Shown here in pieces: positions 1 to 64,000 of a DNA stretch of 64,000 nucleotides. Origin of the DNA: Steroidobacteraceae bacterium. GTDB lineage: Bacteria > Pseudomonadota > Gammaproteobacteria > Steroidobacterales > Steroidobacteraceae. A program made the position numbers and the translations under genes. Each line of letters opens with the position of its first letter. Within the stretch, counting starts at the first letter, position 1. Under the pieces are notes generated by a model that ran no database searches, was not told the DNA's origin, and saw nothing but the letters and a program-made list of their open reading frames with translations. The stretch spans positions 1 through 64,000 of the forward strand of contig JANWJS010000004.1 of NCBI GenBank assembly GCA_025451845.1. Direction: 5' to 3'.

Positions 1-401
1 CCGATGCGATGCGTTTCCAGCCCCTCAGAGAAGGTCTTTGGGTCGAAGCGATATACGGTGACGGGTATTGACAGCTTGATGCGGTGGTAGCTGCCTCGCG
101 GTACGGCAATGTGCACGGAAGATGGGATCTGGGTCGTGATGCCGTGGTACGAGAGTGCACTGATCAGGCAGACCGCCGCGTTGGGAGCTCGTGCCGCTAC
201 CACCGCGAGGTCGGGATACTCGGCTTCCCCGGCTTCGGCCAGACGATAGAGGCCACGGCCGAGTTCGACGATTTGGCCACCATCTCGCAGGGCATAGAGC
301 GCATCGGTATGCACCCCGAGCGCGACCAGGTCTCGAGTGCGGAGCGTGCCGCCCTTTTCGCGGAAGGTCTTCAGTGCGGTCCCAAGATCGCGGCTTTTCA
401 T
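1..401 (-). CDS. AbiEi-type antitoxin / regulator, 5' part only (runs off left edge)
   Basis: An open frame reads leftward from ATG at 399-401 to the window edge (133 codons, no stop). The start reads MKSRDLGTALKTF, followed by a winged-helix region with VHTDALYALRDGG and ELGRGLYRLAEA, then YPDLAVVAARAP and SALSYHGITTQIP. This is the typical N-terminal layout of AbiEi antitoxins of type IV toxin-antitoxin systems, which repress their own operon; the partner is an AbiEii nucleotidyltransferase, which would lie beyond the left edge. An inverted repeat sits 17 bp upstream of the start. A second, broken copy of this region lies at 12.9-13.1 kb. The family call is fairly firm; partner and activity cannot be seen. 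Confidence 0.82.
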   Translation of the reverse strand, partial: MKSRDLGTALKTFREKGGTLRTRDLVALGVHTDALYALRDGGQIVELGRGLYRLAEAGEAEYPDLAVVAARAPNAAVCLISALSYHGITTQIPSSVHIAVPRGSYHRIKLSIPVTVYRFDPKTFSEGLETHRI

Positions 402-417
402 GCGGGTAATAATAGCA

Positions 418-435
418 CCACTTAAGTATAAGTGG
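418..435. promoter_or_regulatory. Inverted repeat upstream of the AbiEi gene, likely operator
   Basis: CCACTTAAGTATAAGTGG has 6-bp arms (CCACTT/AAGTGG) and ends 16 bp from the AbiEi start codon. AbiEi proteins are known to repress by binding inverted repeats in their promoters, so autoregulation here is a reasonable inference. Confidence 0.45.
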
Positions 436-448
436 CACTCTTACTACC

Positions 449-530
449 CATCATCATCATCATCATCATCGTCGCCGTCGCCGTCGCCATCGCCATCGCC
501 ATCGCCATCGCCGTCGCCGTCGTCATCGTC
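449..530. repeat. Tri-/hexanucleotide microsatellite
   Basis: Seven CAT units are followed by mixed CGTCGC and CATCGC units to about 530. The tract starts about 14 bp beyond the AbiEi inverted repeat, in the presumed promoter region. It codes for nothing recognisable in any frame. Confidence 0.9.
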
Positions 531-595
531 GAGAGTGGTCCACCCCTGATCTCTCCCTTGGGGACACAGTCCTGACCGCGACTTTACCCCTACGC

Positions 596-661
596 CTTGA
601 CCGCGAGCGCTTCCCGGCCGACTTTCTCTTCGAGCTCACCACTGCGGAGTTCTCCGCTTTG
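596..661 (+). pseudogene. ORF6N-domain protein remnant
   Basis: The frame reads LDRERFPADFLFELTTAEF and then SAL, the conserved block of phage/island ORF6N (KilA-N-associated) DNA-binding domains. No start codon or upstream part is present and homology stops after 22 codons. Signs of a decayed phage-like or island gene. Confidence 0.6.
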
Positions 662-788
662 ATGGTTGCAAAATGCATCATCAAAAGCCCGGCCGCAGTG
701 GCCGCCGTAAGCTCCCGTTCGCCTTTCAGCGCCTCAGGGCGCTCGCCGTCGCGCTAGGCAGGGCGTGGTGGCAAATGCATTGATGCAT

Positions 789-844
789 TGCGGGGGATTT
801 GCGGGAATCGGTCGTGCTCGGTTGTGCTTCGTCGTGCCAATCGC
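789..844. repeat. Dispersed repeat R1, left copy
   Basis: About 55 bp here match 22235-22288 with a few substitutions and a 3-base gap; both end in CGTCGTGCCAATCGC. The minus strand reads DSRKSPA, resembling SRKSAV of the integrase remnant at 16.45 kb, so it may be integrase tail debris; that is only a suggestion. Confidence 0.6.
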
Positions 845-902
845 AACGGGCGGCCTGTGGCAAGTTATTGAATTTTAGGTCTATCTTGAGCGGAGCAGCA
901 TG

Positions 903-947
903 CTCATAATGCCGGGGTCGAGGGTTCGAGTCCCTCCCTTTCCACCA
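903..947 (+). other. 3' tRNA remnant (anticodon loop CTCATAA to CCA), att-like site 1
   Basis: The sequence runs from a CAT-anticodon loop through a T-arm (GAGGG TTCGAGT CCCTC) to an encoded CCA end. The bases 5' of the loop do not pair with the anticodon stem, so only the 3' half of a tRNA is present. It matches 20098-20142 with one mismatch and is followed by the same hairpin. This is the usual footprint of tyrosine-recombinase integration into a tRNA gene. Confidence 0.85.
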
Positions 948-982
948 GTTTGCCAGCAGCGCGCGGGGATCAGGTAGAGGGC

Positions 983-1007
983 GTTTCGCCGAAAATTCGG
1001 GCGAAAC
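983..1007. terminator. Hairpin downstream of tRNA remnant 1
   Basis: GTTTCGCCGAA and TTCGGGCGAAAC pair with one bulged base around a short AT loop. The same hairpin follows the remnant at 20.1 kb, so it was probably the terminator region of the parent tRNA gene, carried along in the repeat. No clear T-tract. Confidence 0.5.
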
Positions 1008-1216
1008 CGCCCCCCGGGCTCTACCCACGCGATCCTTCTCGACGAAACGACCGGGCAAAAGACCACCAGATCATGAGATGACCCAGCCGGATCGAACGAA
1101 TGGTGAAGATTAAATATCTTTCTTGGCCGGTTGAAGAGCCGGAAACTGTTCTGTTGAAGACGTCAGACGTGGAGGAATTGCGAAGAATACCTTGAGCCGC
1201 AGCAAGCCGGCACCTT

Positions 1217-1280
1217 GACGGAAAGTTCGCGGCCGCGTCCCGTAAGCACTTGTACTTCAAAGGGCCACAAACGGACATAT
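1217..1280. repeat. Dispersed repeat R2, left copy (64 bp)
   Basis: It matches 19976-20039 over 64 bp without gaps. The + frame reads DGKFAAASRKHLYFKGPQTDI and then a stop at 1279; the other copy reads DENFADAFRRCLCFKGPQTDI without the stop. Conservation of the amino-acid pattern suggests a decayed C-terminus of an unrecognised protein. The two copies lie just inside the two outer tRNA remnants. Confidence 0.7.
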
Positions 1281-1305
1281 GAGGCGGATGGCGAATGCCA
1301 AGTGT

Positions 1306-1413
1306 CTAAATCTTCAGTGCCGGCCTACCGTAGACGATGGTGACGACGTCCTCGAGGTCATGGCTCACAAGAAAATCTCCGTTTCCGCGGCCTTTGAACG
1401 CTTCGAGCCAGCC
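1306..1413 (-). pseudogene. Nucleotidyltransferase C-terminal remnant
   Basis: The minus frame reads WLEAFKGRGNGDFLVSHD, then LEDVVTIVYGRPALKI and a stop. This matches the block KLEAFADRGNGDFLASHD LEDITTIIDGRPEL in the nucleotidyltransferase at 2.9-3.6 kb, so it is a fragment of a second member of that family. Nothing of the catalytic N-terminal half remains. Confidence 0.72.
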
Positions 1414-1452
1414 GGCCGTCAATCACCTGACCGTGCAGGAGATCTTCTCAGC

Positions 1453-2439
1453 TCACGAGGCCTCGATCAGGCCGGTCACGATTTCAAAAGAGTGGCGGCG
1501 TGCCGCATGGTCGTGCATGTTGCTGGTCAACATCAACTCGTCGGCGCCGGTCTTCTCGACAAACGCACGAATCCCGTGAGCCACCACGCCGGGCGAGCCG
1601 ATTGCGGAGCATGATAGTACCTGATCGAGCAGAATGCGACTTTGCTGCGGCAGGGATTCGACATAGCCTTCCACCGGCGGCGGCAGGCGCCCCGGGCGAC
1701 CTGTGCGCAGATTGACGAAGGACTGCTGCCAGGACGAAGCAAGGTAGCGCGCCTCGGCATCCGTGTCGGCAGCGGCCACATTGAAGCCCAACATCACGTA
1801 AGGCTTGTCCAGATGGCGCGACGGCCGGAAGCGCGCGCGATACACGGCGATCGCATCCAGCATTTGCGCCGGCGCAAAATGCGAGGCGAAGGCATAAGGT
1901 AACCCCAGCATCGCCGCAAGCTGCGCGCCGAACAAACTGGAACCCAGGATCCAGATCGGAACCGCATGGCCCTCGCCCGGCACCGCACGCACCGGCCCGT
2001 TGCCTTCGAAATACGCCATCAGTTCCATCACGTCACGCGGGAATTCATCCGGATCCGTACCCAAGCTGCGCCGCAACGCACGTGACGTCACCTGGTCCGA
2101 GCCCGGCGCGCGCCCCAGGCCCAGGTCGATGCGTCCGGGATACATGGCGTCGAGCGTGCCGAACTGTTCGGCAATCTGCAGCGGCGAATGATTGGGCAAC
2201 ATGATGCCACCCGCCCCCACGCGGATACGCGAAGTCGCACCCGCCACGTGGCCGATCAACACCGAGGTCGCCGCACTGGCGATGCCGGGCATGCCGTGAT
2301 GCTCAGCCATCCAGTAGCGCGTGAAGCCGCAGCGGTCCGCGTGCCGGGCAAGATCGACGGTATTGGCAATGGACTCGGTCGCCGAGCCCCCTTCGTTGAT
2401 GGGGCACAGATCGAGAATCGAAAGTGGAATCATGGCCAT
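1453..2439 (-). CDS. LLM-class flavin-dependent oxidoreductase (luciferase-like)
   Basis: A 328-residue protein of the bacterial luciferase-like fold, usual length for the family. It likely uses reduced flavin from a separate reductase to oxidise an unknown small substrate. Seen: SILDLCPI at the N-terminus, [12 protein letters not shown] near 45, [24 protein letters not shown] near 81-103, GLGRAPGSD near 107 and WILGSS near 170, all typical of the YhbW/MsnO8 subgroup. The start is ATG with GAGGT about 10 bases upstream; a second ATG two codons on is possible. It stands alone between tRNA remnants 1 and 2. Substrate unknown. Confidence 0.88.
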
Positions 2440-2857
2440 CGTGAGCCGACCTCATGGTGACAACGGCGGTACCCGGCTGCCGCCCCCATGAAGTGCGGCC
2501 GGCGCGCGGCAATACAACCTGGGATGGCTGCCAACCGGCTTCTACGCCGGCAGCCCGATCAGATTTACTGACTGGGTCTCACTCGCTGCCGGGAATGGGA
2601 TACGCCGCGATGAGTCAAGAAAGCCCGTAAATCCAATGACCTGCCCCTAAAATCGGTCCGCAATCCATGGAAGGCTCCGGAGGTTCATATAGACATCCAT
2701 GGAATGCCTTCTCACGCGCCACCACCCATCTGGTGATCTGGTGCACTGGGGTAAGATGCTCGCCGACTAGCCGTGTGGTGGGGGAACGGCTGGGGGCGGA
2801 TAGACGATCGCCACGATCGAATATCCATATTTTTTTCATCTACTCAGCTGGGCGCTT
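2440..2857. other. Non-coding stretch
   Basis: No supported gene is seen. It holds short dyads (for example an AACCGGC...GCCGGCAG type hairpin near 2530-2560) and a run of T near 2830. A TGACCTGCCCCTAAAATC string at 2638 resembles IS3-type ends but has no partner end or transposase, so no element is called. Confidence 0.5.
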
Positions 2858-2878
2858 CGAGTCCCTCCGTTTCCACCA
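2858..2878 (+). other. 3' tRNA remnant, att-like site 2
   Basis: The 21 bases from CGAGTCCCTCC to TTTCCACCA match the tRNA 3' end at 927-947 with one substitution. It lies directly against the stop codon of the nucleotidyltransferase gene at 2880, as if it marked the edge of an inserted module. Confidence 0.65.
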
Positions 2879-2879
2879 G

Positions 2880-3580
2880 TCACGCCAGTCGCGATATTTG
2901 GCGCATGCGCTCCAGGATCAGCGGTACGCGAGCCTGACTTACTGGATCGTCGGGAAGATGTCCTGGTAGGGCATTGAGGAACGCGGAACTCTGAAGCAAG
3001 GCTTTTACTTGCGCGCTGAGGTGTTTGCGGATCTCAGACGAGGCGACGGCGGCCTCATCTCTGAGTTCGGGGCGCCCATCAATGATAGTGGTGATGTCCT
3101 CGAGATCGTGGCTGGCGAGGAAGTCTCCATTACCGCGGTCGGCGAATGCTTCCAGCTTCGTCGCGATGAACACGGGAGCGCTGATCAGTCGAATCGGGGT
3201 TCCGCTGGGTAGAACGCGGGTGACAGCGGTACGAACGGCTTCGTCATACCAGCGGTTGCCGAATCCCAGGACCGCCTTATCTGTCGGCATCACGTCGAGG
3301 AGGGCGGTACCAGCCAGCCAGCGGCATACTGGTGCGTCGCGGCTGCGATCATGACGCAATCCAGCCTGCTCGAGTTGCCGCTCCAACGTGTGGTATTCGC
3401 CAAGTGAGACGACCTCGACAATGACGTCGACATCGCGAGTGGTACGAACGGGTGGGGTTGCTGCCTCGGTGACGAGGAGGCCGGTGACGCAGCCGCCGAC
3501 GAAAACGATCGCTGAGAGAGTGGTCCCAAAGCAGCGACTACCGACTCTAACAGCGGCAGGTTCGGGTTCGCCACGTTCAT
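2880..3580 (-). pseudogene. Nucleotidyltransferase (AbiEii-like toxin candidate), one-base frameshift
   Basis: The natural start is the ATG at 3580, overlapping the stop of the winged-helix gene (ATGA). From there the frame reads MNVANPNLPLLESVVAALG PLSQR and shifts after about codon 24 (near 3506-3512); the next frame continues FVGGCVTGLLVTEAA, TRDVDVIVEV (nucleotidyltransferase GG...DVDV motif), TALLDVMPTD, KLEAFADRGNGDF and SHDLED. One missing base around CGATCG explains both halves. This family resembles AbiEii/MenT-type nucleotidyltransferase toxins, which modify RNA or protein targets. Rescue by frameshifting, or a sequencing error, cannot be excluded; a start at 3584 in the downstream frame gives 234 residues with a wrong N-terminus. 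Confidence 0.72.
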
Positions 3581-4119
3581 GCAAAGCGTTCCTCTAGCAA
3601 CTTTGCAGCCAAGTTACGTTCGCGGGCCGCGCCCCCGCGTAGCGCATCAAATAAAGCCAGGGTCTCGTACAGCGCTTGATCTTTACGAGCCGCCTGGGGA
3701 ACCGAAGGGTACAGCGGATAGAAAGCGATTCCGCGTCGTTCGCCGTCCGCGGTAGGCCACACCGGTGGCAATTCAGTGTCGGGCTGGACTATCTGATCGC
3801 GAAGCGGCGGTGCGGCATAGGCCGTCGGCACGCCGCGTGTCGGTGCGCCCACCGTGGCCGGAAAGGCGTACTTCGCGCCATGCAGCAGGAATTCCTTCAG
3901 AGCGGCCTTGGCGACTTGCAGTTCACCGGTTGCCAGATGAAGCAGTCTGGCCTCCCTCGCCCGGCCAACGCTGCCATGGACCTCCGATGCGGACATAGAC
4001 AATTCCGCTGACAGTTCAGCGAAGCTGCGGCGCTGATTACCTGTCACCAGCAGCTTCAGCAGGACGCCTCTGGCGGCGACGATCGGCCGCGCCAAAGGAA
4101 GTTTGAGCCACCGCATCAT
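3577..4119 (-). CDS. Winged-helix regulator paired with nucleotidyltransferase (antitoxin candidate)
   Basis: From the ATG at 4119 the product has 180 residues. The open frame extends upstream to 4287, but that part lies inside the 3' end of the SDR gene and looks non-native. A helix-turn-helix is seen in RRSFAELSAELSMSASEV HGSVGRARE (residues about 31-60), followed by KYAFPATVGAPTRGVPTAY AAPPL, PVWPTADGE and PLYPSVPQAA, then ALYETLALFDALRGGAAR near the end. It overlaps the nucleotidyltransferase by ATGA, so the two were translationally coupled. Gene order (HTH first, nucleotidyltransferase second) parallels AbiE-type toxin-antitoxin operons, but the sequence is not AbiEi. Function as antitoxin or autorepressor is inference. 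Confidence 0.65.
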   Translation of the reverse strand: MMRWLKLPLARPIVAARGVLLKLLVTGNQRRSFAELSAELSMSASEVHGSVGRAREARLLHLATGELQVAKAALKEFLLHGAKYAFPATVGAPTRGVPTAYAAPPLRDQIVQPDTELPPVWPTADGERRGIAFYPLYPSVPQAARKDQALYETLALFDALRGGAARERNLAAKLLEERFA

Positions 4120-4181
4120 CACGGAACTCGGACGCCGGTCGAAGCCGTGACACGGCGCGAAATATGCAGACCATGCCGTCG

Positions 4182-5057
4182 TCACGCCCGATCTGGCGTT
4201 CCTTGGAGCAACTGCCGAAGCCACGGCTCGACGGTCTTCTTCGGCTCGCCCATCGCCGCATTCGTCACACCCTCCCAGGCTTCCCACGTGGCGAGGCGCT
4301 CCGCATAAGCGGCGCGCGCCCTGGGCAGAATCGAGTTGCCAAGTCCGAGGCGTAGCGGCGGATGATCCGTGTCCACCAGCTTCAGGATGGCCTCGGGCGT
4401 CGCCTTCGGGTCCCCGCGTTCCATGGTGGCGAGGCGCGTCAGAAATTGCTGCCGAATCCCGGCATACGGCGCGAGAGAATCGGCGATCGGCGCCGACTTG
4501 CCGAATTCGGTTGCGTAGGCCCCCGGCTCCACCAGTGTCACCTTGATGCCGAATGCTTTCACCTCCTGGGCCAGCGATTCATGCAGTGCTTCTACGGCCC
4601 ATTTCGTCGCACAGTAGAAGCCGATGAGTGGCAAGGCGGTGATTCCGAGCCCGCTGGAGACGCCAAGGATGTGACCGCCGCGCTGCTTGCGTAGCAAGGG
4701 CAAGGCTGCACGGATCACGCGGACCATGCCGAGATAATTGGCGTCGAACAGACCGCGGATCTGCTCGTCGCTGGCCTCTTCCGTAGCGGCGACCAGGCTG
4801 GTACCGGCATTGTTGACCAGAACGTCCATCCTGCCGAAGCGCCCATAGGCTTCCTGAACCGCCTGCTCTACCTGCTCTGCATTGGTGACGTCGAGCGCGA
4901 GCGGCAGGGCGGCATCGCCGAAGCGCGCTCCGAAATCGGCCACGTCAGCCAGTTTACGGGCGGTGACGGCGACCTGATCGCCGCGCTGCAATGCTGCGTC
5001 CGCCCAGATGCGGCCGAAGCCGCGGGAAGCGCCCGTGATGAGCCATGTCTTCTTCAT
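4182..5057 (-). CDS. Short-chain dehydrogenase/reductase (classical SDR)
   Basis: Product of 291 residues starting MKKTWLITGASRGFG, with TGASRGFG cofactor motif at 8-15, NNAG at about 82-85, a serine at LGVSSGLG and the YCATK catalytic pair. The C-terminal part (RATP-like, KATPEAILKLVDTDHPPLRL) is typical of NADP-dependent SDRs annotated as oxidoreductases of the SDR family acting on unknown carbonyl or alcohol substrates. The start is set by GAGAGGGA upstream of the ATG at 5057; the open frame extends further but without a binding site. It lies 40 bp from an epimerase fragment, and may once have been in an operon with it. Confidence 0.88.
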   Translation of the reverse strand: MKKTWLITGASRGFGRIWADAALQRGDQVAVTARKLADVADFGARFGDAALPLALDVTNAEQVEQAVQEAYGRFGRMDVLVNNAGTSLVAATEEASDEQIRGLFDANYLGMVRVIRAALPLLRKQRGGHILGVSSGLGITALPLIGFYCATKWAVEALHESLAQEVKAFGIKVTLVEPGAYATEFGKSAPIADSLAPYAGIRQQFLTRLATMERGDPKATPEAILKLVDTDHPPLRLGLGNSILPRARAAYAERLATWEAWEGVTNAAMGEPKKTVEPWLRQLLQGTPDRA

Positions 5058-5097
5058 TGCGATCCCTCTCGAGTGTTGAACGTGTGCGCGGGACGGG

Positions 5098-5490
5098 TCA
5101 ATCCTGTGTGTAGCGCATGTTGGCCAGATCGGTAAGCAGCGAAGGACCGGTTGGGTTCCAAGCAAGCTTTACCCGGGTCTGCGCGCTGGACACGTGACCA
5201 TCTCTTCCCGCGAAGAATCCGAGGAAGCCGAAGTGCTCCTGCGCCTGTTCCGGCGTGATGGAAATGGCGGGCACCCCCAGACCTTCGCCGAGTGCGGTCG
5301 CGATGTCTTTGAGGGGCACGCCTTCTGCCGCAACGGCGTGATACTTGGCTCCGGCTGAGCCTTGCTCCACCGCCAACCGGTACAGACGGGCGACGTCCGA
5401 GACATGCGCAGCGGGCCAGCGGTTGTCGCCTTGGCCCACCCTTGAGGCGATGGCCAGGCGATCCTGACGGCGAGCACGGCCAACCGTGCA
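5098..5490 (-). pseudogene. C-terminal fragment of an NAD-dependent epimerase/dehydratase
   Basis: The frame reads GQGDNRWPAAHVSDVARLYR, EGVPLKDIATALG, HFGFLGFFAGRDG and LAWNPTGPSLLTDL, the C-terminal third of extended-SDR NAD(P)-dependent oxidoreductases. The Rossmann N-terminal half (about 180 residues) is absent and an in-frame stop lies at 5491-5493. It is followed by the end of bdcR at 5535. A truncated copy, probably not functional. Confidence 0.75.
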
Positions 5491-5534
5491 TCATCGATGT
5501 GAGAGGCGATGAAGCGCGGTGGCCGGGGAGGCGT

Positions 5535-6128
5535 TCAGGCGGCAAGGGCGTGCGCAATCGCCAGTCCGGCGAGGTGTGCGGTAGCGAGCAGGCGGTCGAG
5601 GCTGCGGCCCTTGCGGGCGTTGGCTGAGAGACCGGCCATGGTGGTGCTGACGAAATCCGTCAGCCGCTCTGCCTCCTCAGGGTGGCGAGCGGCGATGTAG
5701 GACCGGATCATGTCCTCCGCAACAACTTGGAAGGCGCAGGCGGCCTCCCGCGCCTCTTCGTCGTTGCCGCGCGTGCCTTCCAGCACCAGGCAACCCGCAG
5801 CGGTGGGATCGGCGGTATAGCGACGCGCGGCCTCTTTCAGTACGGCCGCGAGGCATTCGGCCACCGGGCGTTCCGGACGCAGGAGAACGCGCAGAGGGAT
5901 GGCGTCCGTCGCGGCGTAGCGGTCGAGGACACGGGCGTAGAGACCGGCCTTGTTGCCGAAGGCGGCGTAGAAGCTCGGCGGATTGATGCCCACTGCCGCG
6001 ATGACGTCCGCCACGCTCACGGCGTCGAAGCCGTGGGCATGGAACAAGCGCTGGGCAGTGGCGACCGCTTCGTCCGGATCGAAGCAGCGGGGACGGCCGC
6101 GGGTGCGTGGTTTTTCTTTAGGACTCAT
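5535..6128 (-). CDS. bdcR: TetR-family repressor BdcR
   Basis: A 197-residue TetR regulator: N-terminal RGRPRCFDPDEAVATAQRLF, HTH around DVIAAVGINPPSFYAAF (residues 40-58), then a ligand-binding domain with YTADPTAAGCLVLEGTRG and DFVSTTMAGLSANARKG. The sequence follows E. coli BdcR (YjgJ) along its length (for example VGINPPSxYAAFGxKAGL, AGCxVLEG). It is divergent from bdcA with a 70-bp gap, as in E. coli, and likely represses bdcA. Confidence 0.9.
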   Translation of the reverse strand: MSPKEKPRTRGRPRCFDPDEAVATAQRLFHAHGFDAVSVADVIAAVGINPPSFYAAFGNKAGLYARVLDRYAATDAIPLRVLLRPERPVAECLAAVLKEAARRYTADPTAAGCLVLEGTRGNDEEAREAACAFQVVAEDMIRSYIAARHPEEAERLTDFVSTTMAGLSANARKGRSLDRLLATAHLAGLAIAHALAA

Positions 6129-6139
6129 TACAAAAATGC

Positions 6140-6167
6140 TTGACCTCGCCGCGGGTTTTTATATAGT
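6140..6167 (+). promoter_or_regulatory. Sigma-70-type promoter for bdcA
   Basis: TTGACC and TATAGT are separated by 16 bases in the 70-bp bdcR-bdcA gap. An AAGGAG ribosome binding site at 6187-6192 precedes the bdcA ATG. BdcR probably acts here; no clean palindrome was identified. Confidence 0.55.
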
Positions 6168-6198
6168 GCTTCCTACATTAAATCGCAAGGAGTTCCAG

Positions 6199-6912
6199 AT
6201 GGCCGTGCTTAAAGGAAAGTCGGTGCTTGTGCTCGGCGGGAGCCGGGGTATCGGCGCCGCAATCGTTCGCCGCTTCGCGGCGGACGGTGCAAGGGTGACG
6301 TTCACGTATGTCGCGTCGCGCGACGCGGCGGAGCAGCTGGCAAACGAAACCGGTAGCAGGGCGGTGCTGACCGACAGTGCGGACAGAGACGCGGTGATCG
6401 CGCGGGTGCGCGAGAGCGGGCCGCTGGACGTGCTGGTGGTGAATGCCGGCATCGGCGTCTTCGGCGATGCACTGGAGCTGGACGCGGACGCGGTGGATCG
6501 GATGATTCGGATCCATGTCAACGCTCCGTACCACGCCTCAGTGGAGGCGGCGCGGCGGATGCCGCAGGACGGCCGGATCATCGTCGTGGGATCCGTGAAT
6601 GGGGACCGGATGCCCTTCGCCGGCGGGGCGGCCTACGCCATGACCAAATCCGCCCTGCAGGGGATGGCGCGAGGACTGGCGCGGGACTTCGGGCCACGAG
6701 GGATCACGATCAACGTCGTGCAACCAGGCCCGATCGACACCGCCGCGAATCCCGCCGACGGGCCATTGAAGGACCTGATGCACAGTTTCATGGCGATTAA
6801 ACGCCACGGCCGGCCGGAGGAAGTCGCCGGAATGGTGGCCTGGCTCGCCGGGCCGGAGGCGAGCTTCGTGACCGGCGCGATGCATACGATCGACGGCGCG
6901 TTTGGCGCCTAG
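6199..6912 (+). CDS. bdcA: BdcA, SDR-type c-di-GMP-binding biofilm dispersal protein
   Basis: A 237-residue SDR, the same length as E. coli BdcA and closely similar along it (LGGSRGIGAAIVRRF, VVNAGIGVFG, APYHASVEAARRMP, GSVNGDRMP, GPRGITINVVQPGPIDT, GAMHTIDGAFGA). The cofactor motif GGSRGIG lies at 13-19, NAG at 82-84, and the catalytic set S132, Y146 and K150 is intact. E. coli BdcA is reported to bind cyclic di-GMP and promote biofilm dispersal. Start fixed by AAGGAG 6 bases upstream of the ATG; the longer open frame overlaps bdcR and is not used. Confidence 0.92.
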   Translation: MAVLKGKSVLVLGGSRGIGAAIVRRFAADGARVTFTYVASRDAAEQLANETGSRAVLTDSADRDAVIARVRESGPLDVLVVNAGIGVFGDALELDADAVDRMIRIHVNAPYHASVEAARRMPQDGRIIVVGSVNGDRMPFAGGAAYAMTKSALQGMARGLARDFGPRGITINVVQPGPIDTAANPADGPLKDLMHSFMAIKRHGRPEEVAGMVAWLAGPEASFVTGAMHTIDGAFGA

Positions 6913-7084
6913 AGGGCCGGACGGTCCAAGGCTGGGCCGCGGGCGCGCCTGCCTCGGAGGGCACGCTGCGATTCGCGGACCGTTCCGGTGCATCCCATGA
7001 TCGTGCGGTCAGGTGAAGCGGTGCCAGAGCGCCGGAGGCACATGGCGGGAGCTGCCTCGCAGCTTGCGGTTGCATCGGTCCGCG

Positions 7085-8011
7085 TCACACTCGCCGGGTA
7101 CCAATCGATTGTCGGCGCCGAAACTCACCGGGAGTACAGCCGGATTCGCGCTTGAACACCTTGACGAAGTGGGTCGTGTCCGCGAATCCGACCCGCTCGG
7201 CGATCGCGGCGATCGGCAAGTCAGTATGCGCGAGGAGGCGTTTTGCCTCCAGATTGATTCGTCCCGTGACAAACTTCTTCGCGTTGATTCCAGCCCCCTC
7301 CATTGTGGCGCGCGTCAAGCTCCTTTCCGAGCATCCGAGCCGCGAGGCGTACTCAGCCACGCCATGCCACTGCGAAAACCTCCTCTCCACGAGACGTTGG
7401 AAGCTCTCGAAGCGCCGCCAAGCGACGCGGCGCGCATGCCGCGGTGCTTCCAGATCATGGAGCATCGCAAGGCGCAACAGCAGCGCACACAGTTGATGGT
7501 GCAGCAGCGCGTGTACTTGTTCCCGCGGCGCCGCGAGTCGGCAATCTTCGCGCATTTGCCCGATCGCCCCCGTAACCGCGCGGAGCTCCTGCTCACCGAG
7601 CGCCAGCGCTCGCGGCAGGCTTTCGAGCGCCGACACGAGTCCCCGCTCTCCCTCGGTCCTGCTCGAGGGCGGCAGGAATTGCGCCTGGAACAGGACAATC
7701 CATCCGTCCCATCGCGGATCGGAGTCAAACCGGTGCACCTGTGCCGGTTGAATCGCGAGCAGCGACCCCGCTTTGCAGGCAACAGGCTCGAAGTCGACCC
7801 AATGCGTGCCTTCGCCACGTGTCACACACAGGAGCAGGTGAAAGCCGTACTGGTGTGTCGCTTCAAGAAACCCCTTCCTCACTCGCCGTCTCAGATCGGA
7901 CGCCGAGAAGATCTCAAGGTCCAATGTATTGGGTCCGGTCGGACGATACTCGAGCCGCGCGATTGGGGACGGCCGGTCATAGGCGAGCATGCTGTGTCCG
8001 AAACTTACCAT
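7085..8011 (-). CDS. AraC-family regulator with cupin sensor domain
   Basis: A 308-residue product from the ATG at 8011 (MVSFGHSML). An N-terminal cupin-like sensor has LLLCVTRGEGTHWVDFEP and LLAIQPAQVHRFDSD; the C-terminal AraC DNA-binding domain shows VAEYASRLGCSERSLTRA and PIAAIAERVGFADTTHFVKVF with GCTPGEFRR at the end. It is divergent from the FAD monooxygenase 80 bp away and probably activates it in response to an aromatic or similar substrate. The open frame continues to 8245 but overlaps the monooxygenase, so the shorter start is preferred. Confidence 0.85.
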   Translation of the reverse strand: MVSFGHSMLAYDRPSPIARLEYRPTGPNTLDLEIFSASDLRRRVRKGFLEATHQYGFHLLLCVTRGEGTHWVDFEPVACKAGSLLAIQPAQVHRFDSDPRWDGWIVLFQAQFLPPSSRTEGERGLVSALESLPRALALGEQELRAVTGAIGQMREDCRLAAPREQVHALLHHQLCALLLRLAMLHDLEAPRHARRVAWRRFESFQRLVERRFSQWHGVAEYASRLGCSERSLTRATMEGAGINAKKFVTGRINLEAKRLLAHTDLPIAAIAERVGFADTTHFVKVFKRESGCTPGEFRRRQSIGTRRV

Positions 8012-8091
8012 CGAAAGGCCGATTTCGCCGCTGACTTGCAGGCCAGCTTGTCCATAATAGCCATCAGCTCCTTTGTCCTCAACGAGGACAT

Positions 8092-9324
8092 ATGCTTGCT
8101 CCCCTGACAACTGCGAATCGCCGGCTTGGCGATGGCCCCGGCCACTCGATCTCGGTCGCACTGATCGGTGGAGGTATCGGCGGATTGGCCGCGGCGCTAT
8201 CGCTTCTCCGAGCGGGCATCGATGTGCACGTGTACGAGCAGGCAAGCTCGTTGCGTGACATTGGTGCCGGAATCCAGATCAGCCCGAATGCCTCTCGAAT
8301 CCTCAGGCGCATAGGTCTGGCCGATGCATCGGTCGTGCACGGAGTGACGCCGCTGGCCTTGCGCCAGCGGCGCTGGGAAGACGGTCGGACGTTACAGAGC
8401 ACGCCGCTCGGCGCAGCCGTAGAGCGCGCGTGCGGCTCTCCATATTATCAAGCTCACCGCGCTGATTTGTTGCATGCCCTGGCGCACCGCTTGCCTGCGG
8501 AACGGCTTCATCTCGGGCATCGCCTCGCGCACATTGCGGATGATGGCGATCGTGTAGTAGCGCACTTCGAGAACGGCAGAAAAGCTGCGACGCAGGCTCT
8601 GGTTGGCGCGGATGGGATTCATTCCACGGTGCGCAGCCTCGTATTCGGCGGCGAGAGCGCGAGGTTCACCGGCTGCGTAGCGTATCGCGGCCTCGTCGCC
8701 GCCGAAGAATTGGCCGTGCTCGAGCTACCGTTGGAATCCCAGCTCTGGATGGGGCCGGGGAAGCATTTTGTGCATTACTTCGTACGCGATGCCGCGCTCC
8801 TGAATTTTGTGGCGATTGTCGAGCGGAATTCGTGGACGCGCGAGTCGTGGACCGAGCAGGCCCCGCACAGCGAGGTCCTGCAGGCATTCGAGGGATGGCA
8901 TCCTCAGGTCCGGTCCATTCTTGGAGCCGCCGAAGAGATATTCCTCTGGGGGCTCTTCGAGCACACGCCAATGCGACGCTGGTCGATTGGTCGTGTCACA
9001 TTGTTGGGTGATGCCTGCCACGCTATGTTGCCGTTTCTCGCGCAGGGCGCGGCGCAGGCCATCGAGGACGGCGCGGCCCTGGCGGAATGCCTTACGAACG
9101 CCGGTCGCCGCGACGTTTCCGGCTGCCTGCGGGCGTACGAAGCCTTGCGATTGCCGAGGACATCCCGGGTCCAAGCCGCCTCTCGAGACAACATGAGCCG
9201 TTTTCATCTGCCGGAAGGACCCATGCAACGCGAGCGAGACGTCCAAATTCGTAACGCTGCGACCGACTGGTTTCTTCATGCCATGGACTGGGTTTACGGC
9301 CACGATGCCGGAGTCCTTGACTGA
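8092..9324 (+). CDS. FAD-dependent monooxygenase (salicylate-hydroxylase-like)
   Basis: A 410-residue class A flavoprotein monooxygenase. FAD-binding GGGIGG at 26-31, ERxxx-like HRADLLHAL region, GADGIHSTVR (DG motif) and GDACHAMLPFLAQGAAQAIEDG near 305 are all in place. Family members hydroxylate aromatic rings with NAD(P)H and oxygen; salicylate hydroxylase (NahG) is the nearest known type, but the substrate is not shown. An AraC-type regulator is divergent and a small NTF2-like protein follows by 65 bp, which may be co-transcribed. Confidence 0.88.
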   Translation: MLAPLTTANRRLGDGPGHSISVALIGGGIGGLAAALSLLRAGIDVHVYEQASSLRDIGAGIQISPNASRILRRIGLADASVVHGVTPLALRQRRWEDGRTLQSTPLGAAVERACGSPYYQAHRADLLHALAHRLPAERLHLGHRLAHIADDGDRVVAHFENGRKAATQALVGADGIHSTVRSLVFGGESARFTGCVAYRGLVAAEELAVLELPLESQLWMGPGKHFVHYFVRDAALLNFVAIVERNSWTRESWTEQAPHSEVLQAFEGWHPQVRSILGAAEEIFLWGLFEHTPMRRWSIGRVTLLGDACHAMLPFLAQGAAQAIEDGAALAECLTNAGRRDVSGCLRAYEALRLPRTSRVQAASRDNMSRFHLPEGPMQRERDVQIRNAATDWFLHAMDWVYGHDAGVLD

Positions 9325-9389
9325 GGCAGTGTCGTTCTCGATTATGATGGCCGAGCTTTCGAATGGGATACAGAGGACCTTGAAGATCA

Positions 9390-9782
9390 GTGAAAGACAG
9401 CAACACCACCATTGAGCAGGCGTATTCGGCGTTCAACAGGCGGGATGTGGACGGTGCATTGGCTCTGATGACGCAGGACGTGAGCTGGCCGAAAGCTTCG
9501 GAGGGTGGCAGGGTCGTCGGAAGAGAGGAGGTTCGCGCCTATTGGATCCGACAATGGAGCGAGTTCGATCCCCATGTGGAACCGCTCGCAATGACCCGGG
9601 AAGAGGGAGGCAAGATGCGCGTCAGGGTGCGCCAAGTCGTCAAGACCCTTCAAGGCGATATTCTCTCAGTCAGCGAGGTCGTGCACGTATTCACCATGAG
9701 CGGTGGGTTCATCTCGGCAATGGATCTTGGTGATGGGGACAATCCAACTGCGGGTCCCTCGGCCGCATTCGTGCGTCACTGA
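9390..9782 (+). CDS. NTF2/SnoaL-like small protein
   Basis: A 130-residue protein starting at GTG (KDSNTTIEQAYSAFNRRDVD GALALM, in two parts), with SWPKASEGGRVVGREEVRAY and REEGGKMRVRVRQV. This is the cone-shaped alpha+beta fold used by ester cyclases, isomerases and many uncharacterised enzymes. It follows the FAD monooxygenase and may act on its product; there is no direct evidence for an activity. Confidence 0.78.
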   Translation: MKDSNTTIEQAYSAFNRRDVDGALALMTQDVSWPKASEGGRVVGREEVRAYWIRQWSEFDPHVEPLAMTREEGGKMRVRVRQVVKTLQGDILSVSEVVHVFTMSGGFISAMDLGDGDNPTAGPSAAFVRH

Positions 9783-9933
9783 CAACTCGTCATCAGCTGA
9801 GTGGGCAATGCGTTGAGCGAGGTGTCAATCGTACTTCCACGCATTTGGCCGGGTCGCTTGGGGGGTATCGAATGGACAAGGTGAACATGCCTCATGCGTC
9901 GGGGCCCGATTGCGCGGGAGCTGCTTCAGGCGG

Positions 9934-10224
9934 TCACCTGCTCTTTCTCTCGGCCTGGTCGCTGAACAGCGATAGGCGGCGCAAGTCCTCAAACGCCTGT
10001 GAGAGATGGCCATCCAGATCTGACGACCCGCTCTCGAACCAGGACGATACGGCGCAATTCATCGCTGCCATCCCGAGTTGGGCCGCAAGCCTGGCCAGGC
10101 GCGGCGACACGTTACGCTGAACGAGAGCTGACACGAGGACCGCCGTCAGTGCCTGCCTCTTGGCTTGCGCGCGTTCCTGGAGTGAGCCTGCGGGCACGTA
10201 GGTTACGAAATATTCAAACCGTCG
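9934..10224 (-). pseudogene. TetR-family regulator, C-terminal fragment
   Basis: The frame reads RFEYFVTYVPAGSLQERAQ, ALTAVLVSALVQRNVSP, RLARLAAQLGMAAMNCAVS and HLSQAFEDLRRLSLFSDQ, the ligand-binding tail of a TetR regulator. No helix-turn-helix remains and an in-frame stop lies at 10225-10227. Between this piece and the next TetR remnant (10382) the sequence reads MDPKVARVHDWNRDAL and later GRFIAADL, possibly an SDR scrap, but too short to name. Confidence 0.65.
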
Positions 10225-10381
10225 TCAGGTCGGCAGCGATGAACCGGCCTTCCCCCTGTCGCGAAGCCGACGGGTGCCAACGAGACCGCCGTCCCTCGTC
10301 GGTTCGGTCGATCCCACGAACTCAAAGCCCGCAACGCGTCACGGTTCCAGTCGTGCACCCGAGCAACCTTAGGATCCATGG

Positions 10382-10840
10382 TTAATTTCCTTTGCCAGGT
10401 CGTTTTGTCACGATTGCGCCCGTGATAATGCGAAAGAGATGGTCCGCCCGTGGCGCAAATCCCGGTTGGCCGAGAAGCCCACGCGAGCGCCGACATCAGG
10501 GCGAACAGGCCTTTCCCATCCATATCGGCGCGCGCCGTTCTCGCGGCTTGAGCACGGTGCAGGAGTCGCGCGCCTGCTGCGTGCACCGCCTGGCATGGAG
10601 CGTAAACCGCGGAGTTGGGGTTCGCATGGGCGCTCGCCATCAAGGCGACAACGCCGCGGTAAGTATGCGTAAATTCCACCCCTTCGCGAAGCCAGGACAC
10701 GAGTGCCTCGGCAGGCGGACTCGACTCTTCGAGCTCGGCCGCCTTCTGCGTCAGTGCCTCCAACTTCGTACGCAGCAACGCCTCGAACAAGGCCTCCCGG
10801 GTCGGCGGCTCGGCTGTGCCAATGCCGCCGACCGTGAACG
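10382..10840 (-). pseudogene. TetR-family regulator, HTH lost and frameshifted
   Basis: Reads PTREALFEALLRTKLEAL, EALVSWLREGVEFTHTYRG, VVALMASAHANPNSAV and LFALMSALAW, then needs a one-base shift near 10486 to continue GQPGFAPRADHLFRIITG AIVTKRPGKGN and a stop at 10382-10384. It closely parallels the intact TetR at 17.7-18.3 kb (PTREALFEALL, EALVSWFREGV, ALMASAHADPSSA, LFALMSALGW). The DNA-binding domain is missing, so this is a dead paralogue. Confidence 0.8.
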
Positions 10841-10850
10841 TACCCTCGCC

Positions 10851-11807
10851 TCACGGACTGGGTGCCAGCAGCGAAAGCAAAAACTCCCCAAGGGCATCCA
10901 GGACCCCAGCGGCAGCCTCCGTTTGGCCGACGCCACCGACGAATCCGTGCGGCATCCCCTCCCACACATCCAGTCGAGCATCGACGCCCGCGTCCACTGC
11001 ACGCTCGACAAATTGCTCGGAGTCTGCCAGCAGCACTTCGTCATCTCCAACATGGACGCGGATCGGCGGCAAGCCGCTTGGACTGGCGTAGAGCGGAGAA
11101 GCGATGGGATCCCTCGGGTCGTGGCCGTTGAGATAGGCGTGGATCAGATCTTCGGCCTGTTCCCTGACGAAATAGGGATCGGCCTGCGCACGGCTCTGCC
11201 AAGTCAATCCGCTCAGCGCCAGATCGGTGACCGGCGACAGCACTGCGGCGCCGACAAGCCGTATGCCGGTCCCCGGCTTGGAGGTGGCCAGCGACAGCAG
11301 ACCCAGCGCCAGATTGCCGCCTGCCGAATCCCCGGTCACCGCGACTCTACGGATGCCGCGGTCAGCGAGAAGGCCACGGAGACTGGCTTGCGCATCGTCA
11401 ATTGCGCCCGGAAAAGGGTGCTCCGGCGCGAGGCGGTAGTCCGGCACAAAGGCAATTGCCCTGGCGCTCCGTGCGATGTGGCCGACGAGGTGCCGATACG
11501 CGGCAGACGAGCCCCAATTAAACCAACCGCCATGGAGGTGAAGGATCGCGGCGCCGGGCAGCGCCTCACGCGGCTCACACCACCAGCCCGGAATCCCGCC
11601 AACCTGATCCTCGCGAAACGTCACACCATCGGGAGCGATGGTGTGAGCGATAATCGCATCGAACGGTGCGCGAGCGGCAGGACCGCGCAATTTTCCTTTA
11701 TTCGGCTCGACAACCCTCCGCAATGCGGTCATGACCGAACGGTCTCCAGTGGTGAGCGGGTGGAGCGTGAGCCAGAAATTTCGCGGGACGGCGGGGGCAG
11801 ATGCCAT
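10851..11807 (-). CDS. Alpha/beta hydrolase, hormone-sensitive-lipase family
   Basis: About 318 residues. Oxyanion motif HLHGGWFNWG, nucleophile elbow GDSAGGN, acid in HVGDDEVLLADS and histidine in GMPHGFVGG give a complete catalytic triad of the HSL (type IV) carboxylesterase family. Likely hydrolyses short acyl esters in the cytoplasm; no signal peptide. The start at 11807 has GGAG eight bases upstream; an ATG two codons earlier at 11813 is too close to that site. It is divergent from a LysR gene 190 bp away. Confidence 0.88.
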   Translation of the reverse strand: MASAPAVPRNFWLTLHPLTTGDRSVMTALRRVVEPNKGKLRGPAARAPFDAIIAHTIAPDGVTFREDQVGGIPGWWCEPREALPGAAILHLHGGWFNWGSSAAYRHLVGHIARSARAIAFVPDYRLAPEHPFPGAIDDAQASLRGLLADRGIRRVAVTGDSAGGNLALGLLSLATSKPGTGIRLVGAAVLSPVTDLALSGLTWQSRAQADPYFVREQAEDLIHAYLNGHDPRDPIASPLYASPSGLPPIRVHVGDDEVLLADSEQFVERAVDAGVDARLDVWEGMPHGFVGGVGQTEAAAGVLDALGEFLLSLLAPSP

Positions 11808-12003
11808 GGGCATGACTCCTGAATGAAAGAAATAGACGGTATGGGGTATCAGGAGCGGTTAGGCGGACAGCCGATTCGGCTCCGGAAACCCGCTGTTCGC
11901 AGTCGCAGCGGCAAGTCCATCAGCTGGGGCGAGTTTGGGCCGCTTGACACATCAATACAATTGACGAAATATCGCTCGCAACGATCTAGTCTTTAGATGC
12001 GTC

Positions 12004-12963
12004 GTGCTCGACAACGTCACGATCAACCAGTTGCGTGCATTCGTCGCGGTATGCGACCAGGGAAGCTTCTCGGGTGCGGCGCGGAAGCTGAGGCGCGCGC
12101 AGTCGGCCATCAGCCACGCGATCAAGGCGCTGGAGAGCGCGTTCGATGTCGAACTGTTCGAGCGCAATACCCGCCGGGCGCGACTCACCGCCGCCGGCCG
12201 CAGCCTCTTACCGGACGCGCGCGCGGTGATCTCGCGCACTGAGGAAATGAAGAACCGCGCTGGAGGGATTGCCAAAGCCGGGGTGCCCCAGGTTTCGATG
12301 GCCGTCGATGCGTACTTCCCGCGTGCGCACCTGATCGGCTGCTTGCAAACACTGCAAGCGGAGTTCCCGACCGCAGCGATCAACCTGCACATCACGACGA
12401 TGCGGAGCAGCGAGAACCTGGTGCTCGACAGGGTGTGTGCGCTCGCCGTGACGATCGAGGACGTGCCGGAGGTGAGCCCGGATGTCCTGGAGCGAAACTG
12501 GCTGCGCGAGGCGAAAATGGTGACGCTATGTGCTCCGTCCCATCCGCTTGCTTCGGCGCCTGGACCCATCCCGAAGCACGAGTTCAGCCGATATATTCAG
12601 ATCGTCGTTACAGATAACCAGCCGAGAGCGGAACATAACCAACACGGAGTTTCCGGCAGACGTCAGTGGCTGGTCAACGATCTCGGCGCCAAGCGCGATC
12701 TTCTCGAGGCCGGTCTCGGCTGGGGGCACCTGCCGCAGCATCTCGTCGCCGAGGATCTGGCGAGCGGAAAGCTCGTCGAGCTCGAGCGCCGCGCCTGGCA
12801 CTTCCGTCCACTCACTTTCGTGATCTCGCGCCGCCGGGGTTATGGGCTTTCGCCATGCGAGTCGCGGCTGATCGAGCTTCTCGGAAAGCCCGGTGCATCA
12901 CAACGGAAGCAGGTTGGCTCTCCCTCTTCGGGCAGGCGCAAAAGCCCGAAGGCGGGCCGATGA
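12004..12963 (+). CDS. LysR-family regulator with altered C-terminus
   Basis: A 319-residue LysR regulator from GTG at 12004. HTH: VTINQLRAFVAVCDQGSF, SGAARKLRRAQSAISHAIKA at residues 5-45; effector domain follows, with GLGWGHLPQHLVAEDLASG near 240. The last about 25 residues (GASQRKQVGSPSSGRRKSPK region) are not LysR-like: the DNA under them aligns with the AbiEi remnant that begins here, so the gene end appears to have been replaced by inserted sequence. It is divergent from the alpha/beta hydrolase, a likely target. Confidence 0.85.
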   Translation: MLDNVTINQLRAFVAVCDQGSFSGAARKLRRAQSAISHAIKALESAFDVELFERNTRRARLTAAGRSLLPDARAVISRTEEMKNRAGGIAKAGVPQVSMAVDAYFPRAHLIGCLQTLQAEFPTAAINLHITTMRSSENLVLDRVCALAVTIEDVPEVSPDVLERNWLREAKMVTLCAPSHPLASAPGPIPKHEFSRYIQIVVTDNQPRAEHNQHGVSGRRQWLVNDLGAKRDLLEAGLGWGHLPQHLVAEDLASGKLVELERRAWHFRPLTFVISRRRGYGLSPCESRLIELLGKPGASQRKQVGSPSSGRRKSPKAGR

Positions 12964-13108
12964 GACCTGGTGACGCTCGGGACGCATAACGACGCTCTCT
13001 ATGCCCTGCGGGATCGCGGTCGAGTCGTCGAACTCGACCGCGGCCTCTATCGTCTGGCCGAAGCCGAGGAAGCCGAGCATCCCGACCTCCCCGTACACAT
13101 GGTCAAAC
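12905..13108 (+). pseudogene. AbiEi antitoxin remnant
   Basis: After the LysR stop the + strand reads LVTLGTHNDALYALRDRGRV, VELDRGLYRLAEAEEAEHPD, and LPVHM, matching the AbiEi gene at the left edge (LVALGVHTDALYALRDGG, ELGRGLYRLAEA). The part upstream, under the LysR tail, also aligns in a shifted frame. It stops near 13105. This is a second, truncated copy of the AbiEi N-terminal domain. Confidence 0.78.
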
Positions 13109-13125
13109 ATCGATCGCCGCTCCTA

Positions 13126-14325
13126 TTAACTCAGGTTCGCGAACGCTGCCGGCGTGAAGTCGGTAATTTGGTCAACACGACCCTGCCGTATCTTCTCGAG
13201 CCAGGCAGGATCCTGCAGCAGCGCGCGGCCGACCGCCACGAGGTCGAACTCGTCGCGCTCCAGCCGCGCGAGCAGCCCATCCAGCGGCGTGAACCGGGCG
13301 CTCTTTCCCGCAAAGGACTCGTAAACGTCACCGGACAGGCCGACGGCGCCGACGGTTATCGCAGTGACACCTGTGAGCTTCTTCGCCCAGCCGGCAAGAT
13401 TCAGTTCTCTGTCAACCTCGGGGAAGGCGGGCTGCCAGAATTTCGACTGGGAGAGGTGGAAGGCGTCCGCACCAGCTTCGACGAGCACGCCAAGCCATCG
13501 TTCCAGCGCCTGCGGCGTCTCGGCGAGCCTTGCATCGAAGTCTGTCGGCTTCCACTGCGAAAGACGAACGATCACCGGGAAGCCGGAGCTCACCACCGAG
13601 CGGACTGCCTTGAGAATCTCGACCGCGAAGCGGGAGCGCTCGACGAGCGTCTTGCCGCCGTACTCGTCGTCGCGCAAGTTGAGATGGTCGTAGAAGAACT
13701 GATTGATGAGATACCCGTGCGCGGCCATCAGCTCCACCCCGTCAAACCCGACCCGCTCCGCATCCATCGCTGCGCGCGCGAAGGCATCGATGGTGTCGGC
13801 CACATCCGCTTCGCTCATCGGCCGACCGACGCGCTCGCCTGTCACGGAAAGCCCCGAAGGACTCTCGTAAGGCGCGGGTGGTATCCAGTCCGGCGCCGCC
13901 TTCGAGAGCTTATGCCCCACATGAACCAGCTGCGGTGCGATGCGCCCACCGGCCGCGTGAACCGCGTCCACTACCTTCTTCCAGCCAGCGAGCGCCGCCT
14001 CGCCGTGGAAATGAGGCATCTTAGGCTCGTTGTGCGCGGCCGGACGGCCAACCGCGGTTCCCTCCGTAATGATGAGGCCGACGCCATTCTCCGCGCGGCG
14101 CCGGTAATAGTCGGCGACTTCGGACGTCGGCACGCCTCCCGGAGAGACAGACCGGGTCATGGGAGCCATGACGAGGCGGTTCGGCAGGTTGAGGGAGTTC
14201 AGGCGGTAGGGCCTGAACAGGACGGACGGATTGCCGGCACGGGCCAGCCCCTTCGCGGTGGCGCGGCCAATACCAGCCGTGGATCCGGTGACCACCGCCT
14301 CGCGGCGCTTGAGCTCGCTAGTCAT
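13126..14325 (-). CDS. Old Yellow Enzyme-family ene reductase with SDR-like N-terminal extension
   Basis: Product of 399 residues. Residues 1-31 (TSELKRREAVVTGSTAGIG RATAKGLARAG) are the start of an SDR Rossmann fold with a TGSTAGIG motif; from about 32 the protein becomes an OYE: VLFRPYRLNSLNLPNRLVMA, PMTRS, SEVADYYRRRA, QLVHVGHK, DGVELMAAHGYLINQFF and RDDEYGG, ending with LVAVGRALLQDPAW. The OYE barrel (FMN and NADPH-dependent reduction of activated alkenes) looks complete; the SDR piece cannot be a working domain. A decayed second copy with the same junction lies at 18.4 kb. ATG at 14325 is preferred to a GTG at 14352 that overlaps the upstream gene stop. Confidence 0.87.
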   Translation of the reverse strand: MTSELKRREAVVTGSTAGIGRATAKGLARAGNPSVLFRPYRLNSLNLPNRLVMAPMTRSVSPGGVPTSEVADYYRRRAENGVGLIITEGTAVGRPAAHNEPKMPHFHGEAALAGWKKVVDAVHAAGGRIAPQLVHVGHKLSKAAPDWIPPAPYESPSGLSVTGERVGRPMSEADVADTIDAFARAAMDAERVGFDGVELMAAHGYLINQFFYDHLNLRDDEYGGKTLVERSRFAVEILKAVRSVVSSGFPVIVRLSQWKPTDFDARLAETPQALERWLGVLVEAGADAFHLSQSKFWQPAFPEVDRELNLAGWAKKLTGVTAITVGAVGLSGDVYESFAGKSARFTPLDGLLARLERDEFDLVAVGRALLQDPAWLEKIRQGRVDQITDFTPAAFANLS

Positions 14326-14348
14326 GTAATTTATCCGCGCTTCGTCGA

Positions 14349-14951
14349 TCACTGCTCCGGCTGGAACAGATCCTGGAAGATTAGGGGTGCCCAGCTCTTG
14401 TCCCGTGCCTGCACGAGCAGACCACCTTCGGCAATCTTTCCGAGGCTGACCGGCGCGTAGCCGAGCTTCTCGATCAGCGAGGCGACCGTGGCCACGGCGC
14501 CTTCATCGTCGCTCGAGAGGAAGATCACCCGACGTCCCGCGCCGACGTCCGGATCCTGCGCGAGCACCGCGGCTGGCAGATGATTGAAGGCTTTGACGAG
14601 CCGTGCGCCATTCAGGGCATTGGCGATCACCTTCGACGACGGCAGGTTTCCCAGGTCGACAAGTGGAACGCCGTAGGCGTTCGTGGCATCGATAACGACT
14701 TTGCCTCTCCAGCTTGGAAGCGCCTGAGCCACGTCGCGGTGGGCCCAAAAGGGAACGGCGAGCAGAATGACATCCGCTGCAAGCGCGTCCTTCAGCGACT
14801 TGGGGACGATAGTTGGCCCAATTGAGCGCGCAGCCGCCGCAAGAGCTTCGGGCGACCGGGTCGTGGCTACCGCCGTACTTATTCCTTTGCGAGCGAATGC
14901 TCGCGCCAGGGCTTTCCCGACAGTACCGAAACCTATGATCGAATAGTTCAT
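14349..14951 (-). CDS. NADP-binding oxidoreductase (F420-dependent NADP reductase-like)
   Basis: A 200-residue protein with N-terminal NYSIIGFGTVGKALARAF (dinucleotide fold), DVILLAVPFWAH, VIDATNAYG and VKAFNHLPAAVL, typical of the NADP oxidoreductase, coenzyme F420-dependent family that in most proteobacteria uses NADP with an unknown partner. GGGAGA precedes the ATG. It lies immediately upstream of the OYE gene with overlap at the GTGA, so the two probably form an operon. Confidence 0.85.
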   Translation of the reverse strand: MNYSIIGFGTVGKALARAFARKGISTAVATTRSPEALAAAARSIGPTIVPKSLKDALAADVILLAVPFWAHRDVAQALPSWRGKVVIDATNAYGVPLVDLGNLPSSKVIANALNGARLVKAFNHLPAAVLAQDPDVGAGRRVIFLSSDDEGAVATVASLIEKLGYAPVSLGKIAEGGLLVQARDKSWAPLIFQDLFQPEQ

Positions 14952-15214
14952 CGCAATTCTCCCGTACCAGTGATCGGCCCTGGGTACCCGCGGCGGTCAG
15001 CGGACCGGTACGCATCCTTGGCAATGGTTCACCATGCGGCGGAACAATCCCGCACTCCCAGTGCCGCCACCTCGAGCGTGAAGATAGGATTGCCCTTCGA
15101 AACCCACCAGTACATATACTGGCGGAAGGGTGGTGCATAATTGCACCGGGGCGACCAAGGTTTCGGACTCGACGGACTTAAAATGCCCCTCTCCAAGCCG
15201 GCAGAAGCGCATTC

Positions 15215-16111
15215 GTGATTGAATGGGATGACATACGCTATTTCCTCGCCGTCGCACGCGGCGGCTCAGTGCGCTCTGCTGCTGAGCAACTTGGTGTCAA
15301 CCACTCCACAATCCTCCGCCGCATTGCACAGCTGGAGAGAAGGCTGGGTGCGCACATGTTCGAGAGGCTGCCCTCGGGTTACCGCATGACCGACGCAGGG
15401 GAGGAGGTGCTGGAACTCGCGCAACAGATGGAAGCCTCGTCGAATCAGCTTCAGGCACGCGTTCTCGGGCGCGATCAAAGCGCTCGAGGTCTACTGCGGG
15501 TCACGCTTGCTCCCACACTCGCAACGCATCTCCTCATGGCAGATTTCTCCGAGTTCGCGCGTCGACATCCGGAGGTCGAATTGGATATCCTCTCGCTCGA
15601 CGAACCGGTTAATCTCACCAACCGTGAGGCGGACGTGGCGATCCGCGTCGTTTACGATCGAAACAAGTTGCCACCAAACCTTCATGGATTGAAGGGACCG
15701 GACCTGTTCGGCGCGGTCTACATGTCACGCGATCTCCTTGCCGCCTGGCGCGCGGGCAAGCATCACCGGATCCGCTGGATCGTCAAGAACAACGTTGGAA
15801 TTTCGGATTGGGCGCTCGACAGCGAGGTCCGTCCTGCTGACGTTCTGTTCAGGACCACGTCCGCCGACGCTCAGATCGTGGCGGTACGCCAGGGAATCGG
15901 CATGACTACGCTTCCATGCTTCGTCGGCGACGCGGAGCCGTCTTTGACGCGAGTGCCGGGAAGCAAACTACATATGCATGGGACGCTCTGGCTGCTGACG
16001 CAGGGCGAAACGCGAAAGACCAAGCGGGTGCGGCTGCTTATAGACCACCTGTCGCGTCGTCTCGCCGCGTACGCGACCCTTCTCGTTGGCGGGTCGCGGC
16101 GCTCTGAATAA
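15215..16111 (+). CDS. LysR-family regulator
   Basis: A 298-residue LysR regulator starting GTG (IEWDDIRYFLAVARGGSVRS), with HTH SAAEQLGVNHSTILRRIAQL at about 20-42 and a substrate-binding domain with DVAIRVVYDRNKLPPNLHG and QGIGMTTLPCFVGD. It is divergent from the NADP oxidoreductase/OYE pair (264-bp gap) and is the probable regulator of that operon. Confidence 0.88.
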   Translation: MIEWDDIRYFLAVARGGSVRSAAEQLGVNHSTILRRIAQLERRLGAHMFERLPSGYRMTDAGEEVLELAQQMEASSNQLQARVLGRDQSARGLLRVTLAPTLATHLLMADFSEFARRHPEVELDILSLDEPVNLTNREADVAIRVVYDRNKLPPNLHGLKGPDLFGAVYMSRDLLAAWRAGKHHRIRWIVKNNVGISDWALDSEVRPADVLFRTTSADAQIVAVRQGIGMTTLPCFVGDAEPSLTRVPGSKLHMHGTLWLLTQGETRKTKRVRLLIDHLSRRLAAYATLLVGGSRRSE

Positions 16112-16386
16112 TCGCCATCGGTGCGGCGTCCGCTTTGCAGACGCCTGACTTGCTCCTCGAAGGATGGGGAGAATCGGGTCAAGTCCGGATGCGGCTCGTA
16201 GGGCGGTAGCCGGCGACAATCCGGTATTTCTCGAGTTTAATGTTCCGGCCGGTCCACTCCGGTGGGTAGCTCCGGGACGGCGCGGCGGAAACGGGAGGCT
16301 CTTGCGCGGGCGCGCTCGGAGATCCGCTCCAGGCGGGCGACGTACGGACACCCAGAGCAACCGCAGCACTTGCCGATGCCGCGGCC
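16112..16386. other. Non-coding stretch before att-like site 3
   Basis: No gene is supported. The minus-strand frame that continues from the integrase remnant is an unconstrained read-through. Confidence 0.5.
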
Positions 16387-16407
16387 CGAATCCCTCCCTT
16401 GCCACCA
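16387..16407 (+). other. 3' tRNA remnant, att-like site 3
   Basis: CGAATCCCTCCCTTGCCACC plus A matches the tRNA 3' core of site 1 at 19 of 21 positions, including the encoded CCA. It lies 30-40 bp from the end of an integrase remnant that reads toward it, the usual integrase-att arrangement. Confidence 0.6.
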
Positions 16408-16439
16408 ACCTTTTTAGCTACTTGCGAGCTTCCTGTTGA

Positions 16440-16676
16440 CCGCACGATCGAGAGTACGGCAGATTTGCGGGACGCCAGATCACAGGCCTTTTCCGCGCAC
16501 GCAATCAGGTTGCTGATGTCGGCCGCGGAGTAGTGCGTCTTGATGTGCGCCGCCTTGTGTCCCAGCAAAGCCTGGCGGCCTCGAACGACACGCCGGCCGC
16601 GCGGAGTCGATACCCGAGCGTGTGCTTGAGGTCGTGCACCCGGATGGACCGAAATCCAGCCGGGCAGGGCGACCCA
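16440..16676 (-). pseudogene. Tyrosine integrase, C-terminal remnant with frameshift
   Basis: The frame reads IRVHDLKHTLGYRLRAAGVS FEAA, then shifts one base to ALLGHKAAHIKTHYSAADIS NLIACAEKACD and LASRKSAV. RVHDLKHTxG, LLGHK and HYSAA are the conserved box II region with the C-terminal catalytic His and Tyr of phage-type integrases. Everything upstream is missing. It explains the nearby tRNA remnant and is no longer able to act. Confidence 0.82.
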
Positions 16677-16782
16677 AGCTCGCGCTCATATCTCGCCGAT
16701 CTTCAGCTCAGCCCGTATCTGACCGGGGGTGGACCGACACGCCGGCCTTCACCGGCGTGAGTTACGATCTGCAGGTCCTGTA

Positions 16783-17532
16783 TTAGACCTGCGCCATGCC
16801 TCCATCGACGGCGAGGTCCACACCGGCAACGTAGGAGCTTTCATCAGAGGCGAGGAACAGGACGGCGGCTGCGAGTTCTTCAGGTTTACCTCTCCGACCG
16901 AGTGGAACCTGGGTGACGAATTGAGCCGCCGCTTGTTCGGCTTGCTCTGGAGTAAGGCCCGCTTTCTCTAGTGCTTCGGTTTCGATTGGCCCGGGGCTTA
17001 CCGCATTCACGCGGATGTTTCGGTCTTTCAGTTCCATCGTCCAGCCACGTGCGAAGCTGCGCACAGCCGCCTTGGCCGCAGCGTAGACGGTAAACGCCGG
17101 CAGTCCCATCACGTTCGCAACGGAGGAGTTCAGGATGATCGAGCCCCCATCTTTGAAGAGGGGAAGAGCCTTCTGCACCGTGAAAAACTGTCCTTTCGCG
17201 TTGAGGTCGAAGGTTTTGTCGAAATGAGCTTCGGTGACCGCTTCGAGCGGTGCGACTTCGCCCCAGCCGGCATTTACGAAGAGTACGTCGATGTGGCCGT
17301 GCTTCTCTTTTACCACGGCATAGAGCCGGTCCAAGTCCTCCAGGCGCGTTACGTCGCCGGGGACTATCGTGACGTTTCTTCCGATGGATGCTGCGGCCTC
17401 TTTCAGCTCTTTCTCTCGTCGGCCGGTAATCACAACGTGCGCGCCTTCTTCCACGAAGCGTTTAGCCGTGGCCAAGCCAATCCCGCTATTGCCACCCGTG
17501 ACGACCGCAACCTTACCTTTCAGCTTTCCCAT
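16783..17532 (-). CDS. Short-chain dehydrogenase/reductase
   Basis: A 249-residue classical SDR: GKVAVVTGGNSGIGLATAKR with TGGNSGIG at 12-19, NAGWGE, NSSVANVMG and YAAAKAAVRSFARGW (catalytic Ser, Tyr, Lys), SPGPIETEAL and GVDLAVDGG at the C-terminus. These features match NAD(P)-dependent glucose/3-oxoacyl-ACP reductase-like SDRs of unknown substrate. GAGGAGA before the ATG at 17532 fixes the start. A TetR gene is divergent 141 bp away. Confidence 0.9.
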   Translation of the reverse strand: MGKLKGKVAVVTGGNSGIGLATAKRFVEEGAHVVITGRREKELKEAAASIGRNVTIVPGDVTRLEDLDRLYAVVKEKHGHIDVLFVNAGWGEVAPLEAVTEAHFDKTFDLNAKGQFFTVQKALPLFKDGGSIILNSSVANVMGLPAFTVYAAAKAAVRSFARGWTMELKDRNIRVNAVSPGPIETEALEKAGLTPEQAEQAAAQFVTQVPLGRRGKPEELAAAVLFLASDESSYVAGVDLAVDGGMAQV

Positions 17533-17596
17533 GACTTTCTCCTCTCGAGTGTTGGGCAACATTTCTGTTCCTATTTGCACGATTGCACTGTATCTT

Positions 17597-17658
17597 GTGG
17601 ACCATTGATCCACATTAAATGGAGCACTGGTGCGTTTATACGGTGCACTGATCCATTT
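17597..17658. promoter_or_regulatory. Dyads in SDR-TetR intergenic region (probable TetR operators)
   Basis: GTGGACCATTGATCCAC (17597-17613) is an imperfect palindrome, and AAATGGA (17617-17623) faces TCCATTT (17652-17658). GCACTG also occurs three times between 17585 and 17650. The arrangement fits a divergent promoter controlled by the adjacent TetR protein. Confidence 0.45.
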
Positions 17659-17673
17659 GTCAAGAGAAGCATT

Positions 17674-18315
17674 ATGCGAGCGGACGCGAAAAAGAATTAT
17701 GACCATCTACTTGCTGTCGCCCATGACGTCGTTATCGAAGATGGTGCCGATACGTCCATGCGAGAAATCGCCCGCCGGGCTGAAGTCGGTTTAGCCACAT
17801 TGCTTCGTCATTTTCCAACGCGAGAAGCGTTGTTCGAGGCCTTACTGCATATGAATGTGAATGCATTGGTGCAGCAAGCGGCGGAACTGCAGAGCTCGAA
17901 ACCACCTGACGAAGCGCTTGTGTCGTGGTTCCGCGAAGGGGTAGCGTTCGTTCACAGGTATAATGGCGTTTGCGCCTTGATGGCGAGTGCCCACGCAGAC
18001 CCCAGCTCGGCGCTTCACGCTTCAAGCGTGGCGCTACATGCAGCGGGCACACGGCTGCTGCTTCGTTCGCAGGCTGATGGAACGGCGCGCGCCGATATGA
18101 ACGGGGAAGATCTGTTCGCGTTGATGTCAGCGCTCGGCTGGCTCAGTGACCAACCCTCGCTGGCGTCACGGGCCGATAATGTCTTTCACGTTATAGCGGG
18201 TGCCATCCTGACAAGTCGGTCGGGCAACGATGCTAGGAGAAAAAAGGATGGGCGCGAGGCATCAGGCGGCGTTACAGGCAAACGCGGAAGCAAAGGAACG
18301 GCTCGAAGGATGTAA
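17674..18315 (+). CDS. TetR-family regulator
   Basis: A 213-residue TetR protein starting MRADAKKNYDHLLAVAHD, with HTH EIARRAEVGLATLLRHFPTR at about 32-52 and a C-terminal domain EALVSWFREGVAFVHRYNG, ALMASAHADPSSA, LFALMSALGWLSDQPSLA. AGAGAAG lies before the ATG. It is divergent from the SDR and likely its repressor. A paralogue missing the HTH lies at 10.4-10.8 kb. The last residues (RKKDGREASGG region) look unconstrained. Confidence 0.88.
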   Translation: MRADAKKNYDHLLAVAHDVVIEDGADTSMREIARRAEVGLATLLRHFPTREALFEALLHMNVNALVQQAAELQSSKPPDEALVSWFREGVAFVHRYNGVCALMASAHADPSSALHASSVALHAAGTRLLLRSQADGTARADMNGEDLFALMSALGWLSDQPSLASRADNVFHVIAGAILTSRSGNDARRKKDGREASGGVTGKRGSKGTARRM

Positions 18316-18382
18316 AGCGCCCCGCGCGTGTAGTGATGGCCGAAAAGCACACAAGCGGCCGCGGGCGATAGATCAGGCGGTC

Positions 18383-18634
18383 ATGAATAGCGAACTCAAG
18401 CGCCGCAAGGTGATAGTCACGGGATCCACTGCGGGTATGGCCGCGCCAGTGCGGCGGGGCTAGCCCGTGCCGGAAATCTGTCCGTCCTGTTCAGGCCCTA
18501 CCGCCTGAACTCGCTCAACTTGCCGAACCGCCTCGTCATGGCTTCCATGATTCGATCGGTCTCTCCGGGCGGCGTGCCGACGTCCGAGGTCGCCGGCGAT
18601 TACCGCCGCCGCGCGGAGAATGGCGTCGGCCTCA
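18383..18634 (+). pseudogene. Second copy of SDR-OYE chimera, decayed
   Basis: Begins MNSELKRRKVIVTGSTAG like the intact copy (TSELKRREAVVTGSTAG), loses one base near 18437, and continues in the next frame GNLSVLFRPYRLNSLNLPNR, LVMASMIRSVSPGGVPTSEV, and DYRRRAENGVGL before homology ends. DNA identity with the 5' 250 bp of the intact gene is high. The junction between SDR and OYE parts is identical, so one copy derives from the other or both from one ancestor. Confidence 0.85.
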
Positions 18635-18667
18635 CGCAACGTATCGCGGCGGAAGGGTTTGCCAGCA

Positions 18668-19090
18668 TCAGTCGGTGTCGAACAGCTTTGCGTTATCGAC
18701 GCGGCCCATGACATCCCCAAAGGGCTCGAATCCGAGGCGTTGGTAGAATTCCATCGCATCACCGTCTGCGACGAGAAGCACCCGCCATACCGGTAGCATC
18801 CCAATGAGCTGCTTCATTAGCCGGGTGCCGATGCCTCGACCTTGGTATTCGGGGTGAACGGCGACGTCGTAGACAGTCGCGTGGTATTCGCGATCGCTAA
18901 GCGCCCGCGCGGCTCCGATCAGCTTTGATCCATCGAAGGCAAAACATACGACGGTGCTGTTTTCAAAAGCCCGTCGCACCTTGTCTCCCTCGCGACCACC
19001 CAGCCTCGTGAGCTCGAACAGAGAAACCAGGTCCTGCCAGTCGATCGAGCTGGTATCGCATTGGAAGCGCACTGTCTCAGGATCGCTCAT
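18668..19090 (-). CDS. GNAT-family N-acetyltransferase
   Basis: A 140-residue GNAT protein: VVCFAFDGSKLIGAARAL, DVAVHPEYQGRGIGTRLMKQ (acetyl-CoA pyrophosphate loop QGRGIG at about 88-93) and FYQRLGFEPFG near the C-terminus. Substrate unknown. The start codon overlaps the end of a cardiolipin synthase remnant, so upstream sequence was probably exchanged, though GAGGG before the ATG leaves a usable start. Confidence 0.85.
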   Translation of the reverse strand: MSDPETVRFQCDTSSIDWQDLVSLFELTRLGGREGDKVRRAFENSTVVCFAFDGSKLIGAARALSDREYHATVYDVAVHPEYQGRGIGTRLMKQLIGMLPVWRVLLVADGDAMEFYQRLGFEPFGDVMGRVDNAKLFDTD

Positions 19091-19241
19091 ATAGCACCCT
19101 CGACCTGTCGCCGAGCCGTGATGAGGACTTGAGGTCCGATTCGAACACCGCCGTCATCTCGCGTGCGAACTGCTCGTCGTAGACATTCAGGCTCGCCTCG
19201 TCATTCAGCTCGAAGGATCTCATGTCGAAGTGGACATCATG
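19077..19241 (-). pseudogene. Cardiolipin synthase / phospholipase D C-terminal remnant
   Basis: The minus frame reads HFDMRSFELNDEASLNVYD, EQFAREMTAVFESDLKSS, the block following the second HKD motif in bacterial cardiolipin synthases. No HKD motif remains. The fragment is cut on its upstream side by the vapBC operator region. Confidence 0.78.
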
Positions 19242-19268
19242 ATGCTCATGTGCTAGCATCTTGATGCT
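19235..19268. promoter_or_regulatory. Palindromes directly upstream of vapB (autoregulatory operator)
   Basis: CATCATGATG (19235-19244), TGCTAGCA (19251-19258) and AGCATCTTGATGCT (19255-19268) are perfect palindromes, the last ending at the base before the vapB ATG. VapB proteins repress their own operon through such repeats. Confidence 0.6.
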
Positions 19269-19517
19269 ATGCGAACAACCCTGACTTTGGATGAAGATAT
19301 TGCCGTGCGGCTTCAGGCCGAGTCGCGACGCACGGGCCGACCTTTCAAGACTGTCGTCAACGAGTACCTCCGGGCAGGGCTCGCCCGCAGGAAAGCTGCT
19401 GAAGCCGTCCGACCGTTCCGAGTGGAGTCGGTGCATCTGGGTCCTCCGATTCCCGGGCGCTCTTACGACCGCATCAGCACTCTTTTGGAGGAAACCGAAG
19501 GGGAAGAGCACCGGTGA
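19269..19517 (+). CDS. vapB: VapB-type ribbon-helix-helix antitoxin
   Basis: An 82-residue protein. MRTTLTLDEDIAVRLQAESR is the ribbon-helix-helix DNA-binding start, followed by RPFKTVVNEYLRAGLARRK; the C-terminal GRSYDRISTLLEETEGEEHR would bind and neutralise the toxin. The stop overlaps the toxin start (GTGA), giving translational coupling. Palindromes precede the start. Confidence 0.88.
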   Translation: MRTTLTLDEDIAVRLQAESRRTGRPFKTVVNEYLRAGLARRKAAEAVRPFRVESVHLGPPIPGRSYDRISTLLEETEGEEHR

Positions 19518-19963
19518 AGCTCTTGGATGCGAACGTCCTTCTATACGCCTACAACGCCGATTCTCCGCACAACGCGGCGTGTCGCGCCTGGCTCGAAAGT
19601 GCCTTCAATGACGCGCAGGAACCTGTCGCTCTCCCATGGCAGAGCATTCTTGCTTTCGTGCGGATCGCGACGAACCCTCGCGCCGTGAACAGGCCTCTTA
19701 CGAGTGGAGCTGCATGCGGCATCGTGCGGCAGTGGCTAGAACATCCGAACGTCATCGCGGTGGGGTACGGCGAAAGATTCCTGCAGCTGTTCTGCGAGCA
19801 AGTGGTCGAGGCCAAGGTCAGCGGGCCTCTTGTCAGCGATGCGGCCCTCGCTGCCGTAGCCCTCGAGCAGGGAGCAACGCTGTGCTCCACCGACAAGGAT
19901 TTTCGGCGGTTCGCCGCATTGAAGTTGATCGATCCGCTGACCGCCTCCGCATTAGTTCGGTGA
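19514..19963 (+). CDS. vapC: VapC-type PIN-domain toxin ribonuclease
   Basis: A 149-residue PIN-domain protein starting GTG (KLLDANVLLYAYN), with D5 in the first acidic motif, PWQSILAFVRIATNPR in the middle and SDAALAAVALEQGATLCSTD KDFRRF (D109, D127, D129) at the end. VapC toxins are Mg-dependent RNases that cut specific tRNA or rRNA sites. The operon looks intact and sits near the right end of the tRNA-bounded island, where toxin-antitoxin modules commonly stabilise elements. Confidence 0.9.
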   Translation: MKLLDANVLLYAYNADSPHNAACRAWLESAFNDAQEPVALPWQSILAFVRIATNPRAVNRPLTSGAACGIVRQWLEHPNVIAVGYGERFLQLFCEQVVEAKVSGPLVSDAALAAVALEQGATLCSTDKDFRRFAALKLIDPLTASALVR

Positions 19964-19975
19964 TAACGTCCGTTT

Positions 19976-20039
19976 GACGAAAACTTCGCGGACGCGTTCC
20001 GTAGGTGCTTGTGCTTCAAAGGGCCGCAAACGGACATAT
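19976..20039. repeat. Dispersed repeat R2, right copy (64 bp)
   Basis: Partner of 1217-1280. It begins 13 bp after the vapC stop and lies about 60 bp inside tRNA remnant 4. Reads ENFADAFRRCLCFKGPQTDI on the + strand. Confidence 0.7.
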
Positions 20040-20097
20040 CGCCCGGTAGAGTGCGTCAGGTGCATGAATTTGCCACGCTTTCCTGCCGGGCATTGTC

Positions 20098-20142
20098 CTC
20101 ATAATGCCGGGGTCGAGGGTTCAAGTCCCTCCCTTTCCACCA
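20098..20142 (+). other. 3' tRNA remnant, att-like site 4
   Basis: Forty-five bases from CTCATAATGCCGGGG to the CCA end, identical to site 1 (903-947) except one base (TTCAAG for TTCGAG). The next about 60 bp, including a hairpin, also match those after site 1. No 5' half of the tRNA is present. Confidence 0.85.
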
Positions 20143-20175
20143 GTTTGCCAGTGGCGAGCGAAACAGGAAGAGGGC

Positions 20176-20200
20176 GTTTCGACGAAAAATTCGGCGAAAC
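20176..20200. terminator. Hairpin downstream of tRNA remnant 4
   Basis: GTTTCGACGAA pairs with TTCGGCGAAAC with one mismatch; equivalent of the hairpin at 983-1007. Confidence 0.45.
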
Positions 20201-20348
20201 CGGCCCCTGCGGGCGGGCGGGCGGGTGGGTCGGCGGCTTAGCCGTTACGCAAGTGCTCCGACTTCGTCTCGCAAAGATCGTCCCGCTGCTTCGCTTGGTT
20301 TTCACTCGTCGGCTCATCGCCGGTCTCTCACGTTGTCCGTTACGGAAA

Positions 20349-21695
20349 TCAAGGGATGAGCTTGCGCAGTGCTGGTGTGGAGATTTCGTCAATGTGCCGA
20401 AACGCTGGCGCGATCCTCTCGATCTGATCCGCAGGCACGTCGTATTGTTCGAAGTACACTTTCCACTCGCGCACGGTTAGCCAGATTCTTGCAATGCTCT
20501 GGGCGGCAAATTCCGCTGATAGCGTAAACATCTCGCGCCCCGCGAAAGCGTTGTCCAAAGTGGCGTTCCTACCCTCTGGCCCAACTCCCAGGTGCAGGCG
20601 CCGTTCCGACGCCAAGGTTGCCCGTGGCATGACATCGTAGAGTGGGCTCAATCTCCATCCTGGAAGGCGTGGGTCCCAGAGAAAGCCGTGATTGCGCAGG
20701 TGATCGTCGTCATTGCTGACGAGGATGTTGAAGACCATGCGCTCGAATAGCTCGCGGTTATTTCCCCGGATTACGCTGGGATGACAGTACCGTCGGATGG
20801 CTTGCGCCAAGTCGCCATAGGACTTGTTCGGTGACTCCATGGCAGTACATGCGAGAAGCGTTAGACCGCTGATGAACCCGAAACGCTTCTCCACCTCTCC
20901 CGCCGCAGGTGCTGTGCTCAATAGATCCTCAGCCAGTCGAGCGTCCCGCCCCGGCTTGGCCCAGTATCGGTCGAATCGCCGGATCAGCATCACAGTTCGG
21001 GCGCCGAGGTTGATTAACCTCACTGGTGGAACCGTGAGAGCTGCGGCCGCTGCTAATCGCAGCGTGGCGGTTTCGACGACAGGAACGTTCATCGCATCCT
21101 GTTGACTGGGGAACTTGGCCAGCCATAACACCTGTTCATTGTCACGAACCGTCGCCTTGGGGCGGGCTCCGCCTAAGGGGCTGCCTTCGGCGAAAATTTC
21201 CTCCAGATTTGCAGGGACGGGTATTCCCTCGTCAATACGCTGCGCGGCGTCCATCAAGTACTGCAGATTGTCCCAAGTGCCGTAGCCCAACGTGGGTTCG
21301 GCTTCTCGTGATGGGCGAATGTCGAGTGCACCCACGCGCTGGCTGCCTGCGTGGAGTAGATATACGGATTCTGGGAGGCTGTTTGCGGGTACTTTGAGGC
21401 GAGACTCGATCACCCGCCGTCCCCAGGCATCTGGCGCGGTATCGCGAATTCCACCGAAGAATGGGAGGTTGTTCGGCGGGAAGAGAGCCTTGCCGCGGAC
21501 GACGCTCTCGTCGCGAATGCTCAAGCTCACTGGGTCCACTTCCAGAGCGCCCGGGCGGTCTAGGTATCGCAACCCGTAGGCGAAGGTTGAGGCCAGTAGC
21601 TTCGCTCCGTCTTCGGTCAGAGTGAGCTGACCGCACGGCAGCCACTCGGCATCGAGGTATGCGAAAACCAACAGCTTCTCTTCTTTCATAGGCAT
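20349..21695 (-). CDS. hipA: HipA-family serine/threonine kinase toxin
   Basis: A 448-residue HipA-like kinase. N-terminal subdomain to about 110 (LFPPNNLPFFGGIRDTAPDA), Gly-rich loop GSPLGGARPKA at 171-181, lysine strand WLAKF at 191-195, LIRRFDR at 237-243, catalytic loop SNDDDHLRNHGF at 327-338 and Mg-binding PLYDVMP near 351-357; all kinase motifs are present. Classical HipA phosphorylates glutamyl-tRNA synthetase and causes growth arrest; the target here is unknown. It starts 2 bp after hipB. Confidence 0.9.
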   Translation of the reverse strand: MPMKEEKLLVFAYLDAEWLPCGQLTLTEDGAKLLASTFAYGLRYLDRPGALEVDPVSLSIRDESVVRGKALFPPNNLPFFGGIRDTAPDAWGRRVIESRLKVPANSLPESVYLLHAGSQRVGALDIRPSREAEPTLGYGTWDNLQYLMDAAQRIDEGIPVPANLEEIFAEGSPLGGARPKATVRDNEQVLWLAKFPSQQDAMNVPVVETATLRLAAAAALTVPPVRLINLGARTVMLIRRFDRYWAKPGRDARLAEDLLSTAPAAGEVEKRFGFISGLTLLACTAMESPNKSYGDLAQAIRRYCHPSVIRGNNRELFERMVFNILVSNDDDHLRNHGFLWDPRLPGWRLSPLYDVMPRATLASERRLHLGVGPEGRNATLDNAFAGREMFTLSAEFAAQSIARIWLTVREWKVYFEQYDVPADQIERIAPAFRHIDEISTPALRKLIP

Positions 21696-21697
21696 CG

Positions 21698-22039
21698 CTA
21701 GAAGTCGATTTCGTCCAATTCCCGCTTCGAGAGATCCCTGGCGCGCCGACGCCGCTCTTGAGCGCTAAGTGCGGCCAGAGCAGGATCCGTTTCAGACAGC
21801 AGCTCGAGCAATGTCTTGCCCGGTACAATGGCATCGAGATAGCGCAGGACCTGGCCAATCGCGATTCCAGGATCGCCCTTCTCTAGCCGATATGCCGTGT
21901 TTCGCGAAAGTCCGGCGCGCAGCGCTGCGTGGTCTTGCTTCATGCCTCGAGCGATGCGCAAGCGCGCGAGAGCCGCGCCCAGCTCTTTTGCGTCAGAAGC
22001 CAAGCTTGGGGTCAAGGCCGCAGACTGGGTGATCTTCAT
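21698..22039 (-). CDS. hipB: HipB-type XRE antitoxin
   Basis: A 113-residue protein with an HTH of XRE type: LGAALARLRIARGMKQDHAA LRAGLSRNTAYRLEKGDPG (about residues 20-60). The tail QERRRRARDLSKRELDEIDF is charged. It precedes hipA and should bind the GCTCGATTAA-type repeats upstream, repressing the operon and holding HipA inactive. Confidence 0.88.
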   Translation of the reverse strand: MKITQSAALTPSLASDAKELGAALARLRIARGMKQDHAALRAGLSRNTAYRLEKGDPGIAIGQVLRYLDAIVPGKTLLELLSETDPALAALSAQERRRRARDLSKRELDEIDF

Positions 22040-22069
22040 ACTCGTTTAATCAATCGTTGGAGCTATATT

Positions 22070-22171
22070 GCTCGATTAACCGAGCATGAATTTTGAAGAG
22101 TTTCCCCGGTCGAGTCAAGCTTCTCGTACCTTAAATCGATCGCTATAATAATAATGCTCGATTAATCGATC
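22070..22171. promoter_or_regulatory. hipBA operator repeats and promoter
   Basis: GCTCGATTAACCGAGC (22070-22085) and GCTCGATTAATCGATC (22156-22171) are near-palindromes with a shared GCTCGATTAA half; a further CTCGTTTAAT half lies at 22041-22050. On the minus strand TTGACT (about 22111-22116) with CAAAAT 17 bases on is a possible promoter between them. HipB-like repressors bind such spaced dyads cooperatively. Confidence 0.6.
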
Positions 22172-22234
22172 TACTCTCGCCGGAGCGCCCCCTCTGGGGA
22201 AGCGCCCTTCGCCTCAAAATCGAGCGTGGAGAGA

Positions 22235-22288
22235 TGCGGGAAATCTGCGGGAATCGGTTGTGCTCGGGTGCTTCGTCGTGCCAATCGC
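22235..22288. repeat. Dispersed repeat R1, right copy
   Basis: Matches 789-844, same orientation. It lies between the hipBA promoter and the end of the Gfo/Idh/MocA gene. Confidence 0.6.
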
Positions 22289-22311
22289 GCCGGTTCGTTC
22301 ACCACAAGCGC

Positions 22312-23256
22312 TCACGAGCGTGGTTCCTCGAACGGCGCCACGGCGACTTGCTTGCCGGTCAGAAAAATGTCCGCGACGAGCTCGAGCGGGCGCGCGTCGA
22401 CTTCGGATCGGCCGGCTGCGATCAACTCTGCGTACGCGCGGTAGATCGAGCCGTACTCGCCGTGGATCTCACCAGCCTCGGCCGGCGCCGGCTGACCGCC
22501 GACCGTCAGCGCTGCACCCCCTGCGGAGAGTTTGAAGGGACCCTGGTCAGTCTCGAAATCGATGTCCCATGTCTGCGGCCCGGTGTGGCGAAAATCGAGC
22601 GAGACGCCGATCTCGATTCCCCCGGGCGTCAGGAGCTCGAGTTCGGCAGCGATGGGCGCTTCGAGATTCGCGGGGACCAAGAGCAGCGCCGAGCGCGGGA
22701 ATATAGGCTCGGCAATCAGCCGCGTCAGAATCGACAGCGCGTTGATCCCTGGATCCAGAACGCCAAACCCACCGGCCTGCCAGATCCACCTCTGACCCGG
22801 ATGCCACTTGAGCACGTCCTCCTTCCACGTAACCCGCACGCGTCGCAACTGGCAGACTTCGAGCAGCCGAGCGGCCGAGGCCACTCCCGGAGCGTGCTGG
22901 GAGTGCCAGGTCTGATAAAGCGTGCGTTGCGCGGCGCTCGCCAGCTGCTTTAGATGTCCGAGCTGCGCGAGCGAAGCGCAAGGTGGCTTCTCCATGAGCA
23001 CGTGCTTGCCCCGCTCGAGTGCGAGCCTCGCAGCTTGATAGTGGAGCTGAGGTGGGGTGCAGATGGCGATGGCATCAAGTTCGGGCGCGCCGTCGAGCAT
23101 CTGCTCGAGGGTGCGGAAATTCGCGATGCCAGGTAGCTGCGCATTGCGGCTCGCGGCAGCCTCGAGCGCGAAGGCGGGATTGGCGGCGATGCACGGAACG
23201 TGCTGGTCACGCGCGATCTTGCCCACACCAACGATGCCCATACGAATCGCTTGCAT
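22312..23256 (-). CDS. Gfo/Idh/MocA sugar dehydrogenase (D-galactose / L-arabinose 1-dehydrogenase-like)
   Basis: A 314-residue oxidoreductase starting MQAIRMGIVGVGKIARDQH. The Rossmann motif GVGKIA, the catalytic EKPP, and the block TWKEDVLKWHPGQRWIWQAG, GFGVLDPGINALSILTRL follow closely the L-arabinose/D-galactose 1-dehydrogenase subgroup, which oxidises the anomeric carbon to a lactone with NAD(P). GAGGGG precedes the ATG at 23256; an upstream GTG at 23280 is less likely. No lactonase or sugar transporter lies beside it. Its sequence differs in style from the island debris around it and looks functional. Confidence 0.87.
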   Translation of the reverse strand: MQAIRMGIVGVGKIARDQHVPCIAANPAFALEAAASRNAQLPGIANFRTLEQMLDGAPELDAIAICTPPQLHYQAARLALERGKHVLMEKPPCASLAQLGHLKQLASAAQRTLYQTWHSQHAPGVASAARLLEVCQLRRVRVTWKEDVLKWHPGQRWIWQAGGFGVLDPGINALSILTRLIAEPIFPRSALLLVPANLEAPIAAELELLTPGGIEIGVSLDFRHTGPQTWDIDFETDQGPFKLSAGGAALTVGGQPAPAEAGEIHGEYGSIYRAYAELIAAGRSEVDARPLELVADIFLTGKQVAVAPFEEPRS

Positions 23257-23463
23257 TGCCCCTCGCTCTCGATCCGGCACGGATCGCTCAATTGACCAGG
23301 GAATCCGGTTGCACCCCGAGCGCCGTGATCAGAGCCGCTCCGAGCGATGACGATGACATCGCGATGGCGCTCCCCTCGTTGACAGTGACCACCGGTGCCG
23401 CGGCAGTGTGCCAAAACTCGGACAATTTAGCAGAGCCATTGTGATGCTGCTGGAGCCGATCCA

Positions 23464-23553
23464 TGACATGAGCAGGACTTCATGGACTGCTCGTTCGGCT
23501 TCCGGCCGGGTCGCAGTGCTCCTCAGGCGCTTCAGGCTCTACGCACCGCCATG
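23464..23553 (+). pseudogene. Group II intron reverse transcriptase fragment
   Basis: The frame reads EQDFMDCSFGFRPGRSAPQA followed by LQALRTAM. DCSYGFRPGRS is the hallmark of group II intron-encoded reverse transcriptases (between RT blocks 2 and 3). Only about 30 codons remain, with no intron RNA structure seen. Confidence 0.75.
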
Positions 23554-23722
23554 CCCGTGACGCGTACCAACATCGCGGGTGGCTCGAGCGGATCAGCACC
23601 GTCCGGGCATCGTGTGGCGGAGCTGGGCGCGGTCGCATCGCCCCTGGGAATCGCGCTCGAGCGCCCCGGTCGCATGCAGTGGGGTTGTTGGCAATTTTGG
23701 CGCCAAAGCCGCGGGAACGGGG

Positions 23723-24055
23723 TCACACCCGGTCTGCAATCCAGTTTCCGTGGAAGGTGAGGGGTACACGCAGCGGCAACTCGATGACGGCCTGCGGCTC
23801 GCCGGCGAAATCGTGCGCATTGAGAATGACCACCGAGCTCCGGTCCGCGTCCGTGTCATAGACGTAAGACAGCAGACAGCCATCGTCCTCCGGGCCATCG
23901 GCCGCGCGCGGCACGAAGACGGCTTCGGACGGTACGAGATGAGGTCCGAAATCGTGTCGTAAGACATTTCCCGTCTCGAGGTCGTGTCGATAAAGAGGCT
24001 GAGGGCGGATGTGCTCGACATCGATGCCGGTAGTGTAAGCGTAGCGGCAGTGTCT
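23723..24055 (-). pseudogene. Carotenoid oxygenase, C-terminal fragment
   Basis: Reads RYAYTTGIDVE, PQPLYRHDLETGNVLRHDFG, SEAVFVPRAADGPEDDGCLL, SYVYDTDADRSSVVILNAHD and LPLRVPLTFHGNWI, the C-terminal part of RPE65-type carotenoid cleavage dioxygenases including the last iron-ligand histidine (FHGNW). About three quarters of the enzyme is missing; upstream sequence switches to a sigma factor. Confidence 0.82.
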
Positions 24056-24061
24056 CACGCC

Positions 24062-24341
24062 GCTGACGCAGCAGATCGATCGCCCTGCGCGTCAAGGCAA
24101 TGAGCCACGTCATGGCACTGGCGCGAGCCGGATCGAAGCTATCGGCGCGGCGCCACACAGTCGTGAAGACCTCCTATAGGACTTCTTCGGCCTCGCTGCG
24201 ATTCTGCAGCATGCGAAGACATACGCCGTAGAGGCGGTCGGCGGATCGCTGGTAGAGGTCCGAGAAGGCCCGCTGATCCCCGCCGGCCGTACGAGTCAGA
24301 AGGCTTGCCAGGGCATCGCGGTCATCTGCGGGCGGGCTCAT
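24062..24341 (-). pseudogene. ECF sigma factor, in-frame stop and truncation
   Basis: From ATG at 24341: SPPADDRDALASLL, FSDLYQRSADRLYGVCLRML, SEAEEVL then TAG, then EVFTTVWRRADSFDPARASA, MTWLIALTRRAIDLLRQRRE. This is sigma-70 region 2 with the core-binding and -10 recognition segments; the TAG probably replaced a CAG. Region 4 is missing because the sequence passes into a carotenoid oxygenase tail near 24,060. Confidence 0.82.
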
Positions 24342-24517
24342 TGGCTAAGCGTGTTTCAGGGCGAGAACACTGACATCATGTTTCGCGGCTATCATATCCT
24401 GCCGCTGCTGGGAGTCCAGTTTTCCACGCCAACGGACATCGTGTCCGCTTGATAAAGCTCGGCTCAGCGCGCCCCGAGAGGTCTGGCAAGAGAATTCCTG
24501 TCTAAAGACTCCCCGGC

Positions 24518-24724
24518 TCATCTGCAGGAAAGCATCCATTTGGGCGCGATCTTGTCCAGCTGGAACAGTGGGATGTGCGGCGCCGGAGGGATCATCTTCT
24601 TCCAATCGTCGCTCGCGCAGCGGTTGAGAACGGCGCCCGCGACCGTGGGGACGCGATTGCAGGTCGAGTTCTTCCGGGACCGCTTCGCCTTCTTCGCTGC
24701 CGGGATCTTGCCACGAGCGGCCAT
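24518..24724 (-). CDS. Hypothetical small basic protein
   Basis: A 68-residue frame starting MAARGKIPAAKKAKRSRKNS, then NRVPTVAGAVLNRCASDDWK and PPAPHIPLFQLDKIAPKWM. It is Lys/Arg-rich at the N-terminus and lies upstream of and divergent from the YgiD gene. I do not recognise it. The rest of the 24342-24776 stretch shows nothing else. Confidence 0.35.
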   Translation of the reverse strand: MAARGKIPAAKKAKRSRKNSTCNRVPTVAGAVLNRCASDDWKKMIPPAPHIPLFQLDKIAPKWMLSCR

Positions 24725-24776
24725 GGCGCGCGCCGTGGCGTGGCGTAGAATTGCGCTCAAAGCGGAGAGGCGGCCG

Positions 24777-25556
24777 ATGGTCAAACCACTGCCTGCGATT
24801 TTCTTCGGACACGGCAACCCCATGAACGCCGTTTCGGTCAACGCCTACACCGAGGCTTGGCGGCGGATCGGTGAAGAGCTGCCGAGACCCAAAGCGATCC
24901 TGTCGATCTCGGCACACTGGTTCGTGTCGGGAACAAGTGTAACGGCCGTGGATGCCCCACGAACGATCCACGACTTCGGCGGCTTCCCGCGGGAACTCTA
25001 TGATGTGCAGTATCCCGCCCGCGGAGCTCCGGGGGTGGCGCGGCGCGTACGGGAAGTCCTGGCGCCGCTTCCGGTGAAGCTCGATACATCATGGGGTCTC
25101 GATCACGGCACATGGTCCGTGCTTCGTCATGTATATCCCGACGCGGATGTCCCGGTGATTCAGCTGAGCATCGATGAGACACAACCCCCCGCGTACCATT
25201 TCGAGATCGGCCGGCGGCTTGCACCGTTGCGCGACGAGGGAATTTTTGTCCTGGGCAGCGGCAATCTGGTCCACAACCTGCACACCTACGCGTGGGGTCG
25301 ACATACGCAGGAGCCATACGATTGGGCCGTCACGTTCGAGACGCGCGTAAGAGAGCTGATGCAGAGTTGCGAGTTTCAGCCGCTTGTCGAGTACGAGAGC
25401 TTGGGCCGGGACGCGGTCTTATCAGTCCCGACCCCGGATCATTACCTGCCGCTGCTCTATATCCTGGGCGCCTGGCGCGAGGGCGACGCCATCGCCTTCC
25501 CGGTCGAGGGCATAGATGGCGGCTCGATTTCCATGCTGGCCGTGAGCATCGGCTAG
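24777..25556 (+). CDS. ygiD: 4,5-DOPA dioxygenase extradiol-like protein (LigB family)
   Basis: A 259-residue protein of the class III extradiol dioxygenase LigB fold, near the usual length for YgiD. Metal ligands and catalytic residues are visible: FFGHGNPMNA (H12), SISAHWF (H47), LDHGTW (H110) and GSGNLVHNL. YgiD-type enzymes bind Zn or Fe and open catechol rings such as DOPA. GGAGAGG precedes the ATG at 24777. Monocistronic. Confidence 0.88.
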   Translation: MVKPLPAIFFGHGNPMNAVSVNAYTEAWRRIGEELPRPKAILSISAHWFVSGTSVTAVDAPRTIHDFGGFPRELYDVQYPARGAPGVARRVREVLAPLPVKLDTSWGLDHGTWSVLRHVYPDADVPVIQLSIDETQPPAYHFEIGRRLAPLRDEGIFVLGSGNLVHNLHTYAWGRHTQEPYDWAVTFETRVRELMQSCEFQPLVEYESLGRDAVLSVPTPDHYLPLLYILGAWREGDAIAFPVEGIDGGSISMLAVSIG

Positions 25557-25625
25557 CTCGAGCAGAGCGTGCTGGAGATCAGCAGCTGCACCCTGGGGCA
25601 ACCTGACCACCATGACAGAAGTTCA

Positions 25626-25784
25626 ATGGCACACGAGCAGCGAAACCTCGAATTGATGCCAACTCTGGATGACTTGTGGAACGCCCAGGATCGGGACACT
25701 TTTGACAGGCGGTACCCGCACGATGTGGTGCGGTTGACCATTGGAGCAATGAGGCGAAATCATCGAGGAGAGCTTTTTGTATGA
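25626..25784 (+). pseudogene. SnoaL/NTF2-like fragment
   Basis: Reads MAHEQRNLELMPTLDDLWNA QDRDTFDRRYPHDVV, the N-terminal helix region of SnoaL-like ester cyclase/isomerase proteins, and then loses similarity and stops. About 50 codons of a family of about 130. The rest of 25557-25901 shows nothing else. Confidence 0.5.
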
Positions 25785-25901
25785 CGTCGTCGGCCTCATG
25801 CGGTAAGAAGCATAGGTTGACGCCGGTGCGCGTCCAGAAGGTGCATTCTGAGGGCTCCGAGTCCTATCGTCTCGCCTGAGCGCAGCTGCAGGAGAACGCC
25901 G

Positions 25902-27161
25902 ATGACTCCGAATCAAGCCAATCCCATGCTGGCGAAAATCCCTGGTCTGGTGCCCGAGCTTGAGACGCTCTACGCGGATTTGCACGCTCATCCGGAGCTC
26001 TCGATGCAGGAAACCCGAACCGCTGGTCTCGCGGCCGATCGGCTGCGCGCGGCTGGCTATGAGGTTGCGACAGGAGTCGGGCATACCGGGGTGGTCGGGC
26101 TGCTGCGCAACGGCACCGGGCCGACCGTGATGCTGCGTGCCGACATGGACGCCTTGCCGGTCGAGGAGGCGACCGGTGTGTCCTACGCCAGCAAGGTCAA
26201 GGCGACCGATCGGGAAGGAAAGACCGTACCGGTCATGCACGCCTGCGGCCACGACATGCACGTGACTTGGCTGGTTGGGGCCGCCACATTGCTCGCGCGC
26301 GCCCGCGAGGGGTGGCATGGCACGATTATGACGGTGTTCCAGCCGGCGGAGGAAACGGCGAGTGGCGCGCAGGCGATGATCGATGACGGGCTGTTCAAAC
26401 GCTTTCCGAAGCCCGAAGTCGTACTGGGTCAGCACGTCATGGTGGGGCCAGCCGGCAATATCGGCGGGCGCACGGGGGCCATCACCTCGGCCGCCGACAG
26501 TCTGCAGATTCGCCTCTTCGGACGAGGTGCGCACGGCTCCATGCCCCAGGCCAGCATCGATCCGGTGGTCATGGCTGCAGCAACGGTGCTTCGGCTGCAG
26601 ACGATTGTTTCGCGCGAGGTCGCGGCCGCCGAGTCCGCCGTGGTCACTGTGGGCTCGTTGCAAGCCGGCACCAAGGAGAACGTCATTCCAGATGAGGCCA
26701 TCATCAAGCTCAATGTGCGCACCTTCGACGAGAATGTCCGCAAGCGCGTACTCGCTGCGATCGAGCGCATCGTCAATGCCGAGGCAGCGGCTTCGGGTGC
26801 TCCCAGACCGCCAGAGATCACGCCCCTGGACCGCTATGCCCTGGTGATGAATGATCCGGAGGCGACCCGGCGCGTCGTGGATGCATTTCGGCAGCACTTT
26901 CCGGCTGACCGGATCCGCGAGACCGGGCCGGCATCGGCGAGCGAGGATTTCGGATCGTTCGGCGCCGAGTGGGGCGTGCCATCGGTGTTCTGGTTCGTCG
27001 GTGGAACCGATCCCGAGACGTATGCGAAGGCCAAAGCCGCAGGCCGGCTCAACGAGATCCCGACCAATCACAACCCGCGCTTTCTGCCGGTCATCCATCC
27101 GACACTCGAAACAGGAGTTGAGACGCTGATTGTCGCGGCGCGCGCCTGGCTCTCGGCTTGA
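25902..27161 (+). CDS. M20-family amidohydrolase (hippurate hydrolase-like)
   Basis: A 419-residue peptidase M20D-type amidohydrolase. RADMDALPVEE at 79-89, metal-binding MHACGHDMH at 112-120, FQPAEE at 146-151, dimerisation-domain GRGAHGSMPQ and a late SEDFGSF region. Relatives cleave N-acyl amino acids or auxin conjugates. No signal peptide. GGAGA lies before the ATG. A TRIC-type channel gene follows after 61 bp and may be co-transcribed, though no functional link is obvious. Confidence 0.9.
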   Translation: MTPNQANPMLAKIPGLVPELETLYADLHAHPELSMQETRTAGLAADRLRAAGYEVATGVGHTGVVGLLRNGTGPTVMLRADMDALPVEEATGVSYASKVKATDREGKTVPVMHACGHDMHVTWLVGAATLLARAREGWHGTIMTVFQPAEETASGAQAMIDDGLFKRFPKPEVVLGQHVMVGPAGNIGGRTGAITSAADSLQIRLFGRGAHGSMPQASIDPVVMAAATVLRLQTIVSREVAAAESAVVTVGSLQAGTKENVIPDEAIIKLNVRTFDENVRKRVLAAIERIVNAEAAASGAPRPPEITPLDRYALVMNDPEATRRVVDAFRQHFPADRIRETGPASASEDFGSFGAEWGVPSVFWFVGGTDPETYAKAKAAGRLNEIPTNHNPRFLPVIHPTLETGVETLIVAARAWLSA

Positions 27162-27222
27162 TGCGCGTCCGGCTTCGATAATCCATACTTGGCGGCGTGG
27201 CCGGGTCGGCACGGGGGGGCAC

Positions 27223-27894
27223 ATGATCCACGTTCTGCTGATGGTGCTGGACCTCGGCGGTACCTTCGTGTTCGCCATCAGCGGCGCGGTAGCGGCGGCG
27301 CGGCACCGCCTGGATATCTTCGGCCTGATGGTGCTGGCGTTTGCCGCGGGCAACGCCGGTGGCATTACCCGCGACCTGCTGATCGGTGCGGTTCCGCCGG
27401 CCGCCGTCGGCAGTTGGAGCTATCTCGGTGTCTCCATTCTAGCGGGCCTGGTGGTGTTCTTCCGGCAACCGCTCGTTGCCCGCCTCAAGTATCCGGTACA
27501 GTGGTTCGATGCCATCGGACTCGCGTTCTTCGCGGTAGCGGGGGCGCAGAAGGCGCTGCTCCATGGGCTCGGCCCGGCGATGGCGGCGCTCCTCGGCATG
27601 TTGACCGGTATCGGCGGTGGCATGCTGCGTGACGTGTTGGTCAGGGAGATACCGGTCGTCCTGCGCGCGGATCTCTATGCGCTGGCGGCGCTTGCCGGTG
27701 CAATCGTCGTGGTGGCAGGGCACCTGGTCCACGTTTCGCCGATCGCCAGCGCGATCGTCGGTGGCGCCCTATGTTTCGTGTTGCGGTATATGGCCATCCG
27801 CCATGGCTGGCATCTGCCCAAGACCTCGCCCGCACAAGGGCATGCGAAGGAGGTGGACATGGCCGCCCGGAGACGAAAGGACAGGAAGTCTTGA
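27223..27894 (+). CDS. TRIC/UPF0126 family membrane protein (YadS-like)
   Basis: A 223-residue inner-membrane protein with about seven hydrophobic segments and the internal duplication typical of prokaryotic TRIC channels: AAGNAGGITRDLLIGAVPP in the first half and TGIGGGMLRDVLVREIP in the second (GGxxRD motifs). Likely a trimeric monovalent cation channel. The tail MAARRRKDRKS is basic. The ATG at 27223 has a G-rich ribosome site; an earlier in-frame start lies in the M20 gene and is rejected. Confidence 0.85.
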   Translation: MIHVLLMVLDLGGTFVFAISGAVAAARHRLDIFGLMVLAFAAGNAGGITRDLLIGAVPPAAVGSWSYLGVSILAGLVVFFRQPLVARLKYPVQWFDAIGLAFFAVAGAQKALLHGLGPAMAALLGMLTGIGGGMLRDVLVREIPVVLRADLYALAALAGAIVVVAGHLVHVSPIASAIVGGALCFVLRYMAIRHGWHLPKTSPAQGHAKEVDMAARRRKDRKS

Positions 27895-27999
27895 CATGAC
27901 AGCTCTGTATTGCGCTGCGGTAAGCTGTTCGATGGCTTGTCCGACTATGGTTGCTCAGTTTGTGTTGACGCTGGCTCGGCTTGGACACAGGGGTCGCTC

Positions 28000-28548
28000 T
28001 CAGTCATTCCAGGCGTGTGCCTGAAACGGCGCGTCGAGAGGCGGATTGGTGATGTTGCCGGTGTAGTTCGTGATCGTCGAGGCGGCGACCGCGGCGATGA
28101 CTTCGAGGAGGTGATCCTTGCCGAAGCCGGCCGCGAGGAAGCGACTGACGTCGTCGTCGCCGAGACGTCCGCGCTTTTCGATCATCGTCTTCGCCAGGCC
28201 CGATAGCGCGGCGAGCTTGCTGTCCTTCGGCAGGCGACCCTCGCGAATGGCCTGCACATCGGCTGGTGCGATTCCCTCCTTGAGTGCCAAAGCCGTATGG
28301 AACGCCACGGCCCATGTGCAGCCGTTGGTCACCGCGTCGGTGAGCAGCACGCTCTGGACCTGCGGTTCCGTGAAGCTGGCACCATGTACCTTCCCGAACA
28401 GACCGACGAGGCTGTTAATCAGAACCGGTGAGGTCGACATCGCACCGATGAGGTTAGGTATCATTCCGAATGCCGACTGCAATTGCCGCAGTGCCGGCCG
28501 CGAGCCTTCTGGGGCCGAATCGAGAGTATTCACGGGAAAGTCTGTCAT
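28000..28548 (-). CDS. Carboxymuconolactone decarboxylase/AhpD-family protein
   Basis: A 182-residue CMD-family protein (LNTLDSAPEG-like start, FGMIPNLIGAMS, VHGASFTEPQVQSVLLT). The AhpD active site normally reads CxxC followed by H; here it is NGCTWAVAFHTAL with C77 and H84 present but alanine at position 80 in place of the second cysteine, so disulfide-type peroxidase chemistry would be lost or changed. AGGAGA precedes the ATG. It lies upstream of, and in the same direction as, nothing obvious; the DJ-1 gene is upstream of it on the same strand (110-bp gap). Confidence 0.85.
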   Translation of the reverse strand: MTDFPVNTLDSAPEGSRPALRQLQSAFGMIPNLIGAMSTSPVLINSLVGLFGKVHGASFTEPQVQSVLLTDAVTNGCTWAVAFHTALALKEGIAPADVQAIREGRLPKDSKLAALSGLAKTMIEKRGRLGDDDVSRFLAAGFGKDHLLEVIAAVAASTITNYTGNITNPPLDAPFQAHAWND

Positions 28549-28658
28549 GTGAGCTTCTCCTGGTTGACTTTGATCGAGCAGTCAATCTAGTGATGAGGTC
28601 GTTGATGCGCGTGCCAATAGGCCCTCGATTCCCGCCAAGGCGAACTGCCGGCGCGAGA

Positions 28659-29381
28659 TCATCCCCTGCCAGCGGCTGCAACGCCGAGGCCGAGCTTGCC
28701 GGCGATGCGTCGCGCGGTTTGCTCGCGCCGCATCGTGAGGACCTGCACCGATCTTCGTGCCTCATTCAATATCGCCGCTGGCGCCGTCTCCGGCGTGCCG
28801 CTATCGAAAGGAGGTTGCGGCGTATAGGCCATATGAAGTTGGATAGCCTGTGCGGTTGCGTCGCCGCGCAACTCGGCGGCAAGGCGTAGGGCGCCATCGA
28901 TACCGGCCGTGCCACCGGCTGCAAAGATCCAAGCGCCGTCGATTACCACTCGTTGGTTGACGGGGGTGGCGCCGAAGAACGGCAACAGGTGAAACGCCGA
29001 CCAGTGGGTGGTCGCCCGGCGTCCCTTGAGCAGGCCCGCCGCGCCGCAGATCAAGGCGCCGGTGCACACAGAGAAGATGCTGCACGCGCCGGACGCCTGC
29101 TGCCGGATCCAGCCCAGCACTTCGGCGTCTTCCATCAACGCTTCCTGGCCAGCGCCGCCGGGCACATGAAGGACATCCAGCGGCGGCGCATCGGCGAGGG
29201 CCGCATCTGGTGTCAGGCGCAATCCTTTCAGGTCGCGGACCGGGGCTGTGCTCCCTCCATAGATGCGATAAGTCGCGTTCGGGATGCGCGACAGGACCTC
29301 GAACGGCCCCGTCAGGTCGATCTGATCGATGCCCTCGAACAGCAGGGAGCCGATTTGCAGGTGAGTGTCATGCGGTATCAT
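28659..29381 (-). CDS. DJ-1/PfpI-family protein (isonitrile hydratase-like)
   Basis: A 240-residue DJ-1/PfpI protein: IGSLLFEGIDQIDLTGPFEV, LDVLHVPGGAGQEAL and nucleophile elbow SVCTGALICGAAGLLKGRRA (C106), then THWSAFHLLPFFGA. This pattern matches InhA-type isonitrile hydratases, which convert isonitriles to N-substituted formamides. GGGAGA precedes the ATG at 29381. It is divergent from a GlxA regulator that carries the same domain. Confidence 0.85.
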   Translation of the reverse strand: MIPHDTHLQIGSLLFEGIDQIDLTGPFEVLSRIPNATYRIYGGSTAPVRDLKGLRLTPDAALADAPPLDVLHVPGGAGQEALMEDAEVLGWIRQQASGACSIFSVCTGALICGAAGLLKGRRATTHWSAFHLLPFFGATPVNQRVVIDGAWIFAAGGTAGIDGALRLAAELRGDATAQAIQLHMAYTPQPPFDSGTPETAPAAILNEARRSVQVLTMRREQTARRIAGKLGLGVAAAGRG

Positions 29382-29449
29382 GGTTGTCTCCCGGCGCAGG
29401 TTGATCGGCAGTCGACAAAGTGAGCGTAGCCGCGCATCGGTGGACAGAA

Positions 29450-30442
29450 ATGCCAGAACCCCCTCGATCCTCGCCAAACCCGGCCAGGGTCATCGACGTG
29501 CTCACCTATCCGGCGGTGCAGTTGCTCGATGTCACGGGGCCGGTCCAAGTGTTCGCCTCCGCGAACGATATCGTCGCTGACGCTGGAAGCGCGCCGCCTT
29601 ACCTGCTCAGAGTCGTGGCGCAAGGCGGTGAAGGCGCGACAGCTTCGGCCGGGGTGACGCTTGCGGCGGGCCCGCTCACCCAAGGCGGCGAGGCGCTCGA
29701 TACCTTGCTCGTCGCTGGCGGCGAGGGTGCGGAGGCGGCGGCCGAGAATCCGGTACTGGTTGACTGGGTGCGAGAGCGTGCGGCCCGGGCGCGTCGCATC
29801 GCATCTGTTTGTACCGGCGCGTTCCTTCTCGCGGCTGCTGGCTTATTGGACGGCCGCCGCGCCGCGACGCACTGGAAGTATTGCGCCAAGCTGGCCCAGC
29901 GCTTTCCTGCCGTACGAGTCGAGCCTGACCCGATTTTCGTGCGCGACGGTCCGGTCTGGACTTCGGCCGGCGTCACGGCCGGGATCGATCTGGCGTTGGC
30001 ACTCGTGGAAGAGGACCTCGGCCGTTCGGTGGCGCTCGCCGTGGCGCGATATCTGGTCGTCTTTCTCAAGCGGCCGGGCGGACAGGCACAGTTCAGCGCC
30101 GCTTTGGCTCTACAGGCTGCAGAGGATACCTTCGGCGCGCTCCACGCCTGGATCAATGAGCACCTGGCCGACGATCTGTCGCTCTCGGTCCTTGCCGATC
30201 GAGCGGGCATGAGCGAGCGCAGCTTCAGCCGGCATTATGCGCAGGCAACAGGACAGACACCGGCCCGCGCCATAGAGCGGCTGAGGATGGAGGCGGCGCG
30301 ACGCCTGCTGTCGGAGACACGCACACCGGTCAAGCGTATCGCGCAGCGTTGCGGCTTCGGGTCGGAGGAAACGATGCGCCGCAGCTTTCTGCGCCTGCTC
30401 ACCGTCACGCCGCAGGATTACCGCTCTCGCTTCACGTTTTGA
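29450..30442 (+). CDS. GlxA-family AraC regulator with DJ-1/PfpI domain
   Basis: From the ATG at 29450 a 330-residue protein: DJ-1/PfpI domain at about 12-175 (VIDVLTYPAVQLLDVTGPVQ, SVCTGAFLLAAAGLLDGRRA) and an AraC DNA-binding domain at about 225-330 (LSLSVLADRAGMSERSFSRH, VKRIAQRCGFGSEETMRRSF). The glutamine amidotransferase-like part probably senses a ligand. A GTG at 29420 would add ten residues. Divergent by about 70 bp from the DJ-1 enzyme, which is the probable target. Confidence 0.88.
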   Translation: MPEPPRSSPNPARVIDVLTYPAVQLLDVTGPVQVFASANDIVADAGSAPPYLLRVVAQGGEGATASAGVTLAAGPLTQGGEALDTLLVAGGEGAEAAAENPVLVDWVRERAARARRIASVCTGAFLLAAAGLLDGRRAATHWKYCAKLAQRFPAVRVEPDPIFVRDGPVWTSAGVTAGIDLALALVEEDLGRSVALAVARYLVVFLKRPGGQAQFSAALALQAAEDTFGALHAWINEHLADDLSLSVLADRAGMSERSFSRHYAQATGQTPARAIERLRMEAARRLLSETRTPVKRIAQRCGFGSEETMRRSFLRLLTVTPQDYRSRFTF

Positions 30443-30737
30443 AGTTCGCCTCTGTCCGGATGGAGATAATCATGCCGAGCCCTCTCGCAATCGGCGCGAG
30501 TGCTACGCTAGGGACACATGCCATTTGCCGGGACTTGTCCAGATGGCCTGTCGGCAGCTTGACGGAAACTTGCACCGTTATCACCCGGCGCATCCCTCAG
30601 CTTGAGCGACATAAGCCGGCAGCGCCCGGCCGACAAGGCATCTCTCTTGATAGTTCGCAGTGCTGCCGATCATGGCCGACACCTCGATTTCCAGCTATCG
30701 CGCGTGTACCAAGACAGCCCCGCTCCGTGTAGTCGAA
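30443..30737. other. Non-coding stretch
   Basis: Between the GlxA regulator and the convergent monooxygenase gene. No gene, repeat or structured terminator is supported. Confidence 0.5.
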
Positions 30738-31073
30738 TTATTGGCGCGAGAGGTTCGCCTGAGCAAGCGCCCGAAGATCCAAGAATCCGCCACTGACTTC
30801 GAATACCTCCAACGAGGGGTCCCCGACTAGCATTCCCGATTTTGCGTAAAATGCACACGCCTCGAGATAGGGTGTGGACGTTTTGAGTCGCTCGACAGAT
30901 TCGGGGTCTTTCCAGAAACTGAGAGCAAAGAAATTCTCGCCGGAACGCAAAAACATTACTCCCAGGCAACCCGGCTGCTTCCGAAACATTGGAGCTGAAC
31001 GGCCGTGTTCGTTCTCTTCGTACTCGGCGATCCGGTCTTTCTCCACTCGGGTTGTCCACAGCCGCACGATCAT
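30738..31073 (-). CDS. Antibiotic biosynthesis monooxygenase (ABM) domain protein
   Basis: A 111-residue ferredoxin-like ABM protein: MIVRLWTTRVEKDRIAEYEE, GCLGVMFLRSGENFFALSFW and SVERLKTSTPYLEA. Members act on quinones, heme or small reactive molecules; the specific role is open. AGGAG precedes the ATG. Monocistronic, with an AraC gene 158 bp upstream on the same strand. Confidence 0.82.
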   Translation of the reverse strand: MIVRLWTTRVEKDRIAEYEENEHGRSAPMFRKQPGCLGVMFLRSGENFFALSFWKDPESVERLKTSTPYLEACAFYAKSGMLVGDPSLEVFEVSGGFLDLRALAQANLSRQ

Positions 31074-31231
31074 TCTGCAACTCCTCTGTTACCTAATGGG
31101 CGCAGGAAACTGCGAACCCGGTGTCTTTCGGAGTTCTGTTGTCCTGAGGGGGTGTAACGCACGCTACAGATACCACCGCGAACAGTCTTGCGGAATCTTG
31201 CGCAGCCTGGCAGTAGCCGACCTGCGGACAC

Positions 31232-32056
31232 TCAGCGCGCTGCATCTCGATACCGGCCCGGAGTGATACCCGTATGCCGACGAAATCTATGAGTGAAATG
31301 ACTCTGGTCTGGGTAGCCGACGGCCAGCGCCGTATCCGCCACACTTGCACCAGACGCAAGCAGTTCTCGTGCACGCTGTATCCGAATGCTTTCGAGATAG
31401 GCGTGAGGTGGTAGACCGCAGACCTTTGAGAAAACCCGCGCAGCGTGGTAGGTGCTCCTCGACACAAGTGCGCCGAGTTGGGTGAGGGACACGTCCTCGA
31501 AGTAGTGTGCTTCCAGATAGTCGCGAAGCTGCCGGACGACAAACTCATCCCGTCCGACCGTCGCACTCTGTCGCCGCCGCTCGACGTGTGTCCGCAGCAA
31601 ATGCGCGACGACGTCGAGCAAAAGTGCCTCACGATGCATTGTTGACGCGCCACTCCCGACCGCGCGGTGCAACCCGAGAAGCTTTGCAAACAGCCTGCGA
31701 TCTGCAATGACTGCGTTGCAAAAGTGCGGCAGCTCTTCGCGATCCGTCACTTCCCGGGCAACGCCCACGAGTACTCGAGGATCGAGACACAGCGTTCGGT
31801 AAACATATCCAAACTCGGTGGCCGCCTCTCCGGTGTGTGGCTCGCCGGCATCGACGAAAAAGATTTGGCCAGCATATGTTCTGTATAGGGAGCCCTGGTA
31901 TGTATATTGCTGGACGCCTTTTTCCACCAGGCCGATAACCAGATGATCGTGGGCGTGACGCGCGAACCGATGTTGCACGTAATGTGCGTGCACAGTCTCG
32001 CCCGGGTAAGGACCGCTGAAACGATTGACCCGGACCCATTGTTCAGAGTGCGTCAT
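31232..32056 (-). CDS. AraC-family regulator with N-terminal cupin
   Basis: A 274-residue regulator from the ATG at 32056 (MTHSEQWVRVNRFSG). The sensor domain has HYVQHRFARHAHDHLVIGLV, YAGQIFFVDAGEPHTGE; the DNA-binding domain has VSLTQLGALVSRSTYHAARV and VADTALAVGYPDQSHFTHRF with GITPGRYR. The upstream extension of the open frame to 32206 is not needed. The adjacent ABM gene downstream could be a target. Confidence 0.85.
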   Translation of the reverse strand: MTHSEQWVRVNRFSGPYPGETVHAHYVQHRFARHAHDHLVIGLVEKGVQQYTYQGSLYRTYAGQIFFVDAGEPHTGEAATEFGYVYRTLCLDPRVLVGVAREVTDREELPHFCNAVIADRRLFAKLLGLHRAVGSGASTMHREALLLDVVAHLLRTHVERRRQSATVGRDEFVVRQLRDYLEAHYFEDVSLTQLGALVSRSTYHAARVFSKVCGLPPHAYLESIRIQRARELLASGASVADTALAVGYPDQSHFTHRFRRHTGITPGRYRDAAR

Positions 32057-32287
32057 GTAGCAATAATACCGGATAGTGCTTCCAGGTTCGCGGTTTCCCC
32101 ACCAGCCGAACTCGGCTGCGTGTATTCGGGGGCACGAGCAAGATTGCGCAAGACGGCGACTCGCTCTCCTCTGCAGTATATCCGGCGGGACATCGGTTCC
32201 GGTCAACTTACGCCCAAGCGTCTGGCTTGCGGCTAATGCTCGCGCAGACTATCGCGCCGAGGGGCGGGGGATACTGGAGGAACAATC

Positions 32288-32989
32288 GTGAATGCCACAA
32301 AACTGGTAGGAAAGAAGGCGCTATCGGTCATCCACTACGAGCTGATCGCAGGTCTCATCCATACTGGAAGTTGTCCAGACAGGTCGGAGCTGTCGACACG
32401 TCTCAACCTGTCTGTCGCCGAGGTTGAGGGAGTTCTCTCCGCCCTGGCTGAACTCCGCGGGGTTGTTTTGCATCCTCATGCGTGCGAGCCGTGGATCGTT
32501 CACCCTTTCTCGACGACTCCGACCTCGCACTGGGTTGAAGGTACCTCCCTGAGTTGGTGGGCTCCGTGCATCTGGTGTGCTTTTGGAATAAGCACCCTCG
32601 TGGGAGGGCAGACCCGGATACACACCCGCATGGGGGGCGAGGCAGAGCCATTGGTCATCCACGTTGTCAATGGCCATCCGGTCGGTCTGGAGGACGTGCT
32701 GGTGCATTTTGCAATTCCTCCGGTGCGCGCCTGGGACAATGTCCACCAGCATTGCTCGATGGTTCTTCCGTTTCATTCGCACGAGGGCATAGTCAGCTGG
32801 TGTGAGCGGCACAAGTTGCCAAGGGGAGAACAAGTGCCCCTCACTCAAGTCGCCAAGTTGGCTCAGGCCTGGTATGGCGGGCACGGTGATGTGAACTGGC
32901 ACAAGTGGACCTCAGATGAGGCAAGGCAAATCTTCCAGCGGTCGGGGCTTGTGTCAGCGTTTTGGAGCCTTGGAACGGGTGTGTTCTGA
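32288..32989 (+). CDS. Alkylmercury lyase (MerB)-family protein
   Basis: A 233-residue protein from GTG with GGAGG eight bases upstream. Residues 15-65 form a winged-helix-like domain (HYELIAGLIHTGSCPDRSEL); the core reads WWAPCIWCAFGISTLVGG (C94, C97), VVNGHPVGLEDVLVHFAIPP, RAWDNVHQHCSMVL (C156) and WCERHKLPRGEQVPL. This is the organomercurial lyase fold; MerB uses two cysteines and an aspartate to break C-Hg bonds. The cysteines are plausible equivalents, but no merA, merT, merP or merR is nearby, so a different substrate is possible. Confidence 0.75.
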   Translation: MNATKLVGKKALSVIHYELIAGLIHTGSCPDRSELSTRLNLSVAEVEGVLSALAELRGVVLHPHACEPWIVHPFSTTPTSHWVEGTSLSWWAPCIWCAFGISTLVGGQTRIHTRMGGEAEPLVIHVVNGHPVGLEDVLVHFAIPPVRAWDNVHQHCSMVLPFHSHEGIVSWCERHKLPRGEQVPLTQVAKLAQAWYGGHGDVNWHKWTSDEARQIFQRSGLVSAFWSLGTGVF

Positions 32990-33176
32990 TTTATTGCGAT
33001 CTTTCCGATTTGCATTCCTCTGGATAGACCCCTTTCCCTGCACGAGATGACCGGGTGGTTCAGCGCTTCTTAGGTTCCGCTACACTCGAGCGTGGAGACA
33101 GAATATTCGCGCCGGCTCGCTGGGCGTGCCGCATGACAAAAATGGTGTAGAAAGTCCGGTCGACGACCGATCCTGA

Positions 33177-33812
33177 CGTAATTCACATATCGCCCCATCG
33201 CTGGGAACTCGCCAAAGGTCGCGACCGACCTCACCCACGACCCTGATCGCGCATGGCCGGCCGCTTGCGGCGAGTAGCACCGTGGGGTTTACCGGAGATG
33301 AATCGACGCTGTCGGTGATCGACGCGGACAACCTCCCCCCCCTGCTGCACCTGGGCCCGACGGGTGTCCTGGAAGTGCGCGACGCCAACGTAACGCTCGA
33401 TCACGTGTATATCCGAGGCGGCGTGGACGTGTATGGCGGTGGGAATTTCACGCTGACCAACTCGGTGGTCGAGCCGGGCTGGGGCTCCGACCAGGCTCAC
33501 GTTCGATGTGGACGAATCGATGGCGCCACATGCGACATCGAGAACACCACTATTCGGTGGAAGGCCGGCGTGCCGCAGGTCGGCCGGGACTCCGTTGTGA
33601 CGGCTCTCGCCGACGTGTCGCTCACGATCGCAAATGACGATCTTTCGGGTGGTGCGGGCGGGGTCATCGTCGGCAGTACCCAACCATCCGTGGTGAAACA
33701 TAACTACATTCACGACCTCTGGACCTCCACGGACAATTATATCCACCAGGATGCCCCGGTGACGAGAATCCTGGGATGGGTCATGACGGGACGCTCCTCT
33801 CGCTTGCAATGA
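33177..33812 (+). pseudogene. Parallel beta-helix protein, partial
   Basis: The open frame (first start GTG at 33282) reads SVGFTGDEST-like opening, LHLGPTGVLEVRDANVTLDH, VYIRGGVDVYGGGNFTLTNS, GATCDIENTTIRWKAG, ADVSLTIANDDLSGG and VVKHNYIHDLWTSTDNYIHQ, the short Asn-rich rungs of right-handed beta-helix (polysaccharide-binding or lyase-like) proteins. It lacks a signal peptide and stops after DAPVTRILGW, with a likely frameshift near 33,760. A middle piece of a larger secreted protein. Confidence 0.6.
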
Positions 33813-33845
33813 TGCATACCCTACCCTGGTGGCCCTGTTCGACAA

Positions 33846-34393
33846 ATCGCCCTAATCCGCATGCACTGTGAAGTAGAGATACATAGTGCAGCGCGGCGCG
33901 CGGGTTCAGGGCGAGAGTTTTCGTGAATGCCCTATTGAAATTTCGCAGGCAGAGGACAGGAGGCGCTCGGCGAGCAAGTCGCGATGCCGGTTGGCACTCA
34001 TGCGCACCCGGGCAGCATCGCCGGTGAACCCGCGGTCGCGGATTGTCTCACTCAGGCGGCCGGTCCTATGGTCCGCAAGAATCTGTGACAATCACTTTCA
34101 CCGCGCGCAACCGCGAGCGGTTCCCACCGCCGCGCCAGATTCAGAGAGGCTTGATTCAAGTTGCGGAGGCGCTGTCGTAGAGAATTGGCACGTCAGATGA
34201 TCACGCGAGCGCCGAGGGCTGACGCATGCCTTGCGACAGACGCGCAAAAAAAGGGAGGAGGAGGCAGCGCCCGCTCGGGCCGGAAATAGATAGCGGTCCC
34301 TCCATGCAGACGAGCCGCATAAGGCCTCTGGCGCGCTCGGCTTGCTACGATGCTCGCGACTAGCCTTGCATTCGCTCTGGGAAAGGGCTACAA
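33846..34393. other. Stretch without a recognised gene
   Basis: About 550 bases. A minus-strand frame at 33906-34091 reads SQILADHRTGRLSETIRDRG and FTGDAARVRMSANRHRD, protein-like in composition but unrecognised and only 61 residues; it could be a gene end. Nothing else is supported. Confidence 0.4.
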
Positions 34394-34424
34394 CTACGCC
34401 ATGCGTACTACGCACTACGTAGTA
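34394..34424. promoter_or_regulatory. CTACG repeats and palindrome around the padR start codon
   Basis: CTACG occurs three times (34394, 34408, 34415), and TACTACG (34406-34412) faces CGTAGTA (34418-34424) with ACTACGTAGT as a perfect central palindrome. The site surrounds the presumed ATG at 34401, a position that would allow autorepression by the PadR product. Confidence 0.5.
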
Positions 34425-34742
34425 GATTCCTCGAATGAGCGGGGCCTGGGCCACTACTCCGACCCGCCGCTTTTGGTCCTGGCAAGCCTCGCGGGCGGCG
34501 CGAAGCACGGGCATGCCATGATTGAGGATATCGCTGGTCTGTGCGGAACGCGGCTGGGGCCGGGTGCCTTGTACGGGGCCATTACGCGCCTTGAGGCCGA
34601 GGGGTTGATCGAACCCTTACCCCCTGAAGAGCGGCGCCGCCCGTATCGGATCACTGCTGCGGGCGGGCGTGTCTTGCGGGCACGGCTAGCGACGCTGCAG
34701 CAGTTCGTGAAGGCGGGGACGAAGAGGCTGAAATTCGTATGA
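34401..34742 (+). CDS. PadR-family transcriptional regulator
   Basis: A 113-residue PadR protein: PPLLVLASLAGGAKHGHAMI, EDIAGLCGTRLGPGALYGAI TRLEAEGLIEPLP, RRPYRITAAGGRVLRARL. This is the winged-helix with the usual beta-hairpin; the C-terminal dimerisation helix is short. The stop overlaps the start of the next gene (ATGA). The N-terminal 20 residues lie within a DNA palindrome. PadR proteins of this type often sit before small membrane proteins of the YPxxWRxRY class, as here. Confidence 0.88.
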   Translation: MRTTHYVVDSSNERGLGHYSDPPLLVLASLAGGAKHGHAMIEDIAGLCGTRLGPGALYGAITRLEAEGLIEPLPPEERRRPYRITAAGGRVLRARLATLQQFVKAGTKRLKFV

Positions 34743-35230
34743 ATCGCACGCTCGTCCGCTGGCTGTTGCGCGTGTATCCCTCCGCCTGGCGCGAGCGATA
34801 TGGCCAGGAGTTCGAGGACCTCCTGCAAGCCGGTCCGGGCGGTCTGCGTGCGGTCCTCGACGTCCTGCGTTCGGGGCTTCGCGAGCGCTGGTCGCCGCCA
34901 CCACAGGCAGAACTTTCGATGAGTACCTATTCCAGATCCGTCCTCTTGCTCTCAAAGCAACCCAGTGCCTATCTGCCGATGACGATGTCCATCGCGGCGT
35001 TGATCGTAGTCGTCGTCGGCCTGGCAATGTTTGGATTCCCGCCGCCCCACGCTGACGAAGGCGCCACGGCACACACCTGGCAACTGCTCATGCTTTTTCA
35101 AGCGCCGGTGATTGTCTGGTTCCTGCTCAAATGGATCCGGAAAGCACCGCGCCTGGCGTTCAGTATTCTCGGCATCCAGATTGTTCTGGCGCTCGCAGCC
35201 ATGGCGCCGGTGTACATTCTCGGGCTGTGA
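34739..35230 (+). CDS. Membrane protein paired with PadR
   Basis: A 163-residue protein starting MNRTLVRWLLRVYPSAWRER and YGQEFEDLLQAG, a conserved cytoplasmic motif in proteins coupled to PadR regulators, followed by three hydrophobic segments (about 82-100, 115-130 and 140-160). Function unknown. The 4-base overlap indicates translational coupling with padR. Confidence 0.8.
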   Translation: MNRTLVRWLLRVYPSAWRERYGQEFEDLLQAGPGGLRAVLDVLRSGLRERWSPPPQAELSMSTYSRSVLLLSKQPSAYLPMTMSIAALIVVVVGLAMFGFPPPHADEGATAHTWQLLMLFQAPVIVWFLLKWIRKAPRLAFSILGIQIVLALAAMAPVYILGL

Positions 35231-35426
35231 GCCCCGGCGCCCGGCGCCCGGCGCGGCGGGCGATCATGACGGTCGCACCGAGAGCGCCACGGGCAATTCA
35301 TGATTTGGCATCGCCTGGCGCATCTCGGCGGCGCTGCAGACCGCGCGTTTGCGGGCATCGCCGCGCCATCCAGCCTGGACCGGGCCCTCTTGCTCCCCCT
35401 ACGGACCGGGAGCGATACTTTCGCGC

Positions 35427-36062
35427 ATGAAGCTCCTGATCATCGACGATCACCCGTTGATGCGCGAAGGTTTGATTGCGCTCTTGCAGCAGGCCGCTGA
35501 ACGGGTCGAGGTCCTCCAGGCAGCCGGCGGCACCGAGGGACTGGCGCTGGTGGAGCGCCATGACGATCTCGATGCGATTTTCCTGGATCTGGCGATGCCG
35601 GATGGCGGTGGCATGGCGGTGATCCGAGCCCTGGGCGAGCGGCGGCCGGATGTGCCGGTAATCGTGCTCTCCGCGTCCGAAGACCCCGCGGATGTACGCA
35701 GCGCCCTCAGCTTGGGCGCGCTCGGTTATGTGCCGAAGTCGGCCAACCCCATGACCCTGCTATCGGCGCTCCGTCTCGTCCTCTCCGGCAATATCTATGT
35801 GCCGCCTCTGGTGCTGGCGCCGGGGAACACCGAAACGCGTGATGGCCCCGCTTCGCCTGCGAGCGCTGCGCCGCAGCTCACCGAGCGTCAGCTCGAGATC
35901 CTGCAGCAGCTTTGCCGTGGACTTTCCAACAGGGAAATCGGCCGGGAGCTCGATATCGCCGAGAAGACCGTCAAGGCGCATGTGGCGGCAATCTTCAAGG
36001 CGCTCAATGTCGTCAGCCGCACACAAGCCGTGGGCGTCGCCCGCGCGAGCGCGCTGATTTAG
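35427..36062 (+). CDS. NarL/FixJ-type response regulator
   Basis: A 211-residue response regulator. Receiver: KLLIIDDHPLMREGL (D7, D8) and phosphoacceptor D54 in IFLDLAMPDG, T/S and K positions in VLSASEDP and GYVPKSAN. LuxR-type HTH at about 145-205: LTERQLEILQQLCRGLSNRE, IGRELDIAEKTVKAHVAAIF. It converges on the hybrid kinase gene with only 6 bp between the stops, and they likely form one signalling system. Confidence 0.9.
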   Translation: MKLLIIDDHPLMREGLIALLQQAAERVEVLQAAGGTEGLALVERHDDLDAIFLDLAMPDGGGMAVIRALGERRPDVPVIVLSASEDPADVRSALSLGALGYVPKSANPMTLLSALRLVLSGNIYVPPLVLAPGNTETRDGPASPASAAPQLTERQLEILQQLCRGLSNREIGRELDIAEKTVKAHVAAIFKALNVVSRTQAVGVARASALI

Positions 36063-36068
36063 TTCCGT

Positions 36069-37799
36069 CTACGTCTCGATGGGCCAGGTGCGCGTCAGAT
36101 TGACGATGGCGGCGCGCAGCTTGCTGTTGGAAACCGGCTTGTGCAGCAGCAGAAAGCCGCTTTCTTGCGCTTCTTTCAGGCGATCGGGTGCCGTATCGCC
36201 GGTGATCAGCATGCCCGGAATATCCTCGTTGAACTCGGACTGCAGCCGACGAATTGCCGAAATGCCGTCCTCGGCGTCCCGCAAGCGATAGTCGCTGATG
36301 ATGAGATCGGGCGGACTCGGCAGCGTGACCGCTCGATCGATCATCTCGGCTGTCGAGCCCGCCGAGATCACCTGATAGCCCCAGCTCGTGAGCAGGCTTT
36401 GCATGGCTGCTCGAATCGCCAGCTCGTCGTCGACCACGAGAATCGTGCCATGAGCGCCAACACCGTATGCGCTCGTGGCCTCAGGTTCGCTTTCGCCGGA
36501 GTCTGGCGTTGCCGCGATCCGCACGCTCACGGCGAACATCGTGCCCTTGCCCGGCGAGGAGCGCAGCATCAGTGGGATCTCGAGCAGTCCCGTCAACCTC
36601 TTGACGATGGCGAGCCCAAGCCCCAACCCCTTGCTGCGGTCGCGTTCGGGATTGCCGAGCTGATAGAATTCCTGAAATACCTTCTCCTGTTCGTGCGCGG
36701 GAATACCGCGTCCGGTATCCCGGACCTCGACGCTCAACCAATCGCCGCGGCGCCGGCAACAGACCAGCACGCGCCCTTTATCCGTATAGCGTACGGCGTT
36801 GCAGACGAGGTTCCGTAGGATGCGCTCGAGCAGCGTCGGATCGGTGTCAACGCACCGGGAGCATGAGACATGCGACAGGCGGATACCCTTGGCGGCCGCC
36901 TCTTCGGCATGGTCGCCGCAAATACGCGCGAGCATCGGCGCGATCGGACAAGGCTGCCGATGCGTGTGGATGACGCCTGCATCGAGCCGTGAGATGTCCA
37001 ACAGCGAAGTGAAGAGCCCGTCCATTGCGGCGATGGAGTGGTCGATGTGTTCGACCAGCCGGCGCGCATCCTCGTCCATCGGTCGCGCCCGCAGCGCACC
37101 TACGAACATTCCAAGGGCATGCACCGGTTGCCGCAGATCATGGCTGGCTGAGGCGAGAAAGCGCGACTTGGCGATGTTGGCGTCTTCTGCCGCATCCTTC
37201 TGACGCCGCAGATCGGCGACCAGATCGAGGTTCTCAAAGCGCAGTCGCAGCGATTCGAGGATGGTTGCATTGTACTGGCGCGCCAGCGACATGATGGCGG
37301 CGATCCACAACGACATGAATAACGCCAAGGCGTAGTGCAGGAGATTGCCCTGGCCCAGCATCCACAGCATCGGCGGCGCCAGCATGGGAACAAAGTTGAG
37401 GCAGTAGAGCTCCAGCCGGGCGCCGAACGCGGCCATGGCGCCGGCGGCCATGGAAAGTACCACCAGGAGCACCAGGAACTGCACATCGAGCCGCGCCGCC
37501 TGCAGCAGGAAGATGGCGCCGCCGCCCCAACTCAATCCGCCCGCAAAGACACTTGCGGCCATCAAATAGAACCAGCGAGGCGCGGCGCGCGTCGCGGGTG
37601 TCGCATGTCGGTAACGGTAAACGAGAGCGAGGCGGGCCACGGAGCTCGCAACGACCGCCGTGACGAAGAGGCCCGCGGCCCAGGCGTCCGTGCTGTGGAG
37701 ATACAGGAGGATTAGCGCGAGGGCCGGAGCCGTCAGCAGGCTCCCGACTGTCCCGGGTACGGCGCCGCGATAAACCGCCGTCAGGAGTTCGCGATTCAT
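36069..37799 (-). CDS. Hybrid sensor histidine kinase with C-terminal receiver
   Basis: A 576-residue protein from the ATG at 37799. About six membrane segments occupy residues 15-175, followed by a coiled region, the HisKA box FLASASHDLRQPVHALGMFV (H near 220), HATPase motifs NLVCNAVRYTDKG (N box), DTGRGIPAHE (G1) and GLGLGLAIVKRL (G2), and a receiver domain ILVVDDELAIRAAM with LIISDYRLRDAEDG. The receiver may return phosphate to an HPt protein or tune the kinase. Convergent partner: the LuxR-type regulator. The signal sensed by the membrane part is unknown. Confidence 0.9.
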   Translation of the reverse strand: MNRELLTAVYRGAVPGTVGSLLTAPALALILLYLHSTDAWAAGLFVTAVVASSVARLALVYRYRHATPATRAAPRWFYLMAASVFAGGLSWGGGAIFLLQAARLDVQFLVLLVVLSMAAGAMAAFGARLELYCLNFVPMLAPPMLWMLGQGNLLHYALALFMSLWIAAIMSLARQYNATILESLRLRFENLDLVADLRRQKDAAEDANIAKSRFLASASHDLRQPVHALGMFVGALRARPMDEDARRLVEHIDHSIAAMDGLFTSLLDISRLDAGVIHTHRQPCPIAPMLARICGDHAEEAAAKGIRLSHVSCSRCVDTDPTLLERILRNLVCNAVRYTDKGRVLVCCRRRGDWLSVEVRDTGRGIPAHEQEKVFQEFYQLGNPERDRSKGLGLGLAIVKRLTGLLEIPLMLRSSPGKGTMFAVSVRIAATPDSGESEPEATSAYGVGAHGTILVVDDELAIRAAMQSLLTSWGYQVISAGSTAEMIDRAVTLPSPPDLIISDYRLRDAEDGISAIRRLQSEFNEDIPGMLITGDTAPDRLKEAQESGFLLLHKPVSNSKLRAAIVNLTRTWPIET

Positions 37800-38084
37800 C
37801 GCGTGCGCCTTATCCGCCGCGATGACCGGGGCTGCCGATGCCGACGACGGTACAGCCATCAGCAATGCGGAGGGAAGTTGGTGGGCGCGAGCATGGCGCA
37901 CTTTAGCGCGAACCCAAATCGAGCGCGAGCACGAGCGGGGCCCGTGTTCGGGCCGCCGCTCGAGGTTACTCGGCATTTCCTCCGAGGGAGTCCGATCGGA
38001 CTCGCATCGTCGGTACCCGATAAGCAAACGGGTCCGCGAAGTGACCGCCTCGCGAGCCCGTTTCGTCCCAGACCGACGCGGAGA

Positions 38085-39410
38085 TCAGACTTTGCGACGG
38101 CGCCGCGCGAGAGCGAGCGCGGCGAGACCGATGCCCGCCAGCGCGAGTGTCCCCGGCTCCGGTGCCGTCGGGACGACGTTTACGTCGAAGGACCGGCCAT
38201 CGACGGTCGAGAATCCCCCGATCAGAAAGGAGTCCTGGTAGAGATTGATTTCAGGCGTCGTCCAACTTTGGTCATACGAGTACGCCGGACCGATGCTGCC
38301 CACGCCAGAGATGCCGGCGCTCAGCAGCGAGACGTCGAAACCGGGCTTGAGATCCAGCCCGGTATCGTTGGTCAAAACCGCGCTCATCACGTACCTGGGG
38401 TCGACCTGAAGTTCCCCTTGAAAGCCTGTGGGAACCTCAATCGCGCCACATCCCGCCGCGCTACAGAAATCGTTCTGCCCGGTGAGGGGGACGTAGAGGT
38501 CCGCAGACACGGTGGGGTCGAGACTGAAGCTCTGATCGAGGAGCCCATCGAGCGACACCGAGACATCTCCGAGGCTCCAGCTTATCGGCCCCTTGCTGCC
38601 GCTGAGCTGTATGCCTAGCGCAGAGGCGAGCGCCTGATCGGCATCAAAGCTCAGCGACGCGACGTCCGAGCTGACTCCGGTCGACACGCGGCCACCGGGT
38701 CCACCGGTCGCATTCGGGGTGTTCTGCGGCCCTTGCGCCGAGTAGTTGAGGCCGTCGACCGAACCCGATAGCCCCTGCACGGTTTGACCCAGCACTTGGA
38801 TCGCGCCGTTGTTACCCTGGTTGATCGATAGCAGTGAGAGCGAGCCGCTCCCGTTGAGTATGATGCCGGAGGTGCCCGTGCAGCCGCCGCCGCAGATCTG
38901 AACGGAACCGCTTGCATTGAGGCTCGCCAGGAGATTCACCGAGGCTTGTGCGGTCGGCGCAAAGACCTGCAACTGACTCGAGCCGAGGCCGATGTTGAGT
39001 GTCGGAGTGAACGACGTGTTCTTCGAGCTATTGAGTTGATTCGGAGCGTTGATCGTCGAGCTGAAGGGTACCGACGCATTCACCGAGCCACTGTCGAGGC
39101 TCGCGCTCACCTGTAGACCGAGACTTCCCGAGAGGCTGAGGCTCGCCTCGGCACCCCAGTACGTATCGGGGACCACCGGTACACCGCAGCCGACGCACGT
39201 TATGCCGCCGATGCTCGGACTTGCGCTGAAGCTCGGGCCGAGCACCGGTGAAGTGTAGTTCAGCACTGTGGCGGAGCCGGTGTTCCACTCGCTCTGATTC
39301 GCGGTGGTGAAGGTACCCGTTGTGGTATGGGTGTCAGCGTACGCTGGCAGTGCGGCCACGCAGCCGAGCAGGGCGCTACTCAGCAGCAGATTCTTGTTCC
39401 TCAGCCTCAT
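38085..39410 (-). CDS. PEP-CTERM sorted secreted protein
   Basis: A 441-residue Ser/Gly/Asn-rich protein with signal peptide (RNKNLLLSSALLGCVAALPA, cleavage near AYA) and a C-terminal sorting signal: APEPGTLALAGIGLAALALA plus RRRRKV. PEP-CTERM proteins are cleaved and anchored by exosortase, usually in exopolysaccharide-linked surface layers. The middle reads as repeated beta-strands (GVSSDVASLSFDADQA, SGSVDGLNYSAQG). No exosortase gene is in the window. AGGGGAA precedes the ATG. Confidence 0.9.
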   Translation of the reverse strand: MRLRNKNLLLSSALLGCVAALPAYADTHTTTGTFTTANQSEWNTGSATVLNYTSPVLGPSFSASPSIGGITCVGCGVPVVPDTYWGAEASLSLSGSLGLQVSASLDSGSVNASVPFSSTINAPNQLNSSKNTSFTPTLNIGLGSSQLQVFAPTAQASVNLLASLNASGSVQICGGGCTGTSGIILNGSGSLSLLSINQGNNGAIQVLGQTVQGLSGSVDGLNYSAQGPQNTPNATGGPGGRVSTGVSSDVASLSFDADQALASALGIQLSGSKGPISWSLGDVSVSLDGLLDQSFSLDPTVSADLYVPLTGQNDFCSAAGCGAIEVPTGFQGELQVDPRYVMSAVLTNDTGLDLKPGFDVSLLSAGISGVGSIGPAYSYDQSWTTPEINLYQDSFLIGGFSTVDGRSFDVNVVPTAPEPGTLALAGIGLAALALARRRRKV

Positions 39411-39645
39411 GGCGTTCCCCTATTGTTTTTGCGACCCCACGCTATTTCTAAAGTCGGCAAGCAGCCGGTAGCCGCGCTGCCTGTGCTTCTTCTCGCCTCG
39501 GCCGTTGGAGTTTTGTGGCCGTCAGGAGGGAGTCTACCTTAAGCTTGGGAGCCCGTAAATTGGACCAAAGCCCTAAGACTGGTCTTAGGACCTCCAGTTG
39601 AGCGCGGCGTCTGCAGCGAGGGGCTCAATAATGAAACCGCAAGAT

Positions 39646-39673
39646 AACCATTTAGTAACGTAACTTAATGGTT
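39646..39673. promoter_or_regulatory. 28-bp near-palindrome over the arsR-like start codon
   Basis: AACCATTTAGTAAC and GTAACTTAATGGTT are reverse complements at 12 of 14 positions. The right arm includes the ATG at 39668-39670. ArsR repressors commonly bind such sites over their own promoter, so the downstream regulator gene probably controlled itself. Confidence 0.6.
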
Positions 39674-39998
39674 ACTGATGCGAAGCTGCACAGTCAGGTG
39701 GTTTTCCGCAGCGTTGCCGATCCGACGCGGCGCCAGATCCTGGGCTCGCTGCGGCAGCGGCCTCACACCGTCGGAGAGCTCGCCGGCAATTTTTGAGACC
39801 AGTCGTCCGGCAATCTCCAAGCATCTGAGGCTGCTCAGACTTGCCGGTCTCATGATCGCCCATCAGCGCGGAACCGCAAGTGTTTGTCAGTTCAATGCCC
39901 GGCCGCTGCGTGCCGTGAACGATTGGTTGGGAGACTACCGAGCCTTCTGGCAGGGCACACTGCGGGATCTCAAGACGCACATCGAGGAGGAGCGATAA
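39668..39998 (+). pseudogene. ArsR-family regulator, frameshifted at a T-run
   Basis: From ATG at 39668: VTDAKLHSQVVFRSVADPTR RQILGSLRQRPHTVGELAGN F and then TGA; in the next frame ETSRPAISKHLRLLRLAGLM, IAHQRGTASVCQFNARPLRA and VNDWLGDYRAFWQGTL. The two halves make a complete 109-residue ArsR regulator if one T is removed from the TTTTT at about 39,791-39,795. The run of identical bases suggests slippage: mutation, phase variation, transcriptional slippage or sequencing error. No toxic-metal gene follows. Confidence 0.8.
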
Positions 39999-40086
39999 AC
40001 CATTCCGTCGTAGCCGGCACGATCGTGGGTGGCGGGATCACGGCGCAGGAATAATTGCTAAGCTAGGACGGACTCCTTCCGAGGGA

Positions 40087-41268
40087 ATGCGCGTGACTGG
40101 AAAGACAGGCAGACCGCCCAGCGTCGGATCCTCGCGGATGGCCGGCGTCGACGTACTCCGCGGCCTGAGCGTGCTCCTGGTACTGCTGAACCATATCAAG
40201 CTGCGCTTCCTGCTGAACGATTTGCCGGTGTCCGATGCCCTGCCTGCACGGATGGAGCAGGTGCTCTTCTGGTCGGGGCACTACGCTGTCGTGATTTTCT
40301 TCGTGATCTCCGGGTTTCTGATCACGAGCCTGTCGCTGCGCCGGTGGGGCGGCCTGGCCTCCGTCAATATCGGCAGCTTCTATCGCATGCGCTTCGCGCG
40401 GATCGCGCCCTGCCTGCTGCTACTCCTGCCCGTTCTGTGCGCGCTGCATCTCGCCGGCGCGTCCGATTTCGTCATTCGACCGGAGCGCGTGTCCCTCGGG
40501 CGCGCGCTGGCGGCCGCTCTCACCTTCCATGTGAATTGGCTCGAGGGGCATCACGGCTATCTTCCGGGAGGATGGGACGTACTGTGGTCCCTGTCCGTGG
40601 AGGAGACCTTTTACCTCGTGTTTCCGCTTGCGGCCGTGCTGTTGCGCAGCGAGCGGCTGTTTCTGCTGGTCCTGGGAAGTTTGGTGATCATTGGGCCGTG
40701 CTACCGCGCCATGCTGGGTGACGTGGACCCGCTCTGGGGCTACGCCTACCTGTCGTGTAGCGACGCGATCGCGTTCGGCTGTATAGCCGCGCTGCTGACG
40801 CATCGCCGTCTGCTCGGACCGCGCGCTCTGCGACTCGCGCTGGCAGCCGGCTGCCTGCTGAGCCTGCTGACGATCGTGCTGAACGACGAGAGTGCGCGCA
40901 CCGGCATTGCGCGATTCGGGCTCAATCTCACCGCTCTGGAGCTGGGAATTGCTCTGATGGTCGTTGCATTCGGTAGCGGCGTGGGGAATGTGGCAATGGC
41001 CAAAGGCACATCCTGGCTGCGGTTGACCGGGCGCTGCAGCTACGAGATCTACCTGTTCCACATGCTCGCGGTCCTCGGGCTGATGGCTGTCATCAGGCAC
41101 ATGCATCCCGCGGCCAGGACGTTCCCCCTCTGGTATGCCGCCATGCTGGGTGGGAGCATTCTGCTCGGCTATCTGATTGCCCAGAGCTACTCGGAGCCGC
41201 TCAACCGCAGAATCAGGGCAGCGTCAGGCTCGTCTTTCGTGACGGTGGAGCGGGCGACTCCCGGCTGA
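40087..41268 (+). CDS. Acyltransferase 3 (OafA/YrhL-type) membrane protein
   Basis: A 393-residue membrane protein of the acyltransferase-3 family with ten or so transmembrane segments. Typical motifs: GVDVLRGLSVLLVLLNHI (catalytic His), VVIFFVISGFLITS, SFYRMRFARIAPCL and GGWDVLWSLSVEETFYLVFP. Such proteins O-acylate cell-surface glycans or lipids. The ribosome site GAGGG is very close to the ATG at 40087; a GTG at 40093 or the ATG near 40138 could be used. Confidence 0.87.
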   Translation: MRVTGKTGRPPSVGSSRMAGVDVLRGLSVLLVLLNHIKLRFLLNDLPVSDALPARMEQVLFWSGHYAVVIFFVISGFLITSLSLRRWGGLASVNIGSFYRMRFARIAPCLLLLLPVLCALHLAGASDFVIRPERVSLGRALAAALTFHVNWLEGHHGYLPGGWDVLWSLSVEETFYLVFPLAAVLLRSERLFLLVLGSLVIIGPCYRAMLGDVDPLWGYAYLSCSDAIAFGCIAALLTHRRLLGPRALRLALAAGCLLSLLTIVLNDESARTGIARFGLNLTALELGIALMVVAFGSGVGNVAMAKGTSWLRLTGRCSYEIYLFHMLAVLGLMAVIRHMHPAARTFPLWYAAMLGGSILLGYLIAQSYSEPLNRRIRAASGSSFVTVERATPG

Positions 41269-41289
41269 GTGCCTGAATGGCTCCGAGCG

Positions 41290-41700
41290 TCACCCGCCGA
41301 CGATACTCTCGACGACGCCGGACGCCGCCTTGTGCACGTCGGCCAAGTGCTTCGCGGCGACCCCGCGGCGTGCGGATGCGAGTGCATGGACCACTTGATC
41401 AAGCCAATGCGTCGTCATCGCGTGGTTCGTCTGCGCGTCCTTCTCCGCCCCCTCGCCCATCCCCTTGCAGGGATTCCCGGCTGCGGCATCGAACCCCCGG
41501 CCGTGCGGCCCGACCAGGCAGTTGATCACGTGGTGCAGATGCAATTTTGCAACCGCCACACTCTGTGATGCCTCCGCCAGTTGCGCGTGCGTGCGGGCGG
41601 TGGTTAGTTCCTTCGCCACATCCCCGCCCTGAGCGAACGCGGTAGATGCCAGGAGCAGTGCGCCCAGCAGTGCCACCGAGGATGTCAATAAGCGCTTCAT
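41290..41700 (-). CDS. Small secreted/periplasmic protein of unknown function
   Basis: A 136-residue protein with a clear signal peptide (KRLLTSSVALLGALLLASTA FAQ) and a His-rich mature part: AVAKLHLHHVINCLVGPHGR and AAGNPCKGMGEGA, two cysteines that may form a disulfide, and HAMTTHWLDQVVHALAS. The spaced histidines suggest metal or heme contact but no family function is recognised. Start ATG at 41700; the longer frame to 41739 lacks a signal. Confidence 0.75.
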   Translation of the reverse strand: MKRLLTSSVALLGALLLASTAFAQGGDVAKELTTARTHAQLAEASQSVAVAKLHLHHVINCLVGPHGRGFDAAAGNPCKGMGEGAEKDAQTNHAMTTHWLDQVVHALASARRGVAAKHLADVHKAASGVVESIVGG

Positions 41701-41810
41701 AGCAAAACCTCTCTTCGGTCTGAGCGAATGGACTCTCACCGTCCCGAGCGGAGAGATGTTACACCCGGCGGCTGCCGCTGGAAGCGCGATCGGGTACGTT
41801 CTCCTGCATA

Positions 41811-43934
41811 TCAGGATGCTTGCTTCAAGGATGTGCGTGTCGAACCGGCGATGGTTGACCCCGTAGATGCCAAGCCGGTGGGCGCCGGCGCCACGGTGTA
41901 GCGGAATTGCGCCTCGCCGACAGTGATCACGTCGCCATGCTCGAGCCGGGCGCAGCGGACGCGACGCTGGTTCACGAGCACGCCGTTCGTGCTGCTCAAG
42001 TCCTGGACGAATGCCGTTCGGAAGGCGGGAATCAGCACGGCATGGTGACGGCTGACCGACCGCATTGCCAGCGAAAGGTCGTTGTCACGATCGCGGCCGA
42101 CTGTCGTCCGCCCGCGCAGCACCACGCTGTGGTTATGGCCGCTATCGATCCGTGTCAGGATGCTTACCTGAGCCTGAGCAGCGGCGCCTTCAGATGCTGT
42201 CAGCGTACGGCCCAGCTCATCGATGCTCGACTGCACCCGCCCGAGTGCCTGGGCATTGATTGATGCGATTTGCGTGGTCCGCTGCAGCTCAGCGTCGCGC
42301 TCCGCCAGCAACGCGTCCAGCTGCCCCACGGTGGCGCGCAGGTCCGAGTTCATCGACTCGAGTCGGGTAATGCGCGAATCGCTCTTTACCACTTCCTTCG
42401 TGAGTGACGCGACTCGGTCCACGAGAGCGCGGCGCTCGATGTCCGGCGTCGCCAGCCGGGTGGTCAGCTCCTCGTTTTGTCCGCGCAAACTCGTTATCAA
42501 TGCGGTCTGCGCCGCGTGAGCCGCGGCCATGGTGCTCGCCGCAGCCTCCCGTTCCTCGAGCAGACGGGACTGATCGGAGAACATGGTCTGGCTCTTCAGC
42601 AGCGCAGCTGTCAGGTCCGCGAACAATGCGCGGTTGCGCTCGATCTCGAGCTGGGCGTCCGTCAGCTCTGCCTGGCGTGATGCAACCGCAGACTCGAGCT
42701 CGCGCCCCCGCTCCGCGGCAGTCGCGCTTGCGCGGGCTTCGGCCTCCGCGCGTTGCCGTGCAGCCGCCAGCTCCGTCTGCGCCGCAAGAAGTTGCGCACT
42801 CGCATTCGCATGTTCGGCAGTCAACGCGGCGAGCCGGGACTCCAGCGAGCCGCGCTTTCGTTCGCCTTCGCCGACCTCGGCAGCGTGCCGGGTGATTTCC
42901 TGGTCATGTGATTGTCGCGCTTGGTCACGCTCCCGGAGCGCATCCTGAAGGCGCCGATCACGCAATTGGAGCTCGGCGTGAAGTTGATTGGCTCGCGCCT
43001 CCTGCTCGCCTGTCCGGAGCGTCACAACGGCGAGCTCCGAATCCAACTCCTGTAGCGTGCTCTCGTAGAGCGCGCGATACGACTCGCGACTGTGCAGGCT
43101 TTCGACGCAGTTCGCCAGCTGAGCTTGTAGGGTCGTGAGCTCTGCAGCAAGGCGCTCGCGGCCGGTGGTCTCCCGTTGCACACGCCGTGTCAGCTCGGCG
43201 TGAGCGTGGTTCTGCGCCTCGAGGCTGCGTTGCGCATCGCGCGCGCGAGCCTCGCTGTCGTGAAGGCGAGCTTCGAGATCGGAAAGCCGGCCCGTCGCGC
43301 GCTGCCCGTCTGCGATGAGAGCGTCGTGCGTACGCTGCAGCGCTTGAAGGTCGCTTGAGCGTCGTTCGAGGAGTGCTCCCGAGGTTGCCAGCGCCGCGCT
43401 CTGCTGCGCTGCAGCGGCGCGCTCGTCGGTCAGCTCCTGCCCGAAGCGAGAGGCTTCGGACCGCGCCGCATCCAACTCCGCGACGCGATGCTGCGCCGCC
43501 TCCTGCTCGCTGGTCAGCACTGCCGCAAGCGCACGCTCGCGGCCGCTCAGCGCCTCGAGTTTCGCACTCGTCTCGGCGAGCTCGCGACTCAGCGCGTCGG
43601 CGCGCGCCACTGCCACGGCGCGTTCGCGCTGTGAAAGACCCAGAGCGTCGTGGTGAGCGCGTAGTTCCTCGCTCTTCTGCGCTATCCAGTGCTCGACCGC
43701 CGACATGACGTCAGAGTCGACTACAGGAGGCGCACTGTCGGACAGGCGATGTTCGGGGGTAGGCGATCCCGCCACAGGGGGACCGGCCTCGGTGGCGGTG
43801 ACTTGGCTACCAGACGGTCCCCCCAGTTCCCGGGAAAGGACTTCCGTCTCGTATGCAATCGCATCCAGGACGGGAAACTCGTCGGTTGCGTCGAGATCGA
43901 CCGAGGGTCGAGCCGTTGTTTGCTGCGGTTTCAT
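41811..43934 (-). CDS. Long coiled-coil protein with C-terminal FHA domain
   Basis: A 707-residue product from the ATG at 43934. Residues about 75-580 are almost pure Ala/Glu/Arg/Gln heptads, predicted as one long coiled coil (for example REAAASTMAAAHAAQTALIT). The C-terminal FHA domain at about 600-700 has TVGRDRDNDLSLAMRSVSRH HAVL, SSTNGVLVNQRRV and EHGDVITVGEAQF, with the GR, S..H and N residues that bind phosphothreonine. There is no membrane segment or signal peptide. The architecture suggests a scaffold that binds a phosphorylated partner; no Ser/Thr kinase or type VI gene is adjacent. A start at 44024 is possible but without support. Confidence 0.83.
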   Translation of the reverse strand: MKPQQTTARPSVDLDATDEFPVLDAIAYETEVLSRELGGPSGSQVTATEAGPPVAGSPTPEHRLSDSAPPVVDSDVMSAVEHWIAQKSEELRAHHDALGLSQRERAVAVARADALSRELAETSAKLEALSGRERALAAVLTSEQEAAQHRVAELDAARSEASRFGQELTDERAAAAQQSAALATSGALLERRSSDLQALQRTHDALIADGQRATGRLSDLEARLHDSEARARDAQRSLEAQNHAHAELTRRVQRETTGRERLAAELTTLQAQLANCVESLHSRESYRALYESTLQELDSELAVVTLRTGEQEARANQLHAELQLRDRRLQDALRERDQARQSHDQEITRHAAEVGEGERKRGSLESRLAALTAEHANASAQLLAAQTELAAARQRAEAEARASATAAERGRELESAVASRQAELTDAQLEIERNRALFADLTAALLKSQTMFSDQSRLLEEREAAASTMAAAHAAQTALITSLRGQNEELTTRLATPDIERRALVDRVASLTKEVVKSDSRITRLESMNSDLRATVGQLDALLAERDAELQRTTQIASINAQALGRVQSSIDELGRTLTASEGAAAQAQVSILTRIDSGHNHSVVLRGRTTVGRDRDNDLSLAMRSVSRHHAVLIPAFRTAFVQDLSSTNGVLVNQRRVRCARLEHGDVITVGEAQFRYTVAPAPTGLASTGSTIAGSTRTSLKQAS

Positions 43935-44219
43935 ATTGTTTTTCTTCAGTGTGCCGCGTAGCACTGGCGCGCGGCGGCGCTTATCGGCGTTCCAGCGCCA
44001 CAGCAGTCCCCTTCGCCTGTCCATTTAAGCGCAATTCGGGTCGGAACGCACTGGTACATGGGTTCGTGCCCACTCCACCGGCACGTCCCTGCGTTCCGGG
44101 GCAGGGTAGGGCTTCAGAAGTTCTGTGTTTTCAGTAACTTAACTCCATATCCGTAACTTTATCCGTAGCCGGGCGATTCCGAGCGCCCCACGGGAAAGGG
44201 ATCGCCGGCAGGGCTATGG

Positions 44220-44564
44220 TCACCAAGGCAAGCTGCTGTAATAGGCAGCCAAATCGCGTAAGTCCTGATCGCTGAGCTTTACGACCGACGGCCACATGAG
44301 CGTTGCCGCATAGGCTTGATGGCGCTCCTTCGATCGGAACTCCTTCATCGACAGCAAGAGATAGTCGTAAGTCTGCCCGGCGATGCGCGGGTAGATGCTG
44401 AACCTCGTTCGGCCATCGCCATCATGGCAGGCGGCGCATTCGCCGGAGAGCTCTCGGCCGTGGGCCGGGTCTGCCCCTGGACTCTCCGCGGGTGCCGCGG
44501 TCGCCGCCAAGGCCACAGTGAGTAGCAAGGTGGCCGAGAGCGTGGTTGATGGCCCGCTCTTCAT
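44220..44564 (-). CDS. Class I c-type cytochrome
   Basis: A 114-residue secreted protein with a signal peptide ([20 protein letters not shown]) and heme site [10 protein letters not shown], distal ligand candidates in [13 protein letters not shown], ending [11 protein letters not shown]. Its ATG overlaps the stop of the FeS-subunit gene (ATGA), so it is part of that operon and likely accepts electrons from the hydroxylase in the periplasm. Confidence 0.87.
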
Positions 44565-45037
44565 CGATGGGCCGGCGATTGTTGCAGTTGTGCCGCCAAG
44601 TGGATGGCGCTGCGGATGCGGGGGTAGGTACCGCAACGACACAGTACTCCGGTCATCGCCAGGTCAACATCTTCATCGGTAGGCTGTGGATGATGTGCAA
44701 GCAGCGCTGCCGCGGTCATGATCTGACCGGATTGGCAGTAACCGCATTGCGCGACGTTCTGCGTCAACCAGGCTTGCACCACGGGATGGGTCGGATCGGC
44801 GCCCAGATGCTCGATGGTTACGACGCGCCGTCCGGCGACGTTCTGGGCGGGAACCATGCAGCTGCGCACCGCTTCGCCGTCGATGTGCACCGTGCAGCAA
44901 CCGCAAAGCCCGCGCCCGCAGCCGTATTTGGTGCCCGTGAGACCGAGTTGGTCCCGTAGCACCCAAAGTAGCGGCATGTCCGGTTCGGTGTCGACTCTGA
45001 CGGACTTGAGATTGAGCTCGAAGTCGATGGCGGTCAT
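44561..45037 (-). CDS. [2Fe-2S] subunit of a molybdenum hydroxylase (xanthine dehydrogenase/IorA type)
   Basis: A 158-residue two-cluster ferredoxin-like subunit: C40, C45, C48 and C60 in [13 protein letters not shown] and RSC, and a second domain with [11 protein letters not shown] and [13 protein letters not shown]. These subunits pass electrons from the molybdopterin centre. Genes for two c cytochromes flank it, which is typical of periplasmic-electron-transfer versions such as isoquinoline or nicotinate oxidoreductases. The catalytic molybdopterin subunit is missing from the window apart from a possible remnant at 45.4-45.6 kb. Confidence 0.88.
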
Positions 45038-45047
45038 CGGTGGCTAC

Positions 45048-45368
45048 TCATTGTAGGTGTGCATAGTAATGCGACAACATGCGGATATCGTCATCTGATA
45101 ACTGTCGGACGCAGTAGGTCATGGCGGCTGCGTTCACACCGGCGAGGTGGCCGGCACGGTACTCCTTCAAGATATACACCAGGTAGTCTTCGTTCTGACC
45201 GGCGATGCGACCGTTAACCGGCAGCACGTTCGCATGCCCGCTGGGGCCGTGGCAGTCGTCGCAGCGATGGACTTCGGCGGCAAGGTCGAGAGCATGCCCC
45301 ACCGAGCCGGCGGACAGCATCAGCGCCAGCGCGCAGCGGCCGAGGAACGATGCCGATCGTGCCTTCAT
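45048..45368 (-). CDS. c-type cytochrome
   Basis: A 106-residue secreted cytochrome: signal peptide RCALALMLSAGSVGHA, heme motif CDDCHGPSGHAN and NGRIAGQNEDYLVYIL. It resembles the cytochrome at 44.2 kb (RIAGQ...[31 protein letters not shown]), so the two probably arose by duplication and form subunits of one electron-transfer chain with the FeS protein between them. Confidence 0.87.
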   Translation of the reverse strand: MKARSASFLGRCALALMLSAGSVGHALDLAAEVHRCDDCHGPSGHANVLPVNGRIAGQNEDYLVYILKEYRAGHLAGVNAAAMTYCVRQLSDDDIRMLSHYYAHLQ

Positions 45369-45604
45369 GGCCTACGGCGGTTCCGTTCAATCGGATACGT
45401 GCGATGAGAACCCCACCGGGCGTCATAGATCGCGCCCATGGGAAGAGGTGAGCGCACCCCTTTCGCACCCATTCCGGCGCGCGGCTCGCTCGCTGGAAGC
45501 ACTGCTGTTTCGAGCAGAGGCACTGCGGTCTCGGTTCTGAACGCCATGGGCCACCCCCTCGCCATTGCCGCGCAGTGTACAACCGCAGCTGAGCGCAAGG
45601 TCAA
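45365..45604 (-). pseudogene. Possible C-terminal remnant of molybdopterin subunit
   Basis: A minus frame ends in a TGA that overlaps the cytochrome ATG (ATGA). The last 45 residues read ASEPRAGMGAKGVRSPLPMG AIYDARWGSHRTYPIERN, reminiscent of the G-x-G-x-x-G ... AIxxAxGxRxRxxPI ending of xanthine dehydrogenase large subunits. The resemblance is weak and the rest (45605-45708) shows nothing. If right, the catalytic gene has been deleted. Confidence 0.3.
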
Positions 45605-45708
45605 GGCTCGAGACTGCCGCCCGGCAGCAGCCGGAGTGTGCGCGAGTCAGGCTGGGGACGAAGAAGGCACGTGACGCAGGTGGTTGATCAGAAAGTCCCC
45701 AAGATCGC

Positions 45709-46152
45709 TCACTCGCGCGTCCTATGCATTCGTTCCCATGTCTCCACGTCCCCCGCGACCATGCGAAAGATCGGATGCGGCTCAGGAGCGCGGGTCCGGA
45801 CCCACCGACGATGCAGGCCGGGGTCCCTGCGCTCGAGCTTATCGAGCAGATGTTGCCATTCGTACGCGACCTGTCCCGCGGTCGCTGTGATCATGATGGT
45901 TCCGCGCACAGGCCCGATCTTGCCGGCGTTGAAAGAATATCCGCGGCGTTCGGCCTCGAGCAGCACCGCGGCCAGATAAGCGTTGATTGCCGTGCGAGGC
46001 GCGGGATGCGATTGGAAGCGGAGCAATTGCGGATGATGACGATAGCCAGTCGTCTCCTGGCGCAGTACGGCGCGTGCCAGCAGCCCCTCGCGCCAGAGCG
46101 CCACCAAACCCTTCGGGTCGAGGTATTTAGGATGAAGCGTCCAGAGGCGCAT
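45709..46152 (-). CDS. Pyrimidine dimer DNA glycosylase family protein
   Basis: A 147-residue protein of the T4 endonuclease V/Pyr_excise family: MRLWTLHPKYLDPKGLVALW, REGLLARAVL, GYRHHPQLLRFQSHPAP and NAYLAAVLLEAERRGYSFN. The N-terminal region includes the conserved R and E around REGLL; the phage enzyme excises UV-induced thymine dimers using its N-terminal amino group. Many bacterial members are uncharacterised. Confidence 0.8.
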   Translation of the reverse strand: MRLWTLHPKYLDPKGLVALWREGLLARAVLRQETTGYRHHPQLLRFQSHPAPRTAINAYLAAVLLEAERRGYSFNAGKIGPVRGTIMITATAGQVAYEWQHLLDKLERRDPGLHRRWVRTRAPEPHPIFRMVAGDVETWERMHRTRE

Positions 46153-46339
46153 TGCGCACTATGTTTCGGTCGGGCAGTGGCAGTCATGGGGGCCTACCGT
46201 GAGCCAGTGCCTTGCAGTTATTGCGACTGGTGTCGCGCCGCGACCGTAGGCGCCGAGACGCAGTTCCGCCGCCTCTATTGGCAGGGGGCTTATTCTGGCA
46301 AAGGGGCAATGCTCACTCAAGCCCTGCGACCGTAGTCTT

Positions 46340-47377
46340 ATGAAACCAGCCGCCGCGAGCGACAGTCCGGAAACCCGGGAGATCGAGGCTGACGCGTCGG
46401 ACATTGACCAGCTCCTCGGCATCGACGGGTGCACCACCGACACGGTGCCGAGGAACCTCGATCTCGAAGAGGCCCTGCGCCGCGAGCGGAGGCTGCTCCG
46501 CGCCATCATCGACTCGCTCCCTGCCTCGATCTACGCCAAGGATGTGCAGAGCCGATTCATCGCCTGCAATGCGCTGGTCGCGCAGTGCATGGGCACGACG
46601 CCCGCGGAGGCCATTGGCAAAACCGATTTCGATTTCTTCCCGCCGGAGATGGCCGAAGCTTTCTTTGCGGATGAGCAGGCTCTGATTCGCTCTGGTCATG
46701 CGTTGATCGAGCGCGAAGAGCTGGTGTTGGATCGTTCAACCGGAGACGTGAGGCACTTCGCCACGACCAAGGTTCCCTTTCGCGATCACGCCGGTAACAT
46801 CGTCGGCATCATCGGGATCGGACGCGATATCACCGAGCGCAAGCGTGCCGACGAGCGTATTCGTCATCTCGCGACGCACGACAGCCTCACCGACCTGCCA
46901 AATCGCCCAACCTTCAATGAGGCTTTGAGTGCGGCGATCGCAGAGGCCCGCGCGCAGGCCGGGCGCTTCGTCATCCTGTTCGTCGATCTCGACCACTTCA
47001 AACTCATCAACGATTCTCTCGGCCACCAGGCGGGTGACGAGCTCCTGCGGCAGACGGCGGTGCGCCTGCGCGGCAGCGTCCGCGCCGGCGACATCGTGGC
47101 TCGCCTCGGTGGAGATGAGTTCGTGGTGCTCTGCACGGACCCAACGGCGCTGAATGATGTCGCGGGCCTGGCCTCACGTGTGCTGCAGGCAGCCAGCCGC
47201 CCGGTCGTGCTGCTCGGCCAAGAATGCCGGGTCAGCGCGAGTGTCGGCGTCGCAGTGTTTCCCGACCATGGAGAGAACGAACGGACGCTCATGAAGAGTG
47301 CGGATACGGCAATGTATAAGGCGAAGCAGGATGGCAGGAGTGCTTACCGGGTGTACTCCTACCCCGGGCCGACGTGA
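46340..47377 (+). CDS. PAS-GGDEF diguanylate cyclase
   Basis: A 345-residue cytoplasmic protein. PAS domain about 50-170 (IIDSLPASIYAKDVQSRFIA, GKTDFDFFP, GIIGIGRDITERKRADER) and GGDEF domain about 180-340 (THDSLTDLPNRPTFNEAL, VDLDHFKLINDSLGHQAGDE). The active site LGGDEFVVL is intact and RAGD, five residues upstream, is a complete inhibitory I-site. It should make cyclic di-GMP with product inhibition, the PAS domain sensing an unknown cue. No EAL domain. Confidence 0.92.
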   Translation: MKPAAASDSPETREIEADASDIDQLLGIDGCTTDTVPRNLDLEEALRRERRLLRAIIDSLPASIYAKDVQSRFIACNALVAQCMGTTPAEAIGKTDFDFFPPEMAEAFFADEQALIRSGHALIEREELVLDRSTGDVRHFATTKVPFRDHAGNIVGIIGIGRDITERKRADERIRHLATHDSLTDLPNRPTFNEALSAAIAEARAQAGRFVILFVDLDHFKLINDSLGHQAGDELLRQTAVRLRGSVRAGDIVARLGGDEFVVLCTDPTALNDVAGLASRVLQAASRPVVLLGQECRVSASVGVAVFPDHGENERTLMKSADTAMYKAKQDGRSAYRVYSYPGPT

Positions 47378-47461
47378 TGCCGAGAGGGATTCGCAGTTCG
47401 TGAGCGGATCCTGCCGGCGCTCGGTTGCGCTGATCGAGAAGTTCGACGAGCTCGTCCGCGG

Positions 47462-48532
47462 CTAGATACTCTTCATCTCTTCTACCAGCGCTGCCATCAA
47501 CTTGCCCGCCGGAAGCGATCGTGCCAAGGGGGCGCCTTGCCCCGCCCATTGCGCGCCGAACCCGTTCTCGCCAACCGCTTTGGCCGCCGCGTTGAGGGAC
47601 TTGCCTGCGTCATATGCTATTGGGTAGAGCGGAATGGCACCTGAACTTACGCAGGCGCTCAGCGCGGTGAAGCGGTTGGCAAGGCACCGCGCAGGCCGCC
47701 CGGAAATGGCGCGTGTCATGACGGTGTGACTGGCAGCGTCGCTGAAGAGGGCAGCGCGATACCCGGCGTCGGCTGCGGACTCCTGAGTTCCTACGAACGC
47801 GGTGCCAAGCTGCGCAGCGCCGGCGCCGAGCCGTATCGCCGCGGCAATGCCTTGTCCATCCATGATGCCGCCCGCCGCGATCACCGGCACGTCCAGGTTC
47901 CGGGTTAGGAGTCGCGTCAGGGCGAACGTTCCGAGCCGATCGTCCGGCCTGTCAGGATCGAATATCCCGCGATGCCCGCCGGCCTCGTACCCCTGGGCGA
48001 CGACGACCTGCACCCCGGCTGCTACGTTGGCTCTGGCTTCAGCCAGATTCGTCGCCGTACCGAGAAGAACGATGCCCGCCTCTCTCAAGGCACGAATCCA
48101 CTCAGGGGAAGGCAGCCCGAAATGAAAACTCACGACCTTGGGCCTGGCTGCCAGGATCGCGGTGAACATGGGCTCGTCCACAACGAAGCTTTTGTATACC
48201 TCCCTAATCGTGGAAGGCGCCGTAGCCTTCACCCTTTCAAATTCGGGTCGCAAACGCTCGAGCCACGCCGACTCGCGCGCCGGATCGGACTGAGCGGGGC
48301 GGTGGCAGAAGACATTGATGTTCAGAGAGCGGCTGGACCGGGCGCGGAAGGCCGCTAGCGCATCGCCGGCGGCTTTGACCCCCATGGCTCCGACGCCGAT
48401 GGAGCCTAGCCCGCCTGCGTTGGCGACGGCGGCGGCCAATTCAGGAGTCGAGGTTCCTGCCATCGGAGCCTGGACGATGGGCCAATCGATACCCAGCAGG
48501 TCCTGGAGGTGCCGTGATGCGGATGAAGCCAT
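47462..48532 (-). CDS. Nitronate monooxygenase family protein
   Basis: A 356-residue FMN-dependent TIM-barrel protein: LGIDWPIVQAPMAGTSTPEL, AAAVANAGGLGSIGVGAMG, VVSFHFGLPS, VVAQGYEAGGHRG (His of the class I active site) and PVIAAGGIMDGQGIAAAIRL. It oxidises nitronates such as propionate 3-nitronate. Divergent neighbours: GGDEF gene convergent, DeoR upstream on the same strand. Confidence 0.9.
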   Translation of the reverse strand: MASSASRHLQDLLGIDWPIVQAPMAGTSTPELAAAVANAGGLGSIGVGAMGVKAAGDALAAFRARSSRSLNINVFCHRPAQSDPARESAWLERLRPEFERVKATAPSTIREVYKSFVVDEPMFTAILAARPKVVSFHFGLPSPEWIRALREAGIVLLGTATNLAEARANVAAGVQVVVAQGYEAGGHRGIFDPDRPDDRLGTFALTRLLTRNLDVPVIAAGGIMDGQGIAAAIRLGAGAAQLGTAFVGTQESAADAGYRAALFSDAASHTVMTRAISGRPARCLANRFTALSACVSSGAIPLYPIAYDAGKSLNAAAKAVGENGFGAQWAGQGAPLARSLPAGKLMAALVEEMKSI

Positions 48533-48585
48533 GGGAATACGATCTCAGCGGACCTGCCGTCGCATCAGCTAACCAGCCGTCATGA

Positions 48586-49344
48586 TCAACGCGTCCGTTC
48601 CACTTTGACTCCACTTGCTCTGATCGAGCCGATGGTTCGAGACGACGTCCCGGCCGGAACGATGACCGCGGCCACGTCGCTTAGAGAGGTGACGACGAAC
48701 GCGGAGGCGGCGAGCAGCTTCTCGGAAGATGCGAGGACGATCGTTTCCGCCGAGCGCTCATGCAGAACACGCTTCACCGCGGCTTCTTCGGCATCCCCCG
48801 TACTGAGGCCCGCCTTCGGATGCACGCCCGTGACTCCCATGAAATACAGATCAGCCCTCAGTCTCGAAGCCGACTCGATCAGCGCGGCCCCGACGTTCAC
48901 CATCGAGTGGCGAAACAGCGTGCCGCCCAGCACGACTATCTCAATTCCGGGGTGAGCAGCCAGTTCCACAGCGACGTTCGGGCTATGGGTGATCAGCGTG
49001 GCTTCGAGATGGGGAGCGAGATGGCGTGCGACCTGAATGGCTGTCGTGCCGCCATCCAGGATGACTACCTGGCCAGACCGGATCATTGCGGCTCCCGTCC
49101 TGCCGAGGGCGGCTTTCTCCCGCACGGAGACCGATTCGCGGACGTGCAGGTCGCCATCTGCCAACGAGGCGGGCAAGGCCCCGCCGTGTACCCGTTGCAG
49201 CCGCCCCGCGGCGGCAAGCTCGCGCAGATCGCGCCGGATCGTATCTTCGGATACGTCCCACTCCGTCGCGAGCTCCCTGGCGACAACCTGTCCGTCCCTG
49301 GCCAGGCGGGAGAGAATCAGCTTCTTTCTTTGCGCGGTGAGCAC
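48586..49344 (-). CDS. DeoR-family transcriptional repressor
   Basis: A 252-residue DeoR regulator from a GTG at 49344 (LTAQRKKLILSRLARDGQVV), with HTH ELATEWDVSEDTIRRDLREL at about 22-42 and GRLQRVHGGALP, then the sugar-phosphate-sensing domain (LDGGTTAIQVARHL, ITHSPNVAVELA, LGGTLFRHSM, GVHPKAGLSTGD). The ATG at 49404 would add 20 residues through the operator-like repeat and is less likely. Divergent from a nucleotide-metabolism pair that it probably controls. Confidence 0.87.
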   Translation of the reverse strand: MLTAQRKKLILSRLARDGQVVARELATEWDVSEDTIRRDLRELAAAGRLQRVHGGALPASLADGDLHVRESVSVREKAALGRTGAAMIRSGQVVILDGGTTAIQVARHLAPHLEATLITHSPNVAVELAAHPGIEIVVLGGTLFRHSMVNVGAALIESASRLRADLYFMGVTGVHPKAGLSTGDAEEAAVKRVLHERSAETIVLASSEKLLAASAFVVTSLSDVAAVIVPAGTSSRTIGSIRASGVKVERTR

Positions 49345-49380
49345 GGCAGAAACCACTCGGCCTGGAGTGCCTGAATATAC

Positions 49381-49402
49381 ACGAAGTTGCACGAACTTGC
49401 AC
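49381..49402. promoter_or_regulatory. Tandem 10-bp repeat, candidate DeoR operator
   Basis: ACGAAGTTGC is followed directly by ACGAACTTGC and AC, two direct repeats with one mismatch, placed between the DeoR start and the ATG at 49423. DeoR repressors typically bind short repeated sites in such divergent regions. Confidence 0.5.
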
Positions 49403-49422
49403 ATATGCGGTACGCTGGCGTC

Positions 49423-49806
49423 ATGCGTGCAAACTCACCGATGCTGATCATGATCTGCGGCCCGTACACGTCCGGCACCGGCGGCGACCCGGAAAAGATC
49501 GGAGTGAATCGCGAGCGGCTCGAGAGCTTTGCGCTGCCGATCTATCGGAAGGGCCACTTGCCTGTGATCGGCGAGTGGCTCGCATTGCCGATCATCCGCG
49601 CCGCCGGCGGCCACGAATTCGGCGACGACATCTTCCGCAAATATCAATATCCGGTGGCGCACCGGCTGCTGGAGCGGTGCGATGCGGTCCTGCGCTTGCC
49701 TGGAGAATCTCAGGGTGCCGATCTCGATGTGGAGCGCGCGCGGCAGTTGGGACTGCGGGTCTTTACCGATTTCGCCGGGATACCGAGTCACCCGGAGCGA
49801 GGCTGA
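49423..49806 (+). CDS. Nucleoside 2-deoxyribosyltransferase-like (DUF4406) protein
   Basis: A 127-residue protein: MLIMICGPYTSGTGGDPEKI, HLPVIGEWLALPII, CDAVLRLPGESQGADLDVER ARQLGLRVF. The GPYTS start and GESxGAD near the end are the pattern of nucleoside deoxyribosyltransferase-fold proteins acting on nucleosides or nucleotides. It abuts the NudK-like gene (stop and GTG adjacent), so the two are likely co-expressed. Confidence 0.75.
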   Translation: MRANSPMLIMICGPYTSGTGGDPEKIGVNRERLESFALPIYRKGHLPVIGEWLALPIIRAAGGHEFGDDIFRKYQYPVAHRLLERCDAVLRLPGESQGADLDVERARQLGLRVFTDFAGIPSHPERG

Positions 49807-50466
49807 GTGAACGGGTCTATCGACGCTCAGGGGGACCGGATTCGATTCGTCAGCGATCAGGTGCTGTCCGACGACTGGTACCTGCTTCGCAAAGTCACCT
49901 TTGATTATCGAAGGCGGGATGGCCTTTGGCAGCGGCAATCGCGAGAGGTGTATGACCGGGGTAACGGCGCCGTCATTCTGCTGGTCCACATCGATCGCCG
50001 CACCGTGCTGCTGACGCGGCAGTTTCGGATGCCAGCTCATCTCAACGGTTGTCGTGACGGGCTATTGATCGAAGCCTGCGCCGGGCTCCTGGATGGCGAG
50101 GATCCGGCGGCATGCATCCGCAGAGAAGCCGAGGAAGAGACGGGATTTCGAGTCCGCGCGCCGCGGCAGGTTTTCGCGGCCTATATGAGTCCGGGATCAG
50201 TCACGGAACGGCTGCATTTCTTCGTTGCCGAGTATGAAGACCGCGATCGCGTGTCCATGGGCGGCGGCGAGGCCGATGAGGGCGAGGAAATCGAGACTAT
50301 CGAGCTCCCTCTCGATGAAGCGATGCGCATGATCGACTCGGGCGCGATCCAGGACGGGAAGACGATCATGCTTCTGCAACACGCGCACCGCCTGGGTCTG
50401 GAGGCTCTGCGCAGCTCGGTGCCGGTCTGCACTTTCTGCAGCGGTGCAGGCGGCGCAGCGCGGTGA
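49807..50466 (+). CDS. nudK: NudK-type Nudix hydrolase (GDP-mannose pyrophosphatase-like)
   Basis: A 219-residue Nudix protein starting GTG immediately after the previous stop. It follows E. coli NudK: LSDDWYLLRKVTFDYRRRDG, REVYDRGNGAVILLVHIDRR, LIEACAGLLDGEDPAACIRR EAEEETGF (Nudix box) and AAYMSPGSVTERLHFFVAEY. NudK cleaves GDP-mannose to GMP and mannose-1-phosphate with Mg. The C-terminal 20 residues extend past the family and look unconstrained. Confidence 0.87.
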   Translation: MNGSIDAQGDRIRFVSDQVLSDDWYLLRKVTFDYRRRDGLWQRQSREVYDRGNGAVILLVHIDRRTVLLTRQFRMPAHLNGCRDGLLIEACAGLLDGEDPAACIRREAEEETGFRVRAPRQVFAAYMSPGSVTERLHFFVAEYEDRDRVSMGGGEADEGEEIETIELPLDEAMRMIDSGAIQDGKTIMLLQHAHRLGLEALRSSVPVCTFCSGAGGAAR

Positions 50467-50467
50467 G

Positions 50468-50983
50468 TCATGCCCCGCTCGGCGCGGAGACGGCCGGGCG
50501 GCGACCAGCGGCGACGAAGGCCATCACCAGGGCTGCGCACAGCACGAGCGAAAAGAGCGCCGGTACCGGGAAGATATACCTCCAGGCGATGAGGCCGCTC
50601 ATCACAGCCGCTACGGCGAATGCGGCGATCATGGGGCGGGCGATCTCTGCGTGCGTACGCGCCAGGTTGCTGAGAATCCACAGCAATACCGACTGCAGAA
50701 GCAGACTCACCGTGAGCGAGTAGCCGAATCCCAGGTAGAAGTCGAGATAGCTGCGACTCACTCCCATGACATCGAAGTGCACGGCGCGCATCGACTGCAG
50801 TACCGGGTTGTCGGCGACGGGCGACCAGTTCTGCTTGCCCCCGAGCGAATGCCCGACCGCAAAGAGCAGCGAGATGATCGCGGAAATGCGTAACCAGACC
50901 GTCGTGCGCACGAGGACCCCGTCCAATGATGCTTTCCCACCGGAGTATGCGATCCGCAAATCCGGATGTCGATTTGCAGCCAC
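50468..50983 (-). CDS. Inner-membrane protein of unknown function
   Basis: A 171-residue product from GTG at 50983, with four hydrophobic segments (about 27-45, 85-103, 118-136, 140-160). The region VGHSLGGKQNWSPVADNPVL resembles small LIC_13387-type membrane proteins. A GTG at 50911 (LVRTTVWLRISAI) with GACGGGG upstream would remove the odd first 24 residues and may be the true start. It converges on nudK with 1 bp between stops. Confidence 0.72.
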   Translation of the reverse strand: MAANRHPDLRIAYSGGKASLDGVLVRTTVWLRISAIISLLFAVGHSLGGKQNWSPVADNPVLQSMRAVHFDVMGVSRSYLDFYLGFGYSLTVSLLLQSVLLWILSNLARTHAEIARPMIAAFAVAAVMSGLIAWRYIFPVPALFSLVLCAALVMAFVAAGRRPAVSAPSGA

Positions 50984-51002
50984 CCCATTCGTCTAGGGTA
51001 AG

Positions 51003-51020
51003 GCCGAGCAACTGCTCGGC
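51003..51020. promoter_or_regulatory. Perfect 7-bp dyad upstream of the YCII gene
   Basis: GCCGAGC and GCTCGGC flank AACT, 24 bp before the start codon. Could be an operator or mRNA hairpin; no T-tract follows. Confidence 0.4.
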
Positions 51021-51043
51021 TGATACACCAGAAGGGAGATTTG

Positions 51044-51412
51044 ATGATGAGCGCTAGCAATACGTATATGGCCGTGTTCCTTGGCAGCAAAACCAGCCCC
51101 CGGCGAGCGGCGTGGGATGGCCTTTCCGAAGGCGATCGCCGCGCGAAAGAGCGTGAAGGCATGGCCGCATGGGGGGCGTGGGTCGAGAAGCATCAGGCCT
51201 CCATCGTCACCCTGGGAGGGCCATTGGGAAAGACCAAGAAGATCACGCAGCAGGGCATCGAGGATAGCGCGAACGAAATGGGCGCCTTTACAATCGTGCG
51301 CGCGGATTCGCACGAGGCGGCTGCCAGGCTGTTCGACAAGCATCCCCACTTCACGATCTTCCCAGGCGATGCCGTCGAGATCATGCCAGTATTGCCCATA
51401 CCGGGACGCTAG
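51044..51412 (+). CDS. YCII-related domain protein
   Basis: A 122-residue ferredoxin-like-fold protein: SNTYMAVFLGSKTSPRRAAW, GMAAWGAWVEKHQASIVTLG and SHEAAARLFDKHPHFTIFPG with EIMPVLPIPGR, features of YCII (YciI-like) proteins, a family with possible enzyme role. GAAGGGAG precedes the ATG at 51044. Confidence 0.82.
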   Translation: MMSASNTYMAVFLGSKTSPRRAAWDGLSEGDRRAKEREGMAAWGAWVEKHQASIVTLGGPLGKTKKITQQGIEDSANEMGAFTIVRADSHEAAARLFDKHPHFTIFPGDAVEIMPVLPIPGR

Positions 51413-51513
51413 CGCGGCACCAGCCCGCTGCGGGCCTCCTCCGCTGACCGCCTCCTGCCGCGCTTCGTCCGTGAATCTCCGGACCTAAGCATCAACGCAC
51501 GTTGACCAGGCGT

Positions 51514-51551
51514 GCAGTCCGCCAGCCGGGGCCCTCGGCTGGGCGGACTGC
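51514..51551. terminator. Strong hairpin between convergent genes
   Basis: GCAGTCCGCC (51514-51523) pairs perfectly with GGCGGACTGC (51542-51551), and AGCCG pairs with CGGCT inside, giving a 15-bp stem with one bulge. It lies between the YCII and SRPBCC genes that face each other. No T-run on either strand, so termination may be partial or Rho-assisted. Confidence 0.55.
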
Positions 51552-51559
51552 GATGGGTG

Positions 51560-52003
51560 CTATTGATTGATCTCAGGCTCGACGAGCCGCGCCAGGTTGC
51601 GCAGCGACTCCTGCCAGCCGAGGTAGCAGCCTTCGACCGGGATGAGGTCCGGCAGGCCTTCTTGCTCGATGCTGACCTCCGTGCCGACGGAAACCTTCTT
51701 CAGCGTCACGGTTACCCGCATTTCGCCGGGCAGGTTCGCATCATCGAACCGGTCGCTGTAGCGCAGGCGCTCATTGGGGACCAGCTCGAGGTATTGGCCG
51801 CCGAACGAGTGACCCTGGCCGGTGGTGAAATTCCGAAAGGACATGCGGTGGGAACCGCCCACTTTGGGCTCCAGTTGGTGCACGGTACAGGTAAAACCGT
51901 TGGGCGGCAGCCACTTGGCCACCGCATCCGGCTCGATGAATGCGCGGTAGACCTTCTCGGGTCTGGTGGCCAGGACTCTGTGCAGTCGCACGGTATTCGG
52001 CAT
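51560..52003 (-). CDS. SRPBCC (AHSA1-like) protein
   Basis: A 147-residue START/Bet v1-like protein: TVRLHRVLATRPEKVYRAFI, AVAKWLPPNGFTCTVHQLEP, PNERLRYSDRFDD and GCYLGWQESLRNLARLVEPE. Typical of Activator of Hsp90 ATPase homologue 1-like proteins that bind hydrophobic ligands; biological role unknown. GAGGAGA lies before the ATG. Confidence 0.85.
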   Translation of the reverse strand: MPNTVRLHRVLATRPEKVYRAFIEPDAVAKWLPPNGFTCTVHQLEPKVGGSHRMSFRNFTTGQGHSFGGQYLELVPNERLRYSDRFDDANLPGEMRVTVTLKKVSVGTEVSIEQEGLPDLIPVEGCYLGWQESLRNLARLVEPEINQ

Positions 52004-52227
52004 GGACGGATCTCCTCGTTTACTGACGTTCGCGGAACAGGATGCGTTCTGAGCATTAGCCGAGCGGCCGTCGGCCGTTTCGACAACAGTGCTGACGCAC
52101 TTGCACGAGCGCGAGCTTCCGGGGGCTCTTAACGAGGATCAGCGCTCGTGCATTCCTGCTCGAGCGCCGAGCTCTCCGTCAGGGGAACTGTTGGACGATC
52201 TCCGGGATCCGTGGATCAGATCCCGCT

Positions 52228-53340
52228 TCACCTCTCGTCTGGCTTACGCAGCCGGTAGATCGACAGGCTGTTGGTGACATCATCCACGGCGGCGTAGTTG
52301 AATCGCCCATCGCTGTCGAGTACTGCGTCGAGGCCGAAGGCGCCACCCTGGCTGGCATCGACGTTGTACTCACGCACGAAGCGTCCATACGGCGTGAATT
52401 CCACTATCTCGCTCGGATGCGCGGTGTCGCCGTTCACTGCGTCCCCGTTGGCGGTCAAAAGGTCACCGTTCGGGGCGAACTTGAGGGCCAGGGGTCCGCG
52501 CAGGTGTGAGCTCGCGAAGACGAGCTTTCCCCGGTGTACGGCGGTTGTGGCGCGACCGGCGTTGGAGATCGCATAGATGGAATTGTCCCCGGTCGATGCG
52601 ACGTAGAGCGTGCCGCTGCGGCCGTCGAACGCGAGGCCGGTCGGCCCCACGATCACCGCCGCAACGTTGGGTTGTACCGTGTATCCCCAGGCGATGGTGG
52701 TCTTCTTGGTGACCGTGAGCCCTTTGGGGCTGACCGTTACGTCCAGCCGGGATACCGTGCCGTTCGCGACGTTGGAAACGAAGATGCGGGCCCATGCAGC
52801 ATGATCATCCACGGCGAGATCCCACGGTCCATCCAAAAACGTGGCATCGGTCAGCGTCTGAACCCATTTGCCGTTGCGGTCGATGACTTGCAAGGCGCCC
52901 TGGAGGACGGGGAACGCCCCGCCGGTCGTCGGCACGTTCCCCACCACCACGAAGCCGCCCCGCAGGACGCCGAGCGCGGTGCTGAGCCCCGGCACCGGGC
53001 TGCTGTAGAAGGTATTTGCCGTACCGGGAGCGGCCACGGCCCCGCTTCCCGGAGAGAAGGAGACGATCGTCGTTCCGTTTCCCTGGATATTGGCGTTGTC
53101 GTTGAAGTTGCTGACAAGCACGTCGCCTGTCTTGATCATTCCGCCCCCCGGAAAGCCCTCGGGCACGAACGCCACGCCGTACGGATTCTCATCACCGTTC
53201 GCCGGAACGGTCGACGTGTTGAGCAGCTGTGGGATGAAGGCGTCAGCTGCGAATGCGGGTGTGATCGTCCCGGCGATGCCAAGGATCGAGGCGATGACAG
53301 CGTACGCCGGCCGCGACCGGCGATTGCTCTTCGTCTTCAT
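52228..53340 (-). CDS. Secreted beta-propeller protein (NHL/SMP-30-like)
   Basis: A 370-residue protein with a signal peptide (PAYAVIASILGIAGTITPAF AAD) and repeated blade motifs such as NPYGVAFVPEGFPGG, GDVLVSNFNDNANIQG, GPWDLAVDDHAAWARIFVSN, GPTGLAFDGRSGTLYVASTG, GPLALKFAPNGDLLTANGD. A six-bladed propeller of unknown ligand or activity, probably periplasmic or secreted. Confidence 0.83.
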   Translation of the reverse strand: MKTKSNRRSRPAYAVIASILGIAGTITPAFAADAFIPQLLNTSTVPANGDENPYGVAFVPEGFPGGGMIKTGDVLVSNFNDNANIQGNGTTIVSFSPGSGAVAAPGTANTFYSSPVPGLSTALGVLRGGFVVVGNVPTTGGAFPVLQGALQVIDRNGKWVQTLTDATFLDGPWDLAVDDHAAWARIFVSNVANGTVSRLDVTVSPKGLTVTKKTTIAWGYTVQPNVAAVIVGPTGLAFDGRSGTLYVASTGDNSIYAISNAGRATTAVHRGKLVFASSHLRGPLALKFAPNGDLLTANGDAVNGDTAHPSEIVEFTPYGRFVREYNVDASQGGAFGLDAVLDSDGRFNYAAVDDVTNSLSIYRLRKPDER

Positions 53341-53487
53341 GGGGGCTCCCCTAAGGCCGCGTATTGGGCGGCGTATGTGGCCGTAAGTACCGCCGCCAGG
53401 GAGGAAGGTTTCGCGGACAGAGCTCCCCCGAATTCCGCAGCGCTAGCGTCTCCTCGGCAATTCCCAGGGCCCCGGCCATTCGCCTCG

Positions 53488-53868
53488 CTAGCGCACGACG
53501 ATCATCTTGCCGTAGGGGGTGAGAGAGAGGTGCGCGAGCTTCAGGTGCTGCACGGCGAACGGTATGCCGATGATGGTGATGGCGAGCAGCAGAGCGAAGA
53601 ACAAGTGGGCCAATGCGAGCCAGATGCCGCCCAGGAGGATCCAGATGATGTTGCCGAGCAGGATGAGAATCTTGCCGGCCTCGCCTTCGGGGCGGTCGAC
53701 GATCTCCCGGCCGAACGGCCAGAAAGAAAAGGTGCCGATGCGAAAGGCCGCTATGGCGAAGGGAATACCGATAATTGTGATCGCGGCCAACAGGCCCGCC
53801 ACCCACCAGCCTATCCCGGTCGCGAGTCCCCCAAAGAGCAACCAGATGATGTTTCCCAACAGCCGCAT
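53488..53868 (-). CDS. yccF: YccF inner-membrane protein
   Basis: A 126-residue protein with two YccF repeats: MRLLGNIIWLLFGGLATGIG, TIIGIPFAIAAFRIGTFSFW PFGREI and again LLGNIIWILLGGIWLALAH, TIIGIPFAVQHLKLAHLSLT. Four membrane segments. Function unknown; widespread and conserved in proteobacteria. Confidence 0.9.
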   Translation of the reverse strand: MRLLGNIIWLLFGGLATGIGWWVAGLLAAITIIGIPFAIAAFRIGTFSFWPFGREIVDRPEGEAGKILILLGNIIWILLGGIWLALAHLFFALLLAITIIGIPFAVQHLKLAHLSLTPYGKMIVVR

Positions 53869-53982
53869 GACATTTCCCCACGATATCGTCCGCGCCGGAC
53901 CGCGGCGAGCATGAACTATACCTGTCCGTGGAGCGTCCGGCAGCCCGCCGCGGGTTTCGGCGGCGCGGATGGGGCCTACGCT

Positions 53983-54531
53983 TCAGCCTATCGGCAGCAC
54001 CGTCCGGCCGTAGTCCGCATTGATCACCTCGGCGGCGGAGAGGTACGCCGCAAGAGCGGCACAGACGAGGCCGAGATAACCGCCGGCCATGTGCAGAGTG
54101 GTTGAGCCGCGCAGCTCGCCGGCCGCAAGCAGGAAGAACGTGATCCACAGTGTCAGGAACACGAGCTGCAGCACGGTGGTGTGGCGGAAGGAGGCGATCC
54201 ACATGTAGAACGTGAATACGCCCCACACGAGGAGATACCAGCCTACGAAGGCCGGCGGGGCACCGCCGCCGAACTCGTGCGCATAGGCCACGAACGAGAG
54301 CCAGAACGAGCCGTAGCCGACGAATGCCACCGTGGCAAAAGTATTGCCGCGAATGAAGGAGAGGATGCCCGCGAGCACCTGTGCGCCGCCGCCAAAGGCG
54401 AGGGCCATCGACAGGACGAGCGGCAGGCTGTTGTCCCCGAAGAGCCCCGCATTCACCATGCTGAGGAGCCAAGTCGTGCTGGCGAAGCCGATCAAGCCGA
54501 GAGGAGCGGGATTGGCGAGTTTGTTTTCCAC
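53983..54531 (-). CDS. satP: Acetate/succinate transporter of the GPR1/FUN34/YaaH (SatP) family
   Basis: A 182-residue protein with the signature NPAPLGLIGFASTTWLLSMV at 7-26, about six membrane segments and HEFGGGAPPAFVGWYLLVWG. Homologues carry acetate or succinate by proton symport. A perfect 16-bp palindrome lies 28 bp upstream of the start, so regulation by an unknown dimeric regulator is likely. Confidence 0.9.
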   Translation of the reverse strand: MENKLANPAPLGLIGFASTTWLLSMVNAGLFGDNSLPLVLSMALAFGGGAQVLAGILSFIRGNTFATVAFVGYGSFWLSFVAYAHEFGGGAPPAFVGWYLLVWGVFTFYMWIASFRHTTVLQLVFLTLWITFFLLAAGELRGSTTLHMAGGYLGLVCAALAAYLSAAEVINADYGRTVLPIG

Positions 54532-54558
54532 GATGTCCCCCGTCGAGCTGCGGATGTT

Positions 54559-54574
54559 ATGGTACCGGTACCAT
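54559..54574. promoter_or_regulatory. Perfect 16-bp palindrome ATGGTACCGGTACCAT
   Basis: Exact dyad with no central gap, upstream of satP (minus strand) and 175 bp upstream of the GST gene on the other strand. GGTACCGGTACC also contains tandem KpnI-type hexamers. Its length and symmetry suggest an operator. Confidence 0.6.
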
Positions 54575-54749
54575 CGTAGTCTCCTGCCCAGCCTGCGTCA
54601 ACGTCCGGCGCTGCGGTTCGGAGCCTTCCGGCCACGATCCCGGTGACCGGATTGACAGCCTCCCTCGAAAGATTGATTCCGGTCCGCACGGCCGCCGCGG
54701 TAGGCTGCCGTGCAACGGTGTTTCGCACGAAGCGGGATGGAGGTGTCGA

Positions 54750-55463
54750 ATGATCGACCTGCATTACTGGACGACCCCGAACGGACACAAGATCACGATG
54801 TTCCTGGAGGAGACCGGGCTGCCTTACCGCATCTTTCCGGTGAACATCGGCAAGGGCGAGCAGTTCCGGCCGCAGTTCCTGCGCATCTCGCCCAACAACC
54901 GCATCCCCGGTATCGTGGATCACGAGCCGCATGGCGGCGGTCAGGCAGTGACCGTGTTCGAGTCTGGCGCCATTCTGTTGTATCTGGCGAGGAAGACGGG
55001 GAAGCTGATTCCGCCGGACCTGCGCGCAGAGGTGGAAACCCTGCAGTGGCTCTTCTGGCAGGTCGCGGGGCTCGGACCCATGGCCGGTCAGAATCACCAC
55101 TTCACTCAGTACGCGCCGGAGAAGATCCCCTATGCCATCGAGCGCTACGTCAAGGAGACGAATCGCCTCTATGGCGTGCTGAACCATCGTCTGGCCGATC
55201 GTCCATACGTTGCCGGCCCAGCCTACACGATCGCCGACATCGCCTGCTATCCCTGGATCGTGCCCTACGAGAAGCAACAGCAGAACCTGGACGACTTCCC
55301 GCACCTGAAACGCTGGTTCAATGAGATCCAGGCGCGGGCAGCGACCGTGCGGGCCTACGCGCGGGCGGCAGAGATCAACACCCAACCATCCGTCAGCGAA
55401 GAGTCGCGAGCGATCCTTTTCGGGCAGACGGCGGCGCATATCGGGCTGGAAACTGCGAAGTAG
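54750..55463 (+). CDS. Glutathione S-transferase, YfcG/disulfide-bond oxidoreductase type
   Basis: A 237-residue GST: IDLHYWTTPNGHKITMFLEE (nu-class TPNGxK catalytic motif), VNIGKGEQFRPQFLRISPNN, RIPGIVDHEP and VFESGAILLYLARKTGKLIP, with a C-terminal helical domain (YTIADIACYPWIVPYEKQQQ). YfcG acts as a glutathione-dependent disulfide reductase. GAGGTG precedes the ATG. Confidence 0.92.
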   Translation: MIDLHYWTTPNGHKITMFLEETGLPYRIFPVNIGKGEQFRPQFLRISPNNRIPGIVDHEPHGGGQAVTVFESGAILLYLARKTGKLIPPDLRAEVETLQWLFWQVAGLGPMAGQNHHFTQYAPEKIPYAIERYVKETNRLYGVLNHRLADRPYVAGPAYTIADIACYPWIVPYEKQQQNLDDFPHLKRWFNEIQARAATVRAYARAAEINTQPSVSEESRAILFGQTAAHIGLETAK

Positions 55464-55495
55464 AGGCGCGGCCTGATCTGCCGATCGGTGTGCCG

Positions 55496-56089
55496 TTACG
55501 CGGCGATGCGCCGCCAGACGAGTGTGCGATTGTTTGCCGGCATGGCCCGATCCTCCGCGAGAGCGAATCCGATCGAGCGCGCGAGCTCGTCGACCGCGGC
55601 AAAGTCGCGGATGCCGCTGTGCGGCGAGCGCTGCTTCAGCCACTCATCGAACGAGGCGTTGCTCGGACTGGTGAAGCGGCCCTCATAGTTGAAGGGCCCA
55701 TACACCGCAAGCGTGGCATTGGTGGCGAGGACCCTGGGAAGTGCAGCGAACAGGGTTTGCACCTCGGGCCAGCCCATGATGTGCAGGGTGTTGGCGGTGA
55801 AGACGCCGTCAAACCGTTTGTCCGGCCACGCGCCTGATACATCGAGCGCCAGCGGCGCCGGCAGATTGCGCAGTCCCGACTCCTCGAGCCACAGCCGAAT
55901 CCCGGGAAGATTCGCTTCGACATCGGACGTTTGCCAGGTGAGCTGCGGCAGCGCGGCGGCGAAATGCACGGCGTGTTGGCCGGTACCGCTGCCGATCTCG
56001 AGGACATGACGGCGGTGGGCGAAGTGCTCGCGCAGCACCTCGAGTATGGGGCCGCCATTTCGCTCGCAAGCTTCGGAGTAGGGCTTCAT
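55496..56089 (-). CDS. DUF938 methyltransferase-like protein
   Basis: A 197-residue SAM-dependent methyltransferase-like protein: MKPYSEACERNGGPILEVLR, HVLEIGSGTGQHAVHFAAAL (motif I GSGTGQHA), FDGVFTANTLHIMGWPEVQT and VYGPFNYEGRFTSPSNASFD. Substrate unknown. The ATG at 56089 matches family starts; a GTG at 56113 adds eight residues. Confidence 0.87.
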   Translation of the reverse strand: MKPYSEACERNGGPILEVLREHFAHRRHVLEIGSGTGQHAVHFAAALPQLTWQTSDVEANLPGIRLWLEESGLRNLPAPLALDVSGAWPDKRFDGVFTANTLHIMGWPEVQTLFAALPRVLATNATLAVYGPFNYEGRFTSPSNASFDEWLKQRSPHSGIRDFAAVDELARSIGFALAEDRAMPANNRTLVWRRIAA

Positions 56090-56201
56090 CCGGGCAGTGA
56101 CTCGCGGGGCCACGGGCGGCGGCCGGCGCTCGCGACAGTGTAGAGCAGATCGCTGCCGGATCGATATTCGGCGGGCCTGCGCAGTAGGGCTGTGGCCACA
56201 C

Positions 56202-58043
56202 TCATCGAGCCAGGCGGCCGCGCACGGCCTCCAGCGCCTCCCAGCGCTCGAACTTGGCGAGGAGTAATGCCTCGAGCTCCTCGAGCCGCTTGCGATCGGC
56301 GCGGATCAGCGGCCCGCCCTGCATGTGATACTCCGGTGCGCTCATGCGTCCGACGAGGGCAGCCTGCTCCTGCTCCAGCGCTTCGATCTCGCCGGGAATC
56401 GAGGTCAGCTCCCGTTGCTCCTTGTGGCCGAGCCGCGTGCGCGGTTTGGGTGGCGCCGTGCTGATCGGGCTTGCCGCTTCGCGGGGGGCTTTGCCCGGGC
56501 TGTCGGCTGGCGGCGCGGCGCTTCGCTGTTGCAGCCAATCGCTGTAGCCGCCCACGTATTCGCGCCACAACCCGCCGCCTTCGGCGGCAAGAGTCTGGGT
56601 CACCACATTGTCGAGAAAACGGCGGTCGTGGCTCACGAGCAGCAGCGTGCCGGCGTAATCCTGCAGCCTCTGCTCGAGCAGTTCGAGGGACTCGATGTCG
56701 AGATCGTTGGTCGGCTCATCCAGCACCAGCAGGTTGGCCGGTTGGGCGAAGAGCCGCGCGAGCAGCAGACGGTTGCGCTCGCCGCCGGATAGCATCCTGA
56801 CAGGGGACCGCGCCCGCTGCGCCGGAAAGAGGAAGTCGCCCAGATAGCTGAGGATGTGCTTGCGCTCGCCGCCGATCTCCACCCATTCGGATCCCGGGCT
56901 GATCATGTCGGCGAGGGTCGCTTCGGGGTCCAGTTGCTCGCGCAGCTGGTCGAAATACGCGATCCTGAGATTCGTGCCGAGCCGCACGCTGCCCTCATCG
57001 GGCGGCAGCTCACCGAGGATCAGGCGAATGAGCGTCGTCTTGCCGGCGCCATTCGGGCCGATCAGCCCGATGCGATCGCCGCGTAGGATGCGCATGGAGA
57101 GCGGCGCGATGAGCGTGCGCCCAGCAACACCTTTACCCAAGTCAGTCAGCTCCGCAACGAGTTGACCGGAGCGAGGGCCGGCGTCCAGACTCATCTTCAC
57201 GCCGCCGAGACGCTCGCGCCTGGCGGCCCGCTCCACGCGCAGCCGCTCCAGGCGGCGCACCCGTCCTTCGTTGCGGGTGCGACGGGCCTCGACCCCTTTT
57301 CGGATCCAGACTTCCTCCTGCGCCCAGAACTTGTCGAATCTGCGACTCGCGATGTCCTCGGCGGCCAGCTCCTGCTCCCGTCGTGTCTCGTAGGCCGCGA
57401 AATTCCCGGGATAGGAGCGCAGTACGCCCCGGTCGAGCTCCACGATTCGGGTGGTGACGCGATCGAGAAAGGCGCGATCGTGAGTGACCACGACGGCGCC
57501 CGGCGTCTTGAGCAGCAGTTCCTCCAGCCGCTCTATGGCGCTGATGTCGAGGTGATTCGTCGGCTCATCGAGCAGCAGCAGGTCCGGTTGGCTCGCGAGG
57601 GCGAGCGCCAGTGCGGCGCGCTTGCGCTCACCGCCGGAGCCTGTCTCCGGAGTCATTTCAGGGTCGAGCTGGAAGCGATGCAGGAACTCCGTCAGGCGTG
57701 TCTCGAAGGTCCAGCGCTCGCGCTCGTCGCCAAGCAGGGTGGCGCGTGCGGAGCCGCCCCCGCTGGCTTGCGCCCGCTCGAGCAGGCTTGCGCGCAGCGT
57801 ACGCGCCGCTGGAAGCTCGGGCTCCTGCTCCACCAACACGATACGGAGCCCGTCGCGAACCTGCCGCTCGCCTTCGTCCAAAGCGCTTGTGCCGGCGATG
57901 ATGCGCAGCAGCGTCGATTTGCCCGTGCCATTGCGGCCGATGAGTCCGAGGCGCTCGCCTGGCTGCAGAGCGAGGCGGGCGCCGTCGAGCAAGGGCCGAT
58001 CGCCGAGCGCAAGATGAGCGTCGAGCAGCGCGAGCAGGGACAC
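56202..58043 (-). CDS. uup: Uup-type ABC-F ATPase
   Basis: A 613-residue soluble ABC-F protein with two nucleotide-binding domains: Walker A GRNGTGKST (about 36) and GPNGAGKTT (about 327), signatures SGGERK and LSGGERN, Walker B LLLDEPTNHLD and LVLDEPTNDLD, and the C-terminal coiled coil region ELTSIPGEIEALEQEQAALV. Uup-family ATPases act on ribosomes or DNA structures; in E. coli uup affects transposon excision. No membrane domain. The gene after it, for a zinc-finger protein, is 30 bp away. Confidence 0.92.
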   Translation of the reverse strand: MSLLALLDAHLALGDRPLLDGARLALQPGERLGLIGRNGTGKSTLLRIIAGTSALDEGERQVRDGLRIVLVEQEPELPAARTLRASLLERAQASGGGSARATLLGDERERWTFETRLTEFLHRFQLDPEMTPETGSGGERKRAALALALASQPDLLLLDEPTNHLDISAIERLEELLLKTPGAVVVTHDRAFLDRVTTRIVELDRGVLRSYPGNFAAYETRREQELAAEDIASRRFDKFWAQEEVWIRKGVEARRTRNEGRVRRLERLRVERAARRERLGGVKMSLDAGPRSGQLVAELTDLGKGVAGRTLIAPLSMRILRGDRIGLIGPNGAGKTTLIRLILGELPPDEGSVRLGTNLRIAYFDQLREQLDPEATLADMISPGSEWVEIGGERKHILSYLGDFLFPAQRARSPVRMLSGGERNRLLLARLFAQPANLLVLDEPTNDLDIESLELLEQRLQDYAGTLLLVSHDRRFLDNVVTQTLAAEGGGLWREYVGGYSDWLQQRSAAPPADSPGKAPREAASPISTAPPKPRTRLGHKEQRELTSIPGEIEALEQEQAALVGRMSAPEYHMQGGPLIRADRKRLEELEALLLAKFERWEALEAVRGRLAR

Positions 58044-58073
58044 GGGAGCGGATATTCGACAGCGCCGCCGTGG

Positions 58074-58340
58074 TCAGCGGAGCTGGCTGTCCTTGCTGCC
58101 GCGGCGGTTGTAGCCGCTGAACTGGAGCGCGTCGCGGTCGGCGGCATCCTGACAGGCTATGCAGAGGCGCACGCCGGGGATCGCCTTGCGCCGCGCCTCG
58201 GGGATCTGTGCGCCGCAGTCAGCGCAATGGGCGAGACCAGGACCCTGCGGCAGCCGGCTCTTGGCGCGCAGAACCCCGTCCGTCACCGTCGCATCGATCT
58301 GATCTTGTACTGCGCCGTCGCCGGCCCAACCCGTTGCCAT
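58074..58340 (-). CDS. DksA/TraR-type C4 zinc-finger protein
   Basis: An 88-residue protein with HCADCGAQIPEARRKAIPGV RLCIAC, the C-x2-C-x17-C-x2-C finger of DksA/TraR proteins (like YbiI). It lacks the long coiled coil of DksA, so it is a small TraR-like member that may bind the RNA polymerase secondary channel. Same direction as uup. Confidence 0.85.
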   Translation of the reverse strand: MATGWAGDGAVQDQIDATVTDGVLRAKSRLPQGPGLAHCADCGAQIPEARRKAIPGVRLCIACQDAADRDALQFSGYNRRGSKDSQLR

Positions 58341-58373
58341 GACCGTTATTTTACCCCTCGAAGCCTCGTCCGC

Positions 58374-59855
58374 CTACCCGCCGCGGGCGCGAGTGACGGC
58401 GGATTCCCAACCCTGAAGCTCCCGCCTACGCATGGCGGGATCGAGCCGTGGCTCGTACCGCGCATCGGCCTGCCAGAGGCGCGCGATGTCGGCCACGGAG
58501 CGATAGATGCCGCAGCCGAGACCGGCGAGGCACGCGGCACCGAACGCGGTGGATTCCGTGATGCGGGGACGGAGAATGCTCAGTCCAAGGACATCCGCGA
58601 GCCGCTGGAGGAACAGGCCGTTTTGCGCCATCCCGCCGTCGACCTTGAGGACCTGCGTGCGCGCGCCATCGGCGGCCATCGCGGCGATCAGGTCGTGCGT
58701 CTGGTAAACGACACTGTCGAGCCCCGCCCGCGCGATCTCGCCCCGGCCGGTGGCGCGCGTGATCCCCATGATCGCGGCGCGAGCGTCCGGGTCCCAGTAC
58801 GGCGCCCCCAGCCCGGTAAACGCCGGCACCAGGTACACGCCGCCGGTATCGGTCACGGACCCTGCCAGGGCCTCGACCTCGCTCGCGCGCGAGACCAGCC
58901 CGAGTCCATCGCGCAGCCACTGAATGGTCGCGCCGGCCGAAAGTACCGAGCCTTCCAACGCGTAAGTCGTGCGGCCGTCCAACCGGTACGCAATAGTACC
59001 CAACAGGCGGTGATGCGACTGAACCAGCGTTGCGCCGGTGTTGAGTACCAGGAAGGCGCCGGTGCCGTAGGTGCTCTTGACATCGCCCGTTTCAAAGCAT
59101 GCCTGACCCACCAGAGCGGCTTGCTGATCGCCGGCAACACCGCGGATCGGCAACGCCTCCCCGAGCACGCCGGCATCCGTGGTTCCCAGATCCCCCGCGC
59201 TGTCCCTGACCTCGGGCAGGCAGGTGGCGGGAACGCCGAACATCTCGCAGAGTGACGGGTCCCAGTTGACCGAGCGGACGTCGAGAAGCGCGGTGCGGCT
59301 TGCGTTGGTGGCATCGGTGACGTGCAGCCGTCCGCCCGTCAACCGCCAGATGAGGAAGCTGTCGATCGTGCCGAAGGCGAGCTTGCCTGCCGCCGCCGCT
59401 TCGCGCGCGCCCGGTACTCGATCGAGGATCCATGCCAGCTTCGTGGCGGAGAAGTAGGGGTCGAGCCGCAGGCCTGTCTTTTTCGTGAGCTCGGCCTCGA
59501 GCCCCGCCGCGGCAAGCTTGCGGCACTGTTCGGCGGTGCGGCGGTCCTGCCAGACGATCGCGTTGTGGATGGGGGCGCCGGTGCGCCGATCCCACACGAC
59601 CGTGGTCTCGCGCTGGTTGGTGATCCCGATCGCGGCCACTCTGTGCTTCATCCGGTGCAGCCGCTCCAACACCGATCGCGTGCTCGACAAGACCGTGGCC
59701 CAGATGACCTCCGCATCGTGCTCCACCCAGCCCGAGGCCGGGTAGATGGCCTCGAACGGCTGCTGCTCCGACGCGATGATCGTGCCTTCAGGCGAGAAGG
59801 CCATGGCACGGCTCGAGCTCGTGCCCTGGTCAATGGCGAGGAGAACGTCGCTCAT
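58374..59855 (-). CDS. glpK: Glycerol kinase
   Basis: A 493-residue FGGY kinase: LAIDQGTSSSRAMAFSPEGT, GITNQRETTVVWDRRTGAP, WQDRRTAEQC, DATNASRTALLDVRSVNWD, GDQQAALVGQACFETGDVKS, TYGTGAF and MAQNGLFLQRLADVLG. It converts glycerol to glycerol-3-phosphate with ATP. The start overlaps the trehalase stop (ATGA), so the two are co-translated, an unusual pairing. No glpF or glpD is nearby. Confidence 0.95.
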   Translation of the reverse strand: MSDVLLAIDQGTSSSRAMAFSPEGTIIASEQQPFEAIYPASGWVEHDAEVIWATVLSSTRSVLERLHRMKHRVAAIGITNQRETTVVWDRRTGAPIHNAIVWQDRRTAEQCRKLAAAGLEAELTKKTGLRLDPYFSATKLAWILDRVPGAREAAAAGKLAFGTIDSFLIWRLTGGRLHVTDATNASRTALLDVRSVNWDPSLCEMFGVPATCLPEVRDSAGDLGTTDAGVLGEALPIRGVAGDQQAALVGQACFETGDVKSTYGTGAFLVLNTGATLVQSHHRLLGTIAYRLDGRTTYALEGSVLSAGATIQWLRDGLGLVSRASEVEALAGSVTDTGGVYLVPAFTGLGAPYWDPDARAAIMGITRATGRGEIARAGLDSVVYQTHDLIAAMAADGARTQVLKVDGGMAQNGLFLQRLADVLGLSILRPRITESTAFGAACLAGLGCGIYRSVADIARLWQADARYEPRLDPAMRRRELQGWESAVTRARGG

Positions 59856-61501
59856 GGGTGAGGCTCCAAGTCCGGGTAAAGGGCGATCAGCGCGCGTGTC
59901 ACACCGTTGCTCCAGCCGAAGCCGTCCTGCAGAGGATACTCGCCTCCGCCGCCCGGGAGGTTGTGCTCAACGTCGTATTTCTCGACCAGCTTGCCCGTAT
60001 TGCCGAAGACCCGCTGCACCGTCGCGAGCCAGCGGCGCGCGATCTCGTGCGCGAGCGCGGGCTGGTCGTAGCGGCGGAAACCCATGACCGCGATCCACTG
60101 CAGCGGCGGCCAGCCGTTCGGTGCGTCCCACTGTTGCCCGGAAGTGATGTTGGTCGTCACGATGCCGCCTTGCTCGAGCAGCCGCGTTTGCGTGACTCCG
60201 CCGACCGCATCGGCCTGGCGGATGTCGGCGACCCCGGTGAATAGCGGATAGAGGGTCGCGGCACTGAGCTCCCCGGTGCGCTTGCGCTGCTGCCAGTCGT
60301 AATCCATGAAGTATCCGGCCTTGGCATCCCAGAGGTAGCCGTCCATCGCCTGGCGGCGGCGGCGGGCACGCTCGGCGAAGCGGCGCTCGCACGCGGAGTC
60401 GTGTTGCGCCTCGCAGCCGCGCGAGATCGCCTGCTCCAGGCCATAGAGCAGGCTGTTGAGGTCGACCGGCACGATGTCGGTCGTGCGAATGGTCGTGAGA
60501 TGCCGCCCGTCCCCGAGCCAGCGGGAGCTGAAGTCCCAGCCGCTCTCGGCCGCCGCACGGAGGTCGCGATATACCTGCGCTGCGGGCTTGCGTGCGGCAC
60601 GCGCAATCAGCACGTCGTTGCGGTAGGACTCATCGCGTGGCGTGTCGGAGGCATCCCAGTAACGATTGAGCAGAGATCCGTCGGGCATGGCAACGACATT
60701 GCGCCGTGCCGTGCCGGGTTGCAAACCAGCGGCGCCTTGCATCCAGTAGGCATACTCGCGCTCGAGGTCCTTGAGATGTTGCGACCACGCATCCGCTGGA
60801 TCGGGCGCGAGAAGGCCTACCATGAGGTAGTACATCGGCGGTTGCGAGCGCGAGAGATAGTACGTGCGCGCGCCGTTGGGGATGTGTCCGTACTCGCGCA
60901 GCATGTAGGAGAAATCGTCGACGAGGTCCCGGGCGGTATCGAGGTGACCGTCGGGGATCAGGCCGAGCATTGTGAAATAGGAGTCCCAATAATAGAACTC
61001 CCTGAAGCGCCCGCCCGGGACGACGTAGGGCTCAGGCACGAAAAGGAGCGATGAATAGTCGGGCGGCACCGCCGGCTGACGTGTCAGGAGCGGCCAGAGT
61101 CTTGCGATGTGACCCTCCAGGCTCTTGTCGCGCTGGGCGGTGGGGGTCTGCGCCTCGGCGGGAAAAGAGAAGGTGCTCGCCACGAACCTGCGCAACGCTG
61201 CGTGCGAGCGCGGCCCGCGGGCGCGGTAGCGCCGGAGGATCACCGGCGGCGGGCTCTTCGGCACCGCGTCGGCAAAGGCCTTGCCGTCCGGGAATAGCGC
61301 GTCCATCTGCACCTGCACGAAGAGCGGCCCGAAAAGCTGTGCAGGCGTCGGCACGAACGGCTCGGCCGTTGCGGTCTGGGGGGCACCCGCGATGGCCGTT
61401 ACCGATGCCAGCCACGAGAGGACGAGCAAGCCGCTGCATGCCGCGGCGAGCCGGCTGCGCCGGCAGGAAAAGCCTGAAGAGGAGGTCCGGCGAGCGAGCA
61501 T
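59852..61501 (-). CDS. treA: Periplasmic trehalase (GH37)
   Basis: A 549-residue glycoside hydrolase family 37 enzyme with signal peptide (RLAAACSGLLVLSWLASVTA), trehalase signatures PGGRFREFYYWDSYFTMLGL and QQWDAPNGWPPLQWIA, RTYYLSRSQPP and GGGGEYPLQDGFGWSNGVT. It splits trehalose into two glucose units in the periplasm. The stop overlaps glpK. Confidence 0.93.
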   Translation of the reverse strand: MLARRTSSSGFSCRRSRLAAACSGLLVLSWLASVTAIAGAPQTATAEPFVPTPAQLFGPLFVQVQMDALFPDGKAFADAVPKSPPPVILRRYRARGPRSHAALRRFVASTFSFPAEAQTPTAQRDKSLEGHIARLWPLLTRQPAVPPDYSSLLFVPEPYVVPGGRFREFYYWDSYFTMLGLIPDGHLDTARDLVDDFSYMLREYGHIPNGARTYYLSRSQPPMYYLMVGLLAPDPADAWSQHLKDLEREYAYWMQGAAGLQPGTARRNVVAMPDGSLLNRYWDASDTPRDESYRNDVLIARAARKPAAQVYRDLRAAAESGWDFSSRWLGDGRHLTTIRTTDIVPVDLNSLLYGLEQAISRGCEAQHDSACERRFAERARRRRQAMDGYLWDAKAGYFMDYDWQQRKRTGELSAATLYPLFTGVADIRQADAVGGVTQTRLLEQGGIVTTNITSGQQWDAPNGWPPLQWIAVMGFRRYDQPALAHEIARRWLATVQRVFGNTGKLVEKYDVEHNLPGGGGEYPLQDGFGWSNGVTRALIALYPDLEPHP

Positions 61502-61580
61502 GAAAAGGGGTGCCTTGCGTTGTGGGACCGTCCAGGTCGGTGCGACGAATTCTACAGGGGAGCCGCCGGCGGAATCGCGT

Positions 61581-61620
61581 CAATATCCATCGATATGATA
61601 TAACGTGATATTATATAAAG
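61581..61620. promoter_or_regulatory. AT-rich promoter/operator of the marR-emrAB operon
   Basis: Forty bases with repeated TGATAT/GATAT half-sites (ATATGATATAACGTGATATT) directly upstream of marR, standing out against GC-rich surroundings. Likely binding site for the MarR regulator and RNA polymerase; it may also drive the divergent trehalase operon. Confidence 0.5.
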
Positions 61621-61628
61621 CTCATGTA

Positions 61629-62108
61629 ATGGCCATCATGACCCTGGACCTCAACCGCCAGCTCGGGTTCCTGCTGAAGGACACGAGCCGCCGCTACACG
61701 CGGCGGTTCGAGGAGCGGGCGCACGCGCTTTCGCTCACTCTGCCGCAGTGTCGCGCGCTGTTGCATCTGGAGAACAACGAAGGCGTGAGTCAGAAGCGTC
61801 TGTCGGAGCTGACGGAGCTCGATCCCATGACGTTGGTGAGAATCCTCGATCGGATGGAGGCGGACGGCTGGGTGCAGCGCCGCTTCGATCCGGCGGACCG
61901 GCGGGCGCACACCCTGTGGCTCACGCCGAAGAGCAAGCCCGTTCTCGAGCACATCTCCCATGTCATCGCGGAAACCCGAGCCGAGACGCTGCACGGCCTG
62001 TCGAACGAAGAGCGCGGCAACCTCATCGAGCTGTTGGAGCGAGTCCATGCCAACCTGGCCTCGCTCCCGCCCGTTGCCGCCGCCAAATCCCAGAGGTCCT
62101 TGCGATGA
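61629..62108 (+). CDS. MarR-family repressor
   Basis: A 159-residue MarR protein: DLNRQLGFLLKDTSRRYTRR, SLTLPQCRALLHLENNEGVS, QKRLSELTELDPMTLVRILD RMEADGWVQRR (winged helix, about 55-90) and DRRAHTLWLTPKSKPVLEHI. It overlaps emrA by ATGA and most likely represses the efflux operon until a drug or phenolic ligand binds. The ATG at 61629 is preferred to that at 61605. Confidence 0.9.
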   Translation: MAIMTLDLNRQLGFLLKDTSRRYTRRFEERAHALSLTLPQCRALLHLENNEGVSQKRLSELTELDPMTLVRILDRMEADGWVQRRFDPADRRAHTLWLTPKSKPVLEHISHVIAETRAETLHGLSNEERGNLIELLERVHANLASLPPVAAAKSQRSLR

Positions 62109-63250
62109 ACGCGAACACCGCACGCGGCGGGGAGCCCGTCCGGGAATCGCCTCGCGGTGATATGCCGGCGCCGCTGCGACCGGAAGCAGGCAAGCCGGCG
62201 CGACGGGTCAGATCGCGCCGCGAGCGGCTGCGCCTACCGCTGATGTGGAGTGTGCCGCTGCTCATGGTGGCGGGCGGTCTGTACGTGTACTTGACGGGCG
62301 GCCGCTATCAATCCACCGAGGACGCCTATCTGCGCGCCGCCGAGGTAGCGATCAGCGGCAACGTGTCGGGCAGAGTCAGCGAGGTCGACGTCCACGACAA
62401 CCAGCCGGTGCGCCGCGGCCAGATCCTGTTTCGGTTGGACGACCGACCGTTCCGGATCGCCGTCGAGGCCGCGCGCGCGCGCCTGCAGGGCGCGCGGCTG
62501 CAAGTCGAGTCCCTGAAGGCGCAATATCGGCAACGCGTCGCCGACCTGCGCTCCGCGCAAAGCGCGCTCGACTATGCCGAGCGCGAGTACCGCCGCGAGT
62601 CGCGGCTCCTCGCAAGCGGCATCGCATCCCAATCGCAGGTGGACAAGGCGCTGCTGGCCCGCAGTGAAGGGCAGCAGAGCGTCGCGGCTGCGAGGCAGCA
62701 GATCACCGCGGCGCTCGCGCAGCTCGGCGGCCAGCCCGATATTGCGGTGAATGGCCACCCCCTGGTGGAGCAGGCGCAGGCGGCTCTCGATCGGGCTCTG
62801 CTGGATCTCTCTTATACGACCGTGAGCGCGCCTTCCGGCGGCATCGTGACCGGCGTCGAGCATCTGCAGGCCGGCAGCTACCTGCCGGCCGCCACTCCCG
62901 CATTCGTGCTGGTCTCCACGCACGATGTCTGGGTGGAAGCGGACTTCAAGGAAGACCAGCTTGCGCACGTGCGCCCCGGGAATTTGGCAACGGTGAAGAT
63001 CGACGCTTACCCCGGCCGGACGTTCCAGGCGGTGGTGGCCAGCATCACGCCCGGCACCGGCTCCCAGTTCTCCGTGCTGCCGCCGGAGAACGCCACCGGT
63101 AATTGGGTGAAGGTCGTGCAGCGGCTCGACGTTCGGCTGGACCTCGAAGGGAGTCTGCCGGCAGTGCGCTCGGGGTTGAGCGCGAGCGTCACGGTCGACA
63201 CCCACAGACTGCTGGCTCGCAGCGCCGGAGCGGGCGGCGTCGGAACTTGA
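62105..63250 (+). CDS. emrA: EmrA/HlyD-type membrane fusion protein
   Basis: A 381-residue adaptor protein: one N-terminal membrane anchor (LPLMWSVPLLMVAGGLYVYL), lipoyl half STEDAYLRAAEVAISGNVSG RVSEVDVHDNQPVRRGQ, a coiled coil and DLSYTTVSAPSGGIVTG, then the beta-barrel domain with DVWVEADFKEDQLAHVRPGN. It bridges the EmrB pump to an outer-membrane channel. Its ATG overlaps marR and its TGA overlaps the TTG of emrB. Confidence 0.92.
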   Translation: MNANTARGGEPVRESPRGDMPAPLRPEAGKPARRVRSRRERLRLPLMWSVPLLMVAGGLYVYLTGGRYQSTEDAYLRAAEVAISGNVSGRVSEVDVHDNQPVRRGQILFRLDDRPFRIAVEAARARLQGARLQVESLKAQYRQRVADLRSAQSALDYAEREYRRESRLLASGIASQSQVDKALLARSEGQQSVAAARQQITAALAQLGGQPDIAVNGHPLVEQAQAALDRALLDLSYTTVSAPSGGIVTGVEHLQAGSYLPAATPAFVLVSTHDVWVEADFKEDQLAHVRPGNLATVKIDAYPGRTFQAVVASITPGTGSQFSVLPPENATGNWVKVVQRLDVRLDLEGSLPAVRSGLSASVTVDTHRLLARSAGAGGVGT

Positions 63251-64000
63251 GCCAGGCGCGGCATCGCGGGCTCATCACCGCCTCCGTCACGCTCGCCACC
63301 GTGCTGCAGGCGGTGGACACGACGATCGCCAACGTGGCACTGCCGCACATTGGCGGCAACCTCTCGGCATCGCTCGAGCAGATGGACTGGGTGCTGACCT
63401 CCTACATCGTGGCGGCGGCGATCATGACGCCGCTGTCCGGTTGGCTCGCCGGGCGCTTCGGGCGCAAGCGGGTGTTGGTCCTGTCCGTGGTCGGTTTCAC
63501 GGTCAGTTCCATGCTCTGCGGCATGGCGCAGTCGATCGATCAGATCGTGTTCTTTCGCGTGCTGCAGGGCCTCTGCGGCGCCGGTCTCGTGCCGCTGTCG
63601 CAGGCCGTGCTGCTCGACATCAATCCGCCCGAGCGCCATGGGCGCGCGATGGCGCTCTGGGGCCAGGGTGTGGTGCTCGGTCCGATGCTCGCCCCCGTGC
63701 TCGGCGGCTGGCTCACCGACAACTACAGCTGGCGCTGGGTGTTCTACATCAATGTGCCGTTCGGCATCCTCTCGGCCATGGGCCTCATGGCCTATGTGCG
63801 CGAGTCGGACACCCGCAGCACGCGCTTTGACTTTCTCGGCTTCGGCGCGCTCAGCCTCGCGGTCGGCGCGCTGCAGATCCTCCTCGATCGCGGCGAGCTC
63901 AAGGACTGGTTCGGCTCGCCGGAGATCTGGATCGAAACAGGCGTCGCCATCGGCGCCCTTTACGTCTTCATCGTGCATACGCTCACCGCACGGGAGCCGT
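63247..64000 (+). CDS. emrB: EmrB/DHA2-family MFS drug exporter, 5' part (runs off right edge)
   Basis: An open frame of 251 codons from a TTG at 63247 to the window end. It starts SQARHRGLITASVTLATVL, then QAVDTTIANVALPHIGG, LSASLEQMDWVLTSYIVAAA, IMTPLSGWLAGRFGRKRVL and FFRVLQGLCGAGLVPLSQAV, GPMLAPVLGGWLTDNYSWRW, the DHA2 14-helix MFS pattern. TTG start is inferred from the 4-base overlap with the emrA stop (TTGA); no earlier start fits. It would form a tripartite pump with EmrA. Confidence 0.9.
   Translation, partial: MSQARHRGLITASVTLATVLQAVDTTIANVALPHIGGNLSASLEQMDWVLTSYIVAAAIMTPLSGWLAGRFGRKRVLVLSVVGFTVSSMLCGMAQSIDQIVFFRVLQGLCGAGLVPLSQAVLLDINPPERHGRAMALWGQGVVLGPMLAPVLGGWLTDNYSWRWVFYINVPFGILSAMGLMAYVRESDTRSTRFDFLGFGALSLAVGALQILLDRGELKDWFGSPEIWIETGVAIGALYVFIVHTLTAREP

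Follow-up and report, generated by a model that had tools for sequence, protein, structure and literature searches.

Integrons are the best-known setting of toxin-antitoxin cassette arrays, and tandem elements that are flanked by att sites and have no integrase of their own are known as CIMEs and from the tandem accretion of ICEs and IMEs. Further systems resemble the locus described here; the papers cited are represented, here and below, by excerpts. In integrons and CALIN, short interchangeable cassettes stand in rows and many arrays have no integrase (PMC11389934), and toxin-antitoxin cassettes are among those of integrons (PMC4119200). The ssrA islands of Dehalococcoides lie in tandem and are bounded by copies of the 3' end of an RNA gene; many have no integration module, and these were discussed by the authors as possible cis-mobilizable elements (PMC3146451). 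Additive flexible genomic islands at tRNA genes have been described in Alteromonas (PMC4119200) and in the Methylophilaceae (PMC10872708), while tycheposons are tRNA-bordered cargo elements with a tyrosine recombinase (PMC10872708, PMC11389934).

Here we analysed a window of 64,000 nucleotides, that is, the whole stretch of DNA presented, and compared it with other genomes of the genus (G numbers; G000 is the source genome). The segment between its two best-preserved tRNA repeats is the partly decayed interior of a cassette array at a tRNA-Met gene and not one 19.2-kb island. Very probably, the array consists of mobile units that accreted one by one at the 3' end of the tRNA-Met gene beside ychF. 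The features of the window are as follows; gene calls came from a home-made script, by which small genes were missed.

1 to 401, minus strand: AbiEi-type antitoxin gene, 5' part; it forms the distal end of a cassette (AbiEi/AbiEii) that continues off the contig
786 to 902, plus strand: class A arm of about 115 nt, directly 5' of a tRNA half and common to many non-intact halves
903 to 947, plus strand: tRNA-Met(CAT) 3' half, reaching from the anticodon loop to CCA and matching the intact tRNA; core of the attachment site
948 to 1089, plus strand: constant-end cassette start of AbiE type (TTGCCAG plus hairpin), as in the G051 AbiE cassette
1215 to 1280, plus strand: second arm type (D4) with no half attached, 86% identical to 19974-20039 and to a G054 copy
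1453 to 2439, minus strand: luciferase-like monooxygenase (PF00296, E 3.6e-47), cargo of the window's first complete unit
2856 to 2878, plus strand: remnant tRNA half of 23 nt (22/23 bases)
2879 to 4066, minus strand: truncated PDC-M21 cassette, 99.2% identical to G049 C81:1248-2436, ending abruptly at 4066
2880 to 3584: PDC-M21 nucleotidyltransferase, frame broken near the start
3577 to 4119: PDC-M21 partner protein, start replaced
4182 to 16111: oxidoreductase and regulator genes (Pfam: SDRs, TetR, AraC, FAD monooxygenase, alpha/beta hydrolase, LysR, FMN oxidoreductase, F420-type oxidoreductase)
16385 to 16699, minus strand: class A integrase fragment (C-terminal part; tblastn to the G047 integrase) to which a degenerate tRNA half is joined
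19269 to 19963, plus strand: pair of a RelB-like antitoxin (weak match, NF048017, E 0.0023, under its cut-off) and a PIN-domain toxin (PF01850, E 8.5e-10)
19974 to 20039, plus strand: D4-type arm 5' of the second half, a repeat match to 1215-1280
20098 to 20142, plus strand: second full-length tRNA-Met 3' half, one mismatch, matching the intact tRNA
20143 to 22171, minus strand: HipBA cassette with a TTGCCAG-hairpin start; HipA at 20349-21689 (HipA_C, E 9.3e-43), HipB at 21698-22039
22235 to 22293, plus strand: orphan class A arm; present end of the array, half lost

The preliminary description had recognised the repeats 903-947 and 20098-20142 as tRNA 3' halves in the same orientation with one mismatch, which we reproduced (44/45 bases alike). 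The two halves also resemble each other for about 60 nt beyond the CCA (repeat families D2 and D5). A hairpin after each half was found near the places given, with an ordinary folding energy compared with shuffled sequences (z -1.1 and -0.6), and therefore no terminator is claimed. The further suggestion, that the repeats stem from integration into the 3' end of a tRNA gene, is upheld. The source genome has an intact tRNA-Met(CAT) gene (C39:87315-87391), the template of the halves in the window. Positions 903-947 are identical to C39:87347-87391, and the match of 903-965 to the intact tRNA-Met region (63/63 bases, E 1.6e-26) excludes chance. Thus, as in tandem accretion islands, the direct repeats are the 3' end of a tRNA gene that is still intact upstream. 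Within the window, ARAGORN found no intact tRNA and Rfam gave no matches at gathering thresholds; its base composition shows no sharp step.

The target gene adjoins ychF, and contig C39 terminates with it. The gap from there to the first base of the window, of which about 1.17 kb is unassembled, is spanned by a cassette of G051 with the genes AbiEi_4 and AbiEii (L125:4712-6937): window positions 1-947 are 97% identical to its distal 939 nt, and the start of the AbiE cassette in G051 matches 903-1089 at 99% identity. On the other side, the array goes on beyond 20142 with the HipBA unit and a closing class A arm at 22293; G049 and G060 have units of HipBA plus Wadjet whose start is 85% identical to that of this cassette. 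The limits 903-20142 proposed before are not supported, since the array begins at the tRNA on C39 and reaches to at least 22.3 kb of the window.

The same segment had been explained either as one inserted element or as the product of stepwise accretion. An insertion of 19.2 kb as a unit would account for the position of the two best-preserved halves at its bounds, but further halves, arms and an integrase fragment lie within, the units on either side are part of the same array, and its pieces match different genomes separately. We consider such an insertion most improbable. The internal halves, the fragment and the neighbouring units speak for accretion in steps, and stepwise site-specific accretion is well supported. 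The sites concerned (the half at 2856-2878, the half with integrase at 16385-16699, and the arms at 786-902, 22235-22293, 1215-1280 and 19974-20039) had been overlooked.

Over 1214 nt, the DNA of the monooxygenase unit shares 93.2% identity with DNA inside a half-bounded unit of G020. Behind the remnant half at 2856-2878 stands the same cassette start as behind an intact half in G049. The region 16385-16699 aligns with the G047 integrase in two tblastn segments (68% over 63 aa, 80% over 40 aa) and is 90% identical to G060 DNA beside a near-complete integrase. Oxidoreductase and regulator genes lie mainly at 4.1-17.6 kb, and from 4.1 kb on the next half is met only at 16385. When the best five candidates per genome were scored, pieces of 4182-16111 matched scattered spots in relatives and no single collinear block, and no relative was collinear across the region without the repeats. 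At the level of sequence, loss or decay of sites is documented. Two units of the window are decayed, and at least one deletion may have brought in or exposed the oxidoreductase-rich stretch. The D4 repeats with their inverted ends were also considered as attC-like sites. G000 has only two copies, and one G054 copy sits just 5' of a half, so we treat D4 as a second arm type.

Across the genus, 116 copies of the half were mapped in 62 loci of 41 genomes, which were picked by matching the half and so do not represent the 58 at random. Thirty-four copies belong to intact tRNA genes and 82 do not, although contig ends truncate two of the latter (L125 6937 and L137 4), which are possibly intact tRNAs. 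Among the 82 non-intact halves, 52 have a class A arm (at least 70 nt aligned), spread over 27 genomes, and a TTGCCAG-type start was found at 21 of the 116 half sites. No match to this arm was found in the plasmid and phage records searched, nor in viral contigs with one strict pattern, which speaks against the accretion model. Those genomes with a named source are MAGs, and gaps and chimeras are therefore possible. Contigs often break at the half (G000, G024, G051), as an assembly or binning artefact would have it, but arrays also lie inside long contigs (1.2 Mb in G001, 248 kb in G047, 304 kb in G006) and the same units recur in many separate assemblies, which makes an artefact highly implausible.

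These comparisons document an array structure in which ends are shared and cargo is swapped. Of 54 half-to-half segments, 32 are at most 2.3 kb long. Counting array units alone, 30 of these 32 carry a toxin-antitoxin, Fic, HipA or PDC-M21 gene, as called by tblastn with references drawn from the same arrays and named via Pfam, PADLOC and NCBIfam, so that broken frames would count too; no cargo was identified in the G059 unit L136:14290-16022. The commonest small unit is PDC-M21 (9/32), listed in PADLOC as a mere candidate defence pair; homologues of the pair in the window match PDC-M21A and PDC-M21B. Its predicted fold resembles MenT1-type nucleotidyltransferase toxins, and antibiotic nucleotidyltransferases match too. 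Given these latter matches and the PDC-M21B model (3 sequences, pLDDT 77.4; top PDB match TM 0.49/0.59, rmsd 8.7), the general fold alone is supported. A toxin role is a hypothesis, but a concrete one for a candidate defence pair.

Toxin-antitoxin pairs withstand deletion. The small units might be immobile leftovers of complete integrase-bearing islands that were inserted once and shed most of their genes, while toxin-antitoxin genes were kept because their loss is costly. Integrase fragments in the window and in several arrays, decayed halves and this general property of the pairs all fit such an origin. On the other hand, the same types of unit are found in several species at almost unchanged length (925-938 bp for the HigB/HigA type and 1392-1410 bp for Fic, each in six genomes) with their order varying between genomes, and identical end points in several species argue against independent decay. 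Moreover, the identity of recurring units is far above that of ychF. We therefore regard leftovers as a rather unlikely origin of the small units.

Accreted units, as we prefer to read them, appear to have been transferred between species, as indicated by their sequence identity. In 42 of 56 cross-species unit pairs the units exceed the identity of the host ychF genes, 19 of them by at least 10 points. There are pairs of units with 92-99% identity in hosts whose ychF genes share 74-88%, for example the AbiE unit of G000 and G051 (96.9 vs 75.8) and the Fic unit of G049 and G054 (92.5 vs 75.0). Cassette identity hardly tracks host relatedness (Spearman 0.23, p 0.09, for 56 non-independent pairs). 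Of 38 usable left ends of identity blocks, 15 coincide with the preceding half's start, 16 lie inside the unit and 7 beyond it; of 35 usable right ends, 23 stop at the distal half, 10 lie inside the unit and 2 beyond it. Ends inside or beyond units could reflect divergence or homologous recombination.

Homologous recombination might indeed suffice without an integrase, if the repeats (halves, arms and constant ends) serve as pairing sites for incoming DNA. Their shared sequence amounts to 45 to over 150 nt, some identity blocks stop inside units or pass the halves, and the integrase is present in few genomes. However, such pairing leaves the tRNA half at the unit ends unexplained, and in several pairs the flanks are unrelated exactly at both halves, as in G054/G058 (left -45, right 0). 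We judge it unlikely that recombination of this kind, and not an integrase, moves the units. Among the right-hand genes of 12 arrays, shared flanks are few. The clear case is G050/G014, where differing last units are followed by the same three collinear genes (protein identities 88.9, 90.4 and 97.1%); G045/G046 have one block in common and G006/G050 one gene. No empty site was demonstrated in the genomes examined, where right flanks are rarely comparable and the best five candidates per genome were scored, and no excised circle was seen.

The class A integrase is a tyrosine integrase (Phage_integrase, PF00589) whose reading frame extends into the tRNA half. Near-complete copies are present in 4 of 58 genomes and adjoin halves in G001, G047 and G060; as in accretion islands, an integrase lies beside the tRNA in G001 and G047, with related types in G002, G010 and G017. 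At E 1e-30, G000 has no near-complete copy and retains a fragment alone. A recombinase at 75% coverage or more was found in 6 of the 54 half-to-half segments, and among the 32 units up to 2.3 kb none holds a full copy of the searched integrases and one a fragment. The same tRNA core is used by phages and by a 42-kb prophage.

In our reading, every unit closes with an attachment site, namely a tRNA copy from the anticodon loop to CCA, usually with the arm of about 115 nt in front. A tyrosine integrase, either class A or a relative with the same core, would join the half of a circular unit to the tRNA half, so that the tRNA gene is restored and a half stays behind. Since most units have no integrase, it would act in trans or was lost. 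Single-module toxin-antitoxin or defence cargo probably protects the units from loss. Integron-like movement in trans is plausible; the occurrence of the arm in 27 genomes, compared with a near-complete class A integrase in 4 of 58, counts against an integrase model. Tentatively, we extend this to a possible genus-wide, integron-like capture on a tRNA gene, in which minimal toxin-antitoxin and defence cassettes with an exchangeable site of arm and half would be moved in trans by the class A integrase, forming a shared and shuffled addiction and anti-phage pool at a place where phages attach. Were the units to move in trans, they would be among the smallest hitchhikers at tRNA sites. It would then be testable whether toxin-antitoxin pairs are selected as stabilisers of cassette arrays, and whether defence modules dock at phage attachment sites and so keep out phages with this tRNA as their target.

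The array resembles the Dehalococcoides ssrA islands, as portrayed in the excerpts, in its tandem units bounded by 3' copies of an RNA gene, many without an integrase. Those islands combine an ssrA target, a 20 bp repeat, a serine recombinase (DsiB) and reductive dehalogenase cargo (PMC3146451), whereas we found tRNA-Met, 45 nt plus an arm, a tyrosine integrase, units down to 0.93 kb and one toxin-antitoxin or defence module, which places the array outside the ssrA islands. With additive islands it shares a tRNA gene as the target for cassettes gained and lost between strains, and recurring tRNA-end repeats; the cassettes described there are metabolic or resistance cassettes (PMC4119200, PMC10872708), in contrast to arrays of single toxin-antitoxin units with common ends. 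Tycheposons are given as 4-200 kb (PMC10872708), while the units here are mostly 0.9-2.2 kb and without a recombinase, and hence not tycheposons in that sense. As in CIMEs, att sites flank the units and no integrase lies inside (0/32 full copies), but cargo, size and constant-end design differ from those of CIMEs, ICEs and IMEs. The rows of short exchangeable cassettes, often with the integrase missing, are like those of integrons and CALIN in the excerpts cited above. Unlike in integrons, the site is a tRNA half with an arm and not attC, judged from its make-up, the target is a tRNA gene instead of attI, and the integrase frame enters the tRNA half. Across species of one genus, the tRNA half seems to do for toxin-antitoxin arrays the job that integrons do elsewhere.

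The window forms the start of contig C4 of the source genome and carries two copies of the 3' half of tRNA-Met(CAT), each starting at the anticodon loop and ending with the CCA, at 903-947 and 20098-20142. The intact gene is located on another contig (C39:87315-87391), which terminates 69 nt past the CCA. A cassette, i.e. a half-to-half segment, from another genome of the genus (G051, L125:4712-6937) aligns at 97% with both contig ends, bases 1-115 with the end of C39 and bases 1288-2226 with C4:1-947. Since this cassette bridges the two ends, C39 and C4 very probably adjoin each other in the genome, separated by an assembly gap of about 1.17 kb, and an AbiEi/AbiEii cassette very probably sits between the intact tRNA gene and the half at 903.

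The preliminary description took 903-20142 as a composite 19.2-kb island, inserted as one element or built up by stepwise accretion. We read the window as an array of half-bounded units, in which arms are conserved sequences of two types (class A and D4):

1-902: AbiE remnant, then the half at 903
948-1089: AbiE-type start of a chimeric unit following this half
1215-1280: D4 arm without a half, in the chimeric unit
1453-2439: luciferase-like monooxygenase, in the chimeric unit
2856-2878: 23-nt half, after the chimeric unit
from there to 4066: unit with PDC-M21 (candidate defence pair from PADLOC), 99.2% identical to a G049 unit
4.1 to 16.1 kb: oxidoreductase and regulator genes
16385: degenerate half joined to an integrase fragment
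after this fragment: SDR, GNAT gene and PIN pair
after the PIN pair: D4 arm, then the half at 20098
after this half: HipBA, then an arm without a half (22235-22293)

The PDC-M21 unit breaks off at 4066, without its arm and half, and relatives of the genes at 4.1-16.1 kb are found at scattered places, among the matches listed. Inverted duplicate pieces of oxidoreductase/regulator genes occur at 10479-10805/17815-18141 (about 72% alike) and 14073-14326/18382-18634 (about 89%), and the start of the AbiEi gene (202-334) recurs inverted at 12962-13094 within the oxidoreductase stretch (86%). As read from the sequence, such duplicates inside the array show further rearrangement. Tandem triplets of the CATCAT/CGTCGCC type lie at 452-532, with the AbiEi fragment on one side and the class A arm on the other. 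The 208 nt at 16186-16393 are 97% identical to contig C64 of G058 (L135:11051-11258) and recur at 80-86% in three other genomes, among the matches listed.

Using window:786-947 as query, we found matches in 49 of 58 congeneric genomes, with intact tRNA genes included in the count. Mapping of the fetched regions (62 loci, 41 genomes) gave 116 half sites, 34 of which have an intact tRNA 5' part and 82 of which do not, the latter spread over 32 of the 41 genomes. The copies nearly always begin with the anticodon loop (CTCATAA), and the conserved arm of about 115 nt lies upstream of 52 of the 82 non-intact halves (27 genomes). A shared TTGCCAG start leading into a hairpin follows the CCA at 21 of the 116 sites. 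Ten half-to-half segments have this start and nine of them end with the class A arm, while their cargo is PDC-M21, AbiE, HipBA with Wadjet, or other; judged by sequence, the ends of these units are constant and the cargo has been exchanged. For 31 of 35 stretches, the source record of the pattern match was a MAG under the title Proteobacteria, Pseudomonadota or Gammaproteobacteria. The half was also present in four stretches under Udaeobacter, Acidobacteria and 'Terrabacteria group ANGP1' MAGs (L178, L180, L184, L185), which may be misbinned contigs or reflect a wider spread; L178 holds a class A-like integrase (46% identity).

Among 54 half-to-half segments, 32 measure up to 2.3 kb (17 genomes), and 30 of these carry toxin-antitoxin or candidate genes. 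Fourteen hold recognised two-gene pairs, namely HigB/HigA-like (Gp49 with HI1420-type antidote, 6), RHH with PemK (3), RES with Xre (2), AbiEi with AbiEii (2) and PIN with Phd (1); nine hold the candidate pair PDC-M21 and seven a lone toxin-family gene (6 DUF4172-Fic, 1 HipA). The window monooxygenase unit and one 1.7-kb G059 unit are without such cargo. The PDC-M21 nucleotidyltransferase has no match in Pfam or NCBIfam; its predicted structure resembles MenT1 toxins and, less strongly, other nucleotidyltransferases. HipBA and a four-gene Wadjet type II set are joined in two 10.6-10.7-kb units of G049 and G060. In both (L122:2747-13471, L120:2680-13274; two species) one half-bounded unit holds the two systems. 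No full copy of the searched integrases was detected in the 32 small segments (a fragment in one), and 6 of all 54 contained one at 75% coverage or more.

Taking the host gene ychF, beside tRNA-Met, as yardstick, the units are more similar in sequence than their hosts: 96.9% over 947 nt against 75.8% for AbiE (source genome/G051), 99.2% against 87.9% for PDC-M21 (source genome/G049) and 92.5% against 75.0% for Fic (G049/G054). In 56 non-independent pairs (coverage of the shorter unit 80% or more), unit identity was above that of ychF in 42, by at least 10 points in 19, and at least 5 points below it in four. Between G004 and G059, the HigB/HigA units share only 86.0% identity, although ychF shares 97.2%, and were therefore probably gained separately. 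Unit order also varies: PemK, PDC-M21, a 6.7-kb unit and Fic in G054; PDC-M21, HigB/HigA, Fic and HipBA-Wadjet in G060; PDC-M21, HipBA-Wadjet and Fic in G049.

We located the ends of the identity block in 39 unit pairs of at least 85% identity. Of 38 usable left ends, 15 coincide with the start of the preceding half, 16 lie within the unit and 7 precede the half; the 35 usable right ends comprise 23 at the distal half, 10 within the unit and 2 beyond it. Clean cases, among them G054/G058, where the sequences on either side of the unit are unrelated, are consistent with site-specific recombination, and the remaining breakpoints with divergence, decay or homologous exchange.

A candidate enzyme is the class A integrase of G001, which has a Phage_integrase match and whose terminal reading frame extends into the tRNA half. 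It was matched in 11 of 58 genomes (E 1e-30): near-complete at 76-100% identity in G001, G047, G060 and G055 (at a contig end), interrupted by a stop in G068, as relatives of 51-55% identity in three more, and fragmentary in G050, G010 and G063. The source genome gave no match at this threshold; tblastn revealed a fragment at window 16386-16699. The arm of the class A element lies on both sides of its core, with TGCGGGA repeats to the left of the half and, on the right, beyond the CCA; these are putative integrase-binding arms.

The half without a tRNA gene also occurs in five IMG/VR stretches; it adjoins a relative of the G002 integrase (45-73% identity) in three, and the remaining two agree in their flanks as far as compared. 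Some 42 kb separate the tRNA from the next half in G002, a segment that we identify as a prophage because of its terminase, tail, endolysin and integrase genes. Together, these halves beside integrases and the prophage indicate that the tRNA-Met 3' end is a phage attachment site too. Just past the half closing the prophage lies a PIN-domain-like pair, judged by eye (L041:2224-2888).

Our searches of a licence-limited library turned up no account of a tRNA gene with an array of toxin-antitoxin cassettes. Published work already reports RNA-gene ends bounding tandem islands (PMC3146451, PMC4119200, PMC10872708) and cassette arrays without an integrase (PMC11389934). An integron-like reading of the tRNA-Met array is plausible.
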